A stretch of 64,000 nucleotides of DNA from Salinimicrobium tongyeongense (GTDB taxonomy: Bacteria > Bacteroidota > Bacteroidia > Flavobacteriales > Flavobacteriaceae): positions 1,984,001 through 2,048,000 of the forward strand of contig NZ_CP069620.1 of NCBI RefSeq assembly GCF_026109735.1, in the 5' to 3' direction. Of the stretch, positions 1-64,000 are shown one piece after another; positions within the stretch are counted from its first letter, which is position 1; each line of letters opens with the position of its first letter. Both the position numbers and the translations under genes were made by a program. The notes below the pieces were generated by a model. The model was not told the DNA's origin. It searched no databases and was given only the letters and a program-made list of their open reading frames with translations.

Positions 1-2
1 AT

Positions 3-155
3 GGTCTTTACTTTCAAATGGACCGGCAAGATAGACCGAATTGGACTTATTACAAAAGGGATGAAGGAGAATTGTGCTTGTGGGTTAGTGCCGAACAGTC
101 TTTTGAAGAGGTCCCTGAAATTTGTGGGTGGATGTCCTGTTTAGCCGGAATTTGA
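3..155 (+). CDS. 3' end of an unrecognised protein, cut by the window edge
   Basis: An open frame runs from the left edge to a TGA at 153-155, giving about 50 residues. The composition looks protein-like, with several tryptophans and cysteines and few low-complexity stretches (for example DRQDRPNWTYY and ICGWMSCLAGI). No start is visible because the window begins inside it. It converges on the minus-strand ORF that ends at 185, leaving about 30 bp between the two stops. I do not recognise a family. It could be a chance open frame. Confidence 0.35.
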   Translation, partial: GLYFQMDRQDRPNWTYYKRDEGELCLWVSAEQSFEEVPEICGWMSCLAGI

Positions 156-184
156 AGTATTTAAATATGACCTGAAATAATTGT

Positions 185-862
185 CTAAACATTTTTGGCA
201 ATTCTGCTTTGTAATGCATTTCTAATTTTAGAAATCCTCTGTTTATTCTCTTCCAGTTTTTGAATATTTGATTTATATGTTTTGATGTTCTTGAGATTGG
301 GAAAGGATAATTTTTTATTTGCAAAAGACCTGGTGAAAACTAAGTTTGGATAATTTAAGATCAGGATGATAAGTTGTGCCGGCTTCGTTTTTTGGACTTC
401 AAATCCAATTTTATTTGCCGTTCTCGGGTTCAGTATATATGTAGTGCCGGTTATTTCTAAATTGGGTTTTTCATTGTTCGATGCTACTAAGTTCAGGATT
501 CCGTTTAAGTATTCTGATAGGATAAAATTCCTCCTGTTTTTTCCATTATCGTCTTTGTTTAAGACAAAGTAATAATCAAACAAGGTGCCTCCATGAATTG
601 TTATCTGATGATCTTTTTCTTTCTCGGAAATTAAAAGTGAAGATTCGTATTGTAATTTTCCATTTTTTATCATCGATGGCATATCGAAAAATGAAGCTAT
701 AACTGAAAGTACAATCCAGAAAGTAATTGGTGCGAGGAAATAAATTTTAAAATAAAACGAAATAAAAAATATTGGTATTAGAAGAGATAAAACAATTGAA
801 ATCAGCTTTATATAAAATCTTCTTTTCTGTTTTGATGATAATTCAAAAAATTTATTTCGCAA
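185..862 (-). CDS. Hypothetical two-helix membrane protein
   Basis: A 225-residue protein that I do not recognise. Two hydrophobic helices lie at about residues 20-37 and 42-60 (LISIVLSLLIPIFFISFYF, then ITFWIVLSVIASFF). A soluble, lysine/asparagine-rich remainder follows and ends in a basic, probably coiled stretch. The gene is markedly more AT-rich than the housekeeping genes further right. It follows the integrase gene in the same orientation, separated by a large imperfect inverted repeat (888-1026), so it may be a mobile-cassette passenger. Function unknown. Confidence 0.7.
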   Translation of the reverse strand: MRNKFFELSSKQKRRFYIKLISIVLSLLIPIFFISFYFKIYFLAPITFWIVLSVIASFFDMPSMIKNGKLQYESSLLISEKEKDHQITIHGGTLFDYYFVLNKDDNGKNRRNFILSEYLNGILNLVASNNEKPNLEITGTTYILNPRTANKIGFEVQKTKPAQLIILILNYPNLVFTRSFANKKLSFPNLKNIKTYKSNIQKLEENKQRISKIRNALQSRIAKNV

Positions 863-887
863 TTCGAATCTCTGTTTAAATATAATT

Positions 888-1026
888 GCCGACGGTTTGC
901 GGTTATGGACAAGTAGCGGGAGTAGGGATGAGCCCCTGTCGGCTTAGTTGGTTTTTAATTGGTATCTAAAATAGCACTTTTCAGCGGACTGCCCGCTATT
1001 TGCTCGTAAGCGATGTTAGCTGCCGT
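888..1026. repeat. Large imperfect inverted repeat, attC-like
   Basis: The arms are 888-920 and 992-1026 with a loop of about 71 nt. The inner 7 bp pair perfectly (TAGCGGG with CCCGCTA). The rest pairs through Watson-Crick and G-T pairs broken by mismatches, as in folded-strand recombination sites. The right end carries GTTAGCT, close to but not matching the integron core GTTRRRY. It sits between the 3' end of a tyrosine recombinase gene and a passenger-like ORF. It might instead be a transcription-related hairpin. Confidence 0.5.
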
Positions 1027-1107
1027 TATTATTGAACTAAATCAAAAAACCTTTTGCGGATAGATATTGTATATTTTCATTGATAACCATGTGAAAAATA
1101 ATTGCGC

Positions 1108-1119
1108 ATAACATGTTAT
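1108..1119. other. 12-bp perfect palindrome next to integrase stop
   Basis: ATAACATGTTAT lies 9 bp beyond the integrase stop codon. It shares ATGTTA with the right end of the large hairpin at 1014-1019. The 8-mer ATAATTGC occurs just before this palindrome and again just before the hairpin's left arm. It is a candidate attachment or crossover site; that role is inferred from position only. Confidence 0.3.
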
Positions 1120-1127
1120 ACCTCCCA

Positions 1128-2336
1128 CTAATATAGTTGTTTATCAGCAATATGCTGTGGTGGCAGCAACAGGTGGTCTTCTTCTATGTCAGATTTGTAG
1201 ATTTGCTTGACCATCACGTCTAAGGGACTCTCAATTTTCAGCATGTCCTTTCGGGAGACGTGGGTGTAGATCATAGTGGTTTCGGGTTTTGAATGTCCCA
1301 ACAGCTCCTGGATGTAGCGTATGTCTACGCCGTTCTCCAACATATGTGTGGCATAGGAATGCCTCAGGGTGTGCGGGGTAACTCTCTTTTTGATTTTGGC
1401 GCGGCAGCAGGAGTCGGCCAAAAAGGCGCGTACACTTTGCTGGCTGTAAGGTCCGCCGTAAAGGCCTTCCGCAAAAAATACCCGCGGGCTATAGGTGTTA
1501 AGGTAGTTTTTCAGTAAAGGCAAAATGCTCTCTGCCAGCACCACCATCCTGTCTTTCCGGCCTTTGGAATTTTTAATAAAAATCTGTCTCCTGTGAATGT
1601 CAATATGGGCGAGTTCCAGGTTGAGCACCTCGCCTATACGCAGCCCGCCCGAGTAGATCATGGCTAATATGGCGCGGTGCTTCAGGTTTCGGGTGGCCTG
1701 CAGCAGCCTCATAATCTCCTGGCTTGACAATACCACGGGCAAATACCTGCTTTTTGAAGGTCGTTTAATTTCGTTGACATCTATGTGTTCACTGTTGTAC
1801 AGCTGCAAAAAATGCTTTAGCGCACTTATGCACTGGCGGTGGGTGCTAAGGGCATAATTTTCGGCTGCGATATGCTGCTCAATAAACAATTCGATATCCC
1901 TTTTTCTCAAATCTGAAACCTGCCTGATTCCAATAAAATGGACGAACTTCAGCACAAAACTGTAGTACGTGCGCACGCTGCTTTCACTAAGCCGCCGGCC
2001 TCTCAGATAATTCACATATTCGTGCATGACCTTCTTCTGGGCCGTGTTATATTCCAGGACAGGCTGCGGAGTACTGATTTGCTTTGCCGGCAGCTTAAAA
2101 TTCTGAAGTTCAGTGTAATCAACAAATAGTTTGCCTTCCCGCAATTTGTTGTAAAGCAACTGTTTATTTTCCTGGGTGTAAAGGCTGTAAAAGCAGCTGT
2201 GGGTGCGCGTCCATTTTACGATCTCCAGTTTTTGTAACCGCGATTTAATTTCGGTGTCAAAAGGAAATTTTATGCCTATCTGCCATTCGTTGCGGTGGAA
2301 AAGTGGAACAAGTGTAACTTTTTTCATGCTGCTCAT
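1128..2336 (-). CDS. Tyrosine recombinase / site-specific integrase (XerD-like)
   Basis: This 402-residue tyrosine recombinase should cut and rejoin DNA at specific sites through a 3'-phosphotyrosine link. Residues 1-90 are an extra N-terminal region. A SAM-like core-binding domain spans about 100-185 and the catalytic domain about 200-370. The full catalytic set is visible: R233 (in SGGLRIGE), K258, H322-x-x-R325 (HTLR), H348 (LLGHSK) and nucleophile Y357 (MIYTH). The usual XerC/D length is near 300, so the N-terminal extension and a 30-residue tail are extra; this form is common in Bacteroidetes accessory regions. The classical integron-integrase insertion is not evident to me. A large hairpin follows its 3' end. 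Confidence 0.92.
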   Translation of the reverse strand: MSSMKKVTLVPLFHRNEWQIGIKFPFDTEIKSRLQKLEIVKWTRTHSCFYSLYTQENKQLLYNKLREGKLFVDYTELQNFKLPAKQISTPQPVLEYNTAQKKVMHEYVNYLRGRRLSESSVRTYYSFVLKFVHFIGIRQVSDLRKRDIELFIEQHIAAENYALSTHRQCISALKHFLQLYNSEHIDVNEIKRPSKSRYLPVVLSSQEIMRLLQATRNLKHRAILAMIYSGGLRIGEVLNLELAHIDIHRRQIFIKNSKGRKDRMVVLAESILPLLKNYLNTYSPRVFFAEGLYGGPYSQQSVRAFLADSCCRAKIKKRVTPHTLRHSYATHMLENGVDIRYIQELLGHSKPETTMIYTHVSRKDMLKIESPLDVMVKQIYKSDIEEDHLLLPPQHIADKQLY

Positions 2337-2360
2337 TTTTAGATAAATATAGTCTAAAAA
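2336..2360. promoter_or_regulatory. Inverted repeat over the integrase start
   Basis: TTTTTAGA (2336-2343) and TCTAAAAA (2353-2360) form a perfect 8-bp inverted repeat around a 9-bp spacer directly at the integrase start codon. A TATATTTA sequence in the spacer, read on the minus strand, resembles a weak -7 element. It may be an operator or a start-site hairpin limiting integrase expression. Confidence 0.35.
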
Positions 2361-2396
2361 CGAACCTGATCCTGAAAAATATCAGCCTATTATTCT

Positions 2397-3038
2397 TTAT
2401 TTCAGTGCTTTAAAGGAGTAGCCTCGTTTCTGAAAATGTTCCAGCACCTGCGGTAATACCGCTTTCAGGTTTTTTTCGGCTTTCAGGCTGTCGTGGAAGA
2501 CGATAATGCTTCCGGGGCCTGCGTTTTTAAGTACATTCTGAAGGACTTTTTCCGAAGAAAGCCGCCGGTCATAATCCATGCTCACAATACTCCACATTAC
2601 TACTTTAAAACCTTCCTGCTGAAGCTTTTTGGCCTGCATATTTCTAATCTTGCCATACGGGGGGCGAAAAAGGGCATTTTTGGAGCCTTTTTTCTGCGGA
2701 AGTTCCCGATCTATAACCTGTTGCGCCTGCTTCACATTGGAAACATAGGCCTCGATAGAAGTACTCCAGCCGTTCAAATGGTTGTGCGTGTGGTTGCCCA
2801 CAGTATGGCCCGCCTTTACTACCTGATCAAAGATTTCGGGGTGTTTTGCCACATTGTCGCCAATACAGAAAAATGTTGCCCGGGCATTGTAGCTTTCCAG
2901 TTGCTCCAGCACCCAGGGCGTGATTTCAGGGATGGGGCCATCGTCAAAGCTGAGGTAAAGGTTTTTGCCCCCGGTTGGAACATCCCAGATCCTTTTCGGA
3001 AATAAATATTTTATCACCCGCGGTATGCGCTCCCTCAT
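2397..3038 (-). CDS. Polysaccharide deacetylase family protein (NodB fold)
   Basis: A 213-residue carbohydrate esterase family 4 protein, expected to remove N- or O-acetyl groups from polysaccharide such as peptidoglycan or chitin-like chains. The NodB motifs are in order: FDDGP at 31-35 (metal-binding D33), HTHNH with H83 and H87 as the other metal ligands, RPPYG at 125-129, MWS-x-x-SMD around 148-155, and FHDS with H182. The length is that of a bare catalytic domain. A short hydrophobic stretch replaces a clear signal peptide, so export is uncertain. It lies 18 bp downstream of the DUF2723 gene and is probably cotranscribed with it. Confidence 0.88.
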   Translation of the reverse strand: MRERIPRVIKYLFPKRIWDVPTGGKNLYLSFDDGPIPEITPWVLEQLESYNARATFFCIGDNVAKHPEIFDQVVKAGHTVGNHTHNHLNGWSTSIEAYVSNVKQAQQVIDRELPQKKGSKNALFRPPYGKIRNMQAKKLQQEGFKVVMWSIVSMDYDRRLSSEKVLQNVLKNAGPGSIIVFHDSLKAEKNLKAVLPQVLEHFQKRGYSFKALK

Positions 3039-3056
3039 TCTGCTCTTGTCATGGCG

Positions 3057-6000
3057 TTACAGGGAATCCCGGATCTCTTCAGGCAGCAGCTGGGTCTCTT
3101 CAGTCGGGATCTCTGTAGGTGTTTCTTCAGGCCGGGCGTAGAAGTGCTCGAACAACATGAGATACTGGTTGAATTTATCGGCTTCTTTGCGTGCTACTTC
3201 TTCAGTATCGTTCATGATAAGCAAATCTACGAGGCTTCTGTACCTTTCAATGTCGGTCACTATTTCGCTGCCACGGGCAAACTGCCTGTCCAGTTCAAGA
3301 GAGCTGTAGTAGGTGAGGTTCTCCTGGTACTTTTTGGCAACCTGCTGCCATAGGGCAAGAGCTTTTTCCTTTTGTCCTACCTCATAGTAACCCTGAATGA
3401 AAGGTTCAAGCAGCGTGTAGTACTCAAAGTGCTCTACGGGCATTTTTTCCATCGCCAGGTCAATAATATCTTCGGCGCGTTGCATTTTTCCTTCATTGAT
3501 AAGGGTTTCGGCAAGACGGGCAAGATTGCTGCGGTAAGTGATGGCATTTTTGCGGGTCTCGGGATCGTAATACAAATCTGGATCGCCCGAATTCCCCCAG
3601 TACCAGTTCATCACGATATCGTACATCTTATCGGCATCAATTCGGCCCATATCAAACGGATTTCTCGGGTTCACCGGTGTCCTTATTGGTACTAGTTTGT
3701 AAGTCACGCCATCAAGCTGGAGGTAATCTTTCATCCACAGGTAGTCGTCATCTCCAAAACTTCCGCCGGTAAAATAAATAGGGCGTTTCCAGTCGTTATT
3801 GGCAATGATATCGAGCATTAACAAACGGTTCTTGTAAAGGATATCTTCATTAAGCTCAATAATGATCTCGTCTACAATTTCATCGGCATTCTGTGGTTTT
3901 ACAATTCCGTATTCGAGTACATTTTCCCTGTTCACGGGAATCCTAATGTGCTTTGTAGGGAAGGTGCTCACGCTTTGCCCGCTCATAAGATCGGCATTGG
4001 TGCGGGGGTCATCGCTGGCAATCCAGTTCATCCAGGTTTTTATGTTCATAGTGTCCTGTGTAATTGGCTGGAACCATATGGCATCCCGTGTGCCATAGGT
4101 ATACTGCTCGTGTACAAGCTGCCCGGGGATGGGTTCACTTTCCCACGCCTTGCGTTTCATCTGGTCAATATACCAGTCGGTCATAAACAGGCTGGTGTTC
4201 ACAATACGCACATCGGTACGGTAGCCTTCCACCTGTTGGGCATACCACAGGGCAAATGTGTCGTTGTCTCCAATCGTGAAGAGAATGGCGTTCTCGTCGA
4301 GGCTGTCCAGGTACATTTTGGCCATGGCCAGGGCTGTGTATCTTTCGGACCTGTTGTGGTCATCCCAGTTCTCGCTTGCCAGTACAGTCGGTACCGCCAG
4401 CAGGGAAGCCGCAACAACAACAGGAACGGCAATTTTGGGCTTGAGGTAATCTTTGAGGATGTCAAAAAGGGCATAAACGCCAAAGCCTATCCACATGGCA
4501 AACACGTAGAAAGAACCTACCAGGGCATAATCCCTTTCGCGTGGCTCAAAAGGCCTTTCGTTGAGGTAGATTTTAAGGGCAATACCCGTAAAGAGGAAGA
4601 AAACCAGCAGCACCCAAAAGTTCTTTTTGTCTTTTGTATACTGAAAAACCAGCCCCAGCACCCCGAGGATAAGCGGGAGGAAGTAATAAGTATTTCTTGC
4701 AGGGTTGTTCAGTGCATCTGACGGAAGCTGATCCTGGTTGCCCAACCTGGCCTCGTCAATAAAGTCGATCCCGCTTATCCAGTTTCCGTTCTGGTCGGTA
4801 TATTTTCCCTGAACATCATTTTGCCGGCCAACAAAATTCCACATAAAATATCGCCAGTACATATAGCCCATCTGGTACTCAAAAAGGTAATTGAGGTTGG
4901 AGCCAAAAGAGGGTTTTTCTACATCAAGATATTCCCTGAAGCGGCGCAAAAAGCTGTTGTACTGCTCGTAATCTACATTCCCCTGATTATAATTACGTTG
5001 AAATTCGTTTACCGCGGCAATAAGCTGTTCTTCCTGTTGGTATTGGGGTTTGATGGTGAATTCTAAAGGCCCTGTGAACTCCATGTAATTGGAAGCATGT
5101 TCTGTGCTCCACATACGCGGCAGCAGGGCTTTGTGAGCATCATCGGTATTCTGCTTCGCATTTTTGTAGTCGTTTACAATGACATATTTTCCGGCAGCTT
5201 CGTCTTTTTCATACTTCGGCTTATCGTCAATATAAGGGTTGTTCTCATCCAGTCCGCTGTAGATCTCTGTGAATTGTGGGCCGTAGAATAAATGCGTTTC
5301 GGGGTACTGTTCCCGGTTGTAGTACGCCAGCAGTTCGCGGGCATTGTTAGGGTTGTTTTCGTTGATCACCGTATTGGCGTTCGCTCTAATAGGTAGCATC
5401 AGCCAGGAGGAGAAACCAATAAAGATGAATAGGATGCAAAGCAGCAATGTATTTAGCTGAAAGTAATGTTTGCGCCGGGTGTATTTTATTCCGAAGTAAA
5501 AAGCAGCGATAAGCACAAGGGCGGTAAAAATCGTTCCCGAATTGAACGGAAGCCCCAGTGTATTGACAAAGAAGATCTCTGTGGACGAGAACAGGTCAAG
5601 AGAATAAGGCAGCAGCAGCTTAAAGATGAACATAAGCACCGCAACCACAACCAGGTTGGCAATGATAAAATTCTTAACGGTGACTTTTGAGAAATTCTTG
5701 AAATAGTAAAGAAAACCTATGGCGGGCAGGGTGAGCAGCCCCATAAAATGCACCCCAAAAGAAAGCCCTATGATAAAACTAATAAGGATGACCCAGCGGT
5801 TGCCGCGAGGAGCGAACATATCGCGTTCCCAAAGCAGCCCCAGGTAGAACAGGATAGACATGAGAAAGGTTGCCATGGCGTAAACTTCGGCTTCGCCGGC
5901 ATTGAACCAGAAGCTGTCGGTAAAAGTAAAGGCAAGAGAACCTACAGCGGCACTTCCAAGAACAGCAGCTTTTTTGGCCGCAGAGATCTCAGAGACAGGT

Positions 6001-6323
6001 CCGCTTATTTTGAGTACTAGAAGCACAATAGACCAGAACATGAACAGGATGGTGAAGGCGCTGGCGAAAACCGACATTAAATTCACCATGTAGGCTACCT
6101 GTGAGGGTTCACTGGCAAAAATGGAGAAAAAAGCACCCATCATCTGGTAGAGCGGCGCACCGGGAGGGTGGCCCACCTCGAGATTTGAAGAAGTGGCAAT
6201 GTATTCTCCCGCGTCCCAAAAACTAAGCGTGGGCTCAACAGTTAACCAAAAAGTTGTAAGAGCTATAAGGAAAACCACCCAGCCCAGAATTTTATTCCAC
6301 CGGGTAAAGTTAAAATCTGTCAT
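3057..6323 (-). CDS. DUF2723 membrane protein (TMEM260-like glycosyltransferase)
   Basis: A 1088-residue integral membrane protein. The N-terminal half has about eleven hydrophobic helices, with the family-typical first loop FWDAGEYIATS followed by VGHPPGAPL. This acidic loop resembles the catalytic loop of GT-C enzymes. A large exported-looking domain follows, with a helical repeat (TPR-like) region near residues 960-1040. DUF2723 is related to human TMEM260, a protein O-mannosyltransferase, so a lipid-linked sugar transfer outside the membrane is the best guess. The substrate is unknown. A polysaccharide deacetylase follows directly, which supports envelope or glycan work. Confidence 0.85.
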   Translation of the reverse strand: MTDFNFTRWNKILGWVVFLIALTTFWLTVEPTLSFWDAGEYIATSSNLEVGHPPGAPLYQMMGAFFSIFASEPSQVAYMVNLMSVFASAFTILFMFWSIVLLVLKISGPVSEISAAKKAAVLGSAAVGSLAFTFTDSFWFNAGEAEVYAMATFLMSILFYLGLLWERDMFAPRGNRWVILISFIIGLSFGVHFMGLLTLPAIGFLYYFKNFSKVTVKNFIIANLVVVAVLMFIFKLLLPYSLDLFSSTEIFFVNTLGLPFNSGTIFTALVLIAAFYFGIKYTRRKHYFQLNTLLLCILFIFIGFSSWLMLPIRANANTVINENNPNNARELLAYYNREQYPETHLFYGPQFTEIYSGLDENNPYIDDKPKYEKDEAAGKYVIVNDYKNAKQNTDDAHKALLPRMWSTEHASNYMEFTGPLEFTIKPQYQQEEQLIAAVNEFQRNYNQGNVDYEQYNSFLRRFREYLDVEKPSFGSNLNYLFEYQMGYMYWRYFMWNFVGRQNDVQGKYTDQNGNWISGIDFIDEARLGNQDQLPSDALNNPARNTYYFLPLILGVLGLVFQYTKDKKNFWVLLVFFLFTGIALKIYLNERPFEPRERDYALVGSFYVFAMWIGFGVYALFDILKDYLKPKIAVPVVVAASLLAVPTVLASENWDDHNRSERYTALAMAKMYLDSLDENAILFTIGDNDTFALWYAQQVEGYRTDVRIVNTSLFMTDWYIDQMKRKAWESEPIPGQLVHEQYTYGTRDAIWFQPITQDTMNIKTWMNWIASDDPRTNADLMSGQSVSTFPTKHIRIPVNRENVLEYGIVKPQNADEIVDEIIIELNEDILYKNRLLMLDIIANNDWKRPIYFTGGSFGDDDYLWMKDYLQLDGVTYKLVPIRTPVNPRNPFDMGRIDADKMYDIVMNWYWGNSGDPDLYYDPETRKNAITYRSNLARLAETLINEGKMQRAEDIIDLAMEKMPVEHFEYYTLLEPFIQGYYEVGQKEKALALWQQVAKKYQENLTYYSSLELDRQFARGSEIVTDIERYRSLVDLLIMNDTEEVARKEADKFNQYLMLFEHFYARPEETPTEIPTEETQLLPEEIRDSL

Positions 6324-6475
6324 TTTAGTGAGTTTGAGAACAGTGGCGAATTTAAGAATAATTAAACTATTGTGGGAAGAACGAATTTTAAAAGAAGATA
6401 TTTTGATGTGGGGTTAGCTTTAACCCCTTAGGGATCTTTTAAGTACCTCCCAGGCGGTTTTGCAGGAGAGGTTTC

Positions 6476-6490
6476 AAAAATGGCATTTTT
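6476..6490. repeat. Dispersed palindrome copy A
   Basis: AAAAATGGCATTTTT, followed by GAGAGGT, between the DUF2723 start and tRNA-Gln. It is one of at least ten copies of this 15-bp near-palindrome in the window. Confidence 0.7.
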
Positions 6491-6533
6491 GAGAGGTTGG
6501 AATTAAAGCAGTGAAAATAATTTTTAAAAAATG

Positions 6534-6564
6534 TTTGTAGAAGTAAAAGTTTGTTTTAAATTTG
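6534..6564 (+). promoter_or_regulatory. Promoter of tRNA-Gln
   Basis: TTTG at 6534-6537, a 19-bp spacer and TAAATTTG at 6557-6564 match the Bacteroidetes primary sigma factor pattern (TTTG, then TAnnTTTG). The mature tRNA begins 18 bp downstream. Confidence 0.65.
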
Positions 6565-6581
6565 CATCCGCATTACAGCAA

Positions 6582-6654
6582 TGGCCTATGGTGTAACTGG
6601 CAACACGTCTGGTTTTGGTCCAGAAGAGTCTAGGTTCGAGCCCTAGTAGGCCAA
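6582..6654 (+). tRNA. tRNA-Gln (anticodon TTG)
   Basis: The 73-nt cloverleaf has a 7-bp acceptor stem (TGGCCTA with TAGGCCA), an anticodon stem TCTGG/CCAGA around the loop TTTTGGT with anticodon TTG, and a T arm CTAGG-TTCGAGC-CCTAG. The 3' CCA is not encoded. It reads CAA and, by wobble, CAG. It has its own promoter upstream and a hairpin terminator downstream. Confidence 0.95.
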
Positions 6655-6668
6655 CAAAGTAAATGTGA

Positions 6669-6700
6669 AACCGAATTGTGAAAACAGTTCGGTTTTTTTT
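6669..6700 (+). terminator. Rho-independent terminator after tRNA-Gln
   Basis: AACCGAATTGT pairs with ACAGTTCGGTT (one G-T pair) around a GAAA tetraloop and is followed by a run of T to 6700. This is a strong intrinsic terminator 14 bp after the tRNA. Confidence 0.88.
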
Positions 6701-7038
6701 GTTTTTAGCAGTATGGCGAATAGGGATGGATCATGGATCATGATCAAAAGGGATCATAATCCAAAGTTGGGGATTAGGCAAAAATTGTGGTTAATCTGAA
6801 TAGAGATCAAGAACATTTTCTGGGCTTTTGAGTTTTAGGAAAATAATTTTTCAAGCCGATACAAGAAGAATCCTTCATTATCTTCTTATAAAATACCAGT
6901 TCCTTTTTTTTCTTTCCTTACAATAATGTTAAGAGGTAATATTTTAATATTTTAGATTACAGATTATTCCTACAATTCAAATGCGGAATAACAAAAAGAC
7001 CGGGAGTCTTCTTTGTTCTATATGTAATTTTTAATCTA
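6701..7038. other. Gene-free stretch before lacZ
   Basis: About 340 AT-rich bases between the tRNA terminator and the beta-galactosidase start. I see only a short local repetition of GGATCATG/GATCAT words near 6728-6754 and no convincing ORF or consensus promoter. Confidence 0.4.
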
Positions 7039-10211
<3,173 letters not shown>

Positions 10212-10379
10212 TTTCTTTCTGAAAATTTTTTCAGCTGATGGGAGATCAGCAATATTTTCTCTTTTCCGAAGATAGCTTTCCCTTAAAAAAGGCTGGAATT
10301 GACTTATAATTTTCGAACGGAATGTATATTTTTTAATCTGATATGGTTTTAGGTTGATTTCTATAAGATCAATTCAGTA

Positions 10380-10394
10380 AAAAATGACATTTTT
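10380..10394. repeat. Dispersed palindrome copy B (A variant)
   Basis: AAAAATGACATTTTT in the gap after lacZ. It has G-to-A at the centre relative to the common form, as have copies at 46397 and 56417. Confidence 0.6.
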
Positions 10395-10403
10395 AAATAA
10401 AAA

Positions 10404-10421
10404 CCCCCTAAAATTAGGGGG
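10404..10421. terminator. Hairpin after lacZ
   Basis: CCCCCTAA and TTAGGGGG pair perfectly around AA. No T run follows, so it is a weak terminator candidate or a structured 3' end. The gap 10212-10706 (about 495 bp) otherwise holds two dispersed palindrome copies and AT-rich sequence. Confidence 0.35.
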
Positions 10422-10628
10422 TATAAATTCCTTATGCTGTAAAAACATCATTTTTTTAAATAAATATTAGGGGGTGTGTCTCATTTTTATATAAATTTAA
10501 TCTCGGTTTTAAATTTTTTGTTGCTGTTAAGAGAAGTAAGGGAACTGCTATTCAAAAGTAACTTTTGAAAGCTGAAAAGGGCTTTGAAGATATAAACTGA
10601 ACATTCATGCCCGCCAAAAAGGCAAATA

Positions 10629-10643
10629 GAAAATGCCATTTTT
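10629..10643. repeat. Dispersed palindrome copy C (inverted)
   Basis: GAAAATGCCATTTTT followed by GAAGGGTTATTCTGAAG, the extended form of the repeat. It lies 64 bp before the next gene, and a small TCTGAAG/CTTCAGA hairpin follows at about 10654-10672. Confidence 0.6.
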
Positions 10644-10706
10644 GAAGGGTTATTCTGAAGAAAACTTCAGAAATAAAAAAATGTTTCCGAATAAAATATT
10701 GAAGAT

Positions 10707-11066
10707 ATGACCACAACTTTCGTAACCCAAAATGAGATGAGGCTGCTCTGGAAAACCTCCCTGGAAAGAATGATTGCCGACTGCAGGGCAAGTAAAAAGC
10801 TGCCCGGAGGTTTACTGGAGCTCATCAAACACAATTTGTTTGCAAAATACGCTGCTTATAACCCCCAGTTTGACGATATTGAAATTGGGGTGAACGAGTG
10901 TAAACACAGCACTACCTCTTATGCCGATATCAGGATTTACCAATTCCCCCTGGACGAACTTGAAGAGAGGTTAACTGCTTCTTTTAAAACCAAACGAGGA
11001 GATTTGGAGTTTTACGCAAGAGTTTTTAAAGGAAAAGAATTTAACGATAAGATATTGGTGCTTTAA
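10707..11066 (+). CDS. Hypothetical protein, 119 residues
   Basis: I do not recognise this gene. The product is soluble, has no signal peptide or membrane segment, and is predicted mixed alpha/beta: a helical N-terminal half (LLWKTSLERMIADC) and a C-terminal half with alternating strands. It is transcribed with the same polarity as the phosphatase gene 94 bp downstream. Codon use looks like that of its neighbours, so I consider it a real gene of unknown function. Confidence 0.7.
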   Translation: MTTTFVTQNEMRLLWKTSLERMIADCRASKKLPGGLLELIKHNLFAKYAAYNPQFDDIEIGVNECKHSTTSYADIRIYQFPLDELEERLTASFKTKRGDLEFYARVFKGKEFNDKILVL

Positions 11067-11160
11067 GCACAAACGTGAAAAGATTGCGTAACTTCAGGAC
11101 GGCTAACAGCATCACCTTTGAAGCTGTGGTAATTTTATCAACCAACAATTCTGAAGCACT

Positions 11161-11955
11161 ATGAAAAAGGGATTTTTAATAGATATGGACGGCGTGATCT
11201 ACGGAAATGACATCCTGATCCCGGGCGCCGATGTTTTCATCGAAAACCTTCAGGAAAGGGAGATCCCGTTCCTGTTTATGACCAATAACAGCCAGCGCAC
11301 ACCGTTGGATGCTGTGAACAAACTTTCAAAAATGGGCATATACATTAGTGAACAAAATGTATATACCAGTGCCATGGCAACGGCTTCCTTCCTTTCATTC
11401 ATGAAACCCAACGGCAGTGCATATGTGTTGGGAGAAGGAGGCTTGATCACCAGTCTTGCTCGAGAAGGCTATAATCTTGTAAATCAACGCCCCGATTTTG
11501 TGGTGGTGGGTGAGGGCCGCAATTTTACGCTTGAAATGGTCAATGCCGCGGTAGATATGATTCTTTCAGGCTCACGGCTTATAGCCACCAACCTTGACCC
11601 TTCCCCTAAAAAGACAGGCTGGACCAACCTGGGAATTCGTGCCGTAGTGGCCATGATTGAAGAAGCCACCGGGAAAAAGGCATTTTCGGTAGGTAAACCC
11701 AGCCCTGTGATGATGCGTTCGGCCAGGAAATACCTGGGGCTTGAAGCTAAAGAGACGGTCATCATTGGCGATACCATGGATACAGATATTCTTGGCGGGA
11801 TACAACTGGGGTATACTACTATCCTCACCCTATCAGGGATTTCTTCCAGGGAAAGCCTCAACGACTATGCTTTTAAACCCGATATTATTGTAGATTCAGT
11901 AAAAGACCTTGATCTTGAGGAGGTTTTTAATTTCCACAATAAAGCTTTCGCTTAG
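11161..11955 (+). CDS. HAD-IIA family hydrolase (NagD-like phosphatase)
   Basis: A 264-residue haloacid dehalogenase superfamily phosphatase that should dephosphorylate a small metabolite through a phospho-aspartate. Motif I is DMDGVIYG with nucleophile D8 and acid/base D10. Motif II is FMTNNS, motif III is the lysine in FSVGKPSP, and motif IV is GDTMDTDI with its metal-binding aspartates. The capped C2 (IIA) arrangement and length match NagD/AraL-type nucleotide or sugar phosphatases; the natural substrate cannot be told. It converges on gltD across a strong bidirectional terminator. Confidence 0.88.
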   Translation: MKKGFLIDMDGVIYGNDILIPGADVFIENLQEREIPFLFMTNNSQRTPLDAVNKLSKMGIYISEQNVYTSAMATASFLSFMKPNGSAYVLGEGGLITSLAREGYNLVNQRPDFVVVGEGRNFTLEMVNAAVDMILSGSRLIATNLDPSPKKTGWTNLGIRAVVAMIEEATGKKAFSVGKPSPVMMRSARKYLGLEAKETVIIGDTMDTDILGGIQLGYTTILTLSGISSRESLNDYAFKPDIIVDSVKDLDLEEVFNFHNKAFA

Positions 11956-12193
11956 TTATTTAAAATTATTGTTCTCTGGGGAAAGATAGGATCGCTTCTC
12001 CGCAACAACCAGGAACCCAGAGCCAGGACTTTATCCAACCAACTGATGGATAAAGGTAATTTTACTTTATTTCAAAAATAGAGTTCCTATATATTCAGAA
12101 CCTGAAAACATCCTTTTATAGCTTTAATCGGGCTGAATATTTGTGATTTCATGAGCTTAGTTCTAGTCTGAATTTTAATCGGACAATACTGAC

Positions 12194-12240
12194 TATAAAC
12201 CTAAAAAAGCAGCTTTTTGAGCTGCTTTTTTAGGTTTATA
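12194..12240. terminator. Bidirectional terminator between HAD gene and gltD
   Basis: A perfect 20-bp inverted repeat (12194-12213 with 12221-12240) carries A and T runs inside its stem, so it can end transcription from either side. One further T-A pair closes the 5-nt loop. It lies exactly between two converging genes, 11 bp from the gltD stop. Confidence 0.88.
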
Positions 12241-12250
12241 GGAATAAATT

Positions 12251-13711
12251 TTATGCTGCGGGCAAATCTCCGGGGCCTTTGGTGGGAAGCTCACTTGCTC
12301 CCATGAGGTATTGGTCTACACTTCTGGCGGCCTCCCGGCCTTCAGAAATTGCCCATACAATGAGCGATTGCCCCCTGCGCATATCCCCGGCTGTGAAAAT
12401 ATTTGGCCTGTTGGTCTGGTAGTTGTTGTCTCCTTTTATGTTGGTTCTTTCGTCTACCTCCAAACCGAGCTTTTCACCCAGTGTTTTTTCGGGTCCGGTA
12501 AAGCCCAGGGCGAGCAGGGCAAGGTCACAGGGCCATTCTTTTTCGCTTCCGGGGATTTCCCTTAGTTGAGGCCTTCCATTCTCTGTGTCTACCCATTCCA
12601 CTTCTACAGTTTTTAAAGCTTTGAGGTTTCCATTGCTGTCTTTTATAAATTCCCTGGTTGAAATGCACCAGTTCCTTTCCACTCCTTCTTCGTGAGAGGA
12701 AGTAGTCTTTAAAGTAAAAGGCCAGTAGGGCCAGGGGCTGGCATCGGTACGGCTGTTTGGAGGCATGGGCATGATCTCAAAATTTGTCACAGATTTTGCT
12801 CCGTGCCTGTTTGAAGTTCCAACACAATCTGAACCTGTGTCTCCCCCTCCAATCACGATCACATGTTTATCGCGGGCATTAAGGGCTTCGGTGGGTTCTG
12901 CCTGCCCGTCTACTACCTTGTTGTTGTGCTTAAGGAAATCCATGGCCTGTACCACACCGGTGGCTTCGGCTCCTGCAATGGGTAAATTTCTGCGTTGGGT
13001 AGCGCCGCCGCAAAGCACAACAGCATCAAATTCGTTGAGGTTTTCTATGTCATAGTTCACCCCAATGTTGGTTTCTGTCTTGAAAATAATGCCCTCTTCT
13101 TCCAGGATCTTCAGCCTGCGGTCTATTACCCATTTTTCCATCTTAAAATCGGGGATTCCGTACCGTAATAGCCCGCCAACTTTTTTATCCCTTTCAAAAA
13201 CGGTTACGAGATGTCCTGCCCTGTTGAGTTGTTGCGCAGCTGCCAGGCCTGCGGGGCCAGAGCCTATCACGGCTACCGTCTTTCCTGTGCGTTCCTGGGG
13301 AGGTGCAGGCTGTATCCATCCTTCTTTAAAAGCGCGTTCGGGAATATATTTTTCCATGAGCTCTATGGCTACGGGGGGTTTGATAATCCCCAAAACACAA
13401 GCCGATTCACAAGGCGCCGGGCAAAGCCTGCCGGTAAATTCAGGGAAATTGTTGGTGGAATGTAAAATTTCTGAAGCCCGTTTCCAGTCGTTGCGGTATA
13501 CTGAGCTGTTGAAGTCGGGGATAAGGTTGCCCACGGGGCAGCCGCTGTGACAAAACGGAATTCCGCAGTCCATACAACGCGCTCCCTGTTCCCGAAGCTC
13601 ATCGTTGGTCATTTCCTGTGTGAACTCTTTGTAGTTCTTCACACGGTCTTGAACGGCAATGGTTTTTTCTTCTTTTCGGTTGTATTCTAAAAATCCTTTT
13701 AACTTACTCAT
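12251..13711 (-). CDS. gltD: Glutamate synthase (NADPH) small subunit
   Basis: A 486-residue flavoprotein that passes electrons from NADPH through FAD and iron-sulphur clusters to GltB for glutamate formation from glutamine and 2-oxoglutarate. The N-terminal cluster-binding region has CMDCGIPFCHSGCPVGN and CPAPCESAC. The FAD-binding motif is VAVIGSGPAGLAAA at about 148, the NADPH motif VIVIGGGDTGSDCVG follows, and the C-terminal FAD motif is FTAGDMRRGQSLIVWAI. The length is typical. It follows gltB with one base between stop and start, so the two form an operon. Confidence 0.96.
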   Translation of the reverse strand: MSKLKGFLEYNRKEEKTIAVQDRVKNYKEFTQEMTNDELREQGARCMDCGIPFCHSGCPVGNLIPDFNSSVYRNDWKRASEILHSTNNFPEFTGRLCPAPCESACVLGIIKPPVAIELMEKYIPERAFKEGWIQPAPPQERTGKTVAVIGSGPAGLAAAQQLNRAGHLVTVFERDKKVGGLLRYGIPDFKMEKWVIDRRLKILEEEGIIFKTETNIGVNYDIENLNEFDAVVLCGGATQRRNLPIAGAEATGVVQAMDFLKHNNKVVDGQAEPTEALNARDKHVIVIGGGDTGSDCVGTSNRHGAKSVTNFEIMPMPPNSRTDASPWPYWPFTLKTTSSHEEGVERNWCISTREFIKDSNGNLKALKTVEVEWVDTENGRPQLREIPGSEKEWPCDLALLALGFTGPEKTLGEKLGLEVDERTNIKGDNNYQTNRPNIFTAGDMRRGQSLIVWAISEGREAARSVDQYLMGASELPTKGPGDLPAA

Positions 13712-13712
13712 T

Positions 13713-16700
13713 TCAGGCTGTTTTTAATTCCATCTGGGCGTTTCTCATTTTTTCCTCTTCCAAAAGCTTTAGTGCTTTTTTATACTCTACCGGCATAACT
13801 TTTATAAAGCCTGCAGCAGCAGTTTCCCAGGTATTTAGTATTTCTTTTGCGACCTCACTTTCAGTATAATTGTAGTGATTTTGAACAAGCGTCTTTAATT
13901 CCTGCAGGTCATTTTCTGAAGGTTTTTCAAGGTCGATCATTTCCATATTGAAGTTGTGGCTGTCAACCTTGTTTTCCGGATCGTAGATATAGGCTACCCC
14001 GCCGCTCATCCCGGCAGCAAAGTTCCTTCCTATGTTGCCCAGTATAACCGCCACGCCGCCGGTCATATATTCGCAGCCATGATCGCCAATTCCTTCAATC
14101 ACGGCCCTGGCACCCGAATTGCGAACGCAGAAGCGTTCCCCGCCAATTCCGTTGATGTAAGCCTCGCCGTTTGTGGCGCCATAAAGTGCAACATTTCCAA
14201 TAATGACATTTTCATTAGATTTAAAGCTGGCCCTGGAAGGTTTTTTTACTGAAAGCGTGGCACCACTAAGGCCTTTTCCGAAGTAATCGTTTGTGTTGCC
14301 TTCTACGTTAAGGGTGAGGCCTTTGGTGGCAAATGCCCCAAAACTCTGCCCCGCAGCTCCTGTAAAATTAAGGCTGAGGGTGTTTTTGGGTAATCCTTTT
14401 GCACCGTGAATTTTGGAGATCTCATTGCTGATAATGGCTCCCGTGGTTCTGTTGATGTTCGTGATGGGAAAATCGAGCCTCATTTTTTCTTTCCGGTAAA
14501 TAGCCGGATGCGCCTGTCTTAAGATCTCGAAGTCGAGCACATCGTCAAGGCGGTGGTCCTGTTTCTTGCAGTTGTATAAACACATGCTTTCATCAACAGC
14601 AGGTTTGTACAGGATGTTTGAAAGGTCAATTCCCTGGGCTTTATAGTGCTCTATGGCCTTGTTCATGTCTAGCTTCTGGCTTTGGCCTACCATCTCGTTT
14701 ATGGTCCTAAAACCAAGATCGGCCATGATTTGGCGTAGCTCCTGTGCCACAAAATACATGAAGTTGATCACGTGTTCGGGGGTGCCTTTAAAGTTCTTTC
14801 TGAGTTCCGGGTCCTGGGTTGCGATCCCAACGGGGCAGGTATTAAGGTGGCAGGCGCGCATCATGATGCAACCCGAGGCTACGAGCGGGGCTGTTGAAAA
14901 CCCGAATTCTTCGGCGCCCAATAGACAGGCTATGGCTACATCTCTGCCGGTTTTAAGCTGGCCGTCACACTCCACCACTATCCGGCTTCGCAGGTCGTTG
15001 AGCAGCAGGGTTTGCTGCACCTCGGCAATACCCAGTTCCCAGGGCAGGCCGGCATGTCTCAGCGAGGTGAGTGGCGCCGCCCCTGTGCCGCCGTCATATC
15101 CAGAAATTAGCACTACATCGGCTTTGGCCTTTGCTACCCCGGCAGCAATGGTGCCTACGCCCACTTTTGAGACGAGCTTCACATTGATGCGGGCTTCCCG
15201 GTTTGCATTTTTGAGGTCGAAGATGAGCTGGGCCAAATCTTCAATAGAATAAATATCGTGGTGAGGCGGAGGCGAAATAAGGCCCACGTAAGGCGTGGAA
15301 TTCCGGGTTTTTGCGATCTCCGGATTTACCTTTGGGCCCGGTAAGTGTCCGCCTTCACCGGGTTTTGCGCCCTGCGCCATCTTGATCTGGATTTCCTGCG
15401 CGTTGGTGAGGTAATTGATGGAAACTCCAAACCTTCCTGAAGCTACCTGCTTTATAGCCGAATTTCTCCAGTCTCCATCGGGGCTCTTGTGAAACCTGTT
15501 TTCATCTTCGCCTCCCTCGCCCGAATTGCTTTTTCCTTTCATCCGGTTCATGGCAATAGATAAATTCTCATGGGCTTCTTTGCTTATAGAACCAAAAGAC
15601 ATTGCGCCGGTTTTAAACCTTTTTACGATCTCTGTCCAGGGTTCTACTTCTTCAATGGGTACAGGGTTAAGGTCTTTGAACCTGAACATTCCGCGGATGG
15701 TCATGAGGTTTTTGGTTTGCTCATTCACCATTTTTGAATATTCCTTGTAGCTTTTCGGATTATTCTGCTTTACTGCCTGTTGAAGTTTTGCAACAGTGGC
15801 CGGGTTGAACATGTGTCTTTCCCCATTTCTTCGCCACCGGTAATCGCCGCCTATTTCCAGGTCCATAGCTGAAGGAACAGCCTTCAGATTAAAAGCCTTT
15901 CTATATCGCTTCTGAATTTCTTTTTCCACTTCGTACAAACCTATTCCCTCAATGCGGGTAGGGGTGTTGCAGAAGTATTTGTTGACAAACTTTTTATTGA
16001 GCCCCAATATCTCGAAGATCTGGGCGCCACGATAAGAATGCAGGGTAGAGATGCCAATCTTGTTCATGATCTTAACAATGCCCTTGCCCACGGCGGTATT
16101 AAAATTCTGAACGGCAAGTTCGGGGTCTTTTACTTCCAGTTCATCCTTTTCTACCAGGTCATAAATAATCTCGTTGACCATAAACGGGTTGATCGCGCTG
16201 GCACCATAGCCAAACAACAGGGCAAAATGATGGGGTTCCCGGGGTTCGGCCGATTCGATGACGATCTCAAAAGACGATCTTTTGTTGTGCCTTTTCACGC
16301 TGTGATGCACATAAGAACAGGCCAGTAACGACGGGATGGGAGCTAAGGCAGCATCTGTATTTCTGTCAGATAGTATAATGATATTGCAGCCATTATCAAC
16401 TGCTGCTGTGATCTCTGTGATCATTTCATCAAGTCGCTCTTCCATGCCGTTGAGGCCCTTGTCGGCTTCATAAAGCATGGGGATAGACGCGGCCTTAAAT
16501 CCGGGGGTGTCAATGTATTTGATCTTGTCGAGGTCTTCATTGGAGATCACCGGATTCTGGATGCGGAGTTTTTTAGCATGCTGGGGGATTATCTCGAATA
16601 AGTTCCTGTCCTCACCCAGAGAAAGGCTGATGTCTGTCACGATCTCTTCCCTGATCCCGTCCAGCGGCGGATTGGTCACCTGGGCAAATAGCTGTTTAAA

Positions 16701-18236
16701 GTAATTGAACAGCAGCTGGGGCTTGTCTGAAAGTACCGCCAGCGGTGTGTCTGAGCCCATAGAGCCAATGGCCTCTTTTGAGGTATTTGCCATGGGGGCA
16801 ATGATGCTGTTAATATCTTCAAGAGTGTATCCAAAAAGCTTTTGCCTGGTCTTAAAATCGGTTTTTTCTACAGGAGTTTTATTTCCGGTGTAGGGAACAT
16901 TTGATAAGGGCAGTAAATTTTCTTCCAGCCACTTTTTATACGGCCTTTCGGCTACGATCTTGCTTTTTACTTCTTCATCTTCAATGATCCTGCCTTCATT
17001 CATATCTACCAGGAACATTCTTCCCGGCTCAAGCCGGCCGTGCCTTTCCACATTTTCAGGGGCTATTTCTATCACCCCGGTTTCTGAAGCCATCACCACA
17101 TAACCATCTTTGGTCACGGTGTAACGTGAGGGCCGCAACCCATTCCTGTCCAGCAGGGCCCCAATATAATTTCCATCGGTAAATGGAATGGAAGCAGGGC
17201 CGTCCCAGGGTTCCATGATGCACGAATTGTACTCGTAAAATGCCTTTTTATCGGCGCTCATTACCGGGTTCTTCTCCCAGGCTTCAGGCACCATCATCAT
17301 AATGGCTTCGGGCAGAGAGCGGCCGGTGTGTAACAGCAACTCCAGCACAGTATCCATAGAGGCAGAATCAGATTTTCCTTCCGCAGTAACAGGAAGGATC
17401 TCCTTTACATACTCGCCTAAAAGGTCACTTTTAAAGAGCTCTTCCCGGTCTTTCATCCGGCTTAGGTTTCCGCGCAGGGTATTGATCTCCCCGTTGTGGC
17501 ACATGTACCTGAAAGGTTGTGCAAGTTCCCAGCTGGGAAAGGTGTTGGTGGAAAAACGCTGGTGCACGAGAGCCAGTTTTGTCACCAGCTCGGGGTCATT
17601 TAAATCGGTATAATAAATATTGATGTCTTCGGGCATAAGCAGCCCTTTGTAAATAATCGTGGTGGTAGAAAGGCTGGGCACATAGAAATGGAAAGAATCT
17701 GAAAGCGAAGATTCTTCTACTTTGTGCTCGGCTATCTTTCGGGCGGTGAAAAGGCGGGCGTTGAACTCTCTTTCTGAAATATCCCCGGCCTTCCCGATAA
17801 ATATTTGCTGCACATTGGGCTCGCTAAGCGCAGCAACACTTCCAAGGCAGGATTTGTCTACCGGAACTTCCCGCCAGCCCAGAATTTGTAAATGCTGCCG
17901 GTTAATCTCTTTTTCAAAGATTTCCTGCACGATTTTTCGCTGGTTTGCAGCCGGTGGTAAAAAAACCATTCCCACGGCATATTCCTTTGGCTCCGGAATT
18001 TCAAAATCACACACTTTTTTGAAGTAAGCATGCGGAATTTCAATTAAAATTCCCGCGCCGTCTCCCGTTCTTCCATCTGCGCTAACGGCACCGCGATGTT
18101 CCAGCCGCACCAGGATGTCTAGGGCTTTGTGGATTATATCATTGGTCCTTTTGCCTTCAAGGTTACAAATAAAACCTGCGCCACAATTGTCGTGTTCAAA
18201 TTCGGGGGAGTAGAGTCCCTGTTGCTTCATTCTCAT
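13713..18236 (-). CDS. gltB: Glutamate synthase large subunit
   Basis: A 1507-residue ferredoxin/NADPH-type glutamate synthase alpha chain. The class II amidotransferase domain starts at a Cys (C18 in HDNCGAGF), which becomes the N-terminal nucleophile after propeptide removal. The central and FMN-binding TIM-barrel domains follow (GEGGEDENRF, KPGEGGHLPG). The 3Fe-4S loop is CIMMRACHLNTCPVGIA, and the C-terminal beta-helix has repeated glycine motifs. AAGGAG lies 6 bp before the ATG at 18236, which supports this start over the internal Met two codons later. It makes glutamate by ammonia channelling and is cotranscribed with gltD. Confidence 0.96.
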   Translation of the reverse strand: MRMKQQGLYSPEFEHDNCGAGFICNLEGKRTNDIIHKALDILVRLEHRGAVSADGRTGDGAGILIEIPHAYFKKVCDFEIPEPKEYAVGMVFLPPAANQRKIVQEIFEKEINRQHLQILGWREVPVDKSCLGSVAALSEPNVQQIFIGKAGDISEREFNARLFTARKIAEHKVEESSLSDSFHFYVPSLSTTTIIYKGLLMPEDINIYYTDLNDPELVTKLALVHQRFSTNTFPSWELAQPFRYMCHNGEINTLRGNLSRMKDREELFKSDLLGEYVKEILPVTAEGKSDSASMDTVLELLLHTGRSLPEAIMMMVPEAWEKNPVMSADKKAFYEYNSCIMEPWDGPASIPFTDGNYIGALLDRNGLRPSRYTVTKDGYVVMASETGVIEIAPENVERHGRLEPGRMFLVDMNEGRIIEDEEVKSKIVAERPYKKWLEENLLPLSNVPYTGNKTPVEKTDFKTRQKLFGYTLEDINSIIAPMANTSKEAIGSMGSDTPLAVLSDKPQLLFNYFKQLFAQVTNPPLDGIREEIVTDISLSLGEDRNLFEIIPQHAKKLRIQNPVISNEDLDKIKYIDTPGFKAASIPMLYEADKGLNGMEERLDEMITEITAAVDNGCNIIILSDRNTDAALAPIPSLLACSYVHHSVKRHNKRSSFEIVIESAEPREPHHFALLFGYGASAINPFMVNEIIYDLVEKDELEVKDPELAVQNFNTAVGKGIVKIMNKIGISTLHSYRGAQIFEILGLNKKFVNKYFCNTPTRIEGIGLYEVEKEIQKRYRKAFNLKAVPSAMDLEIGGDYRWRRNGERHMFNPATVAKLQQAVKQNNPKSYKEYSKMVNEQTKNLMTIRGMFRFKDLNPVPIEEVEPWTEIVKRFKTGAMSFGSISKEAHENLSIAMNRMKGKSNSGEGGEDENRFHKSPDGDWRNSAIKQVASGRFGVSINYLTNAQEIQIKMAQGAKPGEGGHLPGPKVNPEIAKTRNSTPYVGLISPPPHHDIYSIEDLAQLIFDLKNANREARINVKLVSKVGVGTIAAGVAKAKADVVLISGYDGGTGAAPLTSLRHAGLPWELGIAEVQQTLLLNDLRSRIVVECDGQLKTGRDVAIACLLGAEEFGFSTAPLVASGCIMMRACHLNTCPVGIATQDPELRKNFKGTPEHVINFMYFVAQELRQIMADLGFRTINEMVGQSQKLDMNKAIEHYKAQGIDLSNILYKPAVDESMCLYNCKKQDHRLDDVLDFEILRQAHPAIYRKEKMRLDFPITNINRTTGAIISNEISKIHGAKGLPKNTLSLNFTGAAGQSFGAFATKGLTLNVEGNTNDYFGKGLSGATLSVKKPSRASFKSNENVIIGNVALYGATNGEAYINGIGGERFCVRNSGARAVIEGIGDHGCEYMTGGVAVILGNIGRNFAAGMSGGVAYIYDPENKVDSHNFNMEMIDLEKPSENDLQELKTLVQNHYNYTESEVAKEILNTWETAAAGFIKVMPVEYKKALKLLEEEKMRNAQMELKTA

Positions 18237-18432
18237 ATAAATCTCCTTGGAAAAATTACTGAATATTCAGCAAAATAGCCATTTCTGTAATTATAGCATA
18301 ACAAAAATTCAGTTTTAATACATTAAATATTGACTTATGAAAATAATATGTTTAAAATGATAAATTGAGAATAAGAAGCTTTTATATTGAGAATCATGCA
18401 ATTCAAAAAAAATCAGGGAATTTTTCTGCGGA

Positions 18433-18450
18433 AGCTTTACATGTAAAGCT
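18433..18450. repeat. 18-bp perfect palindrome upstream of gltB
   Basis: AGCTTTACATGTAAAGCT is perfectly palindromic and lies about 200 bp upstream of the gltB start in the gap 18237-18758. It is preceded by TTTTTCTGCGGA, which recurs at 34984-34995 beside a dispersed palindrome copy. It could be an operator for gltB or part of a repeat module. Confidence 0.45.
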
Positions 18451-18510
18451 GAAGTAAATGTCGTTAAACCGGAAGTAAAATCAATAATAATGCTGGTTTA
18501 AAGGGGATTC

Positions 18511-18525
18511 AAAAATGGCATTTTT
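18511..18525. repeat. Dispersed palindrome copy D
   Basis: AAAAATGGCATTTTT, preceded by TC and followed by GACAGGTAATTTCTTCGGAA, the extended form also seen at 26128 and 34951. Confidence 0.7.
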
Positions 18526-18623
18526 GACAGGTAATTTCTTCGGAAAAGCGAATCTGACAAATGTCATGGTTTTATGCCCCTGTTTTTCCGACTTTCCATC
18601 TTCCCCGGCAATCCAGCGTTCTA

Positions 18624-18713
18624 ATGGAATATAAAATCTACATAGCAGGAGGGATTTTGACAATTCTGGTGGCGGCCCTGTACTGGATCTTCATCAACAG
18701 GAACAGTAAATAG
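18624..18713 (+). CDS. Possible small single-helix membrane protein
   Basis: This 29-residue ORF starts MEYKIYIAGG, continues with a hydrophobic helix ILTILVAALYWIF and ends in a polar, basic tail (INRNSK). That is the layout of a small membrane protein. No clear ribosome-binding site precedes it. It stands alone in the gap between gltB and the AraC gene. It may be chance. Confidence 0.35.
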   Translation: MEYKIYIAGGILTILVAALYWIFINRNSK

Positions 18714-18758
18714 CCTGTAGATGCCGGCTTTTAGTTGCTCAAAGCAAAAACTGCAGGT

Positions 18759-19745
18759 TTAATTGAGGGAGCTGGGCAAAAAGCCGTAGTATTTTTTAAA
18801 AGCCACCGTAAAGTGCTGCGGATTCTTATACCCAACTTCATAAGAAGCTTCAGAAACCGATAATTTTTCGTGCGTAATAAGATCTTTGGCCTTTTCCATG
18901 CGCAACCCGGTGATGTATTTAAAGATAGTGGTAGAATGCACTTTTTTGAAACACTGCTTAAGTTTGGAAGTGTTGAGGCCGGCAATGGGTGCGAGCTCGG
19001 TAATGGTGAGGTTTTTGCTGAAGTTCTTCCTAATGTGCTCCTCCACTCTTACAATGCCTGCATACTCCTTTTTGGGGATGGGGTGCTTCTCCAAAATGGC
19101 ATTTTTGGGGTCGTTGTCTACCAGGAAATTCAGCAAGAGAGCAGTAATTCGGGCTTCCAGGTAGATCTTTTTGATGTGGCCGCAATAACGGCAACTCATA
19201 ATTTCCTTGATGTGCTGCTGTAATTCTGTGGGAATATACCTGCTTTCTTCCCATAACAGGAATGGGCGGTTCTTCTTTATTCCCTTCTTTAATGACGATA
19301 GGCCTTTATAATCTGGCCCCATGATCTTCCGAAGCAATTCTTCAGTAAAAAGCACTTCCAGGGTTTTTCTTGAAGAAGATGCAAACTTTAAACAACCCTC
19401 GGGTTTTGGCAGATAAAAAATATTGAAATGCCCTGAGGGTATAGAAATTACCGGGGCCAAAGGATCTGTAGGGATATAATTGTAGTCGCCCTCCAGTTCA
19501 AAATGCAGCTTGAATAAAGCTGAATTTCCCGAAAAATTTATTGAATAGCCCGCCGGGGATTTAAGTTCCTGCGTGATAATACAAAAGTGATCCAGGTGCA
19601 GCTCCTGCAGGCTTCCCTTTACAACTTCCTTGTCAATAATAAAGGTTTCCTCGCTAAAGGCATCGGCACAAAAATCTTTGCTGAAAGTTCTAACTACAGC
19701 ATTATCTTCAAAAAAAGAACTTTCTAACCTGAATTTCATGTTCAA
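18759..19745 (-). CDS. AraC family transcriptional regulator
   Basis: A 328-residue regulator. Residues 1-220 are a ligand- or effector-sensing region without a recognised cupin signature, and the C-terminal 100 residues form the two helix-turn-helix AraC domain (NLTITELAPIAGLNTSKLKQ, then SVSEASYEVGYKNPQHFTVA). The layout is like that of PchR-type regulators that sense ferric siderophores. It is divergent from the TonB receptor operon 163 bp away and is its probable regulator. A copy of the dispersed palindrome lies inside the coding region at 19092-19107. Confidence 0.88.
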   Translation of the reverse strand: MNMKFRLESSFFEDNAVVRTFSKDFCADAFSEETFIIDKEVVKGSLQELHLDHFCIITQELKSPAGYSINFSGNSALFKLHFELEGDYNYIPTDPLAPVISIPSGHFNIFYLPKPEGCLKFASSSRKTLEVLFTEELLRKIMGPDYKGLSSLKKGIKKNRPFLLWEESRYIPTELQQHIKEIMSCRYCGHIKKIYLEARITALLLNFLVDNDPKNAILEKHPIPKKEYAGIVRVEEHIRKNFSKNLTITELAPIAGLNTSKLKQCFKKVHSTTIFKYITGLRMEKAKDLITHEKLSVSEASYEVGYKNPQHFTVAFKKYYGFLPSSLN

Positions 19746-19787
19746 AATCGCCTGACTTCCTTTTAAATAACATCACTAAAGGGTGGG

Positions 19788-19841
19788 GTTGGGTATATTA
19801 TTCTTTTCACGTAAGTAAAAATTCCTTTTGCGTTACCCAAC
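19788..19841. promoter_or_regulatory. Inverted repeat between araC-type gene and TonB operon
   Basis: GTTGGGTA (19788-19795) and TACCCAAC (19834-19841) are an exact 8-bp inverted repeat 38 bp apart. TACTTTTG at 19858-19865 fits a -7 element for the TonB receptor gene. The repeat lies just upstream of it, so it is a candidate operator for the adjacent AraC protein. Confidence 0.45.
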
Positions 19842-19907
19842 GGCAAGCCTCTCCCTTTACTTTTGCCAAAGGTAATTATTTTTATTAAATCTAAATAAGG
19901 TCAGTTT

Positions 19908-22391
19908 TTGAAATCTGCATCTACATATTTTTTGCTCATTTGCTGCTGTTTGTTTTCCACGACAGTAATAGGCCAGGCAGCTAAGAATTCCGCGGAGAAG
20001 TTAACCCGGGAAGTGGGGGCTGCATATACTGTTTCGGGTTATGTTAAAGACCACAACGGGTATTCTTCGGCCAGTGTTGAGGTTGTCCTCTCAAATGCTT
20101 CGGAAGAATTCAGGGCCACATCAAATTATTCAGGTTATTATGAGATTTCCGGGGTGCCTTCAGGATCTTATATAATCGAACTGCGGAAGGCCGGTCACGT
20201 TGAATATAGGGAGCTGGTCATTAAGGGGGAAGACCTGGTGCAGAATTTCCAGATCAAAAATACTGATGATTACGAACTCGGGGAAGTGCTTCTTAACGTA
20301 GAATCTGTAAAATCTGAAATTGAAAAGAAAGGTTTTGCGGTAAATGTCATAGAAACAGAAGAAGCAGCGGTACGAAATATCCAGACCAACGAACTCCTGA
20401 ACAGGAGCGTGGGGGTGAAAATAAGGCAGGGTGGCGGTTTGGGGTCTTCGGTAGATTATAACCTCAACGGGATGTCGGGAAATTCTATCCAGATCTTCAT
20501 TGACGGAATCCCGCTTTCGTCTTACGGTTCTTCCTTTGACCTTAGCAGTATTAGCCCCAGCATGATAGAACGTATTGATGTCTATAAAGGGGTGGTTCCT
20601 GCCGAACTGGCCTTTGATGCCCTGGGAGGTGCCATAAATGTCATTTTAAGAGATGATTTTAGAACCCAGATCAATGCTTCGGTTTCTTATGGTTCTTTCA
20701 ATACCCTCCAGAGCAACTTCAATGCAGTGTACCAGGCAGAGAACTCAGGGTTTTTCGTGAAAGCTTCTGGTTTTTACAACCATTCAGACAATGATTATGA
20801 GGTTTGGGGAAGAAATGTGTACAACATTCAGCCCAATGGGAGATATGAATATGTAAGGGTGAAGAGGTTCAATGATGAATACTCTTCCCGTGGCGGAATA
20901 CTCGAAGCGGGTTTCAAAAATGTCAAATTTGCAGATCATTTTTCCGTAGGGTACACAGCTTCAGATTCTTACAACGAAATTCAGCATGGCGCATACATGA
21001 CCATCCCATACAAAGGAAGGTTTATGGAAGCCGAAGCCGGGATTGTAAACCTAACTTATGAAAAATCTGACCTCTTTGTTAAAGGGCTTGACCTTAATTT
21101 TCACGGATTATACAACGAGCGCAAAAGAACCATAAACGATACTGTAACCTGGGTCTACAACTGGTCGGGTGAACTTAGCCGCGACCGAAAGGGAGATCCT
21201 ATTCCGTCGCAGCAGGGAGCGCAGCAGGGTGCACCTACCATTGCAAATATTTACAGGGATATTTACTCTTTTAGGGCCGGTCTTAGCTATTCCTTCAACA
21301 AGAACCACAAAATTGGTTTGCACCATGTACTTTACAATATCTCCAGGGAACAGAATGATGAATTGTGGAACGGGATAAGAAAGAATTTCGTTGAAACCCG
21401 TGAACTGGAGAAGAATATTTCCTCATTTTCTTATGAATCTAGATGGTTCAATGATAATTTGAAGGCCAATGTCTTCGTAAAGTATTACCAGCAGAAGACG
21501 AATAAAATGGACCCGGGGGTTGCAACCATTAACGGGGAAGAGGTACGGGTAGAAGAATACTTCAGCAGTAATTTTGACTACACGGGATACGGGATGGCAC
21601 TTTCTTACCTGGTAAATTCGGGCATTGCCATCTTAGGTTCCGCAGAAAAAGCCATCCGCCTTCCTACCGATAACGAGATATTTGGGGATGTGGGAGATAA
21701 TGTTGCTGAAAACTCAGGACTTGAACCCGAACAAAGCAATAATTATAACCTCGGATTCAAGCTCGGCCCCTACAAAATTGCTGATCACAGCGTCTCTCTT
21801 TACGCTTCCGGATTTTTAAGAGACACCCGTGGTATGATTGTAAGGGAGCCCCAAATGACATTGAATGATGCACAACAAACTGCTCCTTTTGTAAACATGA
21901 AAGGAACGGAGTCTAAAGGCTTTGATGCAGAACTGAATTATGTTTTTAAGGATAACCTCAACCTGCTGGTCAACTTGTCCAAGTTCAACACCCGGGTGAG
22001 TACAAAGTATGACTCAAACGGCAATGTTTTGTTTAACTACAACGCACAAATACCCAGTGAACCCTTCTTTACCGCCAATGCTTCTGCCCGGTATTCTTTC
22101 AAAAATGTGTTTCAAGAAGCATCTTTACTGAACATCTATTACAATTATGCTTTTGTTGATTCCTTTTACAACGTGTGGGTGGTGAATAAAAGAAGCGGAC
22201 TTGAAAATTCGATGGTCCCCGAACAACATATCCAGGATGTTGGCCTTAGCTATGTTTTTCCAAACCGAAACCTCATTGTGAGCTTTGATGCCAACAACAT
22301 TTTCAACAAACAGGCTTTTGACAATTTTGCGGTGCAAAAGCCGGGTAGGGCTTTTTATTTAAAACTCAATTATTCAATCAATAACTTATAA
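19908..22391 (+). CDS. TonB-dependent outer-membrane receptor
   Basis: An 827-residue receptor. A signal peptide ends near residue 24 (TTVIGQAA). A carboxypeptidase-regulatory-like beta-sandwich typical of Bacteroidetes spans about 40-115, the plug about 140-240 (LNGMSGNSIQIFIDGIPLSSYG, quoted only up to GIP as its key part), and a 22-strand barrel follows. A TTG start is chosen because TAAGG lies 7 bp before it and an in-frame stop sits at 19896-19898. The downstream DUF4374 and PepSY genes and the divergent AraC regulator suggest ferric-siderophore uptake; the ligand is inferred. Confidence 0.92.
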   Translation: MKSASTYFLLICCCLFSTTVIGQAAKNSAEKLTREVGAAYTVSGYVKDHNGYSSASVEVVLSNASEEFRATSNYSGYYEISGVPSGSYIIELRKAGHVEYRELVIKGEDLVQNFQIKNTDDYELGEVLLNVESVKSEIEKKGFAVNVIETEEAAVRNIQTNELLNRSVGVKIRQGGGLGSSVDYNLNGMSGNSIQIFIDGIPLSSYGSSFDLSSISPSMIERIDVYKGVVPAELAFDALGGAINVILRDDFRTQINASVSYGSFNTLQSNFNAVYQAENSGFFVKASGFYNHSDNDYEVWGRNVYNIQPNGRYEYVRVKRFNDEYSSRGGILEAGFKNVKFADHFSVGYTASDSYNEIQHGAYMTIPYKGRFMEAEAGIVNLTYEKSDLFVKGLDLNFHGLYNERKRTINDTVTWVYNWSGELSRDRKGDPIPSQQGAQQGAPTIANIYRDIYSFRAGLSYSFNKNHKIGLHHVLYNISREQNDELWNGIRKNFVETRELEKNISSFSYESRWFNDNLKANVFVKYYQQKTNKMDPGVATINGEEVRVEEYFSSNFDYTGYGMALSYLVNSGIAILGSAEKAIRLPTDNEIFGDVGDNVAENSGLEPEQSNNYNLGFKLGPYKIADHSVSLYASGFLRDTRGMIVREPQMTLNDAQQTAPFVNMKGTESKGFDAELNYVFKDNLNLLVNLSKFNTRVSTKYDSNGNVLFNYNAQIPSEPFFTANASARYSFKNVFQEASLLNIYYNYAFVDSFYNVWVVNKRSGLENSMVPEQHIQDVGLSYVFPNRNLIVSFDANNIFNKQAFDNFAVQKPGRAFYLKLNYSINNL

Positions 22392-22401
22392 ATTATTAAA
22401 C

Positions 22402-23751
22402 ATGAAAAATAAATTTTCAAGACTCTTTGGTTATGCCGCTGTAGTTGGACTACTCAACCTGTCTACGGCATGTAGCAGCGATGAAGATGCCGTTTCTCCA
22501 ACCCCAGAGCCTAATCCTGAAGAAAGCAGATGGCTTACCATTGCAGGAGCAGTAATGGATGAAACCCCGGGTAACGGTAACGGGGGCACCGTACTTTATT
22601 CTATCTCCCAGGAAAATGCCGAAGACCCCAACTACGCCGTTAACGTTTTTGACAAGGGTTTCCAGGTGAGATCTCAAAGAACGGCGAGATTACAATCTTC
22701 GGTAGATGGTTCAACCATGTTCAACATTGCTTACGGGGGTGACAATGGAGGGGAATTCTCAAAGTATATCGTCAATGGAGGTGATAATTTTGAACCAACA
22801 GGAGGTCTTGTGAATATATCACAGTACGCAGGAACTTCTCCAAGATGGGTAAAACTTTTTGACGGGGACAAAACCGGGGTGGCCGTTAGTGTGACCAGCC
22901 CTATGGTAAATGATGGGGATATTTACGAGTACACAAGAGGTACTGCCACTATTGTTACTCTTGACATGGAAAATTCTGAGATTTCGAACAACATTTCATT
23001 TGAAATCCCGCTTACCGAAGAAGAGGAGGCAGCAGGGCACCATATTTTCAGGCTAGATACACCAGTTCTCAACGCTGCAGGAGATAAACTGATTATAGGA
23101 ACCTGGATGGGAAAAACAGATCCTGCTACAGGAGAACGCGATGCCAATGCTTATGAAAGGCTGGGGTCAAAATCGGTGGTGGTAGATTATCCATCTCTTG
23201 AAAATCCAAAAGTGATCAATTCTACGGTTGGATTTGGCGACACCAGCGGTTACCGCAGCTTTAACAGCTTTTTGGCCGAAGATGGCAGTATTTACCAGGC
23301 TACCCAAAGAGATCCGGGGGGTTCTCATATTCTAAAGATCAATGCCAGTAATGAATATGACAACAGCTATGACTTTAGCCTTGATGAAGCCCTTAACGTT
23401 ACAGGTTCATACATCCAGAGCTGGAGATATGTGAAAAATGGTATTGCTTATGTAATGTACACCCACGATGATGCAGCATATACAAGTTTTAGTGACCGCA
23501 CCCAGCAAAGCTTCCTGGCAAGGGTAGATCTTAATGCCAAAACTGCACAAAAAGTAGACCTGCCTTATGAGCCAGATATGTACTTCTTCCAGTACCAGGG
23601 CTTCGTGGTAGATGGGGATAAAGTCTATGTTACGGTTTCCCCGGTTGGGAAAGACGGGAATATCTATGTTCTTAACAGTGTAACAGGTGAAGTGACCAAA
23701 GGGGCGCAACTGCTTAACGAACCCGGAAACCATTTCATCGGAGTGTTTTAA
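22402..23751 (+). CDS. DUF4374 domain lipoprotein
   Basis: A 449-residue exported lipoprotein with the lipobox LSTACSS near residue 24. The mature part is a repetitive beta-rich fold, probably a propeller, as in DUF4374. This family is almost always found beside TonB receptors and PepSY proteins in Bacteroidetes iron-uptake loci, which holds here (10 bp after the receptor stop). A surface or periplasmic role in siderophore handling is likely; the molecular function is not established. Confidence 0.88.
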   Translation: MKNKFSRLFGYAAVVGLLNLSTACSSDEDAVSPTPEPNPEESRWLTIAGAVMDETPGNGNGGTVLYSISQENAEDPNYAVNVFDKGFQVRSQRTARLQSSVDGSTMFNIAYGGDNGGEFSKYIVNGGDNFEPTGGLVNISQYAGTSPRWVKLFDGDKTGVAVSVTSPMVNDGDIYEYTRGTATIVTLDMENSEISNNISFEIPLTEEEEAAGHHIFRLDTPVLNAAGDKLIIGTWMGKTDPATGERDANAYERLGSKSVVVDYPSLENPKVINSTVGFGDTSGYRSFNSFLAEDGSIYQATQRDPGGSHILKINASNEYDNSYDFSLDEALNVTGSYIQSWRYVKNGIAYVMYTHDDAAYTSFSDRTQQSFLARVDLNAKTAQKVDLPYEPDMYFFQYQGFVVDGDKVYVTVSPVGKDGNIYVLNSVTGEVTKGAQLLNEPGNHFIGVF

Positions 23752-23832
23752 TTTTGAATTAGCTTATCATATCTTACTCCACAGTTCCGGCTACAGCTTT
23801 TTGTTGTATGCCGGAACTTTAAATTTCTTTCA

Positions 23833-25005
23833 ATGAAGAATAAAAAGAAAAAATACGGCATTAGAAAGTTCCTCAATGACGTTCATCTATGGCTTGGCCT
23901 TGCCAGTGGGATCATCCTTTTCCTGGTTTGTTTCAGCGGAACTGTACTCACTTTTGAGAAGGAAATTAAAAATGTTTTTGCTGAAGATTTCAAGGTTTCG
24001 GGTACGCAGCCTATGCAAATTGAAGCCCTCACTGAAGTATTACAGCAGGAAGGGGAAGTCTCTTCGGTAAGCATCCCTGCTGAAGCCGGGAAACCTTACG
24101 AATTCCGTGTAAAGACATCTCCCGAAGATCGCCGCGGCACTACCTTTTATGTAGATCCCTACACCGGCGATTACATGCAGACTAAAAAATCTTCCCTGGA
24201 CGATTTTTTTATGTGGAATTTCAGGATGCACAGATGGCTGCTTTTAGATTCGGCTATAGGCCGTCCCATTGTGGGAATAGCCACCATTATCTTCTTTATT
24301 CTTTCCCTGAGTGGTGTTGTGCTTTGGTTCCCAAAAAAGCTGAAGTGGAAAAACATGAAGAGCGGCTTTAAGATCAAAACCTCGGCCAACTGGAAACGCA
24401 TTAACCACGACCTTCACAACACGCTCGGGTTTTACGCCTGCATCTTTTTGATCATCATGACCCTCACCGGACTCTTCTGGAGTTTTGAGTGGTACCGCGA
24501 AGCAGGGAGTGCTGTGTTGGGAACAAAAGTGTTTAACAGGGGAGGAGGCCCTTCTTTTACCTCCAATGAGAATATCACCGAAGCCGATGAAGCCTCAATA
24601 GCCTCTATCTACAACATTTCTTCGGAAGAGCTCAACTATGAAGGCACCACCACAATTTCGTTTCCTTCCGAAAGGGAGCAGGTGTACAAAATAAGAAAGA
24701 CCAACGATAACAGCTGGTCTCCTGTGACTTCAGATCAACTGGTGATAGATCGCGATGGTACAGTTTTAAACAAGGAGATCTTTAATGAAAAACCGCTTAA
24801 TGTACAGATAGCATCTTTGATCAAGCCCATTCATACAGGGGAGATCTTCGGGACTTTCTCCAAGATCATCTATTTCCTGGCCTGCCTAATCGCGACCACT
24901 TTGCCCATTACCGGTACGCTGATATGGCTGAACAAGATGAAAAAGAAGAAACCTAAGAACAGAGCCAGGAAACAAGAGGCAAGAGTCAAGACTGTGACGG
25001 AATAA
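23833..25005 (+). CDS. PepSY-associated transmembrane protein
   Basis: A 390-residue inner-membrane protein with four helices: about 25-45 (LGLASGIILFLVCFSGTVLTF), 145-165, 195-215 and 335-360. It has two periplasmic PepSY-like segments. The helix histidines in DVHLWLGL, MHRWLL, HDLHNTLG and KPIHTG are consistent with the heme-binding/iron-reductase-like PepSY_TM family, thought to reduce iron released from siderophores. Last gene of the TonB/DUF4374 operon. The final codons are made of the AAGAGTCAAGACTG word repeated downstream at 25050-25063. Confidence 0.9.
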   Translation: MKNKKKKYGIRKFLNDVHLWLGLASGIILFLVCFSGTVLTFEKEIKNVFAEDFKVSGTQPMQIEALTEVLQQEGEVSSVSIPAEAGKPYEFRVKTSPEDRRGTTFYVDPYTGDYMQTKKSSLDDFFMWNFRMHRWLLLDSAIGRPIVGIATIIFFILSLSGVVLWFPKKLKWKNMKSGFKIKTSANWKRINHDLHNTLGFYACIFLIIMTLTGLFWSFEWYREAGSAVLGTKVFNRGGGPSFTSNENITEADEASIASIYNISSEELNYEGTTTISFPSEREQVYKIRKTNDNSWSPVTSDQLVIDRDGTVLNKEIFNEKPLNVQIASLIKPIHTGEIFGTFSKIIYFLACLIATTLPITGTLIWLNKMKKKKPKNRARKQEARVKTVTE

Positions 25006-25133
25006 ATTTTTGCATGTTGCGGGTTTGGGGTTGCCAGGTAAAAAGATCCAAGAGTCAAGACTGCTCTCATAAGCCAGGGTGGAGAGCCTGCTTCTTAAAA
25101 CCCCAGAACATCTTTTTCCTCACTTATTGATTG

Positions 25134-25185
25134 CCACTGGCTTTAGCCAGTGGTGAAAAAAGGGATTAGAATAGGGCTTTAGCCC
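25134..25185. repeat. REP-like palindrome pair 1
   Basis: CCACTGGCTTTAGCCAGTGG (25134-25153) and GGGCTTTAGCCC (25174-25185) are short perfect hairpins with TT loops. They have the size and spacing of REP elements moved by IS200-like REP-associated transposases; no such transposase is in the window. Confidence 0.65.
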
Positions 25186-25353
25186 AACTCTAAACTTTGA
25201 AGAATTTATTGTTCGTCCATTTATCCAGGCAATTTCAAGCTTCCTGTTATAATTGGAATCCTATATTTTTACGCAACCTATAAACCCCAAATTCCAGGCA
25301 TCAAATATCTTACCCATTCCTTAAGGCAGGACAAAAGGATTCATGAATTGCCT

Positions 25354-25392
25354 CCGCCTTCAGGCGGGGGATTTAAAATAGGGCTTTAGCCC
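25354..25392. repeat. REP-like palindrome pair 2
   Basis: CCGCCTTCAGGCGG (25354-25367) is followed by the same GGGCTTTAGCCC unit (25381-25392), both flanked by AATA and CAA as in pair 1. The first hairpin differs in sequence but the second is identical, so the two loci share a two-hairpin layout. Confidence 0.65.
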
Positions 25393-25454
25393 AATTCAAT
25401 TAATTCCCCTTCCCATTTCCCTTCTAACTTCTAAAATCGTACTTTTACAGGGCT

Positions 25455-26096
25455 ATGAAAAAGACCTTCAGCTACCTGTGGCCGCTCACCAAAAAGTACA
25501 ACTCCAGTTACAATGGGAAGCTGGAAGTTACCTGGATCAACGGGCGCAAGGTACTCGACAGTAGCAACGCCAATTATTCATACGGTGCCCTTCAGGAGGT
25601 GCTCGACCGCGGGATTTCAGAAGTGCGCGCAGACCGTGCAGCCCCTGTGCTGTTACTGGGGCTGGGTGGTGGGAGTGCCATTTCTTTACTTCGGAATAAA
25701 TTTAAGTACTACGGAAAAATTACTGCTGTAGAACTTGATCCCGCTATCGTTGAAATCGCCAAAACCGAATTTAATATTGAAGCACACCAGCCCCTTGAGC
25801 TGTTGTGTGAAGATGCCGAAGCTTTTGTCGCCACAGCGCAAGAGCAATTCGGTTTTATAATTGTAGATCTTTTTCTGGATTTGAAGGTGCCGTCGCAGTT
25901 CTTTTCAGAAACCTTCTGGAAAAATGTTGGAGGATTGTTGCTGCCGGGCGCAAAAATCCTTTTCAATGCCGGGATAAATGAGGCGCATCAGGAGCAGATT
26001 GACTACCTGCTAAAAAATGGCACTTTAGGCATACATTTTCAGAAGAAGGAATATGTCTACGGAAGCAATACCCTGCTGCTGGGTGAAAAAAGCTGA
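25455..26096 (+). CDS. Spermidine synthase-like methyltransferase-fold protein
   Basis: A 213-residue protein with the Rossmann-like fold of spermidine/spermine synthases. The nucleotide-binding loop is LLLGLGGGSAIS at about 66-77, the acidic residue after strand 2 is in AVELDP, then CEDAEAF and FIIVDLF. The N-terminal tetramerisation strand region is short, and the usual catalytic GGGDG motif is GGGSA, which lacks the Asp. It may therefore be a related enzyme and not a true polyamine synthase. It is monocistronic, with a long hairpin terminator downstream. Confidence 0.75.
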   Translation: MKKTFSYLWPLTKKYNSSYNGKLEVTWINGRKVLDSSNANYSYGALQEVLDRGISEVRADRAAPVLLLGLGGGSAISLLRNKFKYYGKITAVELDPAIVEIAKTEFNIEAHQPLELLCEDAEAFVATAQEQFGFIIVDLFLDLKVPSQFFSETFWKNVGGLLLPGAKILFNAGINEAHQEQIDYLLKNGTLGIHFQKKEYVYGSNTLLLGEKS

Positions 26097-26127
26097 GGTG
26101 ATTTATGAGTTGCTGCCGTGGGGTTCC

Positions 26128-26142
26128 AATAATGGCATTTTT
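26128..26142. repeat. Dispersed palindrome copy F
   Basis: AATAATGGCATTTTT followed by GGGAAGTAATTTTTCCGAAG. Same extended element as at 18511 and 34951, in the gap after the spermidine-synthase-like gene. Confidence 0.65.
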
Positions 26143-26241
26143 GGGAAGTAATTTTTCCGAAGCAACAAAAAACTCTGCTTCAGCTGAAGTTCATTTCTAA
26201 AGAACCCCTTCCGAAGGTTATTTTCAGGTTTTTAAAAATAT

Positions 26242-26371
26242 AAAGGCTGCCTTAAAAACTTTACACGTCATGCTTGAGGTGCAAAAAATCTGATTTCAGA
26301 CTAATTTTGCACCAAAACCCCTGAAAAGTTTCAGGTTTTGACGGAGAAGAGCTTTTAAGACAGCCTTTTTT
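26242..26371. repeat. Long-stem branched hairpin 1 (terminator-like)
   Basis: A 16-bp outer stem (26242-26257 with 26353-26368, one G-T pair) encloses two perfect inner hairpins: GGTGCAAAA/TTTTGCACC (26278-26313) and CCTGAAA/TTTCAGG (26320-26335). A T run follows to 26371. Folded, it is a three-way junction. It belongs to a family of four in this window with an (A)RGGCTGYCT-like outer stem. Confidence 0.7.
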
Positions 26372-26439
26372 CAGGTTATACCCTTCGGAATTGCTGTAGG
26401 GGGCTATCCCGGTGGTATATTTTTAAAAACTAAGGTCTT

Positions 26440-26619
26440 CTAAGACAATTTAGCTTTTATTTGATCTTTATTGTCTCTCACAAGTGTATAGGCGTAGTAC
26501 CCGGCTCCTGCAATGGCACCCCATTTTAGGAGACTGCCCGTCCACTGAAGGCCTTTTTTGGCAGCCCACAGTTTTACTACTTTTTCACCTGCGTCTTTTG
26601 CATTTCTCTTCAAATCCAT
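26440..26619 (-). CDS. Small helical protein, 59 residues
   Basis: A complete small gene that reads as protein: a basic amphipathic N-terminal helix (LKRNAKDAGEKVVKLWAAKK), a small-residue membrane helix (LLKWGAIAGAGYYAYTLV) and a charged tail (RDNKDQIKAKLS). The layout resembles YtxH-type stress-associated membrane anchors, but I cannot assign a family. It precedes the SDR gene on the other side of a 91-bp gap and may be transcribed on from it. Confidence 0.65.
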   Translation of the reverse strand: MDLKRNAKDAGEKVVKLWAAKKGLQWTGSLLKWGAIAGAGYYAYTLVRDNKDQIKAKLS

Positions 26620-26710
26620 TTTTTGTTGGTTTTTTAAGGTTCCTTTTCAAGATCGTGAAGAATTGGGTCAACTTGCGTTAAAGGCTTTCCAAATAACACT
26701 TTTTTAACCC

Positions 26711-27442
26711 TTAAGCCTTGCCTGTGGGCTTGATCATTAATTCGTTAACATTTACGCTGTTAGGCTGGGTAACGGCATACAAAACGGCATCGGCAATATT
26801 CTGAGGTTCCAGTTTTGGCTCATCGCCAGAATAATCTTTTTCATCGAGCAGTTCTTTATCGGTGATATCATCGCGCAGGTTTGTGGCCACGGTACCGGGT
26901 TCTATTGAAGTAACACGGATATTGAACTCGGGCGAAAGTTCCATTCTCATGGCGCGGGAGAGGGCAATGACCGCGGCCTTTGAAGCGCCGTAGACCGCCC
27001 CGCCTTTAAACACCTCAATGCCGTCTACAGAAGCTATATTTATAATGTGGCCGTTCATCTGGTTTTTCATGGCCGGCAGCACGGCATTGATACAGCGCAA
27101 AGTTCCTTTCACGTTCACCTCAATGGTCTCAAGCCATTCTTCGAGGTGCTGGTTCTTGAGGTAGGTGAGCGGCATTACGCCGGCACAATTTACCAGAATG
27201 TGCACTTCCCCAAATTCATCCCAGATGTCTTTAAAAGCGCCTTCTACACTTTCGGAATCTGTAACGTCCATGCGCACCACAAGACTTTTATTGTCCAGCT
27301 CGTCCTGCAGGTCGTTTAATTTTTGAATACTTCGGCTGGCAAGTGCCACTTTACAGCCAGCCCCCGAAAGGGCTTTTGCTATTGCTCTTCCTATTCCGCT
27401 GCTGGCGCCGGTTACTATGGCTACCTTATCCTTTATTTCCAT
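26711..27442 (-). CDS. Short-chain dehydrogenase/reductase (SDR)
   Basis: A 243-residue classical SDR. The cofactor loop is VTGASSGIGRA at about 10-20, the NAG-like motif is NCAGVM, the catalytic Ser is in INIASVDG and the YxxxK pair is YGASK near 155. Arg in SRSIQ after strand 2 suggests NADP(H) preference. Sequence type matches the common YdfG/serine-3-dehydrogenase-like group; the substrate is unknown. Confidence 0.88.
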   Translation of the reverse strand: MEIKDKVAIVTGASSGIGRAIAKALSGAGCKVALASRSIQKLNDLQDELDNKSLVVRMDVTDSESVEGAFKDIWDEFGEVHILVNCAGVMPLTYLKNQHLEEWLETIEVNVKGTLRCINAVLPAMKNQMNGHIINIASVDGIEVFKGGAVYGASKAAVIALSRAMRMELSPEFNIRVTSIEPGTVATNLRDDITDKELLDEKDYSGDEPKLEPQNIADAVLYAVTQPNSVNVNELMIKPTGKA

Positions 27443-27637
27443 CTTTCAGATTTTTTTCTTTAAAAGATAAGGCTTGTGCTGAAGGTACAGCGGTTGAATA
27501 ACAGGAATTTAACGTCTCGGCTTTTTTTACTGAATGAAAGAGCCAATGTGTATTGCTTCGGAAATGCTTCAGAAGGAAGCTGTACACTAAAGTAATTTTC
27601 TTCAGTATAAATTCTTCCGAAGACACCTGAAGCAGAA

Positions 27638-28024
27638 TCACTGCTGCCGACTCAGGTACATGTTCATAAAGAGGTTGTGGGCCATATTTCTCGCCCTGTT
27701 TTTGGCGATATTGGCCCTGTCGCCTTCAAAAAGCTCATCAAGGGTCTCGTACCACATGTTGAGCCATTCGCCAAAATGGGCCTGTTCAATAGAATGATCA
27801 AATTCGCGGTCTACCTCTTTGTGGGCCCGCATTGGGTTACCGCGAAATTTGCTCACCATAAACAGGTTGGTTTCCCAAAAATCGGTAAGCTTCTCAAGAT
27901 GTGCCGGCCAGTCATCTATAGTCTCATTAAAAAAGTGGCCAATTTTTGTGTTGGCCCGCACTTTGGTGTAAAAAGCAGAAACCAGGAGAAAGACATCCTC
28001 CCGGTTTTGTATATCATTTTTCAT
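27638..28024 (-). CDS. Group III truncated haemoglobin
   Basis: A 128-residue 2-on-2 globin. Group III features are visible: LVSAFYTKVRANTKIGHFF in the B/E region, the W-x-x-H-L-x-K-x-x-D-F-W segment (WPAHLEKLTDFW), and HFGEWLNMW with the F-helix His as probable heme ligand. Members of this group occur in microaerobes and are linked to NO or oxygen handling. It follows the small membrane protein gene (28040-28330) by 15 bp and shares its promoter, which carries the Crp/Fnr-type box found upstream of nirK and the cbb3 genes. This supports a role in low oxygen or nitrosative conditions. Confidence 0.88.
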   Translation of the reverse strand: MKNDIQNREDVFLLVSAFYTKVRANTKIGHFFNETIDDWPAHLEKLTDFWETNLFMVSKFRGNPMRAHKEVDREFDHSIEQAHFGEWLNMWYETLDELFEGDRANIAKNRARNMAHNLFMNMYLSRQQ

Positions 28025-28039
28025 AAGAAAATCCTCTTT

Positions 28040-28330
28040 CTAATAGCGCATAAAAACATTGATCACGAGCAGGAGTGCGCTAAGCAGCAGGCTTAAAATT
28101 AAAGTATTAAATACAAATTTAGGCTTTAACTGCGCTAAAACCGTCACCATATAGGTCATACACACTGCAACCACCAGGAATAACTGGAACATTTGAATAA
28201 AGTCATGCCCGTTCATTAAAATCACCATAGCCGCCGCAGCACCCAAACAGGTAGAAAGAATAATGGCCACCGCCGAATATCCTACATAAAGGTCTTCAAA
28301 ATCTTTGTAAAGTGTGTTGTAAAGTTTCAT
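28040..28330 (-). CDS. Small three-helix membrane protein
   Basis: A 96-residue integral membrane protein with helices at about 18-38 (AVAIILSTCLGAAAAMVIL), 46-66 and 74-94. I do not recognise a named family. It is first in an operon with the group III truncated haemoglobin, under a promoter with a perfect TATGA-N6-TCATA box. A role linked to the low-oxygen or NO response is inferred from this only. Confidence 0.75.
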   Translation of the reverse strand: MKLYNTLYKDFEDLYVGYSAVAIILSTCLGAAAAMVILMNGHDFIQMFQLFLVVAVCMTYMVTVLAQLKPKFVFNTLILSLLLSALLLVINVFMRY

Positions 28331-28355
28331 AGCATAGTAGTTTTTAATTATGCCG

Positions 28356-28400
28356 TAAAATTAAAAGTATAGGGAGGGGGAGAATATGACTGGGATCATA
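28356..28400 (-). promoter_or_regulatory. Crp/Fnr-type promoter of the haemoglobin operon
   Basis: A perfect palindrome TATGA-CTGGGA-TCATA (28385-28400) is centred 36.5 bp from the 3' base of TAATTTTA (28356-28363, minus strand), a -7-like element. This is class II activator spacing and is identical at four other promoters here. A second weaker box (TGATAAAGATCA, 28421-28432) lies 34 bp further upstream. Confidence 0.75.
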
Positions 28401-28453
28401 AAACAGGACATTTGTGTCCCTGATAAAGATCATAAGAGGCTGGTAATGAAGTT

Positions 28454-29047
28454 CTACCGGTAGACTTTTCTCTTCTTTATTTGCAGTTCCCCTTTCTTTT
28501 CAAGAGATTTTGTGGCGCGTATCACGGTCTCTACCCGCAGGCCGGTAAGATCGGCAAGCTGTTGGCGGGTAAGGTTTAGACGGTAAGTGTACTTTCCTTC
28601 AACTTTATCTACATGCTTTAGATAATCTATGATACGAAGAATCCTGTGCTCGGGTTCCTGACTCGATATTTCTGAAACCATGATGGCTTTGTAGTAAAGC
28701 CTTTTTGCCAGGGTTTCGGTGATCTTGAGATGAACTTTTGGATTTGACGAAAGCAGTTCTAAAAATTGCTCTTTTGAAAGCTGAAAAACTTCGGCATCCG
28801 AAATTGCTTCGGCGTTTGCCGGATATTTCACGTTTGCCAGCAGCGGCGGTTCTCCAAAACTCTGCCCTATAGAAAAGATTCCCTGAATGAACTCCTTGCC
28901 ATCTTCGTTGTAGTTGTTCATCTTGATCTCTCCTGAAGCTACCTGGTAGAAATTAAGAGCCGATTCCCCTTCGCGGAATAACTGATCTCCTTTAGAAAAA
29001 GCCACGCGTTTGGCGCCATGGTTAAGCAACAGGTTCTCGTCTATCAT
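28454..29047 (-). CDS. Crp/Fnr family transcriptional regulator
   Basis: A 197-residue regulator with an N-terminal cyclic-nucleotide-like beta-roll (about 10-125), a dimer helix, and a winged helix whose recognition helix is RVETVIRATKSL. The Glu and Arg spaced as in Fnr/Dnr proteins favour TGA/TCA half-sites. The protein has no cysteine at all, so it cannot hold the oxygen-sensing iron-sulphur cluster of E. coli Fnr. A heme- or NO-based sensor like Dnr is more likely. It is last in a six-gene run starting at 33312 whose promoter has a TGA/TCA box, so it may be self-regulated and may control nirK, the cbb3 locus, ccoI and the haemoglobin operon. Confidence 0.88.
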   Translation of the reverse strand: MIDENLLLNHGAKRVAFSKGDQLFREGESALNFYQVASGEIKMNNYNEDGKEFIQGIFSIGQSFGEPPLLANVKYPANAEAISDAEVFQLSKEQFLELLSSNPKVHLKITETLAKRLYYKAIMVSEISSQEPEHRILRIIDYLKHVDKVEGKYTYRLNLTRQQLADLTGLRVETVIRATKSLEKKGELQIKKRKVYR

Positions 29048-29051
29048 AAAA

Positions 29052-29351
29052 CTACTGGTGGGAATTTATGAGCTCAACCAGGTTGGCCTTGGGCACCACG
29101 CCCGATTGCCGCCATAGTTGTTCGCCATTTTTAAAGAGAATAAGGGTGGGCACGCCCCGTACCTGAAATTTTTCGGCCAGCGCCTGATTTCTGTCTACAT
29201 CTATCTTTACTATTTTCACCTTGTCCCCCAAATCGGCTTTGGCTTCTTTAAGTATGGGCGCAAGGGTTTTGCAGGGGCCACACCAGTCGGCAAAAAAATC
29301 TACAAGCACTGGTTTATCATCCTGGATGATCTCGCTAAATTTACTTTTCAT
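29052..29351 (-). CDS. Thioredoxin
   Basis: A 99-residue cytoplasmic thioredoxin with the redox motif WCGPC (C24 and C27), the buried Asp region VDFFADW, and the cis-Pro in [11 protein letters not shown]. No signal peptide. It starts 4 bp before the Crp/Fnr gene and lies 64 bp after the CoA-transferase gene, so it belongs to the low-oxygen operon. It is a dithiol reductant; the specific partner is unknown. Confidence 0.93.
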
Positions 29352-29383
29352 ATTTTCTTTTTTAAAGCTATCTAAAGGTACTC

Positions 29384-29398
29384 AAAAATGGCATTTTT
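29384..29398. repeat. Dispersed palindrome copy G
   Basis: AAAAATGGCATTTTT followed by GGAAAGTATTTTCAG, inside the operon between the CoA-transferase stop and the thioredoxin start, so it is transcribed. In RNA it would form a short AU-rich hairpin before the thioredoxin gene. Confidence 0.7.
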
Positions 29399-29415
29399 GG
29401 AAAGTATTTTCAGGC

Positions 29416-30690
29416 CTACCTTATTCCGGAGAGCCTTTTATGAGCTTCCTCTTCCAGGGCTGCCCTATGGTTTGGGTGAGCGATAGAGATGAGGGCTTTA
29501 GCTCTTTGTTTCAGGTTTTTTCCGTAGAGATTTACCACGCCGTATTCTGTAGCGATGTAATGCACGTGTGCCCGGGTAGTGGTAACACCTGCGCCTTCGC
29601 GTAGGCTGGGAACGATCTTGGAAATGCCTTTTGCGGTGGTTGAAGGCATGGCAATTATGGCTTTTCCGTCTTTAGAGAGGGAAGCCCCACGAATAAAATC
29701 CATTTGTCCGCCCACGCCCGAGTACTGGTAAGTTCCAATGGTATCGGCGCAAACCTGGCCGGTAAGGTCAATTTCTATGGCGCTGTTTATGGCAGTTACC
29801 TTAGGGTTCCTTCTAATGATCGCAGTGTCATTGGTGTAAGCCGCTTCTTTAAAATGTATCATTGGGTTATCGTCAATGAAATCGTACAGCTTTGGGGAGC
29901 CTAGCGCAAAGCAGGTCACGATCTTGCCGGTTTTCACCTCTTTTTCTTCCCCGGTGATGATGCCTTTTTCAATAAGCGGTAAAACCCCGTCAGAAAACAT
30001 TTCGGTGTGAATCCCAAGGCGTTTGTGGTTCATGAGGTTGCTGAGCACCACATTTGGAATGGCACCAATTCCCATTTGCAGGGTTGCGCCGTCTTCAATG
30101 AGTTCGGCTACATTTTTTCCTATTTGCTTTTCAATTTCTGAAGCTTCTACAGGCAGGTGTGAGTGTAAAGGTAAATTTGCCTCTACTGCGGCTGTGATCT
30201 GGCTTACGTGAATAATCCCGTCACCGTGGGTTCTTGGTACCTGCGGATTTATTTGTGCAATCACCGTTTTAGCGGTTTGTATGGCAGGCAGGGTAATATC
30301 TACGGAAAGGCCCAGCGAACAAAACCCGTGTTTATCGGGAGGGGAAACCTGAATAAAAGCCACATCAAGCGGAAGGATATTCTTCCTGAATAAAATGTGG
30401 ATCTCGCTTAAAAAAATAGGAATGTAAGCCCCGTATTCCGAATTTACCGCATCGCGCACATTGCCGGCGGCAAAACAGCTGTTAAGGGAAAAAGCTTCCC
30501 TGTAGGGTGGCTGGGTGTACTTGGCAGGGCCTTCGGTATGAATATGAAAAATCTCTACATTCTTAAGCTCTTTGTAGCGATCAACAAGGGCATCTATCAG
30601 GATATTGGGCGTCATGGCCGCTCCCTGGAAAAATATTCTGTTACCCGATTTTACATAAGACACGGCCTGGGCAGCACTGACTAATTTCAT
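29416..30690 (-). CDS. Acetyl-CoA hydrolase/transferase family protein
   Basis: A 424-residue class I CoA-transferase, like 4-hydroxybutyrate CoA-transferase or acetyl-CoA hydrolase. It moves CoA between acyl groups through a glutamyl-CoA thioester. The catalytic Glu lies in NSAIEIDLTGQV, and GVGGQMDFIRGA and the N-terminal GNRIFFQGAA fit the family. Length is usual. It lies 5 bp downstream of a YceI gene in the operon 33312-28454. A fermentative acid/CoA exchange function under low oxygen is an inference. Confidence 0.88.
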   Translation of the reverse strand: MKLVSAAQAVSYVKSGNRIFFQGAAMTPNILIDALVDRYKELKNVEIFHIHTEGPAKYTQPPYREAFSLNSCFAAGNVRDAVNSEYGAYIPIFLSEIHILFRKNILPLDVAFIQVSPPDKHGFCSLGLSVDITLPAIQTAKTVIAQINPQVPRTHGDGIIHVSQITAAVEANLPLHSHLPVEASEIEKQIGKNVAELIEDGATLQMGIGAIPNVVLSNLMNHKRLGIHTEMFSDGVLPLIEKGIITGEEKEVKTGKIVTCFALGSPKLYDFIDDNPMIHFKEAAYTNDTAIIRRNPKVTAINSAIEIDLTGQVCADTIGTYQYSGVGGQMDFIRGASLSKDGKAIIAMPSTTAKGISKIVPSLREGAGVTTTRAHVHYIATEYGVVNLYGKNLKQRAKALISIAHPNHRAALEEEAHKRLSGIR

Positions 30691-30695
30691 ATTCT

Positions 30696-31268
30696 TTATT
30701 TTTTTACCTGGAGGTTAAATTCAATATCGATCTCGTCTTTTACAACGATCATCCCAAACAGCTTTTTTGGAGCCTCTAGGCCGTAATCTTTGATGTTGAG
30801 GTGCAGTTTTCCTTTAAATTCGGCTATCACGGCGTTCTTTATGCCAACAGGCAGCTCGTAGAACCTTTCTTTGCCTGCTATGGTAATGCCCACTTTTGCG
30901 ACTGCTTTTGTAGGGGAAGACATGCTTACTTCAGTGAGCTCGAGAAGTATTTTTGGGTGTTTGTCGGTTTGCAGGAGGTCGTGAAAATCGCGGTTAATAC
31001 CTTTGCTGCCGCAGTCAAAGCCCTTGTTGTTAAGAGTGAGAACGGCTCCTGTAAATACAATTTTACTGCCCTGCTGGGTGTAGGTGATGTTCTGAGAATC
31101 TTCTAAATATGAATTATCGAATTCACATTTAAAAGCGGCAATGTTAGAATCGCCAATAATAGTAAGCTCACTGCTGGGGAGCACTGTGATCTTTCTTTTC
31201 TGAAAATCCTGTGCGCATGTTACCGCACTACAGAAAAGCACCAATAAAACAAACGCAATTTTTTTCAT
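30696..31268 (-). CDS. YceI-like periplasmic protein
   Basis: About 190 residues with a signal peptide (KKIAFVLLVLFCSAVTCA). I prefer the Met at 31268 over an upstream Met at 31310 because the latter puts 14 non-signal residues before the signal peptide. The mature part is a YceI-type lipocalin-like beta barrel, a fold known to bind isoprenoid lipids. The typical motifs (TIIGDSN, GDEI near the end) are diverged compared with the paralogue at 32722. It stands between the porin-like and CoA-transferase genes. Confidence 0.8.
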   Translation of the reverse strand: MKKIAFVLLVLFCSAVTCAQDFQKRKITVLPSSELTIIGDSNIAAFKCEFDNSYLEDSQNITYTQQGSKIVFTGAVLTLNNKGFDCGSKGINRDFHDLLQTDKHPKILLELTEVSMSSPTKAVAKVGITIAGKERFYELPVGIKNAVIAEFKGKLHLNIKDYGLEAPKKLFGMIVVKDEIDIEFNLQVKK

Positions 31269-31341
31269 TTTTTTAAAGTTAAAAAAAATGGGGGAATTTA
31301 ATTCCCCCATTTTCTGGCTAGTTCAAACGAATCTTAATTTC

Positions 31342-32664
31342 TTAGAAGCTGATTACTGCTTCGACGTTAAAGCCGTTGAATTGTCCTTCATGGTGGATAT
31401 CCGCTTGTGGATAGTCATTGTAGTTCTGGTTAACATACTCAACTTTAGTTAAGATGTTTTTGGTCATAAACCATCCACCTCCAATGTTGAAGCGGTTAAC
31501 TTTTACATCATCACCAGATTTAAGTTCACCGTTTACAGTGTTGTAACGTGCACCTAAGTAGAAGTTTTCATCTGCTCCAAATCTGTAAAGAAGTTCACCG
31601 GCGTACTGGTTCCAGGTTCTTTCGTCAGTTTCAGAAGCATATTTTCCTTTGGCTCTTTCATAGATTCCGAAGAATTCAAGACCACCTGCTTTGATGAAAG
31701 GGTTGATCATGAAAGCAGTCATTTCATTTTTAAGGTCGGGGTTAATTCTACCAGATCTAAAGCCGTCTCCAACTGCAGTTCCGTCAGGAAGGCTACCGCT
31801 CATTACGTTGTAGTATCTTGAACCTGCACGGTCACCGCTGTAAAGGTAGATGTTTTTGCTTTGGTTGCTGTGGAATAGAGATCCTGTCAATCTAAATCTG
31901 AAGTCTTCAGAAATTTGCTTGTCATAACCTATTTTGGCTAAAAGAGATGGGCTGGTGTGGCCTTCACTGCTGGTTGACTGGTTCAATTTACCGTTGGTGA
32001 ATCCAACCATACCTAACCATCCGTCGTTGAAATAGTAGATCTCACCACCTACTTCAGTAGTAAAGCTGTCCATAAGGTAGTTTCCAACAAATGGGTTGTA
32101 AAGAGCCATCGCGTTGTCAGATCTTCTGAAGTGGGCGTCACCGTAGTTGTTCTCCATGTGACCAAACTTAATTCTCAAGTGCTCCATAAGTCCTGAAGCA
32201 AGACCTTCGCTGATGAAGTCAAGGTTGTCTACCTGCAGGTACCCGCCTTTTACGTAAGCTTCTGGGTGGTGTTGAGAAGAAAGATAGGTGTTAAGGTGTA
32301 CTCTAACTCCTTTTGCAAGAAGAATGTCAAAGGTCATGTTTGCAGTAGCAAGGTTAAAATCTTTTCCAAGCTCATATACAGGGAGAGTGCTTTCGTTTTC
32401 CTGCTCAAGACCCTGGAACTGTAGTGCAAATGCACCTCCAAGTCTTACCTGTACTCCTTCAAATTCTTCAAGGTTAATATCTTTGTTAGGTTCAAAAGTA
32501 TTTACACCGCGTTGATCTGGATATCTGTAGTTAGGAAGGCTTCTATCCCAAAGGGTTTTGCTGTCGTTGTCTTCCACAACCAGAACATCTACATCTTGTG
32601 CCTGTGCCTGAAAGCCCATGGCCATCAAGAGGGCAATACCGGAATATTTAATTAGATTTTTCAT
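31342..32664 (-). CDS. Porin-like outer-membrane beta-barrel protein
   Basis: A 440-residue protein with a signal peptide cleaved after FQAQAQ near residue 22. The mature sequence shows alternating amphipathic strands and ends in FNVEAVISF, with the terminal Phe expected of outer-membrane barrels. It has a loose resemblance to phosphate-selective-type porins (LRIKFGHMENNYGDAHFRR). It is flanked by two YceI genes in an operon with a Crp/Fnr-type promoter. The substrate is unknown. Confidence 0.8.
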   Translation of the reverse strand: MKNLIKYSGIALLMAMGFQAQAQDVDVLVVEDNDSKTLWDRSLPNYRYPDQRGVNTFEPNKDINLEEFEGVQVRLGGAFALQFQGLEQENESTLPVYELGKDFNLATANMTFDILLAKGVRVHLNTYLSSQHHPEAYVKGGYLQVDNLDFISEGLASGLMEHLRIKFGHMENNYGDAHFRRSDNAMALYNPFVGNYLMDSFTTEVGGEIYYFNDGWLGMVGFTNGKLNQSTSSEGHTSPSLLAKIGYDKQISEDFRFRLTGSLFHSNQSKNIYLYSGDRAGSRYYNVMSGSLPDGTAVGDGFRSGRINPDLKNEMTAFMINPFIKAGGLEFFGIYERAKGKYASETDERTWNQYAGELLYRFGADENFYLGARYNTVNGELKSGDDVKVNRFNIGGGWFMTKNILTKVEYVNQNYNDYPQADIHHEGQFNGFNVEAVISF

Positions 32665-32721
32665 TTTTGATACATTAAAAAAGTTGATAGTTGAATTTTA
32701 AAATTTGTCGTTGAATTAGAA

Positions 32722-33312
32722 TTATTTAGTAAAAACAGTCTGGAATTTAATGTTGACTTCATCTCCTGTGGTGATAGTTCCAAACATGGCTGTTGGGGGA
32801 TCCACTTTAAAATCGGTCATTTTTATTTTTTTGTCGCCGCTTAGAGTGATTTTGTCACCGGCAACTTTGGCATCAAAGATCAATTCTACGTTCTTCTTGG
32901 TGCCTGCAATGGTAAGTACACCATTAGTAGTTACCTTACATGAGGTTTTTGAAGTGCAATCAAGGTTTTTAACGCTTGATAATTCGTAGGTGATTCTTCT
33001 GTGCTTATCGGTATCAAGAGCCTTATAGGTGTTTTTGTCCATTCCGCCCTTTCCACTCTTCAAGCTTTCGGCAACTACTGCAAACTGTAATTGATCAAGT
33101 TGCACCAATTGTCCGTCTTCCATTTGAACCTTTATACTTCCCTGGAGTTCTTTTGCGCTTAACTCCCAATCATGTATGTTTGAGGTTCCTTCCACTTTTA
33201 AACTGGAGGCTCCGCTATTTACATTAAAGGTTTGCCCTGCCATAGTATTGGCAGAAAAGACCATTACCAGAAAGCTTCCAATTACTAACCAAAGGTTCTT
33301 TTTTGTGTTCAT
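32722..33312 (-). CDS. YceI family periplasmic protein
   Basis: A 196-residue protein with signal peptide (LVIGSFLVMVFSANTMAGQ) and the YceI signature: SLKVEGTSNIHDWEL, LKSGKGGMDKNTYKALD, and GDEVNIKFQTVF at the end. The family binds amphiphilic or isoprenoid ligands in the periplasm. First gene of the six-gene operon running down to the Crp/Fnr gene. Its promoter carries the TATGA-N6-TCA box. Confidence 0.88.
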   Translation of the reverse strand: MNTKKNLWLVIGSFLVMVFSANTMAGQTFNVNSGASSLKVEGTSNIHDWELSAKELQGSIKVQMEDGQLVQLDQLQFAVVAESLKSGKGGMDKNTYKALDTDKHRRITYELSSVKNLDCTSKTSCKVTTNGVLTIAGTKKNVELIFDAKVAGDKITLSGDKKIKMTDFKVDPPTAMFGTITTGDEVNIKFQTVFTK

Positions 33313-33335
33313 GATTTTTGTTTTTAATTATGATA

Positions 33336-33380
33336 CAAAGATGGCACAGATATGAGCGGTAGAGTATGACGCGGGTCAGC
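33336..33380 (-). promoter_or_regulatory. Crp/Fnr-type promoter of the yceI-porin operon
   Basis: TATGA-CGCGGG-TCAGC (33365-33380), with the inner palindrome TGAC-GCGG-GTCA, is centred 36.5 bp from the 3' base of CATCTTTG (33336-33343, minus strand), a one-mismatch TAnnTTTG element. The spacing is the same as at nirK, ccoS, ccoI and the haemoglobin operon. Confidence 0.72.
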
Positions 33381-33549
33381 TTTCGGCAAGATTCTCACAG
33401 GGAATGGTTTTAAATTTTAAGTCCGCATTCACATTCGTGTAATCAGCTTTAAATTAGCTAGTTATGATGATTGTTTTTTAAATGGCATTTTGAAAAGCTG
33501 ATTTTGCTCATAATTTCACCGATTAAATTTGCCCTCAAAGTTCCAAAAG

Positions 33550-33681
33550 ATGCCCAGCGGTGGCAAGAGATTAAGAAATTTTAACCAGAATTTAGTAGGA
33601 GGGAGTGAAAACCCGGAGAAATATGTCCGAATTATTAAAATGGTTAATGCCACTAAAGAAGAAATGATAACAAAGCTTTAA
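33550..33681 (+). CDS. Possible small ORF, 43 residues
   Basis: A short open frame with a basic start (PSGGKRLRNFNQN) and a helical end (YVRIIKMVNATKEEMITKL). It ends 7 bp before the TauE/SafE-like stop on the other strand. No signal peptide and no recognised family. It could be a remnant of a longer gene. Apart from it, the gap 33381-33687 has one degenerate dispersed palindrome at 33480-33492. Confidence 0.3.
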   Translation: MPSGGKRLRNFNQNLVGGSENPEKYVRIIKMVNATKEEMITKL

Positions 33682-33687
33682 CAACTA

Positions 33688-34389
33688 TTAGTGGCAGCTT
33701 GCCGAAGCATTCACCACAGCCGTTTGTGGCGCAGGAGATAGATATGGAATATCAAGGCCCATTCCTCTTATAATAAAGAGAAGGCCAATCACAACTACAA
33801 CAACCGGAATGAACCTTTGCACCTGCTTTCTCAAGGCTCCTCCCAGAAATCGGCTAAAGTAGACTGCGGTGGTCATAAGAGGAATGGTGCCAAGGCCAAA
33901 GATTACCATATAAAGGCTTCCTGTGAGCATTTCGCCCGAAGCCAGCGCGGCAAATACGGCCATATACACCAGGCCACAGGGCAGCAGGCCGTTTAAAAAG
34001 CCAATAGTAAAGAAAGTATCGGGCGTTCTTTTTTTGAGGGCGGCCCCCAAAGATGATTTTATCTGCCCCACAAACCGGTACAATGGCCGGGAAAAATTTA
34101 TTTTGCTGAAGCTTTTGGATGGTAGGAGTATGGCCAGGATCATAAGAACCCCAATCCCAATAGACAGTTGTTGCTGGATCCCAAAAAGGTCAAAACTCTT
34201 GCCCAGTAGCCCAAACACCAGGCCTATTAGCGCATATGAGAAAAGCCGCCCAAAATGGTACAGGAATATCTGAAGCAGTTTCAACACTTTATTGTCACGC
34301 GACAACGGAAGCATAAATGCAATTGGGCCGCACATCCCAATGCAGTGAAAACTGCCAAGTAGGCCTAATATGAAGGCAGAGTAGAGCAT
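33688..34389 (-). CDS. TauE/SafE-like membrane protein of the cbb3 locus
   Basis: A 233-residue protein with six helices. The first helix carries GSFHCIGMCGP and a later one GFLNGLLPCGLVY, giving paired Cys/Pro motifs like those of DsbD-type and heavy-metal-handling membrane proteins. In Bacteroidetes and proteobacteria this gene regularly closes cco loci, and a role in copper or thiol transport for oxidase assembly is likely but not proven. Its start overlaps the ccoH stop by one base. Confidence 0.85.
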   Translation of the reverse strand: MLYSAFILGLLGSFHCIGMCGPIAFMLPLSRDNKVLKLLQIFLYHFGRLFSYALIGLVFGLLGKSFDLFGIQQQLSIGIGVLMILAILLPSKSFSKINFSRPLYRFVGQIKSSLGAALKKRTPDTFFTIGFLNGLLPCGLVYMAVFAALASGEMLTGSLYMVIFGLGTIPLMTTAVYFSRFLGGALRKQVQRFIPVVVVVIGLLFIIRGMGLDIPYLSPAPQTAVVNASASCH

Positions 34390-34835
34390 TAATACAGGAT
34401 ATCCTCTTTAAAATAGAATTTTTCGCCCTTGTATTCCCAGTCAATAATAATGTTCCAGCGGCCGTCTATAAAGCGACTATCAGGTACGAGCAATTGATGT
34501 GAGGACAATGAAAGAGGAATTTCAGAGTCCAGCTGCTTGTTTGACGGCCGGTACAGGAACACATTTCCTTTAATGGAAGTAAACTCAAGTTCTGCCGGAA
34601 AAGTGATCAGCAAACCTTCGGGAGTTTGTTCCAGGTTGATATTTTCTGAAAGCAGGCCGGCATTTTTAGTCTTGTCCAGCTGCTCCTGAAATGTGAGTTC
34701 GTTTTTGTAATATTCTTCCACAACCAAATCATGGCTGTAAGCTTTATCGGTGATCATGGTGATCACAAAAAACATGATGAAGGCTATAAAACTAAATATA
34801 GCCAGTACCAGTGATGTGCCCCAGGATATTTTCAT
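34389..34835 (-). CDS. ccoH: FixH/CcoH family oxidase assembly protein
   Basis: A 148-residue protein with one N-terminal membrane helix (LVLAIFSFIAFIMFFVITM) and a periplasmic beta domain ending in DWEYKGEKFYFKEDIL, typical of FixH. It helps assemble or stabilise cbb3 oxidase. It lies 227 bp after ccoG, a gap that contains a dispersed palindrome copy and a hairpin-rich stretch, and overlaps the TauE/SafE-like gene. Confidence 0.87.
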   Translation of the reverse strand: MKISWGTSLVLAIFSFIAFIMFFVITMITDKAYSHDLVVEEYYKNELTFQEQLDKTKNAGLLSENINLEQTPEGLLITFPAELEFTSIKGNVFLYRPSNKQLDSEIPLSLSSHQLLVPDSRFIDGRWNIIIDWEYKGEKFYFKEDILY

Positions 34836-34950
34836 GATCTTGTCTTTTAATTTTCAGAAGAACTTGGTCTTTCTGAGGTTTCTTATTTCTCTATTTGTTG
34901 AACAGTCTGCCTATTCGTAATTCCTTTGCTTTACTCTTTTATTACTCCTC

Positions 34951-34965
34951 AAAAATGGCATTTTT
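34951..34965. repeat. Dispersed palindrome copy I
   Basis: AAAAATGGCATTTTT followed by GGGAAGTATTTTTCAG and, 19 bp on, TTTTTCTGCGGAAG. It lies between ccoG and ccoH within the presumed operon and represents the longest version of the repeat. Confidence 0.72.
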
Positions 34966-35061
34966 GGGAAGTATTTTTCAGTTCTTTTTCTGCGGAAGGC
35001 TTCAGTATCGCTTTGAATACCACTGTTGCTGAAGGTTTTTTCTTCAGCAGCCGTTATTTTA

Positions 35062-36480
35062 TTACCTGAAGCTCCTGGGCCCCATAAAATTTGTGCTGGT
35101 GGTCTCTATGAGCTTCTCGCCACTGTACACGCCTATTTCCACACTGTTTTTTTCATCTTTTAAAAGCGCTTTCGGGATCTCGATAAATAAAGTGCCTTCT
35201 GCAAGGCCTTTTTCGGGAACTGTGATTTTCTCGTGGGTGACAGATTCAATACTTCCGTTGTGGGAAAGCAGCTTAAAATGTACATCTTCAAAACTACCGG
35301 TAGTTTTATTTATGAGTTTAAAGGTGTAAACATTGCTAATCATGTTATTCTCGTGAGTCTCATAAAGCTGCCCCGGAAGCCTTAAAACTGTGGCTTCAAC
35401 ATCGGTCCTTAAAAACAACATTCCCGAAAGAATTCCAACAAGTACAAACAGGATGGCAGCATATCCTTTCATCCTGGGGTTGAACCTGAATTTTTCTTCT
35501 TTTTCAATATTCTCTTCAGAATAAAAACCTATTAGCCCCCGTGGGAGGTCTACCTTGTCCATCATGGCGTCGCAGGCATCTATACAGGCGGTGCAGTTGA
35601 TGCATTCCAGCTGTGTTCCATTCCTTATGTCGATTCCGGTAGGGCAAACATTCACGCACTGGGAACAGTCAATACAATCTCCTTTTCCCAGCTGGGCGCG
35701 ATCTTCATTTTTTCTGAATTTTGAACGTCCTTTTGATCTTTCCCCTCTTTTATGGTCATAAGCCACCACTACAGATTTCTTGTCGAGCAGCACACTTTGC
35801 AACCTTCCGTAGGGGCAGGCAATGGTACAAACCTGTTCCCTGAACCACGAAAAGATGAAATAGAAGACGCCGGTAAAAATTAGAAGCCCTATAAATGTGC
35901 TTAGGTTTTCTAGCGGGCCTTCAGTAACATATCTCAGCAGTCTTTCGCTGCCCACGAGATACGCAAGAAAAACATTGGCAATCCCGAATGAAATAAGGAA
36001 GAACAGGAACCATTTAAAGCCTTTCTTTCTTATTTTATCGCTATTCCATTCCTGTTTGTCCAGCCTCATTTGTGCCCCGCGGTCACCTTCTATCCAGTAT
36101 TCGATCTTCCGGAAGACCATTTCCATAAAGATGGTCTGCGGGCAAATCCAGCCGCAAAATATGCGGCCAAAGGCAGAGGTGAAAAGCGTGATGAACAAAA
36201 CGCCAATGATCATTGCGGTAACCCCCAGGTAGAAATCCTGCGGCCAGAAGGGTTGCCCGAAAATGAAAAATTCTCTTTCCAGTACATTGAGCATCATGAA
36301 CTGGTTTCCATTTATATGAATAAATGGAGATGCGATTAGAAAAAGAAGCAGGAACCAGGTTAAGTGCGTGCGGTACTTATAAAACCGGCCTTCAGGTTTT
36401 TTTGGATACACCCAGGCGCGTTTACCTTCGGCATTCATGGTGCCTATCCTGTCTCTAAAGTTGTTCTCTGCTCTTTCCAC
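35062..36480 (-). CDS. ccoG: Cytochrome c oxidase accessory protein CcoG (FixG/RdxA)
   Basis: A 472-residue membrane iron-sulphur protein that reduces copper for insertion into cbb3 oxidase. Helices lie near 40-58, 85-110, 160-180, 195-215 and 340-360. Cys motifs include FCGWICPQT, CTIACPYG, and two 4Fe-4S ferredoxin clusters (CIDCSQCVNVCP and CINCTACIDACD). The C-terminal 100 residues form the immunoglobulin-like FixG domain. It lies 26 bp after ccoP. Confidence 0.95.
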   Translation of the reverse strand: MERAENNFRDRIGTMNAEGKRAWVYPKKPEGRFYKYRTHLTWFLLLFLIASPFIHINGNQFMMLNVLEREFFIFGQPFWPQDFYLGVTAMIIGVLFITLFTSAFGRIFCGWICPQTIFMEMVFRKIEYWIEGDRGAQMRLDKQEWNSDKIRKKGFKWFLFFLISFGIANVFLAYLVGSERLLRYVTEGPLENLSTFIGLLIFTGVFYFIFSWFREQVCTIACPYGRLQSVLLDKKSVVVAYDHKRGERSKGRSKFRKNEDRAQLGKGDCIDCSQCVNVCPTGIDIRNGTQLECINCTACIDACDAMMDKVDLPRGLIGFYSEENIEKEEKFRFNPRMKGYAAILFVLVGILSGMLFLRTDVEATVLRLPGQLYETHENNMISNVYTFKLINKTTGSFEDVHFKLLSHNGSIESVTHEKITVPEKGLAEGTLFIEIPKALLKDEKNSVEIGVYSGEKLIETTSTNFMGPRSFR

Positions 36481-36506
36481 TTCCTGCTGCCTTTCCTGTA
36501 TTTATC

Positions 36507-37379
36507 TTATTCTGTCCAGATTTCCCCTTCGGGGTCTTTTGGGTTGGCCGGAGAAGTTCCCTGCAGGCTGAGAATATAACTTGCTACCTGTTGGATCTCT
36601 GCCGGTTTGAGGGAAGATTTCCAGGCGATCATCCCTTTGCCTGCACGCCCGCCTTCACTTACCGTGTGGAAGACATTTTTGATACCCCCGCCAAGAATCC
36701 AGTGCTCGTCGGTAAGGTTAGGGCCAATTCCCCCACCGCCATCGGCAGCGTGACAGGCCAAGCAGTTGGTTTGGTAAATAGCCTCACCTTTCTTCAGTTC
36801 GGCAGCTTCGGTGAGTAGCTCTACGTTTTCTGCATCAACCAGGTCGGGAGCATTCTTTTTGTATTCTTCAACTGCAATCTTTGCTGCCAGCATTTCCTTT
36901 TCAAATTCTGCTACCTGATCTTCTCCATTCCAAAGGTGGTAGTAGGCAAGGTAACCGGCGGCAAAAATGATGGAAATATAGAAGGAGTAAAGCCACCATG
37001 GCGGGAGCTTGTTGTCCAGCTCTTTTATTCCGTCATAATTGTGGTCAAGTTCTAGTTCGCCTTCTTCGGAAATTGGGCGGGTACCAGCTAGTTTACGGCT
37101 GATCCTTTTAAGGTCGTACTTCTTCATTCGCTCCTCTTGCGCCCTCATGTACCGTTCTTTGGCTTCAGGCGAAAGAGACTGGAACATGATATTTTCTACT
37201 GCGTTGAGAATGCCTTCCGCAGCAATAAGGAATAACAGGATCACCAGTAGCACCGCAGAGAGTACCGGGTATTCAATAAAGGCAAAATTGTCACCTGAGT
37301 CTATAAAGTATTCTAGCACTCCTGCGATGAGGAGAAAGAAAACAGGGATTCTTATCCAGGCCGGGATAGCTTGTCTCAT
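36507..37379 (-). CDS. ccoP: cbb3 oxidase diheme-type subunit CcoP, single-heme form
   Basis: A 290-residue membrane-anchored cytochrome c. Two N-terminal helices (about 10-28 and 36-56), a third at about 127-147 (WLYSFYISIIFAAGYLAYYHLW, key part WWLYSFY), and one cytochrome c domain with CLACH near residue 208. The axial Met is probably in KGMIAWKSSL. Classical CcoP has two CxxCH motifs; this one has one and an extra N-terminal membrane region, as I recall for Bacteroidetes. It overlaps ccoQ by four bases. Confidence 0.9.
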   Translation of the reverse strand: MRQAIPAWIRIPVFFLLIAGVLEYFIDSGDNFAFIEYPVLSAVLLVILLFLIAAEGILNAVENIMFQSLSPEAKERYMRAQEERMKKYDLKRISRKLAGTRPISEEGELELDHNYDGIKELDNKLPPWWLYSFYISIIFAAGYLAYYHLWNGEDQVAEFEKEMLAAKIAVEEYKKNAPDLVDAENVELLTEAAELKKGEAIYQTNCLACHAADGGGGIGPNLTDEHWILGGGIKNVFHTVSEGGRAGKGMIAWKSSLKPAEIQQVASYILSLQGTSPANPKDPEGEIWTE

Positions 37380-37561
37380 AAGTTCTGGTCGTTATCTGTT
37401 TCTAATGGTATTTGTTCTACGGTGTGGATGTAGTCTTTCTTTGCGGTGAAGACCCACCAGAAAAGCGCTACAAAAAAGATGAAGAAGATGAGCAGGGAAA
37501 TGATTGGATAAATCTCTATCCCTGCAATGCTCTCCATGTGTCCTTTAATAAATTTTAGCAT
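37376..37561 (-). CDS. ccoQ: CcoQ-like small cbb3 subunit
   Basis: A 61-residue protein with one central helix (PIISLLIFFIFFVALFWWVF) and a charged tail (TAKKDYIHTVEQIPL). Size, position between ccoNO and ccoP, and sequence pattern identify CcoQ, which stabilises the oxidase complex. It starts 5 bp after ccoNO. Confidence 0.85.
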   Translation of the reverse strand: MLKFIKGHMESIAGIEIYPIISLLIFFIFFVALFWWVFTAKKDYIHTVEQIPLETDNDQNL

Positions 37562-37566
37562 GACAG

Positions 37567-39759
37567 TTAGTTTGTTGAAGTTGTTGAATTGACCACTTTA
37601 ATATCTGTTCCCAATCGCTGGATGTAAGCGATAAGGGCAACGATCTCGCGATCTTTCATTTCAATAAATTCCAGTCCGTTCTCTTCAGCATATTTTTTAT
37701 CGGCTTCATAAGTGGTCACAAAGTCGGGATCACTGTAAAGGTTTTGCTGAATTTTGGTAGCCTGTTCTTCCATGTGGGCCTGGGCGTTGGCTATCTCGGC
37801 TTCGGTATATGGAACTCCCAGTTGTACCATGGCCTTCATTTTATCTTCAGTTTCAGAACGGTCATGTTTGCTGGTGATCAGCCACTTGTAGCCGGGCATG
37901 ATAGAACCAGAGGAGGTACTTTGCGGGTCATACATGTGGTTGAAGTGCCAGTTATCTGAATATTTTCCTCCCACCCTCATAAGGTCGGGGCCTGTACGTT
38001 TACTTCCCCACAAGAATGGATGGTCATAAACATATTCCCCGGCTTTCGAGAATTCGCCGTAGCGTTCTACTTCACTTCTAAAAGGGCGGATCATTTGTGA
38101 GTGGCAGGAAACACAGCCTTCTCTAATGTAGATATCCCTTCCTTCAAGTTCCAGTGGCGTATAAGGTTTAACGCTGGTGATGGTTGGAATATTAGATTTT
38201 ACCAGCAGGGTTGGCACTATCTGGATAATACCTCCTATAAGAATTGCGATAGTAGCTAAAACTGTAAGCTGCACCGGCTTGCGCTCCAGCCAGGTGTGGA
38301 AACCTTCTCCCACAAGTCTTCTATTGCTTATTTTTTGTAGGGGAGCTGCTTCGGCAAGTTCGTCTGTAACTTCGGTTCCGGTTTTAATGGTTTTGTATAC
38401 GTTGTACAGCAGGATGAACATTCCGAAGATATACATACTACCTCCAATGGCCCTAAACCAGTACATTGGCATGATCTCGGTTACAGTTTCCAGGAAGTTT
38501 CCGTAGACAAGGGTACCATCGGGGTTAAATTGTTTCCACATTGAAGCCTGTACAAAACCTGCAACATACATGGGCAGGGCGTATAGGATAATACCTAAAG
38601 TACCTGTCCAGAAGTGGGCGTTGGCAAGCTTAACCGAATACAACCGGGTTTTAAACATTCTTGGCACTAGCCAGTATACCATCCCAAAGGTTAAGAACCC
38701 GTTCCAGGCAAGTGCGCCTACGTGTACGTGTGCAATTACCCAGTCGCTAAAGTGGGCAATGGCATTTACGTTCTTAAGAGAGAGCATTGGGCCTTCAAAA
38801 GTGGCCATCCCGTAGCCGGTGATGGCAACCACCATGAATTTTAGAACAGGATCTGTCTTAACTTTATCCCATGCGCCACGCAGGGTAAGGAGCCCGTTGA
38901 TCATACCACCCCATGATGGCATCAGCAGCATTACCGAAAAGGCAACTCCAAGGTTCTGAGCCCAATCGGGTAGTGATGAATAAAGCAAGTGGTGAGGTCC
39001 GGCCCAGATGTATATAAATATTAAGGACCAGAAGTGAATAATAGATAACTTGTATGAGTACACAGGGCGGTTGGCAGCCTTGGGCACAAAGTAGTACATG
39101 AGCCCCAGGAAGGGTGTGGTCAGGAAGAATGCTACGGCATTATGTCCGTACCACCACTGTACCAATGCATCCTGAACTCCTGCATAAACTGAATAACTCT
39201 TAAATAAACCAACCGGAATTGCAAGGCTGTTAAAGATATGTAGTACTGCAACGGTTACAAAGGTTGCGATGTAGAACCAAATGGCTACATACAAATGGCG
39301 TTGTCTTCTCTTAAAAATAGTAGCGATGAGGTTCCACCCAAAAACAACCCATACCACAGCAATAGCAATATCAAAAGGCCATTCCAGTTCGGCGTATTCT
39401 TTAGAACTGGTGAAGCCCAGGGGAAGTGTAATGGCCGCTCCAACAATAATTAACTGCCAGCCCCAGAAGTTGATGTTGCTCAAAATGTCACTGTACATAC
39501 GGGCTTTGAGCAGCCGCTGGGTAGAGTAGTATACTCCTGCAAAAATAGCATTCCCCACAAAAGCAAAGATCACTGCATTAGTGTGCAGCGGGCGAAGGCG
39601 CCCAAAACTTAACCAGGAAACTCCGTCGGTCAAATTAGGGAAAAGGAATAAAAAGGCCAAAAGAAGCCCGACTGTCATTCCTATGACTCCCCAAAAAAGG
39701 GTGGCGTAAAGGAACTTTTTTACGATTTTGTTGTCGTAGTAGAACTGTTGCAATTCCAT
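37567..39759 (-). CDS. ccoNO: cbb3-type cytochrome c oxidase, fused CcoN-CcoO
   Basis: This 730-residue protein joins the catalytic subunit I and the monoheme subunit II. The CcoN part (about 1-480, twelve helices) holds the heme and copper ligands: RLRPLHTNAV, WWYGHNAVAF, the adjacent pair in GPHHLLY, and the pair in AHVHVGA. The CcoO part follows one more helix and has CVSCH near residue 550 and GPDLMRVGGKYS. It is the oxygen-reducing, proton-pumping core with high oxygen affinity. The fusion is usual in Bacteroidetes. It starts 4 bp after ccoS. Confidence 0.96.
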   Translation of the reverse strand: MELQQFYYDNKIVKKFLYATLFWGVIGMTVGLLLAFLFLFPNLTDGVSWLSFGRLRPLHTNAVIFAFVGNAIFAGVYYSTQRLLKARMYSDILSNINFWGWQLIIVGAAITLPLGFTSSKEYAELEWPFDIAIAVVWVVFGWNLIATIFKRRQRHLYVAIWFYIATFVTVAVLHIFNSLAIPVGLFKSYSVYAGVQDALVQWWYGHNAVAFFLTTPFLGLMYYFVPKAANRPVYSYKLSIIHFWSLIFIYIWAGPHHLLYSSLPDWAQNLGVAFSVMLLMPSWGGMINGLLTLRGAWDKVKTDPVLKFMVVAITGYGMATFEGPMLSLKNVNAIAHFSDWVIAHVHVGALAWNGFLTFGMVYWLVPRMFKTRLYSVKLANAHFWTGTLGIILYALPMYVAGFVQASMWKQFNPDGTLVYGNFLETVTEIMPMYWFRAIGGSMYIFGMFILLYNVYKTIKTGTEVTDELAEAAPLQKISNRRLVGEGFHTWLERKPVQLTVLATIAILIGGIIQIVPTLLVKSNIPTITSVKPYTPLELEGRDIYIREGCVSCHSQMIRPFRSEVERYGEFSKAGEYVYDHPFLWGSKRTGPDLMRVGGKYSDNWHFNHMYDPQSTSSGSIMPGYKWLITSKHDRSETEDKMKAMVQLGVPYTEAEIANAQAHMEEQATKIQQNLYSDPDFVTTYEADKKYAEENGLEFIEMKDREIVALIAYIQRLGTDIKVVNSTTSTN

Positions 39760-39763
39760 TCTT

Positions 39764-39952
39764 TTAATTGTCTTGATTAATTTTACTCGATTTTGTTGAT
39801 TTCTCTTTTACAAGCTCATCCTCAAAAAGAATACGCACCGACGGGGTATAGTCATCGTCAAACTGGCCGTTACGCACGGCAACAATAAAAACAACGAAAA
39901 ACAATACCGCTACAATAATGCTTATTGTAAGGAGTAAATAGATGACGCTCAT
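39764..39952 (-). CDS. ccoS: cbb3 oxidase assembly protein CcoS
   Basis: A 62-residue protein with one N-terminal helix (IYLLLTISIIVAVLFFVVFI) followed by the family motif GQFDDDYTPSVRILFED. It is needed for heme and copper insertion into cbb3 oxidase. It is the first gene of the cco operon, whose promoter faces nirK. Confidence 0.93.
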   Translation of the reverse strand: MSVIYLLLTISIIVAVLFFVVFIVAVRNGQFDDDYTPSVRILFEDELVKEKSTKSSKINQDN

Positions 39953-39970
39953 ACCTATTTATATATCAGG

Positions 39971-40015
39971 CAAAACTACAGGCATTGTTATTTTTTAAAT
40001 ATGATTTCGGTCAGG
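39971..40015 (-). promoter_or_regulatory. Crp/Fnr-type promoter of the cco operon
   Basis: TATGA-TTTCGG-TCAGG (40000-40015) is centred 36.5 bp from the 3' base of TAGTTTTG (39971-39978, minus strand), an exact TAnnTTTG element. The start codon of ccoS is about 19 bp further on. The 176-bp gap to nirK holds both divergent promoters. Confidence 0.78.
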
Positions 40016-40052
40016 TTTCGTTAGAAAAACATTTGTAAAAAATTCAGTCATA

Positions 40053-40097
40053 TATGATTAGGCTCATATATAAGAGAGAACTTAATTCGGACATTTG
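40053..40097 (+). promoter_or_regulatory. Crp/Fnr-type promoter of nirK
   Basis: TATGA-TTAGGC-TCATA (40053-40068), extended to a perfect 7-bp inverted repeat (40051-40070), is centred 36.5 bp from the 3' base of GACATTTG (40090-40097), a one-mismatch -7 element. This is the most symmetric of the five boxes. Confidence 0.8.
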
Positions 40098-40128
40098 TAT
40101 CTGAAATTAATATTAAACACATCTGATC

Positions 40129-41583
40129 ATGAAAAATTTCAAACATTCAAAAAAGAGACTTGCCTGCGTTTTCTTTCTTGCAGCCCTTGTAGCAGGGATA
40201 TTTACCTCTTGCGATAAAGCAGTTGCTGCCAAAGAAAACCCCGAACTAATGAAAGTATATGGAGAGAGCGAAGCCGAAATGACTTCTCCTCCAATGGTAC
40301 CAAGACCTGTTGGAAAAAGAGCTGCTACCAAACTCATCGTTAATATGGAAGTAGTAGAAAAAGAAATGGAGATGAGCGACGGGGTAAGTTATGTGTACTG
40401 GACCTTTGATGGTACAGTTCCCGGAAGTTTTATTCGTACCCGTGTTGGAGATGAAGTTGAATTCCACTTAAAAAACCACCCAGACAGTAAATTGCCACAC
40501 AATATTGACCTGCACGCGGTAACAGGACCTGGTGGTGGTGCCGAATCTTCTTTTGTAGCTCCCGGCCACGAAGCTGTATTTACTTTTAAAACCATGAACC
40601 CTGGTCTGTATGTATACCACTGTGCCACAGCTCCTGTTGGGATGCACATCGCTAATGGTATGTACGGTCTTATTCTTGTTGAGCCAGAAGGTGGTCTTGA
40701 GCCGGTTGATAAAGAATATTATGTAATGCAGGGGGATTTCTATACTGAAGGTGAGAACGGCGAAAGAGGCCTGCAGGCTTTCAGTATGCAGAAAGCAGTT
40801 GATGAAGATGCAGATTATGTAGTGTTTAATGGTAAAGTTGGTGGCCTTACAGGAGACAACGCCTTAACTGCAAAAGTTGGTGAAACCGTACGTCTCTTTG
40901 TAGGTAACGGTGGCCCTAACCTGGTTTCTTCCTTCCACGTGATTGGAGAGATCTTTGACAAAGTATATCTTGAAGGTGGTGCCATGATCAACGAGAACGT
41001 GCAAACCACTTTGATCCCCGCCGGTGGTGCCGCCATCGTAGAATTTAAAGTTGAGGTGCCCGGGAACCTTGTATTGGTAGATCACTCCATCTTCAGAGCA
41101 TTTAACAAAGGAGCCCTGGGGATACTTAAAGTTGAAGGCGAAGAAAATGAAAAAGTTTTTGGAGGTAAAATTGAAGAGAAAGTATACAATCCCGGAGTAA
41201 CTGCTACCGAAGAAGCTACCGAAGAAGTAACTGAAGACGCACCTGTGGCCAGTACTTCTTTAGCCCAAAAAATGGAAAGGGGAAAACAAATCTACACCCA
41301 AAACTGTCTTGCCTGCCACCAGGCTACCGGTAACGGGATCCCCAATGCTTTTCCTCCACTTGCAAATTCCGATTATTTAAATGCCGATGTGCATCGTGCC
41401 ATAGAAGTGGTGAAGTTTGGTCTTAGCGGTGAAATTGAGGTGAACGGGAATGTTTACAACAGCGCAATGCCAAAGCAAAACATTTCAGATGAGGATGTTG
41501 CAAATGTTCTCACTTATGTTTATAATAACTGGGGCAACAACAAAACTGAAGTGACTGCCGAAATGGTGAAGAAAGCGAAGTAA
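40129..41583 (+). CDS. nirK: Copper nitrite reductase with fused C-terminal cytochrome c
   Basis: A 484-residue enzyme that reduces nitrite to NO. The N-terminus is a lipoprotein-type signal (AGIFTSCDK). Two cupredoxin domains follow: [10 protein letters not shown] with the catalytic Asp and type-2 copper His, [16 protein letters not shown] with type-1 copper Cys, His and Met, FHVIGE with the second catalytic His, and [10 protein letters not shown]. After an acidic linker of about 30 residues a cytochrome c domain carries CLACH near residue 396. The fused domain probably delivers electrons directly. It heads an operon with a nirV-like and a SCO gene and is divergent from the cbb3 locus. Confidence 0.95.
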
Positions 41584-41610
41584 TTAGCAGTTAACAAAAA
41601 ATTTAAAGAA

Positions 41611-42390
41611 ATGAAGACCTTAACCAGATTGGCAGTATGCATCGCGATAATGATCCAGGGCCAGGCCTATAGCCAGTCTGGTGCCATGGTCGAAGTCCGC
41701 GGGGGGGAATTCATTCCTCTCTACGGAACAAAAACCGAAGTTCCTGTAGGCAATTTTTTGATGGATGTCTATCCCGTGACCAATGCCGAATTCCTGGAGT
41801 TTGTAGAACAAAACCCGCGTTGGAGGAAGTCTCAGGTAAAACAACTGTTCGCCGATGAAAATTACCTGCGCAGCTGGAAAAATGACTTGAGCCTGGGTAG
41901 CGATAACCTGCCCAACTCGCCGGTGACAAATGTCTCCTGGTTCGCTGCGAAGAACTACTGTGAATGCCAGGACAAAAGGCTGCCTAGCATTGATGAATGG
42001 GAGTATGTGGCCATGGCAAACGAGACCAGCCCCGATGCCCGTTCCGAGAAATCCTATAACCAGTATATCTTAAGCTGGTATGAAACGCCCAATACCTTTA
42101 AAAATACCGTGGGCAATACCTTCAAGAATTATTGGGGAGTGTTCGATCTTCACGGCCTGGTTTGGGAATGGACTTCCGACTTTAATTCGGTGATGATTGG
42201 GGGTGAATCCCGGCAGGACAGCACAGGTGACAACAACCTCTTTTGCGGGGCCGCCGCAGTTGGCGCCACAGACCTTATGAACTACGCAGCTTTTATGCGC
42301 TATGCCTTCCGCGGAAGCGTAAAAGCAAGGTATTCGGTGAAAAACCTTGGCTTTAGATGCGTCAGGGATATTGAAAAATCAAATTTATAA
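41611..42390 (+). CDS. nirV: Formylglycine-generating-enzyme family protein (NirV-like)
   Basis: A 259-residue exported protein (signal peptide ending AYSQSGA) of the SUMF1/FGE-sulfatase fold: EVPVGNFLMDVYPVTNAEF, PVTNVSWFAAKNYCEC, LPSIDEWEY, GVFDLHGLVWEWTSD and a C-terminal LGFRCVRD. This family member regularly follows nirK and is called NirV; its role in nitrite reduction is unproven. It lies 27 bp after nirK and 2 bp before the SCO gene. Confidence 0.88.
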   Translation: MKTLTRLAVCIAIMIQGQAYSQSGAMVEVRGGEFIPLYGTKTEVPVGNFLMDVYPVTNAEFLEFVEQNPRWRKSQVKQLFADENYLRSWKNDLSLGSDNLPNSPVTNVSWFAAKNYCECQDKRLPSIDEWEYVAMANETSPDARSEKSYNQYILSWYETPNTFKNTVGNTFKNYWGVFDLHGLVWEWTSDFNSVMIGGESRQDSTGDNNLFCGAAAVGATDLMNYAAFMRYAFRGSVKARYSVKNLGFRCVRDIEKSNL

Positions 42391-42392
42391 GC

Positions 42393-43010
42393 ATGAAAAA
42401 AGTAGCTTTTATATTGCTTTCCATAGTTCTTTTTACTGCATGTAACAATGTCAAAAAAGAGGAAGAAAAGGTTGAAGAAGTTGCAGCAAACACCACAGAG
42501 GTAAAAGGAGAGCTGCCCGAATTGTCTATCTACAACCTTCCATCCACCTGGACCACTCAAAACCACGAGGATATTCAGCTGGAAGATCTCCGCGGAAATG
42601 TGCTGGTCATGGTAATGATCTACACTTCCTGCAAGGCCGCCTGCCCACGACTCATCGCCGATATGCGCAATATCGAAAAACAGGTGCCCGAAGAGTATCT
42701 CGACAAGACAAAGTTCATCATGGTGAGTATTGATCCTGAAACCGATACGCCGCAAAGGCTCAACGCTTTTGCCAGGGAGAATGAAATGGAAGACAACCAC
42801 TGGCTGTTCCTTCGCGGTACGCCCGAAGACACCCGTGAGTTTGCAACCGTACTGGCCGTAAGCTATAAAAAGATCTCGCCCATAGATTTCTCACACTCCA
42901 ATATTATCAGCGTTTTTGACGAAGAAGGAGTGCTGGTTCACCAGCAGGAAGGCCTTGGGGTAGACAATACCGAAACCGTAGAAGCCATTAAAACTGAAGT
43001 TTCAAATTAA
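42393..43010 (+). CDS. SCO family copper chaperone
   Basis: A 205-residue lipoprotein (lipobox LFTACNN) with a thioredoxin-like fold. The copper motif is CKAACP near residue 76 and the conserved His lies in FSHSN. MVSIDPETDTP is a family signature. SCO proteins deliver copper; in this operon the natural target is NirK, though cbb3 oxidase is also possible. A long hairpin terminator follows. Confidence 0.92.
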   Translation: MKKVAFILLSIVLFTACNNVKKEEEKVEEVAANTTEVKGELPELSIYNLPSTWTTQNHEDIQLEDLRGNVLVMVMIYTSCKAACPRLIADMRNIEKQVPEEYLDKTKFIMVSIDPETDTPQRLNAFARENEMEDNHWLFLRGTPEDTREFATVLAVSYKKISPIDFSHSNIISVFDEEGVLVHQQEGLGVDNTETVEAIKTEVSN

Positions 43011-43031
43011 GTAAAGTAAGATCAGATAGCC

Positions 43032-43144
43032 GGGGCTGCCTGAGAAAAGAACTGTACCGTAAACCTGAATTTCATTTCGGGTTTTGCAAAAATTCTGAAG
43101 TAAAGTCAGGATGTTGGTGCGCTCTTCTCAGGCAGCCCCTTTTT
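43032..43144 (+). terminator. Long-stem branched terminator of the nirK operon (hairpin 2)
   Basis: A perfect 15-bp stem (43032-43046 with 43125-43139) followed by TTTTT. Inside are AAACCTGAA/TTCGGGTTT (43061-43084), TTTTGCAAAA (43082-43091) and TTCTGA/TCAGGA (about 43093-43110). The outer stem GGGGCTGCCTGAGAA belongs to the same family as those at 26242, 49589 and 50528. Confidence 0.75.
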
Positions 43145-43201
43145 AATCCTCATCTCCCATTCCCCAATTAGTTTTGTTCAGGGGTGGCAGCAGCATTTTA
43201 T

Positions 43202-43355
43202 TCAGTCATAATATAACCTGCATTTCGCAGTTAATATTTCCCCTTCATTGTATTGGTAGATCAGTCAATGTTCGCTACTAATTCGACGAGACCAAAATCC
43301 GGTGTACTTATGCTTGAGAGGTTCGGGTTTTCCAATTCCGTCAAAAGGTTTTCGG
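43202..43355 (-). pseudogene. Remnant of a YoeB-type toxin gene
   Basis: Read on the minus strand the stretch gives [19 protein letters not shown], then [12 protein letters not shown], a TGA stop at 43265-43267, LIYQYNEGEILTAKCRLYY, Asp and a final TGA at 43202-43204. This is the C-terminal half of a Txe/YoeB mRNA interferase (E. coli YoeB has the same [22 protein letters not shown] and CRYHY blocks). The internal TGA stands exactly where the conserved Arg of EHRL is expected, a CGA-to-TGA change. The N-terminal half is missing or out of frame and I see no antitoxin. Nonfunctional as read. Confidence 0.8.
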
Positions 43356-43380
43356 GAAAATGTCTTACCACCTGGTCCAG

Positions 43381-43940
43381 GTAGGTTTTAATATTTTTTT
43401 AAAGTCAGAAACAGTTGTTATTTGTATAATATTGTAATTGATAAAGTACAAATAGATGTACAAATAATGATTCGATAATTTTTGGATGGTTGCCAACCTT
43501 CTTATCACTATTTCTGAAAAGCTCAAATACTGAAAAATGTTTTTCGGGTTCTCTTTCTGCTTTACCTTCAGCAGGCTGGGAATGATCATTAGACCTGAAG
43601 CCTTTAAGCCAGTCAAAAATGGCATTTTTGGCCCCTCTTTTTCCTGGATCCTTTCCTGTTCAGTAGAATTACATTCCTTAAAAAGCGGCAAATTTCCGAA
43701 GCTAAAAAAAGGGAGTTAGCCTGGTGTATTAATTGCGGGGGTGTCAAAAAAGGGATTTTGAAGACTGCTTTAAAACAACAAGAAGCAAGTAGGGGGTTGC
43801 TCTCTTGTCGCCATTCCGGCCTGTGGCAGGAAAAACAAATAATCACATTTCTAATGTAGACGTTTTTCTCCCTAATTCCCAACTTTTTCTGAGAAAATCG
43901 GCTGCAGCAGTTTTTTTAGTAGAATTCGGTCTTCAAAAAG
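43381..43940. other. Gene-free stretch between yoeB remnant and ccoI
   Basis: AT-rich, with one dispersed palindrome copy at 43615-43629. Open frames on the minus strand (for example 43613-43882) have unlikely composition. The degraded 5' part of the toxin gene may extend to about 43420, where an out-of-frame SDFKKILK occurs. Confidence 0.4.
43615..43629. repeat. Dispersed palindrome copy J
   Basis: AAAAATGGCATTTTT preceded by GTC and followed by GGCCCCTC; the downstream extension seen in other copies is absent here. Confidence 0.65.
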
Positions 43941-46310
43941 CTAAATTTTGCGTCCGATAATGTTGGTGCACAGGGTTGTAAAAGCAATGATGCTTATAGA
44001 GCTGAAGGGCATAAGGATCGCAGCGATAATGGGCGATAACTGCCCGGTCACTGCAAAATACAGCCCCACAACGTTGTACAGAAAAGACAGTACCATACTA
44101 ACTTTAATAACGGTCATGGCCTTTTTTGACGCCCTGATGAAGTTTGGCAAACTTCCAAACCTGCTGGCGTCTAAAATGGCATCGCAGGCGGGAGAGAAGA
44201 CGTTCACGTTTTCAGAAATGGCAATTCCCACTTCACTTTTGGCCAGTGCCCCCGCATCATTGAGCCCGTCACCTACCATAATGGTCTTTTTTCCTTCTTT
44301 TTGAAGGGAGGCGATATAATCCAGTTTGTTTTCGGGCTTCTGGTTAAAGAGCATTTGGGTGTTTTTAGGCAGCAGGGCTTCCAGCCTCGATTTTTCGCCC
44401 TCATTGTCACCCGAAAGTATGGAAAGATGGTAATTTGGGGCGAGATCGTCAAAAAGCTCTTTTACGCCTTCGCGGTATTCATTAAAAAAGATATACCGGC
44501 CCTTATACTCGTTATTGGCACTAATGTGTACCGAGGTGTTGAGGGAAGTGCCGTGTGCCGTGCTGCCCACAAACTCTGCCGAACCCACCTTCATGGCTTT
44601 TTGCCGGTGCACAGCTTCTATTCCTTTACCTACAACTTCCCGGCATTCTTCAGGCGGGGCAATGTCATATTCGGCCAGCATATCGTAGAGGCTTCGACTT
44701 AACGGGTGGTTTGAAGCGCGCAGGGTATTCTTCAGAAGGGATTCTTCTTCCGCAGTTAAAGTGATGCCTTCATAACTAATGCTGCTTTTCTTGTTTGAGG
44801 TAATGGTGCCGGTTTTGTCAAAGATCAGGGTGTCGGCTTTGGCCAGCTGCTCAATCACCCCGGCATTTTTCAGGTAAAATTTCTTATTTCCAAATATGCG
44901 CAGCAGGTTGCCCAGGGTGAAAGGTGTAGACATGGCCAGGGCGCAGGGGCAGGCAATAATGAGCACTGCGGTAAAGACATTGATGGCTGTGGCCACATCT
45001 AAGAACATCCAGTAAGCGGCGGCCGTGAACGCAATTAAGAGCAAAACTATGGTGAAATATTTGCTGATGTGGTTGATGAACGAGGTAAACGAATCTTCCT
45101 TTTTGACCTGGAAAACGTCGTTGCTCCACAACTTTGTAAGGTAGCTTTGAGAAACCGATTTAAGTGCTTCCATCTCAATCATCCCCGAAACCTGCCGCCC
45201 GCCCGCAAACAATTTGTCTCCCGATGCTTTCTCTACAGCTTCCGACTCTCCCGTTACAAAACTGTAGTCTATACGGCCTTTCCCGTTGATGAGAATTCCG
45301 TCTACCGGGATGAGCTCTTCGTTCCTGATTAAAATGCGATCGCCCTTTTCGATGTCGTGAACGTGGATGCTTTCTTCTTTGCCGTCAGGATTGATGCGGG
45401 TGATGCCAATGGGAAAATACGATTTGTAATCCCTCTCAAAAGAAAGGAAGTTGTAGGTCTTTTGCTGAAAGAATTTTCCGAGGGTGAGGAAGAATACGAG
45501 TCCGGTGAGGCTGTCAAAAAACCCTGGGCCCCAGTCAAAAATGATTTCGAGGCTGCTGCGCACAAAAAGCACCAGCACGCCCAGGGCAAGGGGCACGTCT
45601 ATATTGAGGATCTTTGCCCGCAGGCCTTTGTAGGCCGAAATAAAATAATCTTGCGCCGCATAAAACACCACCGGGAGCGAAAAAGCAAACATGAGCCACC
45701 TAAAAAGGCCTTTATACTGCTCCAGCCAGTATTCGTTTACTTCAAAATATTCGGGGAAGGAAAGGAACATGACATTTCCAAAAGCAAAACCGGCAACGCC
45801 CAGCTTATAAATAATGCTGCGGTTGATCTTTTTCTTCCCGGTTTCACTGTCGTCAAGGCTTATGTAAGGTTCATAGCCAATGCTGCTAAGGAAGAGCACC
45901 AGGTCTTTTAGATTCAGTTTTTCTGAATTATAGGTAACGCGCAGGCTCTTTTTAGGAAAATCTACCTGTGAGGCCGTGATGGAAGGCTTCAGTTTATTGA
46001 GGTTTTCGAGGATCCAGATGCAGGAACTACAGTGAATATGCGGGATGTACAGCGAAATCACCTGCAGGTTTCCGTCGTTGAACTCCAGGAGCTTGTCAAC
46101 GATCTTCCCGTTGCTCAAAAAGTCGTATTTCCCTTCGAGTTTTGCCGGCGCTGCACCGGGAGCCGCCTCCATATCGTAGTATGAAGTAAGGCCGTTCTCC
46201 GAAAATATCTCGTAGACGGTCTTGCAGCCATTGCAGCAAAAAGACTTCTCATCAAAGCTAACGCATGACTTAATCGCATCACCGCAGTGATAACAAGAAA
46301 GTGCTTCCAT
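43941..46310 (-). CDS. ccoI: Copper-transporting P-type ATPase of the cbb3 locus
   Basis: A 789-residue P1B ATPase that exports copper to the periplasm for oxidase maturation. The N-terminal region has the FixI-type cysteine cluster (CYHCGDAIKSC and CCNGCKTVYEIF) and a heavy-metal domain with HCSSC near residue 94. The transport motif is CPCALAMSTPF, the phosphorylation site DKTGTIT, and the hinge GDGLNDAGALAKS. These mark the CopA2/FixI type. Its promoter has the same Crp/Fnr box as nirK and ccoS, so it is coregulated with them despite being a separate unit. Confidence 0.94.
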   Translation of the reverse strand: MEALSCYHCGDAIKSCVSFDEKSFCCNGCKTVYEIFSENGLTSYYDMEAAPGAAPAKLEGKYDFLSNGKIVDKLLEFNDGNLQVISLYIPHIHCSSCIWILENLNKLKPSITASQVDFPKKSLRVTYNSEKLNLKDLVLFLSSIGYEPYISLDDSETGKKKINRSIIYKLGVAGFAFGNVMFLSFPEYFEVNEYWLEQYKGLFRWLMFAFSLPVVFYAAQDYFISAYKGLRAKILNIDVPLALGVLVLFVRSSLEIIFDWGPGFFDSLTGLVFFLTLGKFFQQKTYNFLSFERDYKSYFPIGITRINPDGKEESIHVHDIEKGDRILIRNEELIPVDGILINGKGRIDYSFVTGESEAVEKASGDKLFAGGRQVSGMIEMEALKSVSQSYLTKLWSNDVFQVKKEDSFTSFINHISKYFTIVLLLIAFTAAAYWMFLDVATAINVFTAVLIIACPCALAMSTPFTLGNLLRIFGNKKFYLKNAGVIEQLAKADTLIFDKTGTITSNKKSSISYEGITLTAEEESLLKNTLRASNHPLSRSLYDMLAEYDIAPPEECREVVGKGIEAVHRQKAMKVGSAEFVGSTAHGTSLNTSVHISANNEYKGRYIFFNEYREGVKELFDDLAPNYHLSILSGDNEGEKSRLEALLPKNTQMLFNQKPENKLDYIASLQKEGKKTIMVGDGLNDAGALAKSEVGIAISENVNVFSPACDAILDASRFGSLPNFIRASKKAMTVIKVSMVLSFLYNVVGLYFAVTGQLSPIIAAILMPFSSISIIAFTTLCTNIIGRKI

Positions 46311-46336
46311 AAAAATTGCTCGTTTCGTACCGGGTA

Positions 46337-46381
46337 CAAAGGTTGAAAATGAGCGGGTTGGAAAATATGATGCCGGTCATG
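46337..46381 (-). promoter_or_regulatory. Crp/Fnr-type promoter of ccoI
   Basis: TATGA-TGCCGG-TCATG (46366-46381) is centred 36.5 bp from the 3' base of AACCTTTG (46337-46344, minus strand), a one-mismatch TAnnTTTG element. Confidence 0.72.
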
Positions 46382-46396
46382 TTTTTAATGCTCTTC

Positions 46397-46411
46397 AAAA
46401 ATGACATTTTT
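46397..46411. repeat. Dispersed palindrome copy K (A variant)
   Basis: AAAAATGACATTTTT followed by AAGAGGTATTTTTTCTGAAG, between the yihY-like stop and the ccoI promoter. Confidence 0.68.
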
Positions 46412-46445
46412 AAGAGGTATTTTTTCTGAAGCTTTAGACTAAAAT

Positions 46446-47330
46446 TCAGGCTTTGGAATTAGAATATTTTTCGGTTTCAGAATTGATTTCGGCACCAAGC
46501 AGAACTATAATGCTGGTAAGGAAGAGCCAGAGCAGCATAACCACTACAGCTGAAATTGAACCGTAAACTTCGCCGTAACTTCCGAAGTTCTTCACGTAAA
46601 AAGAAAAACCCCAGGAGGCGATCAGCCAGAGCAGGGTCGCCACGAGCGCACCCGGCAGCACCCATTTAAAATCGGAAGTGGGTTTTGCAGGGGCGTAGCG
46701 ATAGATCAATCCTATAAAGTATACCACCAGGGCCGCTAATATGAGCCAGCGCAGCCAGGTGATCAAAGCGGTTACAGTTGAAGGTAAAGGGATTTCATCA
46801 ATGATCACGGGCCAGATCACAATGACGCCCAGGCTAATAATTACCAGGAGAATGGCACCAAAAGTGAAGAGCAGGGTAAGTGCGTTTTGTTTGATGAAGC
46901 CGCGTTCGTTGTTGGTGCCGTAGGCAATGTCTATGCCCGTAAAAAGGGATTTCATGCCTTTATTGGCACTCCAGAGACTCAGCAGGATTCCAATGATAAG
47001 GCTCCAGCTTAAAGCACTTTGGGGGGTAGAGACCAGATCCTGCAACTGGGTTTCTATAATCTCAAAAGCCTGTTGCGGCATTACCTGCGCTATTTTTTGC
47101 AACTGGTCCTGTAAACTCTGCGGGTCCATGGCCAGGCCATAAATGGAAACCAGGGCGCCTATAGCCGGAAAAACCGCTAAAAATGCATAAAAGGCAACCC
47201 CCGCAGAAACTATCGACACATTGTCTTCCCCAATTTGATCTTTTACTGCAAACCCTATAGATTTCCATCCTGAAGAGGAGATGTCGGTTGGTTTTTCTAC
47301 TGTTCTGGAAGAATGGTAGCCTTTACTCAT
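46446..47330 (-). CDS. YihY/virulence factor BrkB family membrane protein
   Basis: A 294-residue inner-membrane protein with six helices. Family marks are SIVSAGVAFYAFLAVFPAIGAL near residue 40 (key part VAFYAFLAVFP), GMKSLFTGIDIAYG, and APAKPTSDFKWVLPGALVATLLW (key part WVLPGALVAT). The family was once taken for RNase BN; a transporter role is now favoured but unproven. It lies 83 bp after the antiporter gene in the same direction. Confidence 0.88.
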   Translation of the reverse strand: MSKGYHSSRTVEKPTDISSSGWKSIGFAVKDQIGEDNVSIVSAGVAFYAFLAVFPAIGALVSIYGLAMDPQSLQDQLQKIAQVMPQQAFEIIETQLQDLVSTPQSALSWSLIIGILLSLWSANKGMKSLFTGIDIAYGTNNERGFIKQNALTLLFTFGAILLVIISLGVIVIWPVIIDEIPLPSTVTALITWLRWLILAALVVYFIGLIYRYAPAKPTSDFKWVLPGALVATLLWLIASWGFSFYVKNFGSYGEVYGSISAVVVMLLWLFLTSIIVLLGAEINSETEKYSNSKA

Positions 47331-47413
47331 TTTTCTTTTTTTTTTTTCTGAATTTTCCTTTTAAAATAATAAATTCATACAGCAGCATTTTAATATTTTG
47401 CCATAAACATTTG

Positions 47414-48679
47414 TTAATCCTTAAGTGTGGAGCCTTTCTTTTCAAACCTTCCGCGCTTTTTAAAATGACCAATGACCGAAGGTGCGGTGAAGCCGTGAAT
47501 TACAATCGAGATAAGAATAATGTAAGCGGTAATGGCGTATAATTCATTCTTATGGCTAAAATAATCGAAAGTTACAAAGGCCCATGACAGGTAGAAAATG
47601 GAGCCAATTCCCCTAATTCCGAAGAAACTGATGGCGAGTTTGCTTTTGAGGTCCTTTTTTACGCCCCATAACCCGATAAGACCCGCCACCGGCCTGATGA
47701 TGAGCACGAAGAGGAAGGCGAAGACCACCCCTTTCCAGTCGGTAAGGCTAAGCATGCCGTTCATTATTGACCCTCCAAAAAGCAGGATGTAGATTACCAT
47801 GAAAAGGTGTTCCATTTCCTGTACAAAATCGTGGAGTTTTTTTTTGTAATCCTGATCTACTTTCTCGTAATACCTTAGGCTGAAACCGGCAAAGAACACG
47901 GCCAGGAAACCGTAACCGTGAAGCAGCTCTGTAAGGCCGTAGGTCATAAACGTGAGGGAGAGTGCCAGGAAACCTACAAAAGTCTTAACCCCGGCGTATT
48001 TATGTATCCTGTCCATAAGGTGGCCTATAAGCCAGCCAATAAACAGGCCGCAAATAACGCCAATCACTACTTTCAGGAGCATTTTATCCCAAAGCCAGTC
48101 TGTAAAGTTGAAGGCGGCCCAACTACCAGCCTGTGCCACGAGCACAGCGAGATAAGAGAAAGGGTAGGCGATCCCGTCATTTAGGCCGGCTTCGGCTGTA
48201 AGTGTAAACCTGATATCGTTGGCGTATTCTTCTTCTTCAAGAGGGTCATCCAGCTGCACTTCGGCGGCCAGAACCGGGTCGGTTGGAGCGAGAACGGCAG
48301 CCAGTAAAAGGCTGGACGGTAAACTGAGCAGCAGGAAATACTGCCCCAGCAGGAATGCCGAAACCATGCAAATGGGCATGGTGATTAGCACCAGCAGCAG
48401 GGGCTTTCGCCATGCCTTCAGGCTGTAGTTGGCACCAATTTTTAAACCGGCGCCCATGAGCGAGATAATCACTAGGGCTTCAGAAAAATACATGAGGCTT
48501 TGGTCATCCCATAACGGATCTGGCCAGCCCAGGGGCAATCCCACTGCATAAAGGCCAAAGCCTATAAGCAATAACAAAATGGGGGAGCTTATCTTCAGCT
48601 TTTCAGAAAATGACGGCAGCCACGCCATAATGATGGTAGCGAAACCGAGGCCTGCGAGGATCAGGTAATGTGTTTCCAT
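47414..48679 (-). CDS. Cation:proton antiporter (CPA1/NhaP-like)
   Basis: A 421-residue membrane protein with about twelve helices. The conserved core includes LAAVLAPTDPVLAAEVQ, LTAEAGLNDGIAYPFSYL (key acidic residues in E-x-x-LND) and FFGIRGIGSIFYL. These are the marks of bacterial NhaP-type Na+ or K+/H+ exchangers. There is no C-terminal regulatory domain. It is upstream of the yihY-like gene and divergent from the S24 repressor. Confidence 0.9.
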   Translation of the reverse strand: METHYLILAGLGFATIIMAWLPSFSEKLKISSPILLLLIGFGLYAVGLPLGWPDPLWDDQSLMYFSEALVIISLMGAGLKIGANYSLKAWRKPLLLVLITMPICMVSAFLLGQYFLLLSLPSSLLLAAVLAPTDPVLAAEVQLDDPLEEEEYANDIRFTLTAEAGLNDGIAYPFSYLAVLVAQAGSWAAFNFTDWLWDKMLLKVVIGVICGLFIGWLIGHLMDRIHKYAGVKTFVGFLALSLTFMTYGLTELLHGYGFLAVFFAGFSLRYYEKVDQDYKKKLHDFVQEMEHLFMVIYILLFGGSIMNGMLSLTDWKGVVFAFLFVLIIRPVAGLIGLWGVKKDLKSKLAISFFGIRGIGSIFYLSWAFVTFDYFSHKNELYAITAYIILISIVIHGFTAPSVIGHFKKRGRFEKKGSTLKD

Positions 48680-48759
48680 TACTGAAAAATAGGGTTTATT
48701 CCCCCTTTTTTTTCCTAAAGGAATGTTACTTCTTTAGTTACAGCTAAAAAACGGAAAAC

Positions 48760-48801
48760 TTTAGGAAAATGTCCTATAAATAAGTTGGATATTTTCCTAA
48801 A
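48760..48801. promoter_or_regulatory. Operator-like inverted repeat before the S24 repressor
   Basis: TTTAGGAAAATGTCC (48760-48774) and GGATATTTTCCTAAA (48787-48801) are a 15-bp inverted repeat with one mismatch, separated by 12 bp. The right arm fills the space between the -33 and -7 elements of the repressor promoter, which suggests self-repression. Confidence 0.75.
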
Positions 48802-48814
48802 ATAGCTACATTTG
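48785..48814 (+). promoter_or_regulatory. Promoter of the S24 repressor gene
   Basis: TTG at 48785-48787, a 19-bp spacer and TACATTTG at 48807-48814. A start of transcription 5-7 bp downstream falls on the ATG at 48820, so the mRNA may be leaderless or nearly so. Confidence 0.65.
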
Positions 48815-48819
48815 TTGGT

Positions 48820-49587
48820 ATGGGAACAGATGTATCACAAGAAATTAAGCGGTTCAAAGAGGTAAGGGACGAAAATAACTTTACCCAAACCGAATTTGCC
48901 AACCTGCTGGGCATCAAAAATTCAACGGCCGATATTGAAAGGGGCCGCACGAAACTTTCCGGGAAAGTAGTGTCTGAACTTCTGCGGCAGTTCGGGATCA
49001 ATCCTTTGTGGTTGTTTGGGGAAAGCAACCAGAAATACCTGCAGGTGACCAAAGGAGATATAAGCCCAAAAGTGGTGAGCCTTAACAGTGCAGAAGAAGA
49101 AAATATCGTGTTGGTAAATGTGAAGGCAGCCGCGGGTTATCCGCATAATGTGCAGGATGTGGACTGGTACCAGCAGTTACCTGCATTTGACATTCCCCTG
49201 CCCGAGTACCGGAATGCTACTCACCGGGGTTTCCAGATTGAAGGAGACAGTATGCTGCCCAATTTCAGGCCTGGCGAATGGGTTCTGGGAAAAGCCGTTC
49301 CCACCATTGAGGAAGCGAGTAACAACCGGGTTTATGTTGTGGTGCTCTATGATTCGGTTCTGGTGAAGAAACTTCAGAAGTTGCCCGATCCTTCCAAGCT
49401 GCTGCTCATATCCCTTAATGAAGAGTACCTGCCCATAGAGATAAGGGTGAATGATATACAGGAATTGTGGCAGGTGAACTCCAAACTGACTTTTAATCTT
49501 GATGCACCTTCAGAAAGTACTTTGTTAAAGCAGCTGCAGCAATCTATGGAAGACCTCAAAAGTGAGTTCAAGACTTTAAAACATTAA
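48820..49587 (+). CDS. S24-type transcriptional repressor (HTH plus LexA-like domain)
   Basis: A 255-residue regulator. An N-terminal XRE-type helix-turn-helix (NFTQTEFANLLGIKNSTADI, up to about residue 65) is joined to a LexA/CI-like peptidase domain with the catalytic Ser in EGDSMLPNFRPGEWVLG and Lys in DSVLVKKL. A self-cleavage site (Ala/Cys-Gly) may be KAAAGYP. The C-terminal 35 residues are helical (STLLKQLQQSMEDLKSEF) and probably coiled. The protein looks like a phage-type repressor, but no phage genes surround it. A strong inverted repeat in its own promoter points to autoregulation. Confidence 0.88.
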   Translation: MGTDVSQEIKRFKEVRDENNFTQTEFANLLGIKNSTADIERGRTKLSGKVVSELLRQFGINPLWLFGESNQKYLQVTKGDISPKVVSLNSAEEENIVLVNVKAAAGYPHNVQDVDWYQQLPAFDIPLPEYRNATHRGFQIEGDSMLPNFRPGEWVLGKAVPTIEEASNNRVYVVVLYDSVLVKKLQKLPDPSKLLLISLNEEYLPIEIRVNDIQELWQVNSKLTFNLDAPSESTLLKQLQQSMEDLKSEFKTLKH

Positions 49588-49588
49588 A

Positions 49589-49671
49589 AAAGAGGCTGTC
49601 TCAAAAGCTATTCTTTATCAGCGTGAAATTTATCTAGCTGACGCTGAGTAGCTGTTAAGACAACCTCTTTT
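49589..49671. repeat. Long-stem branched hairpin 3 (terminator-like)
   Basis: A 21-bp outer stem with three mismatches (49589-49609 with 49650-49670), an inner CAGCGT/ACGCTG hairpin (49619-49646), and flanking A and T runs. It starts right after the repressor stop codon and probably terminates it and the convergent small lipoprotein gene. Confidence 0.7.
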
Positions 49672-49715
49672 CAGGATCTTTGATCCGGGTGGTTTTGGTT
49701 GGTTAGCTGTTGTTT

Positions 49716-49880
49716 TTAAAGATCATCCTGCCCTCCTAGGCCGGTGTTTTCCTGAGCTTCATTTACTCCTTCCTCTACAGCATCGCCTGTGGCTTCGGCA
49801 GCATTTTGTGTTTCCCTGCACGAAATCAAAGAGGTGGAAAGTGCAAAAGAAAAGAACAGTAATAAAAAATACTTTTTCAT
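49716..49880 (-). CDS. Small lipoprotein 1 (SCRET type), 54 residues
   Basis: A complete small gene with a lipoprotein signal (KKYFLLLFFSFALSTSLISC) and lipidation Cys about residue 22, followed by RETQ and a short acidic tail (EATGDAVEEGVNEAQEN). The mature part is only about 33 residues. It is the first of three adjacent minus-strand lipoproteins that share C-R-[ED]-T directly after the lipid anchor. Function unknown. Confidence 0.72.
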   Translation of the reverse strand: MKKYFLLLFFSFALSTSLISCRETQNAAEATGDAVEEGVNEAQENTGLGGQDDL

Positions 49881-49903
49881 ATTATTGAGTTTTAGTGTTT
49901 AAA

Positions 49904-50056
49904 TTATTCGAGCTCATCTTCCAGCTCATCGCCGGCTTCTTCAATTTCGTCACCTACTTCTTCCAAACCATCGGCTTCCCTCTCAGTGTCTCGACAGGAA
50001 ACAAACCCGGAACTAAAAGTGAACAGCAAAGCAAATATTAAAGCAATACGTTTCAT
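49904..50056 (-). CDS. Small lipoprotein 2 (SCRDT type), 50 residues
   Basis: Signal KRIALIFALLFTFSSGFVSC followed by RDTEREADG and an almost wholly acidic helix (EEVGDEIEEAGDELEDELE). The heptad spacing of the tail suggests an amphipathic or coiled helix. It lies 23 bp upstream of small lipoprotein 1 in the same direction. Function unknown. Confidence 0.72.
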   Translation of the reverse strand: MKRIALIFALLFTFSSGFVSCRDTEREADGLEEVGDEIEEAGDELEDELE

Positions 50057-50156
50057 TTTTCTGTTTTTATGGTTGATTAAGTTTTGTTGTTATTCTAATA
50101 AGGAAAACAGGCGTCAGTTTTGTCATTTTTGGAACCTCGCCCAGAGGGAACAAACT

Positions 50157-50387
50157 TTAGTTGTCATCGCCAATCTTGTCTATTTCCTCATTGATTTCTT
50201 CGTTTACTTCCCGGTCAATCTCTTTACCGGTGCGTTCTATGATACCTTCTTTGTCTTCGCGGGGTTCTTCCTGTTCTACTTCAACTTCTTTTTCGCGTAT
50301 CACCTCCCTTTCGGTGACAGTTTCGCGACACGAGACCAGTAGTACACTTCCAAGTGCCAGTGCGGCAAATAAATTTGTCGTTCTCAT
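50157..50387 (-). CDS. Small lipoprotein 3 (SCRET type), 76 residues
   Basis: Signal RTTNLFAALALGSVLLVSC followed by RETVTEREVIREKEVEVEQ and a charged helical tail (EEINEEIDKIGDDN). The mature part is highly charged and probably coiled coil. It shares C-R-E-T with the two small lipoproteins downstream and precedes them by 100 bp. Function unknown; a stress- or envelope-related role is only a guess. Confidence 0.75.
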   Translation of the reverse strand: MRTTNLFAALALGSVLLVSCRETVTEREVIREKEVEVEQEEPREDKEGIIERTGKEIDREVNEEINEEIDKIGDDN

Positions 50388-50527
50388 AACTTATTTATTT
50401 TCATTTGAGACGACCAAAGTAGGAAACTCCTGCTCCTCCTGTAAAGATATTAGCAATAATTTAGCATAAAAACAGAATTGATATTAAAAAAATGGTAAAA
50501 ATACTAGGTTTAATTGTATAATATGCG

Positions 50528-50645
50528 AAGGCCTCTTTAAAAGGTTTGGGCGTAGAATTAAACGGGATTCAGAATTTGTGCCCAAGTCAGCACCTGATCT
50601 GATAAACAATTCTCACTGCTTCAAACTTTTAAAAGGGCCTTTTTA
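50528..50645. repeat. Long-stem branched hairpin 4
   Basis: The outer stem pairs 50528-50548 with 50622-50642 (three mismatches), with TTGGGC/GCCCAA inside (50546-50585) and T-rich ends. It lies between the EF-hand lipoprotein stop and the small lipoprotein 3 start. Confidence 0.65.
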
Positions 50646-50669
50646 GATCTTATTTTTCAGCTTTGAGCC

Positions 50670-51272
50670 TTAGCGGGTACGAGTGTTGTTGTATTCATTT
50701 CCATCGAGGAAACCATCGTCGTTGGCATCCCAGTCATCGAATAAACCTGAGTTCCATTCATTGTTGTCTACCAGGTCGTCGTTATTTTCGTCAAACTCAC
50801 CGAACCAGTCAGAATCTGCAAATCCTTCGTTCCACTCGTCCTGGTCGAGAAAACCATCTTCGTCCTGGTCAAACAGGTCCCAGTCATCATCGCTGGCAAA
50901 ATCTCCATAAAGCTGGTTCCGGCCCTCGTTCCACTCATTTTCATCTATCATATCATCATTGTTGAGATCGACCATACTGTAGGTGGAACCGTAAAATTCG
51001 TCATTATTCAGCGCAGCGTCGTCATCTTCATCCCATTCTGAAAAGGCAGCACTGTTGCTTTCTCCAAATTCGTTCTCATCCAGCTGGTTGTCCTGGTTGG
51101 CGTCGTAAGTTCCAAACCCATCATCCATAACCCCTTCTTCAGTAAGATCGGTGTCGGTGTTGGTTTCTTCGATAATTTCCGGTTCCTGAGTATCCCGTTC
51201 ATTGTTTTTACATGCTAAAAAAGAACTACTCAGCGTGAATAGAAATGTAAATGCTAGAATAAATCGTTTCAT
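50670..51272 (-). CDS. EF-hand lipoprotein with six calcium loops
   Basis: A 200-residue very acidic lipoprotein. The signal ends at LSSSFLAC (Cys near residue 21). Six EF-hand-type 12-residue loops follow from about residue 57: DANQDNQLDENE, DEDDDAALNNDE, DLNNDDMIDENE, DQDEDGFLDQDE, DENNDDLVDNNE and DANDDGFLDGNE. Most are followed by an aromatic residue (F, W or Y). Calcium binding at the cell surface or in the periplasm is likely. No enzyme domain is present. It is upstream of the three small lipoproteins in the same direction. Confidence 0.85.
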   Translation of the reverse strand: MKRFILAFTFLFTLSSSFLACKNNERDTQEPEIIEETNTDTDLTEEGVMDDGFGTYDANQDNQLDENEFGESNSAAFSEWDEDDDAALNNDEFYGSTYSMVDLNNDDMIDENEWNEGRNQLYGDFASDDDWDLFDQDEDGFLDQDEWNEGFADSDWFGEFDENNDDLVDNNEWNSGLFDDWDANDDGFLDGNEYNNTRTR

Positions 51273-51668
51273 AATTCTGCTTTTTTGATTAATTTATAAT
51301 TACTTCGGAAGAATTCTTCTTCCGTAGAAAACCTTTTAAAAATGGCATTTTTCAATAGCCATATGCTTCTACAGCAGGTAAATTTCACACTGCCCGAAGC
51401 CAATAAGCTCTACCGACTTCACTACTTAAATGAGAAATGTAAATTCTAACTATGTTCTCATTAACTGAACATCAGGTATTTACAATTAAAATTAAAGGTT
51501 TCGAGCTGGTATTCCTTTAAATTAATCTTAAAGCTGAAACATTTAAGGAAAACTTAGGGTTTCAGGTGCTTCAGACAGGCTGAAATAAAAAAAATTAAGA
51601 CTGAGGTAGGCTGAGAAAGTGCAGCCGTAAATGCATAGTAGGAATTAGATTACAGGGAGAATTCAATA
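51273..51668. other. Gap with hairpins and dispersed palindrome L
   Basis: About 400 bp without a gene. It holds CGGAAGAA/TTCTTCCG (51306-51324) and AAAAATGGCATTTTT (51338-51352). Read on the minus strand the palindrome is followed by AAAAGGTTTTCTACGGAAG, the extended repeat form. The rest (51353-51668) is plain AT-rich sequence. Confidence 0.55.
51338..51352. repeat. Dispersed palindrome copy L
   Basis: AAAAATGGCATTTTT, oriented opposite to most copies as judged by its extension, about 66 bp upstream of the EF-hand lipoprotein start. Confidence 0.65.
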
Positions 51669-52166
51669 TTAAAAGAGTGCTATTCTATATTCCCATACCT
51701 TATATATAAAGAGCAGGAGAAAAATGGCGGTGACCACAAATTCCATAAAGGTAGAGGCCAGCAGCCCTATAAAAGAACCCGAAGCCGCTTTAAGGGCCGT
51801 ACGCGAATCGGCTTTGTTCACGATCTCCCCAAGATAAGCTCCTATAAACGGGGCAATTAATATTGCAAAGGGAATGGGGATAAAGATGCCGGCAAATAAT
51901 CCTATGGTCGCGCCCACCATACCTTTTTTACTGCCGCCCAAATATTTTGTGCCCAATGCCGGAATGGCGTATTGCAGTGCAAAAATTATTAGGGTCACCA
52001 AAAGTGTGATGCCCAGGTAAGGGTAATTCACAGGCACTGCCTGGGTGAGGTGCAATAAAAGCAGTCCTACCCAGCTTACAGGTATTCCGGGGAGCATGGG
52101 TAAAAAACTTCCAAGTATTCCTACGAGCATTAGAATGGCTGCAAGGGCCAGCAGAATAAGATCCAT
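51669..52166 (-). CDS. DUF456 domain membrane protein
   Basis: A 165-residue protein with four or five helices and glycine-rich segments. The typical DUF456 motifs are GILGSFLPMLPGIPVSW near the start and GGSKKGMVGATIGLFAG in the middle, with PFIGAYLGE. Glycine zipper-like patterns are common in the family. Function unknown. Monocistronic and divergent from blaI. Confidence 0.87.
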   Translation of the reverse strand: MDLILLALAAILMLVGILGSFLPMLPGIPVSWVGLLLLHLTQAVPVNYPYLGITLLVTLIIFALQYAIPALGTKYLGGSKKGMVGATIGLFAGIFIPIPFAILIAPFIGAYLGEIVNKADSRTALKAASGSFIGLLASTFMEFVVTAIFLLLFIYKVWEYRIALF

Positions 52167-52221
52167 AAAATCGATTTTTCAACTAAGATAGAGAAAGAGC
52201 ATTGAGAAATAATAACTAAAA

Positions 52222-52248
52222 AATTAGTTTAAACTAAAACTTTAGTTT
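52222..52248. promoter_or_regulatory. Operator repeats before the BlaI-type gene
   Basis: Three alternating half-sites: ATTAGTTT, AAACTAAA (52231-52238) and TTTAGTTT (52241-52248). The last two form a perfect 8-bp inverted repeat with a 2-bp centre, and the first two form TTAGTTTAAACTAA (52224-52237). They lie 27 bp before the ATG and are likely BlaI-type repressor sites. Confidence 0.65.
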
Positions 52249-52274
52249 ATATTAGCTCAAATATTCAGCGAATT

Positions 52275-52637
52275 ATGAAACAACTTACCAAGGCCGAAGA
52301 AGAGATTATGCAGATCTTATGGAATTTGAAAGAAGCCAATGTGGCTGCCATAATTGAAGAGATGCCCGCGCCCAGGCCTGCTTATAACACGGTTTCTACC
52401 ATTGTGCGAATATTGGAGAGCAAAGAATTTGTAGCTCACCGCAAGCAGGGGAAAGGCTATATCTATTTTCCGGTGGTGGAAAAGGAAACCTATACCAACC
52501 AGAGCATGAATAAACTTATAGACGGGTATTTTAACGGCTCCTTTAAAAGTATGGTGTCTTTTTTTATGAAGAAGAACAAGATGAATACTGCCGAGCTTGA
52601 AGCCATCCTGAAGGAAATCAATAAAAACGAAAAGTAA
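52275..52637 (+). CDS. BlaI/MecI/CopY family repressor
   Basis: A 120-residue winged-helix repressor. It begins KQLTKAEEEIMQILWNLKEA, continues with TVSTIVRILESKEFVAHRKQ (recognition helix and wing) and has a C-terminal dimer helix. Such proteins are cleaved or displaced when the paired M56 membrane peptidase senses a signal. Its stop codon overlaps the start of the M56 gene by one base. The palindromic sites in its promoter suggest autoregulation. Confidence 0.92.
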   Translation: MKQLTKAEEEIMQILWNLKEANVAAIIEEMPAPRPAYNTVSTIVRILESKEFVAHRKQGKGYIYFPVVEKETYTNQSMNKLIDGYFNGSFKSMVSFFMKKNKMNTAELEAILKEINKNEK

Positions 52638-54117
52638 TGCTGCACTATATTTTACAAACCATGGTATTTCAGCTCATCTTCCTGCTGGTGTATGAGTTTT
52701 GGTTAAAAAAGGAAACTTTCTTTGTTTATAATCGCGCTTATTTGCTGTTAACACAGTGCTCGCTTTGTTGCTCCCTTTGCTAAGGATCCCGGAGCTGCAA
52801 AATGCCATTTCGGCTGAAAATTTTGTCTTGCTACCCGAAGTGCTGATTGGCGCGGCACCCGAAGCCATTTTGGCTAACCCAGCTAACGCCATGCCCGCCA
52901 AAGCAAGCCCGCTGCTCAACCCATGGCTGGTCATTTACACCGGCGGCTTCCTCTTCAGCCTTGGTTTTTTCTTTAATAAGCTTCGACTCATCCGGCAATT
53001 GTTCTCATTTAAACCGCTGATAAACACTTCAGAAATAAAGATCGTTGAAGTACCCGATTCAACAATTGCCTGTACCTTTTATAAAACAGTCTTTCTTGGT
53101 GCCAGCCTTCCCAAAAAGGAACGGGAGCAAATTCTGTCTCACGAAAAAGTGCATGTGAGGCAAAAACATACCTTTGACCTGCTGTTCTTTGAGCTGTTAA
53201 GGATCGTCTTCTGGTTTAACCCGCTGGTTTACATCTACCAGTCCAGGATCTCGGCCCTGCACGAGTTCATGGCCGATGCCGGGGTAGTCAAAAATGTCAA
53301 AAAACAGGAGTATTTCCAGCAGCTGCTCAATTCAGCTTTTAATACACGGGATATTTCCTTTATCAATCAATTTTTTAATCACTCAATCATCAAAAAACGA
53401 ATAGTTATGTTGCAAAAAACCAAATCCAATTCAGTCTCAAAGTTCAAGTTTCTGATCATTCTGCCGCTCATGGCCGCCATGTTGACCTATGTGGCTTGTT
53501 CAGATGACGCTATTAATTCACCGGCAGAGCAGGAAGCTACTGCCCGTGAAAAGCTTAAGGAGATCAAAGCCATTGTGAATGACAGTACGAAGATCACTCC
53601 TGAAGATCATGAAAAAATCACCTCTATTTTAAATTCTATAAGTTCTCAGGATCTTCAAAATTCGGAAAATAGTACGGAAAAGATCCAGATTCAAAAGCTC
53701 AAAAATGCTACTTCCGGCACTGGTGACGTACCTTTTGCCGTTATAGAAGAGGTTCCTGCTTACCCTGGGTGTGAGCAGTTTTCGACAAATGAGGAGAGAA
53801 AAGAATGTATGTCTAATAAAATCACAGAATTTATCAATAAGAATTTCAATACCTCTCTTGGAAAAGAACTGGGTTTAACAGGCCTGAACAGAATCTATGT
53901 TCAGTTCAGAATCGCCAAAGATGGAAATGTTGAAGTCTTGGGAGCAAGGGCACCACACCCTGCACTTGAGGAAGAAGCAAGGCGGGTTGTAAATCTTCTC
54001 CCAAAAATGACACCGGGTAAGCAAAGAGGGGAAGAAGTAGGGGTGCTTTATTCCCTGCCAATCAGCTTTATGGTTCCCGAAGCTACTCCTGAAGCCGAAA
54101 ATGTTTCTGACAACTAA
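52637..54117 (+). pseudogene. BlaR1-like M56 peptidase with TonB C-terminal domain, frameshifted
   Basis: The natural start is the ATG at 52637 (LHYILQTMVFQLIFLLVYEF), overlapping the blaI stop. That frame hits a stop after about 48 codons. The correct frame continues as VLALLLPLLRIPELQ from 52756, so one base is missing near 52754. Beyond it the protein is intact: membrane helices, the zinc motif HEKVH with HEFMAD downstream, a further helix with ACSDD, and a TonB-type C-terminal domain (YPGCEQF, GLNRIYVQFRI, HPALEEEARRVV). Repaired length is about 493 residues. M56-TonB fusions are typical of Bacteroidetes. A sequencing error is a serious alternative. A GTG at 52756 could start a shortened form. 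Confidence 0.82.
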
Positions 54118-54302
54118 CCGGTAATGTTGAAGGTTTTATGAGTCGTTATGGTAACTCTTCCATTAAAGCCGAAGCTCGATCTTCGGCTGTTTTGTGCTCA
54201 TTATTTTGAAAACCGCATCCTGCTAACCGGCTGCACGGCAAAGCCATTAGAAAGTTTTCGGGAAACTGCTTAAATTCACTATTTTTGAGGAGTTTCAGTT
54301 AT

Positions 54303-54782
54303 ATGAAGAAAATTTTAGTCTTATTCTGGATTTCTTTTTTGCTTTTCTCCTGTGAAGAGTTTAAGACCCGTAAAATAACTTCGGAAGAAATCCTCATAGA
54401 AGAGACCCGCGACTTTAACTGGCATGAAGTAGATGAATACCCGGCTTTTTCAGAATGCAGAAGTATAACTGAAGTTGAACTCGCAAAAGCCTGTTTTGGA
54501 AACAAAGTAGCACAGTATTTCTATTCCAGGCTCGAAGCCAAACAACCCGTGGTAACCGAAGCTTTAGATGATACACTTTACCTCTACCTCAAAATCTCTG
54601 AAAATGGCAAACCGGCCATAGATTCTATGGAAATAGATTCGCTGGTGCTGCGCCAGCTGCCGCAAATTCGTACCTGGCTTTCCCAAAGTGTAGATTCCCT
54701 GCCAAAGATCTACCCCGCCACCAAACGCGGAATCCCTGTAAAAACAACCTTTCGCATGCCGGTAGTGATCAAGGCCGAATAA
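54303..54782 (+). CDS. TonB-domain-like small lipoprotein
   Basis: About 159 residues. I prefer the Met at 54303 (KKILVLFWISFLLFSCEEF gives a proper lipoprotein signal with Cys near residue 17) over 54285. The mature part, DEYPAFSEC...LYLYLKISENGKPAID and a C-terminal PVKTTFRMPVVI, follows the pattern of the TonB C-terminal domain found at the end of the upstream M56 protein (YPGCEQF, IYVQFRIAKDG, LPISFMV). It probably works with the BlaI/M56 pair; the role is unknown. Confidence 0.75.
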   Translation: MKKILVLFWISFLLFSCEEFKTRKITSEEILIEETRDFNWHEVDEYPAFSECRSITEVELAKACFGNKVAQYFYSRLEAKQPVVTEALDDTLYLYLKISENGKPAIDSMEIDSLVLRQLPQIRTWLSQSVDSLPKIYPATKRGIPVKTTFRMPVVIKAE

Positions 54783-54879
54783 TTGGGAAGTTAGATTTTA
54801 GATGTTAGATTTTAGAAGGGGGAAGTTAGAAGTGCAACTTCCAAGTCAAAATTCCAAATTCCAAACTCTGAACTACAAA
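54783..54879. repeat. Degenerate short-word repeat between convergent genes
   Basis: Words such as TTAGATTTTAGA, GAAGTTAGA, then ATTCCAAATTCCAAA and ACAAACTATAAACTATA fill the gap. The same style of sequence occurs at 63079-63170. No gene. Confidence 0.5.
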
Positions 54880-55752
54880 CTATAAACTATACTTATATCC
54901 CAGGGTAAAATCGATGGGAAAATTTCCGTTACTGTCCAGCACTAGGGAAAAAATATCATTATAGCCCACTGTGAGAAAACTGTTTGGGGTGATCTTGATG
55001 TCGCTGCCAATTCCAAAACTCAGGGGCGCCGTGAAGGTAAACCCGCTTTCATCTTTTACTGAAACCACTTTGCCTGCATCATTCTTAACCGAAACTGTTT
55101 CTGAAGAATAATAGAGCGTTGCCAGCCGGGCATCTATATGTAAATCGAATTTTTTGAAGTACAAGGCCTTGAAGCGGTAGTTAACCGAAAGGTGCGTAGC
55201 ATTGTAGCGGTACTCGTCCTGCTCAAAATTATGCCGTAGTTGCAAAAATGCCGAATGCCGCGGTGCCAGGTTGGGATCGTAAAATTCGTATTCAAAACCC
55301 AGCACTGGCGCCAGAATATTCTCCGGATTATCGGTGTAAATATTATTAGACAAACCCGTAAATATGCTTATGCGCTGCAAAATATTCCTGGTCGATTCGT
55401 TCTTTACGTAATCTTCCTGCACCAGGGCATTATAAGTGTTGGTAAAATGCCTCAGGCTGTACAGCACAAATTTTACATCGCGGGTGTGAATTTTGGCATC
55501 GGTTGTTAATTCTGAAAGCTGTTCCCTAAACTTTCCGTTGCCATCGGGATTTACAAGTTCAAGCATGCGTTTTCCCTTTTGCACAAAATAGCGGTACTCG
55601 AGGTCTTGCCGGGTCCAAAAAAGGCTTAGCGGGCCTTTCACCTCCCGCTTGAGCTGCAGCGTGTCTTTGTTGATGATAAAAACATTTTGTGCGGCCAGCG
55701 GTAAACTGAGGCAAAAGAATAGAACAATAAAAACAATCCTTGTTTTCTGCAT
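54880..55752 (-). CDS. Exported beta-barrel-like protein of unknown function
   Basis: About 290 residues. I prefer the Met at 55752 (QKTRIVFIVLFFCLSLPLAA signal peptide) over 55767. The mature protein is rich in alternating strands with aromatic residues (HLSVNYRFKALYFKKF, TVGYNDIFSLVLD) and ends in TLGYKYSL, which suggests an outer-membrane barrel of about 8-12 strands. I recognise no named family. It is alone, converging on the TonB-like lipoprotein gene. Confidence 0.68.
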   Translation of the reverse strand: MQKTRIVFIVLFFCLSLPLAAQNVFIINKDTLQLKREVKGPLSLFWTRQDLEYRYFVQKGKRMLELVNPDGNGKFREQLSELTTDAKIHTRDVKFVLYSLRHFTNTYNALVQEDYVKNESTRNILQRISIFTGLSNNIYTDNPENILAPVLGFEYEFYDPNLAPRHSAFLQLRHNFEQDEYRYNATHLSVNYRFKALYFKKFDLHIDARLATLYYSSETVSVKNDAGKVVSVKDESGFTFTAPLSFGIGSDIKITPNSFLTVGYNDIFSLVLDSNGNFPIDFTLGYKYSL

Positions 55753-55800
55753 GTTTTTCGGGATCACTGAATTAAAGATAGTAAAAAAATAAGGGGAGCT

Positions 55801-56934
55801 TTATTTTCTGAAATGCCGGCCCTTCCAATGATATCCCGAAAAAAAGGAAAAAACAGCTACGCTACTGCTAAAAAAAGGATAAACTATACTGCTCAAAAAA
55901 TACATTTTCATGCCCTTTTCGCGCTCAAAGAACCTGGCACTGCTGTAAATGAGGTAAAAATCTACATTGAATTTGAGCAGGAAGACCATTAAAAGCAGCC
56001 CCGGGGGCATCACTGTCATTAACACCAGCAGGCTTAACAGCACGAGGAGTAAATTCATTGAAAATACCAGCAACCCCAGGCTTTTTGGAAAAAAACTCTG
56101 GTATGCCGAAGTCTTTGCGGCCCACCTCACGCGTTGAAAAAAGAGCTCCTGCCATGAAGATGCCGGTGCGCTGCGCACAATGGCTCCGGCAGATTTCAAA
56201 AATGCCGTTCTCAATCCTTTTTTCTGAAATTTTTCGAGTAGAAATATATCGTCACCGCTGGCTACTTCAAGGTTTTCTTCAAAACCATTGACCTCCAAAA
56301 AAGCCTTTTTTGAATAGCAGAAATTGGCGCCGTTGCACATAAACGGAATATCAACCCCAAAACCTCCCATTGTTGCTGCCTGTAAGCTGAAGAAATCCAT
56401 TTCCTGAAAACCTCTCAAAAATGACATTTTTGGCCCTTCAGTTTTTAAGGCCACCGGGGCGGCCACTGCTACTGCGCCCGTCTCTGCGATAAGGCTGTTG
56501 TAATTTGAGAGCAAACCGGGCGGCAACTCACAATCGGCATCGGTGGTTAGGATGTAATCCTCTTTTGAGCTGCCAATGGCCAGGGCAAGGGCGTCTTTTT
56601 TGGGGCTGCCCGATATCCGGATGTTCTGGAGCAGCTTCAGGTTTAACTGCGGATTTTCCTGCTGAAAATCTTTCCACAAGCCTTCCGAAGAATCTTGGGA
56701 GGCATCGTCTACGGCAATGATCTCGAACATTTCAGGCGGATATTTCAGCTGCAGAAGCGATTTGAATAAAAGCGGAAGATTCCCGGCTTCATCCCGATAG
56801 GGAATGACTATTGAAAAACCGCTTTTTGGAGCAGAATGACTTCCGCAGAAATTTTTAACCTGCGAAAAACCGTAGAGCAGGAAGAGCATTGCCAGCACAT
56901 AGAGCAGCGTGATGACCACAGCTGCGGCGATCAT
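55801..56934 (-). CDS. Family 2 glycosyltransferase
   Basis: A 377-residue membrane-bound GT-A enzyme. An N-terminal helix (VITLLYVLAMLFLLYGF) precedes the catalytic domain: SIVIPYRDEAGNLP, AVDDASQDSS, TTDADCELPPG with the DxD-like acidic residues, and the QRVRW motif. Three C-terminal helices follow (LGLLVFSMNLLLVLLSLLVL). Such enzymes build glycolipids or surface glycans. It overlaps the YbhN-like gene by 4 bp, so the two are translated together. A dispersed palindrome copy lies inside at 56417-56431 (encoding KMSFL). Confidence 0.88.
   Translation of the reverse strand: MIAAAVVITLLYVLAMLFLLYGFSQVKNFCGSHSAPKSGFSIVIPYRDEAGNLPLLFKSLLQLKYPPEMFEIIAVDDASQDSSEGLWKDFQQENPQLNLKLLQNIRISGSPKKDALALAIGSSKEDYILTTDADCELPPGLLSNYNSLIAETGAVAVAAPVALKTEGPKMSFLRGFQEMDFFSLQAATMGGFGVDIPFMCNGANFCYSKKAFLEVNGFEENLEVASGDDIFLLEKFQKKGLRTAFLKSAGAIVRSAPASSWQELFFQRVRWAAKTSAYQSFFPKSLGLLVFSMNLLLVLLSLLVLMTVMPPGLLLMVFLLKFNVDFYLIYSSARFFEREKGMKMYFLSSIVYPFFSSSVAVFSFFSGYHWKGRHFRK
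56417..56431. repeat. Dispersed palindrome copy M, inside a gene
   Basis: AAAAATGACATTTTT within the glycosyltransferase coding sequence. It is flanked by CTC and GGCCC as at 43615, which shows the element can be carried in a reading frame. Confidence 0.6.
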
Positions 56935-57917
56935 GCAATGGCGTGTTTGGATTTTCTATACCTAAGCACGTAATAGCTGCCGGCCAGCCCCGGAAGGCCG
57001 AAATTCAGGATCCATACCGTGAGCACAATGGTGAGCACAATGATTTGGGGTACCTGCAGCAGCCCGAAGATCCATACGGCAAAACCGCCTTTTATGAAAG
57101 CGTCAAAAATGATCATTGTGGGAATGATAGACGCTAAAATGTAGGTGCTAAAAACTGCCGAAATGAGTAGCGGGTAAGACACATCTACCTTGAATTGCAG
57201 CAGCAAAAAGTAAAACTGATGGGTGAAAATAAGGAACCTGATACTGGCAAAAATGAGGGTTTTCCACCTGATTTTTTCAGAGACATTGTGAAAGGATTCT
57301 TCGAGGCGTTGTATGGAATACCCTTTTATGCGAATGCGGAATTTTTTCATGAGCACGTAGAGCATGAAGGGCGCTAACAGCAGTGCCGAGACCATAATGA
57401 TGTTAAAGACGGGCAGGGCCAGGTCTAAAGATGTAATGAGAAAGAGCAGGCCCGCAATTCCGAAGAAATAGGTCGCGAACAACTGGGCTGTATTTCCCAA
57501 AAAGTTCAGGAAAACTATTTTTCTCCAGGCTGCCCGGGTGTAGTAAAGGCATTTGGCACCGTATTCTCCAATGCGGCTGGGAGTAAAAATAGCCGCCGTA
57601 AATGAGGCCAGGCTTTCGCGCATGGCTGCCTTAAAGGAGTTTTCTCGCACATGGGCACTCAAATTCTGCCATTTTAAGATCTCAAAGTACCAGTTTAACA
57701 CGGTGAGTATGATGAGAACCAGGATGTTGAAAAATGAGAAAATGCGGTATTCGGTAAGGATTTGCACAAATCTGTCAAAGTCCATTGCCTCGTCGTTGGT
57801 CACTTTGTACCAAATAAATGATACTGCGGCCAATACCACCAGAACTTTGAGAACTAGTGAGAAGAATTGATTAGCTTTGTGCGAGGTTATTCGCATGAAA
57901 TTATTTAAGAACCGCAA
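56931..57917 (-). CDS. YbhN/AglD-like membrane protein (LPG synthase TM region)
   Basis: A 328-residue protein with seven or eight helices belonging to the lysylphosphatidylglycerol-synthetase transmembrane/flippase-like family (ESLASFTAAIFTPSRIGEYG and IIPTMIIFDAFIKGGFAVW are its usual blocks). It has no catalytic MprF domain. The partner glycosyltransferase overlaps it, so glycolipid synthesis or flipping is the probable theme. The start may be the Met at 57896. Confidence 0.82.
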   Translation of the reverse strand: MRFLNNFMRITSHKANQFFSLVLKVLVVLAAVSFIWYKVTNDEAMDFDRFVQILTEYRIFSFFNILVLIILTVLNWYFEILKWQNLSAHVRENSFKAAMRESLASFTAAIFTPSRIGEYGAKCLYYTRAAWRKIVFLNFLGNTAQLFATYFFGIAGLLFLITSLDLALPVFNIIMVSALLLAPFMLYVLMKKFRIRIKGYSIQRLEESFHNVSEKIRWKTLIFASIRFLIFTHQFYFLLLQFKVDVSYPLLISAVFSTYILASIIPTMIIFDAFIKGGFAVWIFGLLQVPQIIVLTIVLTVWILNFGLPGLAGSYYVLRYRKSKHAIA

Positions 57918-57969
57918 CTTTCCGGCATTAGGTCACCGGCTGGTTTGAACCTGCAATATTACGAAGCTT

Positions 57970-58521
57970 TTGAATACTGAAAAAATCATTTTAGGCATTG
58001 ATCCCGGTACTACTATAATGGGGTTCGGACTTATTAAGGTGGTGAACCGAAAAATGTCTTTCCTGCAGCTCAATGAACTGGAACTTCAAAAATACGATGA
58101 TCCTTATATAAAGCTCAAGCTCATTTTTGAGCGCACGGTAGAGCTTATTGACACCTGGAAGCCCGATGAGATCGCTATTGAAGCGCCTTTCTTCGGAAAA
58201 AACGTACAATCTATGCTCAAGCTGGGCAGGGCACAGGGAGTGGCCATGGCTGCAGGTTTGAGCAGGGAAGTGCCCGTAACCGAATATTCCCCGAAAAAAA
58301 TAAAAATGGCCATCACCGGGAACGGAAATGCCAGTAAAGAACAGGTAGCGGGAATGCTCCAGAACCTGCTTTCCCTCAAATCCCTTCCCAAGAACCTCGA
58401 TGCCACCGATGGTCTCGCAGCTGCCGTTTGCCATTTCTACAATTCCGGAAAAGTGGAAGTTGGGAAAAGTTATTCGGGTTGGGCCGCCTTTGTGAAGCAA
58501 AATCCGGGGAAAATTAAATGA
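57970..58521 (+). CDS. ruvC: Holliday junction resolvase RuvC
   Basis: A 183-residue endonuclease that cuts Holliday junctions after RuvAB branch migration. The active-site acids are D11 in LGIDPGTT, Glu in IAIEAPFF near residue 70, and two Asp in NLDATDGLAAAVCH near 143-146. A TTG start is used; no ATG in frame gives the conserved N-terminus. It is divergent from the ybhN-like gene with 52 bp between. Confidence 0.95.
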   Translation: MNTEKIILGIDPGTTIMGFGLIKVVNRKMSFLQLNELELQKYDDPYIKLKLIFERTVELIDTWKPDEIAIEAPFFGKNVQSMLKLGRAQGVAMAAGLSREVPVTEYSPKKIKMAITGNGNASKEQVAGMLQNLLSLKSLPKNLDATDGLAAAVCHFYNSGKVEVGKSYSGWAAFVKQNPGKIK

Positions 58522-58596
58522 TTTGAAAATGTGAGGATTTGAAGATTTGAAAATGATCTTCAAATTTTCAAATTGGTTAATCTTCAAATTCAAAAA
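58522..58596. repeat. Hairpin-forming TTTGAAAAT word repeat
   Basis: The 75-bp gap between ruvC and hemW is almost wholly built of ATTTGAAAAT and ATTTTCAAAT words in opposite orientations (for example GATTTGAAGATTTGAAAAT then CTTCAAATTTTCAAATT). It can fold into a long AU-rich hairpin directly before the hemW start. Confidence 0.6.
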
Positions 58597-59724
58597 ATGG
58601 CTGGAATTTACGTACATATTCCGTTCTGCAAACAAGCCTGTCACTACTGTGACTTTCATTTTTCGACTTCGGTTAAGAAGAAGCCCGAGATGGTGGGGGC
58701 AATCTGCAAAGAATTATTGCTGCGGAAGCAGGAAATTTCTGGAGATGTGGAGACCATATACTTTGGAGGGGGAACTCCGTCTTTACTGTCTGCTGAAGAG
58801 TTACAGCAGATATTTCAGGTGATTCACAGCAATTTCACTGTAGTAGGGAATGCTGAAATTACCCTCGAAGCAAATCCCGATGATCTTTCAGAAGAAAAAC
58901 TGAAGATGCTCGCTGCTTCTTCTGTAAACAGGCTGAGTATTGGAGTACAGTCTTTCTTTAAAGAAGACCTTAAGCTGATGAACCGGGCACATAATGCCAA
59001 TGAAGCTTTGGAATCTATACGGCTGTCCAAACACTATTTTGATAATATTTCAATTGACCTCATCTACGGAATTCCCGGCATGAGCAACGATCGCTGGCAG
59101 GAAAACCTGCAAATTGCGCTAGATCTTAATGTGCCGCATATTTCGAGTTATGCCCTCACTGTTGAACCAAAGACCGCTTTAAAAAGCCTCATCGAGAAAG
59201 GGAAGGTAGCCCCGGTGGAAGAAGAACTGGCAAAGGAGCAATACGAGATTATGATCAATAGATTATCGGCAGCCGGGTTTGACAATTATGAATTTTCAAA
59301 CTTTGAGAAACCCGGTTTCTTTTCCCGGAACAACACTGCCTACTGGTTTGGGAAACCTTATCTGGGAATAGGGCCTTCGGCGCACTCTTTTGATGGTTTT
59401 CAACGAAAATGGAACATAAGCAACAATACGCTTTACATCAAAGCCCTTCAAAAGGGGGAAATCCCGGCAGAGGTGGAAGAGCTGTCTGTGGCCGACAGGT
59501 ACAATGAGCTGGTGATGACCCGGCTGCGTACCAGCTGGGGAATTTCTGTAGATGAGGTGGAACGTAGCTTCGGAAAAAAATATAAAGATTATCTGCTTCG
59601 GGAAGCCGCCAGATTAATTGAAGATAAGCTGCTAGACTGGAGCGACAATAGACTGCAGGTTTCCAAAAAGGGCAAATTCTTAAGCGATGGTATTGCTGCG
59701 GAGTTGTTTTGGGTAGAAGCTTAA
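58597..59724 (+). CDS. hemW: Radical SAM heme chaperone HemW
   Basis: About 375 residues. I choose the ATG at 58597 (AGIYVHIPFCKQACHYCDFHF; the key part is C-x3-C-x2-C) because the family begins there; the ATG at 58573 lies in repeat sequence. GGGTPSLL and the later SIGVQSF, YGIPGMS and GIGPSAHSF are HemW marks. The protein binds heme and a 4Fe-4S cluster and inserts heme into respiratory enzymes. It was formerly annotated as oxygen-independent coproporphyrinogen oxidase; the extra Cys (CHYCDF) is in the HemW pattern. Confidence 0.93.
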   Translation: MAGIYVHIPFCKQACHYCDFHFSTSVKKKPEMVGAICKELLLRKQEISGDVETIYFGGGTPSLLSAEELQQIFQVIHSNFTVVGNAEITLEANPDDLSEEKLKMLAASSVNRLSIGVQSFFKEDLKLMNRAHNANEALESIRLSKHYFDNISIDLIYGIPGMSNDRWQENLQIALDLNVPHISSYALTVEPKTALKSLIEKGKVAPVEEELAKEQYEIMINRLSAAGFDNYEFSNFEKPGFFSRNNTAYWFGKPYLGIGPSAHSFDGFQRKWNISNNTLYIKALQKGEIPAEVEELSVADRYNELVMTRLRTSWGISVDEVERSFGKKYKDYLLREAARLIEDKLLDWSDNRLQVSKKGKFLSDGIAAELFWVEA

Positions 59725-59787
59725 GGTTTTTTGACAGCCGCAAAACAGAAATTATCCTCTTATCTTTGACCTACTATAGATTAAAGA

Positions 59788-60540
59788 ATGCAAGCCTTAG
59801 TTACATACAAGCAAACCAACTACAAAATTGACTTCTCCAAACCCCTGGATATTTCCCTGAGCCTTCGTGGAGATGATAAAAATCCGGTGGCATGGTATTT
59901 AAATGCCCCCAAAATCGAGCCCGTGCAGGATGGAAACTGGATAGGTAAAGTGGGCAGGGGCGGTTCGGTGAATTTCAATAATATTTATTTCAACCCGCAT
60001 GGGCACACCACCCATACCGAATGTGTGGGGCATATCACGCCCGAATATCACGGGCTTAACGAGAGCCTGAAGACATTTTTCTTTTCAGCAAAATTAATTT
60101 CTGTTGAGCCTGTAAGATCGGGTGGAGATGAGGTGCTCACAAAAGACCAGCTAAAATGCCATTTTAGAGAGGGAGAGGCGCAGGCAATCATCATTCGCAC
60201 GCTGCCCAACAGCATCGCGAAACGGAGCAAACACTATTCCCATACCAATTGGCCTTACCTGGAAGAAGAAGCCGCAGTTTACCTCAGGGAATGTGGGGTA
60301 GAACATCTTTTGATCGACCTGCCATCAATCGACAGGGAAGAGGATGGCGGGAAGTTACTCGCTCACAAGGCATTTTGGAACTACCCAAAGCACACGCGCT
60401 TTGGGGCCACAATTACCGAGCTGGTTTACGTGCCTTCACGAATTGAAGACGGTTTCTATTTTCTTAACCTGCAGCCGGCATCATTTGAGAACGACGCTGC
60501 CCCCTCAAAACCTGTGCTGTATAAACCTGAAAAAATATGA
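59788..60540 (+). CDS. Cyclase family protein (kynurenine formamidase-like)
   Basis: A 250-residue metal-dependent amidohydrolase-like protein of the cyclase family. The metal motif is a variant, NPHGHTTHTECVGH, where the usual pattern is H-x-GTHxD...H. LLIDLPSIDREEDGG and HKAFW are in the C-terminal half. Many relatives are formamidases or lactone hydrolases; the substrate is not evident. Overlaps the DUF4260 gene by four bases. Confidence 0.85.
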   Translation: MQALVTYKQTNYKIDFSKPLDISLSLRGDDKNPVAWYLNAPKIEPVQDGNWIGKVGRGGSVNFNNIYFNPHGHTTHTECVGHITPEYHGLNESLKTFFFSAKLISVEPVRSGGDEVLTKDQLKCHFREGEAQAIIIRTLPNSIAKRSKHYSHTNWPYLEEEAAVYLRECGVEHLLIDLPSIDREEDGGKLLAHKAFWNYPKHTRFGATITELVYVPSRIEDGFYFLNLQPASFENDAAPSKPVLYKPEKI

Positions 60541-60908
60541 AGTTCAGCCTGCAACTGGAGGAACTGGCCATGCTGTTGCTGGGCCTCTTCGGCTTTACCT
60601 TGCTTGATTATTCCTGGTGGTGGTTTTTAACCCTCTTTCTGGCACCCGATCTTAGTATGATTGGTTATGCCTTCGGGAACATAACCGGGGCTTTCATGTA
60701 CAACCTGTTTCACCATAGGGCAACAGCAATTTTCAGCTATTTTGCCGGCTTCTTTCTTGAGGTTCCGGGTTTGCAACTGGCGGGGCTCATAATTTTTTCA
60801 CACGCCGCTTTTGATCGGCTCCTGGGCTACGGTTTAAAATATGAGCAGGGTTTTAAGTATACCCACCTGGGCACGATTGGCAAAACCAACACGACAAAAT
60901 TTAAATAA
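60537..60908 (+). CDS. DUF4260 family membrane protein
   Basis: A 123-residue membrane protein with three or four helices. Family pattern: DYSWWWFLTLFLAPDLSMIGY near residue 22 (key part LAPDLSMIGY), YNLFHHRA, and a C-terminal FDRLLGYGLKY followed by FKYTHLG. Function unknown. Translationally coupled to the cyclase-family gene. Confidence 0.85.
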   Translation: MKFSLQLEELAMLLLGLFGFTLLDYSWWWFLTLFLAPDLSMIGYAFGNITGAFMYNLFHHRATAIFSYFAGFFLEVPGLQLAGLIIFSHAAFDRLLGYGLKYEQGFKYTHLGTIGKTNTTKFK

Positions 60909-60943
60909 GCGCCTCAACTGTACCGATTTCTTATCTTTGAGCT

Positions 60944-61303
60944 ATGGACGTTGATAGCCTTAGAACGTATTGCCTTGCAAAACCCGGCGTGACCGAAGCA
61001 CTGCCTTTTGGTCCCGATGCACTTGTATTTAAGGTGATGGGCAAAATGTTCGCGCTGGTGAACCTTGAAGGCGAACCCCTCAGTCTTAGTCTAAAATGTG
61101 ATCCTGAAAGAGCCATTGCGCTTAGGGAGCAATTCCCCCAAATTGAGGGTGCTTACCACATGAATAAAAAACACTGGAACAGCCTTCAGGTGAAAATGCT
61201 TCCGCCGGGGCTGGTCACAGCATTAATAGACCATTCCTACACTTTGGTCACGCAAAACCTTCCGAAGAAACTTCAGCAGGAACTACAAAACCCACAAAAT
61301 TAA
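60944..61303 (+). CDS. MmcQ/YjbR family protein
   Basis: A 119-residue CyaY/YjbR-like fold protein: VDSLRTYCLAKPGVTEALPF at the start, DALVFKVMGKMFALVNLEG, the KCDPERAIALRE motif and YHMNKKHWNSLQV. It is presumed to bind DNA or ligand. The function is unproven. Its stop codon overlaps the start of the MutS-like gene. Confidence 0.9.
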   Translation: MDVDSLRTYCLAKPGVTEALPFGPDALVFKVMGKMFALVNLEGEPLSLSLKCDPERAIALREQFPQIEGAYHMNKKHWNSLQVKMLPPGLVTALIDHSYTLVTQNLPKKLQQELQNPQN

Positions 61304-63078
61304 TGATGCAGGAACCCGCAGCTTTTTATCACGCACAAATTGAGAAATACCGCAGCCAGCTTAATGCCGCCGCCCGTAAACTGGGCTTTTCCAGCCTGCT
61401 GCGGCTACTGGTTTTTCTCGCCATCGTCTTTGCCGTTTATGCTTTTTGGGGCAACACCACCGCTGTTGTCGCTACTGTTCTTGCAGGAATAATCATTTTT
61501 GTGTTGCTGGTTACCCGGCATTCAGATTTGCGGTACGAGCGGGATAAATTCCGGGAACTTATTAAGATCAATGAGACCGAATTACAGGTTTTAAAACGGG
61601 ATTTTCAGCATTTGCCCACCGGCTCCGAATTTTCAGATCCGCAGCACCCTTACAGCCAGGATGTTGATCTCTTCGGAAAAGCCTCCTTTTTCCAGTACCT
61701 CAATCGCACTTCCCTTGCTGAAGGAAAGGAAAAACTTGCACGGCTGCTGCTTTCAAATAATATTGACAACATTCACCTGAAGCAGGAAGCAGTAAAGGAA
61801 AGTGCCGAAAAAGCCGACTGGAGGCAAAATTTTTCGGCACTTGCAACCCTGGTAAAGACCGAAACCCGTACCGCCACCATCACCGGCTGGCTCAATGGTT
61901 ACAAACATTTTGTTCCCGGCTTTATGAAATGGCTGCCATGGGTTTTTTCGGGCATTTCGGGGGTTGTGATTGCTGCATTTTTTCTTGACCTCATTGGCGG
62001 GATTGAACTTGCGCTCTGGTTCTTTGCAGGATTGCTCATCACCGGGTTCTTCCTAAAACGCATTAACCTGCTTTCCTCCAGCGTGAGTAAGGTGCAGGAC
62101 ACTTTTCACCAGTATTACCAGTTGCTCGGGCTTATTGAAAACACTACTTTTTCTTCACAGTTGCTAAAGGTGCAAAGGGAGCAGATAATTTCTGAAAAAA
62201 ACAAGGCTTCGGCCATTCTAAAGCAGTTTTCAAAGGCTATAGATTCGCTCGATCAACGCAACAATATGATCTTTGGCGTGTTTGGAAATGGGTTTTTGTT
62301 GTGGGACCTTCGTTACTCCTACAAACTGGAGCAATGGATCAAAGACCACGGGCAGGTAGTTCCAAAATGGTTTGAAGTCATTGAATTTCTTGACGCTTAC
62401 AATTCCCTCGGAAATTTTGCCTTCAACCATCCAAATTACGTTTTTCCCGAATTACACCACGATTCCCACATTGCTAAGGCCACCAGCCTGGCGCATCCGC
62501 TTCTGGACCCCGAAAAACGAGTGGCCAATGATTTTGCCATTGAGAAAGAGCAGTTCTTTATCATCACCGGGGCTAATATGGCCGGGAAAAGCACCTTTTT
62601 GAGAACTGTGAGCCTGCAAATACTCATGGGGAATGTTGGGCTTCCGGTTTGCGCCACCTCCTGCCATTACACCCCCATAAAATTGATTACCAGTATGCGG
62701 ACTACCGATTCGCTCACAGATGACGAATCCTATTTCTTTTCAGAATTAAAGCGCCTCAAGTTTGTGGTAGATGAAATTAAAACCGATAAATATTTTATCA
62801 TTTTAGACGAGATCCTGAAAGGAACCAACAGCACCGACAAAGCCATTGGATCGAGAAAATTCATTGAAAAGCTGGTTGGCTCACAGTCCACCGGAATCAT
62901 TGCCACACACGATCTCAGCCTCTGCGAAGTTTCTGAAGAACTCCCGCAGGTGAAAAATTACTATTTTGATGCCGAGATCATCAATGACGAGCTCAATTTT
63001 GACTATCTCTTCAAAAAAGGAATCTGCCAGAATATGAATGCCTCTTTCCTGCTGAAGAAAATGGAAATTGTCGATTGA
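61303..63078 (+). CDS. Membrane-associated MutS-like ATPase
   Basis: A 591-residue MutS-family protein without mismatch-recognition domain. Two N-terminal helices (about 30-47 and 50-70) and another helical pair near 205-255 place it at the membrane. The core MutS helical region precedes the ATPase: Walker A GANMAGKSTFLRT near residue 423, MRTTDSLTDDESYFFSELKR (key part), Walker B FIILDEILKGTNS, and IIATHDLSLCE. Such proteins are widespread in Bacteroidetes; the substrate is unknown and mismatch repair is unlikely because of the membrane segments. Confidence 0.85.
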   Translation: MMQEPAAFYHAQIEKYRSQLNAAARKLGFSSLLRLLVFLAIVFAVYAFWGNTTAVVATVLAGIIIFVLLVTRHSDLRYERDKFRELIKINETELQVLKRDFQHLPTGSEFSDPQHPYSQDVDLFGKASFFQYLNRTSLAEGKEKLARLLLSNNIDNIHLKQEAVKESAEKADWRQNFSALATLVKTETRTATITGWLNGYKHFVPGFMKWLPWVFSGISGVVIAAFFLDLIGGIELALWFFAGLLITGFFLKRINLLSSSVSKVQDTFHQYYQLLGLIENTTFSSQLLKVQREQIISEKNKASAILKQFSKAIDSLDQRNNMIFGVFGNGFLLWDLRYSYKLEQWIKDHGQVVPKWFEVIEFLDAYNSLGNFAFNHPNYVFPELHHDSHIAKATSLAHPLLDPEKRVANDFAIEKEQFFIITGANMAGKSTFLRTVSLQILMGNVGLPVCATSCHYTPIKLITSMRTTDSLTDDESYFFSELKRLKFVVDEIKTDKYFIILDEILKGTNSTDKAIGSRKFIEKLVGSQSTGIIATHDLSLCEVSEELPQVKNYYFDAEIINDELNFDYLFKKGICQNMNASFLLKKMEIVD

Positions 63079-63277
63079 AGGTAGATTTTAGAGGTGCGAA
63101 ATTAGAAGTTGGCGCAGATTTGCAATCCGTGCCGGGACTGGAATTGGAATTTGGAATTTGAAAAAATGAAATTGTGGATTAGCCCCTAACCCCCAAAGGA
63201 AAATTAGGCTTCAGAAAACGAAGTTCGCAGGATCCAAACCAATATGCATTATTCAATATACATTATACATTTCATAA
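63079..63277. repeat. Degenerate short-word repeat
   Basis: GGTAGATTTTAGAGG, GAAATTAGAAGTTGG and GGAATTGGAATTTGGAATTTG-like words fill 63079-63170, as in the gap at 54783. After it there is nothing notable but CATTATTCAATATACATTAT near 63247-63266. Confidence 0.45.
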
Positions 63278-64000
63278 GTGGATTCATTAACTCAAATCGT
63301 TCTTGGTGCCGCGGTGGGCGAGGCCGTTCTTGGCAGGAAAGCGGGCAATAAAGCCATGCTTTACGGCGCCATTGCCGGTACCATCCCCGACCTCGATGCC
63401 ATTGCGGGAAATTTCACCGATACCATTACCGCCATTGAAATCCATCGCGGATTTTCCCATTCCATAGTGTTTTCGGTTCTGGCAGCGCCAGTATTTGGAT
63501 ATCTCATCTCAAAAATCGAACGAAAGTCGGGCGTGGGCTGGAAAAACTGGTCGTGGCTCATGTTCTGGGGCTTGTTGACCCACCCCATTCTCGATGCTTT
63601 CACCACCTGGGGCACCCGGCTGTTCTGGCCGCTGGAGGCGCGGCTGGCTTTTAAAAGCATCTTTGTCATAGACCCTTTGTACACCCTGCCTTTTCTGCTT
63701 TTTCTCATCCTAGCCATGCGCAGGAAAAAAGAGGATCCAAAAAGGGCAAAATTCAACCGCCTTGGCCTTATGGTGAGCAGCACTTACCTCATGCTTACTT
63801 TGGGTTTAAAGTTTGTGGCGCACCAGCAATTTGTAGATTGCCTTGAGCAGCAGGGCCATTTCTACAGCCGAATTGACACCCGCCCCACTCCATTGAACAC
63901 CATTTTATGGGCGGCGAATGCCGAGGCAGAAAATGATTTTCTCATTGGCTACTACTCCTTTTTTGACGACCAGATAATAAGGTTTGAAGCCGTTCCCAAG
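63278..64000 (+). CDS. YdjM-like membrane metal-dependent hydrolase, truncated by window
   Basis: The frame opens with GTG at 63278 and runs 241 codons to the window edge without a stop. The N-terminus DSLTQIVLGAAVGEAVLGRK, AGTIPDLDA, IEIHRGFSHSI, LTHPILDAFTTWGTRLFWPL are marks of the YdjM/DUF457 metal-dependent hydrolase family, with metal ligands likely in PDLD, HRGFSHS and HPILD. Four or five membrane helices are visible. The 3' end is missing from this window. Confidence 0.88.
   Translation, partial: MDSLTQIVLGAAVGEAVLGRKAGNKAMLYGAIAGTIPDLDAIAGNFTDTITAIEIHRGFSHSIVFSVLAAPVFGYLISKIERKSGVGWKNWSWLMFWGLLTHPILDAFTTWGTRLFWPLEARLAFKSIFVIDPLYTLPFLLFLILAMRRKKEDPKRAKFNRLGLMVSSTYLMLTLGLKFVAHQQFVDCLEQQGHFYSRIDTRPTPLNTILWAANAEAENDFLIGYYSFFDDQIIRFEAVPK

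Follow-up and report, generated by a model that had tools for sequence, protein, structure and literature searches.

A fixed-spacing CRP/FNR-type box in a predicted low-oxygen regulon of Flavobacteriaceae and its candidate sensors

The closest described systems are the class II FNR promoters of Escherichia and Aliivibrio, and class II FNR sites are centred near −41.5. The promoters analyzed here lie in a window of 64,000 nt, the whole stretch of the Salinimicrobium tongyeongense genome under study, and share with them the TGA core, the recognition-helix residues E and R, and the kinds of target genes. They differ in the half-site, which is TTGAT for FNR and ATGAY for the flavobacterial box, and in the partner element, which is nAnnTTTG here; the constant 36.5 bp between the box centre and the 3′ end of the −7 element is known from the sequence. 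The regulators differ as well, because FNR has C29, whereas the flavobacterial FNR-type protein lacks a cysteine at that place, and S. tongyeongense lacks the FNR-type protein altogether. The FNR-type protein aligns with 9qly, an FNR-type regulator of known structure that we take to be the Aliivibrio FNR protein.

A second related system is NssR-Ctb of Campylobacter, where a CRP/FNR regulator responds to nitrosative stress; similarly, the CRP/FNR-family protein of the window (window Crp) is encoded beside a globin. The best solved relative of this globin is 2ig3, presumably Campylobacter Ctb, and the NssR gene presumably adjoins ctb. To our knowledge, NssR lacks the FNR cysteines. In the excerpted text of PMC1274295, NssR reads TTAACnnnnGTTAA with A180/Q181, whereas window Crp has V and E in its helix VETVIR and the window boxes follow TGA-N6-TCA. 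The same paper presents HcpR2 of Bacteroides and DNR/NnrR as regulators of nitrogen oxide genes without the FNR cysteine motif, a further likeness, and gives GTAACnnnnGTTAC as the HcpR2 motif, with P at 181 in most members (PMC1274295). Here, in contrast, the regulator retains E181 and has lost R180, and A occupies the G3 position of the site, a combination that fits the rule given in that paper. By sequence, the best solved relative of the FNR-type protein is Crp-Pg (2GAU) of Porphyromonas gingivalis, which aligns only from FNR-type residue 35 on, so that the N-terminal cysteines fall outside the alignment; the excerpted description of Crp-Pg reports that no cAMP binding was seen (PMC12040651). 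Within the Flavobacteriales, the CRP/FNR homologue of one studied community was called MalR-like, and the excerpted text states that nothing pointed to CRP/FNR factors controlling denitrification in the organisms under discussion (PMC8510549). A literature search that covered a minority of the subscription journals brought up, among the entries listed, no account of a promoter code of CRP/FNR type in Flavobacteriaceae.

Five boxes at one distance from a −7-like element

The sequence-only reading had proposed five boxes in the window, all at the same distance from a −7 element, and both their positions and their spacing were confirmed. In the promoter direction, exactly 21 bases separate each of the five boxes from an 8-base −7-like element, so that the distance from the centre of the box to the 3′ base of the element is 36.5 bp in every case. 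The constant part of the boxes is the promoter-proximal half, TCATA, and the distal half is conserved only as nnTGA (TATGA, GCTGA, CCTGA, TATGA, and CATGA). The first two bases of the −7-like elements are degenerate (TA twice, CA, GA, and AA once each).

The p96-globin operon has its promoter at 28356..28400 on the minus strand, with the box at 28385-28400 (TATGATCCCAGTCATA in minus-strand letters) and the element TAATTTTA at 28356-28363, 21 bases away; this spacing is unchanged in nine Salinimicrobium loci. The first gene, p96 (28040..28330, minus strand), encodes a small protein that is conserved next to the globin and has no Pfam family above its cut-off in a profile search. The group III truncated haemoglobin that follows (27638..28024, minus strand) likewise had no match in the Pfam profile search and was recognized by its similarity to 2ig3, itself a group III truncated haemoglobin (E 4e-11). 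The second promoter (33336..33380, minus strand; box 33365-33380, element CATCTTTG at 33336-33343) is also conserved in nine Salinimicrobium loci. Behind it lies a single same-strand run of genes for YceI, a porin-like protein (weak match), a second YceI, a CoA transferase and a thioredoxin (assigned by sight), at 29052..33312, which ends with crp, and this gene order is conserved in L001-L008 and L010. Because crp lies in the run behind the 33365 box, it might be autoregulated.

The remaining boxes precede respiratory genes. The cco promoter (39971..40015, minus strand; box 40000-40015, element TAGTTTTG at 39971-39978) precedes ccoS (39764..39952, minus strand), a FixS-type gene for cbb3 maturation that is absent from the list of 90-aa open reading frames, and the cbb3 oxidase genes at 33688..39759 on the same strand, where the ccoNO fusion and ccoP were matched, ccoG and ccoH were assigned by sight, and a DsbD_2-type membrane protein is encoded. 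On the plus strand, the nirK promoter (40053..40097; box 40053-40068, element GACATTTG at 40090-40097), which has an identical layout in L126, precedes nirK with a C-terminal cytochrome c domain, the FGE-sulfatase-like nirV, and SCO1 (40129..43010). Finally, the ccoI promoter (46337..46381, minus strand; box 46366-46381, element AACCTTTG at 46337-46344) precedes a heavy-metal P-type ATPase (43941..46310, minus strand) that was identified by P-type ATPase models and named ccoI from its context; the ccoI box is present in FNR-containing genomes, too.

Enrichment of the box in the genome and across the family

Within the window, TATGAN6TCA occurs 10 times, compared to 1.61 expected, and none of 100 shuffles contained as many. 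Seven of these matches represent the five boxes (two palindromes are counted twice), and three are elsewhere. In the complete genome, the pattern CAAANNTN{8,38}ATGAN6TCA has 74 matches distributed over 31 spacings, 20 of them at the spacing of the window promoters, while the other 30 spacings average 1.8 (Poisson P 9e-15). Outside the window, a gene start follows within 150 bp for 12 of the 16 fixed-spacing matches, and three of the 16 are inside long open frames; the corresponding numbers for 20 examined matches of the 54 with other spacings are 3 and 17 (P 0.0005). Three of the 20 fixed-spacing matches look like chance occurrences (inside dnaN, inside a gene on the opposite strand, and with no gene nearby). 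A box with a 5-base spacer is not enriched in this genome (25 occurrences vs 22 for the reversed pattern). Another peak lies closer by one helical turn, at gap 13 (seven matches, P 0.003); it was rejected as chance because it did not recur in seven genomes that contain only REC-CRP, where 2 of 109 matches have this gap. The sequence-only reading had named equal numbers of such pairs in shuffled or unrelated sequence as its own refutation; the shuffles, the spacing peak, and the reversed-pattern and gene-start controls did not bear this out.

The genome and family scan that the same reading had suggested showed enrichment of fixed-spacing pairs at both levels. Among 120 genomes of the family, 108 have the box, with 1045 sites vs 61 for the reversed pattern, whereas the wrong 5-base spacer was found in 47 of the 120. 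In the seven REC-CRP-only genomes, 71 of the 109 matches share the spacing of S. tongyeongense, with 21 spacings searched; this site list represents seven of nine searched genomes, G108 and G113 being left out. The search patterns required nAnnTTTG, and the sites agree with the Bacteroidota TAnnTTTG element at −7, the free first base being T at 58 of 71 REC-only sites, 32 of 39 FNR-only sites (from G017, G044, G082, and G107, without matches one base longer), and 9 of 17 sites of S. tongyeongense, for which the three chance-like matches were omitted. In S. tongyeongense, boxes precede nirK, cco, ccoI, the group III globin, qNorB/RIC, hemN, pyruvate formate-lyase, and hemerythrins; in L126, the order kinase, REC-CRP, box, USP, box, RIC, qNorB, box, ccoI adjoins nirK/cco. 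The proposal of a low-oxygen regulon is supported by a low-oxygen/NO gene set that reaches beyond the window, across the genome and the family, and so is that of a CRP/FNR-type box in a predicted class II position.

Three types of candidate regulators

Window Crp (28454..29047, minus strand; 197 aa) belongs to the CRP/FNR superfamily, having a cNMP-binding fold (PF00027, 8e-20) and a Crp-type helix-turn-helix (PF13545, 1e-8), and its clade has a support of 100/98. It is not an FNR proper, as it contains no cysteine and none is conserved in an alignment of 60 sequences. The cAMP-CRP cassette carries R-S, which is replaced by YPA in at least 95% of the 60 sequences, and the NCBIfam CRP model scores 65.8 bits, with a cut-off of 266. 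With regard to a possible haem- or NO-sensing role like that of DNR/NssR, H106 and H134 are conserved in 52 and 51 of the 60 sequences, respectively. The REC-CRP fusions join a response-regulator receiver domain (PF00072) to CRP domains (PF00027 and PF13545); S. tongyeongense has two of them, in addition to window Crp, and a HisKA/HATPase histidine kinase adjoins REC-CRP1 at 1.258 Mb. In the FNR-type protein of L097, the positions corresponding to C20, C23, and C122 are occupied by cysteine and that corresponding to C29 by N (three of four places, presumably following E. coli FNR numbering), and C53 is conserved in the FNR-type members listed. All three types have the recognition residues E-x-x-I-R, mostly as TESAIR, TESLIR, and, in window Crp, VETVIR.

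The number of boxes follows the FNR-type and REC-CRP regulators, not window Crp. Genomes with none of the three regulators among the matches listed have 0.8 boxes on average (20 genomes, median 0), compared to 7.8 with only the FNR-type (37 genomes), 10.5 with only REC-CRP (16 genomes), and 15.2 with both and no window Crp (21 genomes). The difference between any regulator and none has a P of 1e-11, uncorrected for shared ancestry of the genomes. Window Crp adds no boxes, since genomes without it have as many (10.5 vs 9.8 per genome). Presence was assigned by eye from E-values and frame lengths among the matches listed, and for G020 and G043 weaker matches (1e-45) were accepted as FNR-type. 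G048 (82% complete) has nine boxes and none of the three regulators among the matches listed; in G010, which has no box, the CRP/FNR match is more distant.

Which regulator reads which box

Spacer bases separate FNR-side from Crp-side boxes. In 12 sampled genomes with both the FNR-type and window Crp, the ccoI box adjoining FNR has A at spacer position 5 in 10 cases and T at position 8 in 11, whereas neither base was found in any box adjoining Crp in 10 of the same genomes (P 1e-4 and 3e-5; G033 has no box within 1 kb of crp, and that of G100 lies just beyond 1 kb). A three-class model of spacer and flanks placed 75 of 84 sites correctly in leave-one-out scoring on sites of other genera. The window-Crp sites comprised 20 hand-picked of 42 matches at gaps 23 and 24, with near-copies and most Salinimicrobium sites left out and a few sites not adjoining crp kept, plus eight hand-picked extra sites for the three-class scoring. 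Scored by the spacer only, all five window boxes prefer the Crp class by small margins; with flanks included, the globin, yceI, and ccoI boxes score as REC, cco as FNR, and only nirK as Crp. This assignment is not decisive, because flanks in Salinimicrobium differ from those of the model's genera; even the box adjoining crp falls into the REC class.

Palindromes arising by chance in A+T-rich intergenic sequence can practically be dismissed as an explanation of the boxes, being contradicted by the spacing peak and by the reversed-pattern, wrong-spacer, and gene-start controls. FNR-family proteins can also repress, and a site that holds back RNA polymerase as long as oxygen is high would be compatible with the sequence. 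However, repressor sites usually vary in position, whereas class II activator sites are fixed, and a single position relative to −7 dominates in S. tongyeongense, in the seven REC-CRP-only genomes, and upstream of cco, making repression very improbable.

More serious are two readings that assign the boxes to one regulator each. The REC-CRP fusion at 1.258 Mb, with its histidine kinase, might read cco, nirK, and ccoI by itself, with window Crp reading only its neighbours or nothing; we regard this as possible, though doubtful. REC-CRP-only genomes have as many boxes, and genomes lacking FNR keep an exact-spacing box upstream of ccoNO (25 of 26) with window Crp (10 of 10) or without it (15 of 16). 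Furthermore, among these 25 boxes T8 is absent only in G007, G031, and G111, in addition to S. tongyeongense, and the REC-CRPs of S. tongyeongense, G031, and G111 form one clade (99/96), and G111 lacks window Crp. This reading is at odds with the box that adjoins window Crp orthologues in 22 of 24 other genomes, at equal spacing or one base more and in 19 of the 22 ahead of p96 and/or the globin, as well as with the spacer-only scores of the five window boxes. YY..RR boxes, too, are more common in genomes with window Crp (68 of 254 vs 85 of 774, uncorrected for shared ancestry). The sequence-only reading had made window Crp the probable regulator of all five boxes. Its adjacency and conservation, the absence of A5 and T8 from all five boxes, and the YY..RR association argue for it, the latter also within genomes with FNR and no REC-CRP (mean fraction 0.27 vs 0.045, P 7e-5) and with REC-CRP and no FNR (0.29 vs 0.13, P 0.008). 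Yet no such difference was seen where FNR and REC-CRP both occur (P 0.43), the presence of window Crp does not raise the box number, and T8, as with other readers, is found in 8 of the 10 cco boxes of FNR-lacking genomes that contain window Crp. Window Crp holds up as a likely reader of some boxes, including that of its own run, while a role as the only regulator of all five is unlikely, S. tongyeongense also having two REC-CRPs with equal recognition residues.

We favour, with fairly high confidence, an explanation in which the boxes are predicted sites near −41.5 for dimeric CRP/FNR-family activators that control a low-oxygen/NO regulon and belong to three interchangeable sensor types. The bound activators would help the Bacteroidota RNA polymerase to start at the weak −7 element nAnnTTTG under low oxygen and in the presence of nitrogen oxides, turning on the cbb3 oxidase, nitrite reductase, copper delivery, and the globin, and elsewhere in the genome NO reductase, the RIC repair protein, hemerythrins, anaerobic haem synthesis, and pyruvate formate-lyase. 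Sensors of up to three types, with equal recognition residues, probably read the common box across the Flavobacteriaceae: an FNR-like protein with FNR-type cysteines, REC-CRP with a neighbouring histidine kinase, and window Crp, which has no cysteine. In S. tongyeongense, the globin and yceI-crp promoters are most likely targets of window Crp, which would thereby act on its own gene, and cco, ccoI, and nirK would be read by REC-CRP, with or without window Crp.

The family-wide code would then represent class II activation by CRP/FNR proteins in a form suited to the Bacteroidota promoter and served by interchangeable sensors. The chances are about even that a single class II code, constant to the base pair, persisted while the sensor behind it changed, being an iron-sulphur FNR in some lineages and REC-CRP in others, with the cysteine-free Crp as a third sensor reading a spacer variant and possibly having taken over further promoters in Salinimicrobium. 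With the rule of a box, 21 or 22 bases, and nAnnTTTG, low-oxygen/NO regulons can be predicted throughout a large environmental group of bacteria, and the exchange of sensors at a conserved promoter becomes open to direct test. If this exchange occurred, a core respiratory regulon would have switched its low-oxygen input from direct oxygen sensing to a phosphorelay with no rewiring of its promoters.

The box and its fixed place in the promoter

All five boxes in the window, ahead of the p96-globin operon (p96 is the small protein encoded by its first gene), the yceI-to-crp run, the cco operon, nirK and ccoI, read nnTGA-N6-TCATA, each on its own promoter strand, with the proximal half TCATA as the sole constant part. 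In each case, an 8-base −7-like element lies exactly 21 bases 3' of the box, and the distance from the box centre to the 3' base of this element is 36.5 bp, as had been claimed in the sequence-only reading. The first gene starts 23–31 bases past the −7 element at four of the five promoters; the apparent leader of the cco operon, 211 bases, is long because ccoS (39764–39952, minus strand; FixS, E = 2e-19) sits inside it, between the box and ccoNO. A box-to-ccoNO distance of about 250–350 bases recurs in relatives lacking an FNR-type protein.

The whole genome, one contig of 3.51 Mb, was searched with the pattern CAAANNTN{8,38}ATGAN6TCA, which covers 31 spacings. The spacing found in the window accounts for 20 of the 74 matches, whereas the other 30 spacings average 1.8 (P = 9e-15). 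The window holds four of these 20, and the globin promoter was missed because its −7-like element ends in TTTA. Among the 16 fixed-spacing matches outside the window, 12 have a gene start no more than 150 bp downstream and three lie within long open frames, one of these standing, by sight, ahead of what is probably the real start of an Rrf2 gene. Of the 54 matches with other spacings, 20 were examined: a start lies downstream in three, and 17 are in frames. A control with a 5-base spacer yielded 25 matches versus 22 for its reverse. Seven pairs with a gap of 13, one helical turn closer (P = 0.003), probably reflect chance, and no such peak was seen in seven genomes with only REC-CRP, a receiver/CRP fusion (2 of 109 matches).

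Probable regulon members and spread

Outside the window, fixed-spacing boxes stand ahead of RIC/ScdA-hemerythrin followed by qNorB, of a universal stress protein and of two hemerythrins. In the same genome, they also precede pyruvate formate-lyase (activase adjoining, by sight), hemN, formate-THF ligase, an Rrf2 regulator with nadA-nadB (both by sight), deoC, an outer-membrane beta-barrel, a 131-aa protein with a CusA-type pump after it, a 176-aa hypothetical protein and a 599-aa protein that matches no Pfam family. Downstream of the latter, beside a TauE-type gene, another CRP/FNR protein, with the helix SRVVVSR, is encoded (region 37133–40564 of the genome). The "truncated haemoglobin" gave no Pfam match and fits group III (2ig3, 4e-11).

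Across 120 genomes from 119 genera of the family, the pattern CAAANNTN{23,24}ATGAYN4RTCA matched 1045 times versus 61 for its reverse, bearing out family-wide, with NO genes included, the low-oxygen regulon, probably of the class II type, proposed from the five boxes. At least one match is present in 108 of the 120 genomes, and at least three in 97, versus one for the reversed control. Of 247 genomes sampled across the phylum, the 27 family members contained 267 matches, three from a different family in the same order 8, 12 and 9, and other families of the class 108 versus 6 reversed (31 genomes); other classes mostly had 0–2, with a maximum of 6 (186 genomes). Three of 29 genomes surveyed for cco gave no ccoNO match; of the remaining 26, all FNR-lacking, 25 carry a box at the cco operon, in 25 of 25 at the exact spacing of the window. 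A single palindrome can also lie between two divergent promoters, with each −7 element at this spacing or 1 bp further away (G017:C2:256994-257067, G102:C1:747669-747742 and G108:C1:980678-980751).

Candidate regulators and the boxes they may read

Six genes of the genome encode PF00027 proteins, three of which share the recognition helix E-[S/T]-x-I-R: the window Crp (28454–29047, minus strand; VETVIR) and two receiver-domain proteins, REC-CRP1 (1.258 Mb; SETLIR), preceded by a histidine kinase, and REC-CRP2 (2.748 Mb; TESFIR). Two others have RETLSR and SRVVVSR, and the sixth, a long protein, is of a different kind. Relatives possess an FNR-type protein, some 225 aa long, whose cysteines are at 4, 7, 53 and 106; its helix is usually TESAIR, with KEACIR in two of the members inspected. 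This protein was not found in this genome, where the best of the matches listed (5e-30) is the genome's own REC-CRP. In a tree of 35 sequences the groups are separate (window Crp 100/98, REC-CRP 95/99, FNR-type weak at 61/38). Aligned to an FNR of known structure, one FNR-type protein (L097:3389-4063) has cysteines at three of the four cluster positions; the one at the C29 place is missing and C53 is kept, so that the cluster possibly uses a different fourth ligand. In three genera (L104–L106), REC-CRP and FNR-type genes flank a stress protein.

Box numbers, in a comparison that ignores the shared ancestry of the genomes, follow regulator content. Genomes with none of the three regulators among the matches listed average 0.8 boxes (20 genomes; 0–2 in 19), compared with 2.5 for window Crp only (2), 7.8 for FNR-type only (37), 10.5 for REC-CRP only (16), 15.2 for FNR-type plus REC-CRP (21), 11.7 for REC-CRP plus window Crp (12, own genome included), 6.6 for FNR-type plus window Crp (7) and 12.6 for all three (5). 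Either FNR-type or REC-CRP is therefore enough, and the window Crp does not raise the number (9.8 boxes per genome with it versus 10.5 without). Genomes of at least 2.5 Mb keep the contrast, with a mean of 10.6 in 93 with a regulator and 0–1 in six without. Two genomes counted as without, G010 and G046, have no box and a more distant CRP/FNR match; the twentieth genome, G048, has nine boxes, and its assembly is 82% complete.

The spacers differ as well. With TGA as positions 1–3, and in site lists that were partly hand-picked, A at 5 or T at 8 occurs at 60 of 78 positions in FNR-only sites, 86 of 142 in REC-only sites, 1 of 40 in sites linked to the window Crp and 5 of 34 in the own genome. 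Where the window Crp is present, 68 of 254 boxes have a YY..RR spacer, versus 85 of 774 in genomes with only the other two regulators (per-genome P = 5e-6; 3e-5 with the own genus excluded). The excess is seen in genomes that have FNR-type and lack REC-CRP (0.27 versus 0.045, P = 7e-5) and in those that have REC-CRP and lack FNR-type (0.29 versus 0.13, P = 0.008); where both are present there is no difference (0.18 versus 0.15, P = 0.43). Twelve genomes have both FNR-type and window Crp; in these, the ccoI box next to the FNR gene has A at 5 in 10 of 12 and T at 8 in 11 of 12, whereas the Crp-side box has each in 0 of 10. This within-genome contrast, which sidesteps most of the ancestry problem, argues that the two proteins very probably read distinguishable box variants.

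The window Crp had been proposed as the regulator of all five boxes. Its orthologues have a box adjoining in 22 of 24 other genomes, and in 19 of these the box stands before p96 and/or the globin; a box also precedes the yceI-to-crp run in nine Salinimicrobium loci. None of the five boxes has A at 5 or T at 8, and scoring of the spacer alone favours the Crp class in all five, by 1.1 to 5.8 log units over REC and 0.3 to 11.2 over FNR. Against this stand the box counts and scoring with flanks, by which the globin, yceI and ccoI boxes are best as REC, cco as FNR and only nirK as Crp. cco boxes without T at 8 occur in just three of 25 genomes (G007, G031 and G111) and in the own genome; the REC-CRPs of the own genome, G031 and G111 form one clade, and G111 is without window Crp. 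A shift in REC-CRP specificity would account for this box no less well than the window Crp having taken it over. The regulator of the code is probably not one protein.

In G007 (L126), a stretch of no more than 19.5 kb holds kinase-REC-CRP-box-USP-box-RIC-qNorB-box-ccoI together with sco-nirV-nirK / box box / ccoNO, and the crp locus follows farther along that contig; the own genome has the REC-CRP/NO-reductase part at 1.257 Mb and the remainder at 2.01–2.03 Mb.

Signal and meaning of the code

The window Crp is without cysteine, and YPA replaces R-S of the cAMP cassette; GEPPL, YPA and most helix residues reach at least 95% conservation across 60 sequences. In adjoining a group III globin, the window Crp is reminiscent of Campylobacter NssR, an analogy that suggests NO as its signal. 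According to a published rule (PMC1274295), R180 pairs with G3 and E181 with A6. Here, the place of R180 is taken by V, T or S and that of G3 by A, and E181 and A6 are both kept, which fits that rule. As judged from the sequences, this is a real family-wide promoter code, probably of the class II type, for low-oxygen and NO genes.
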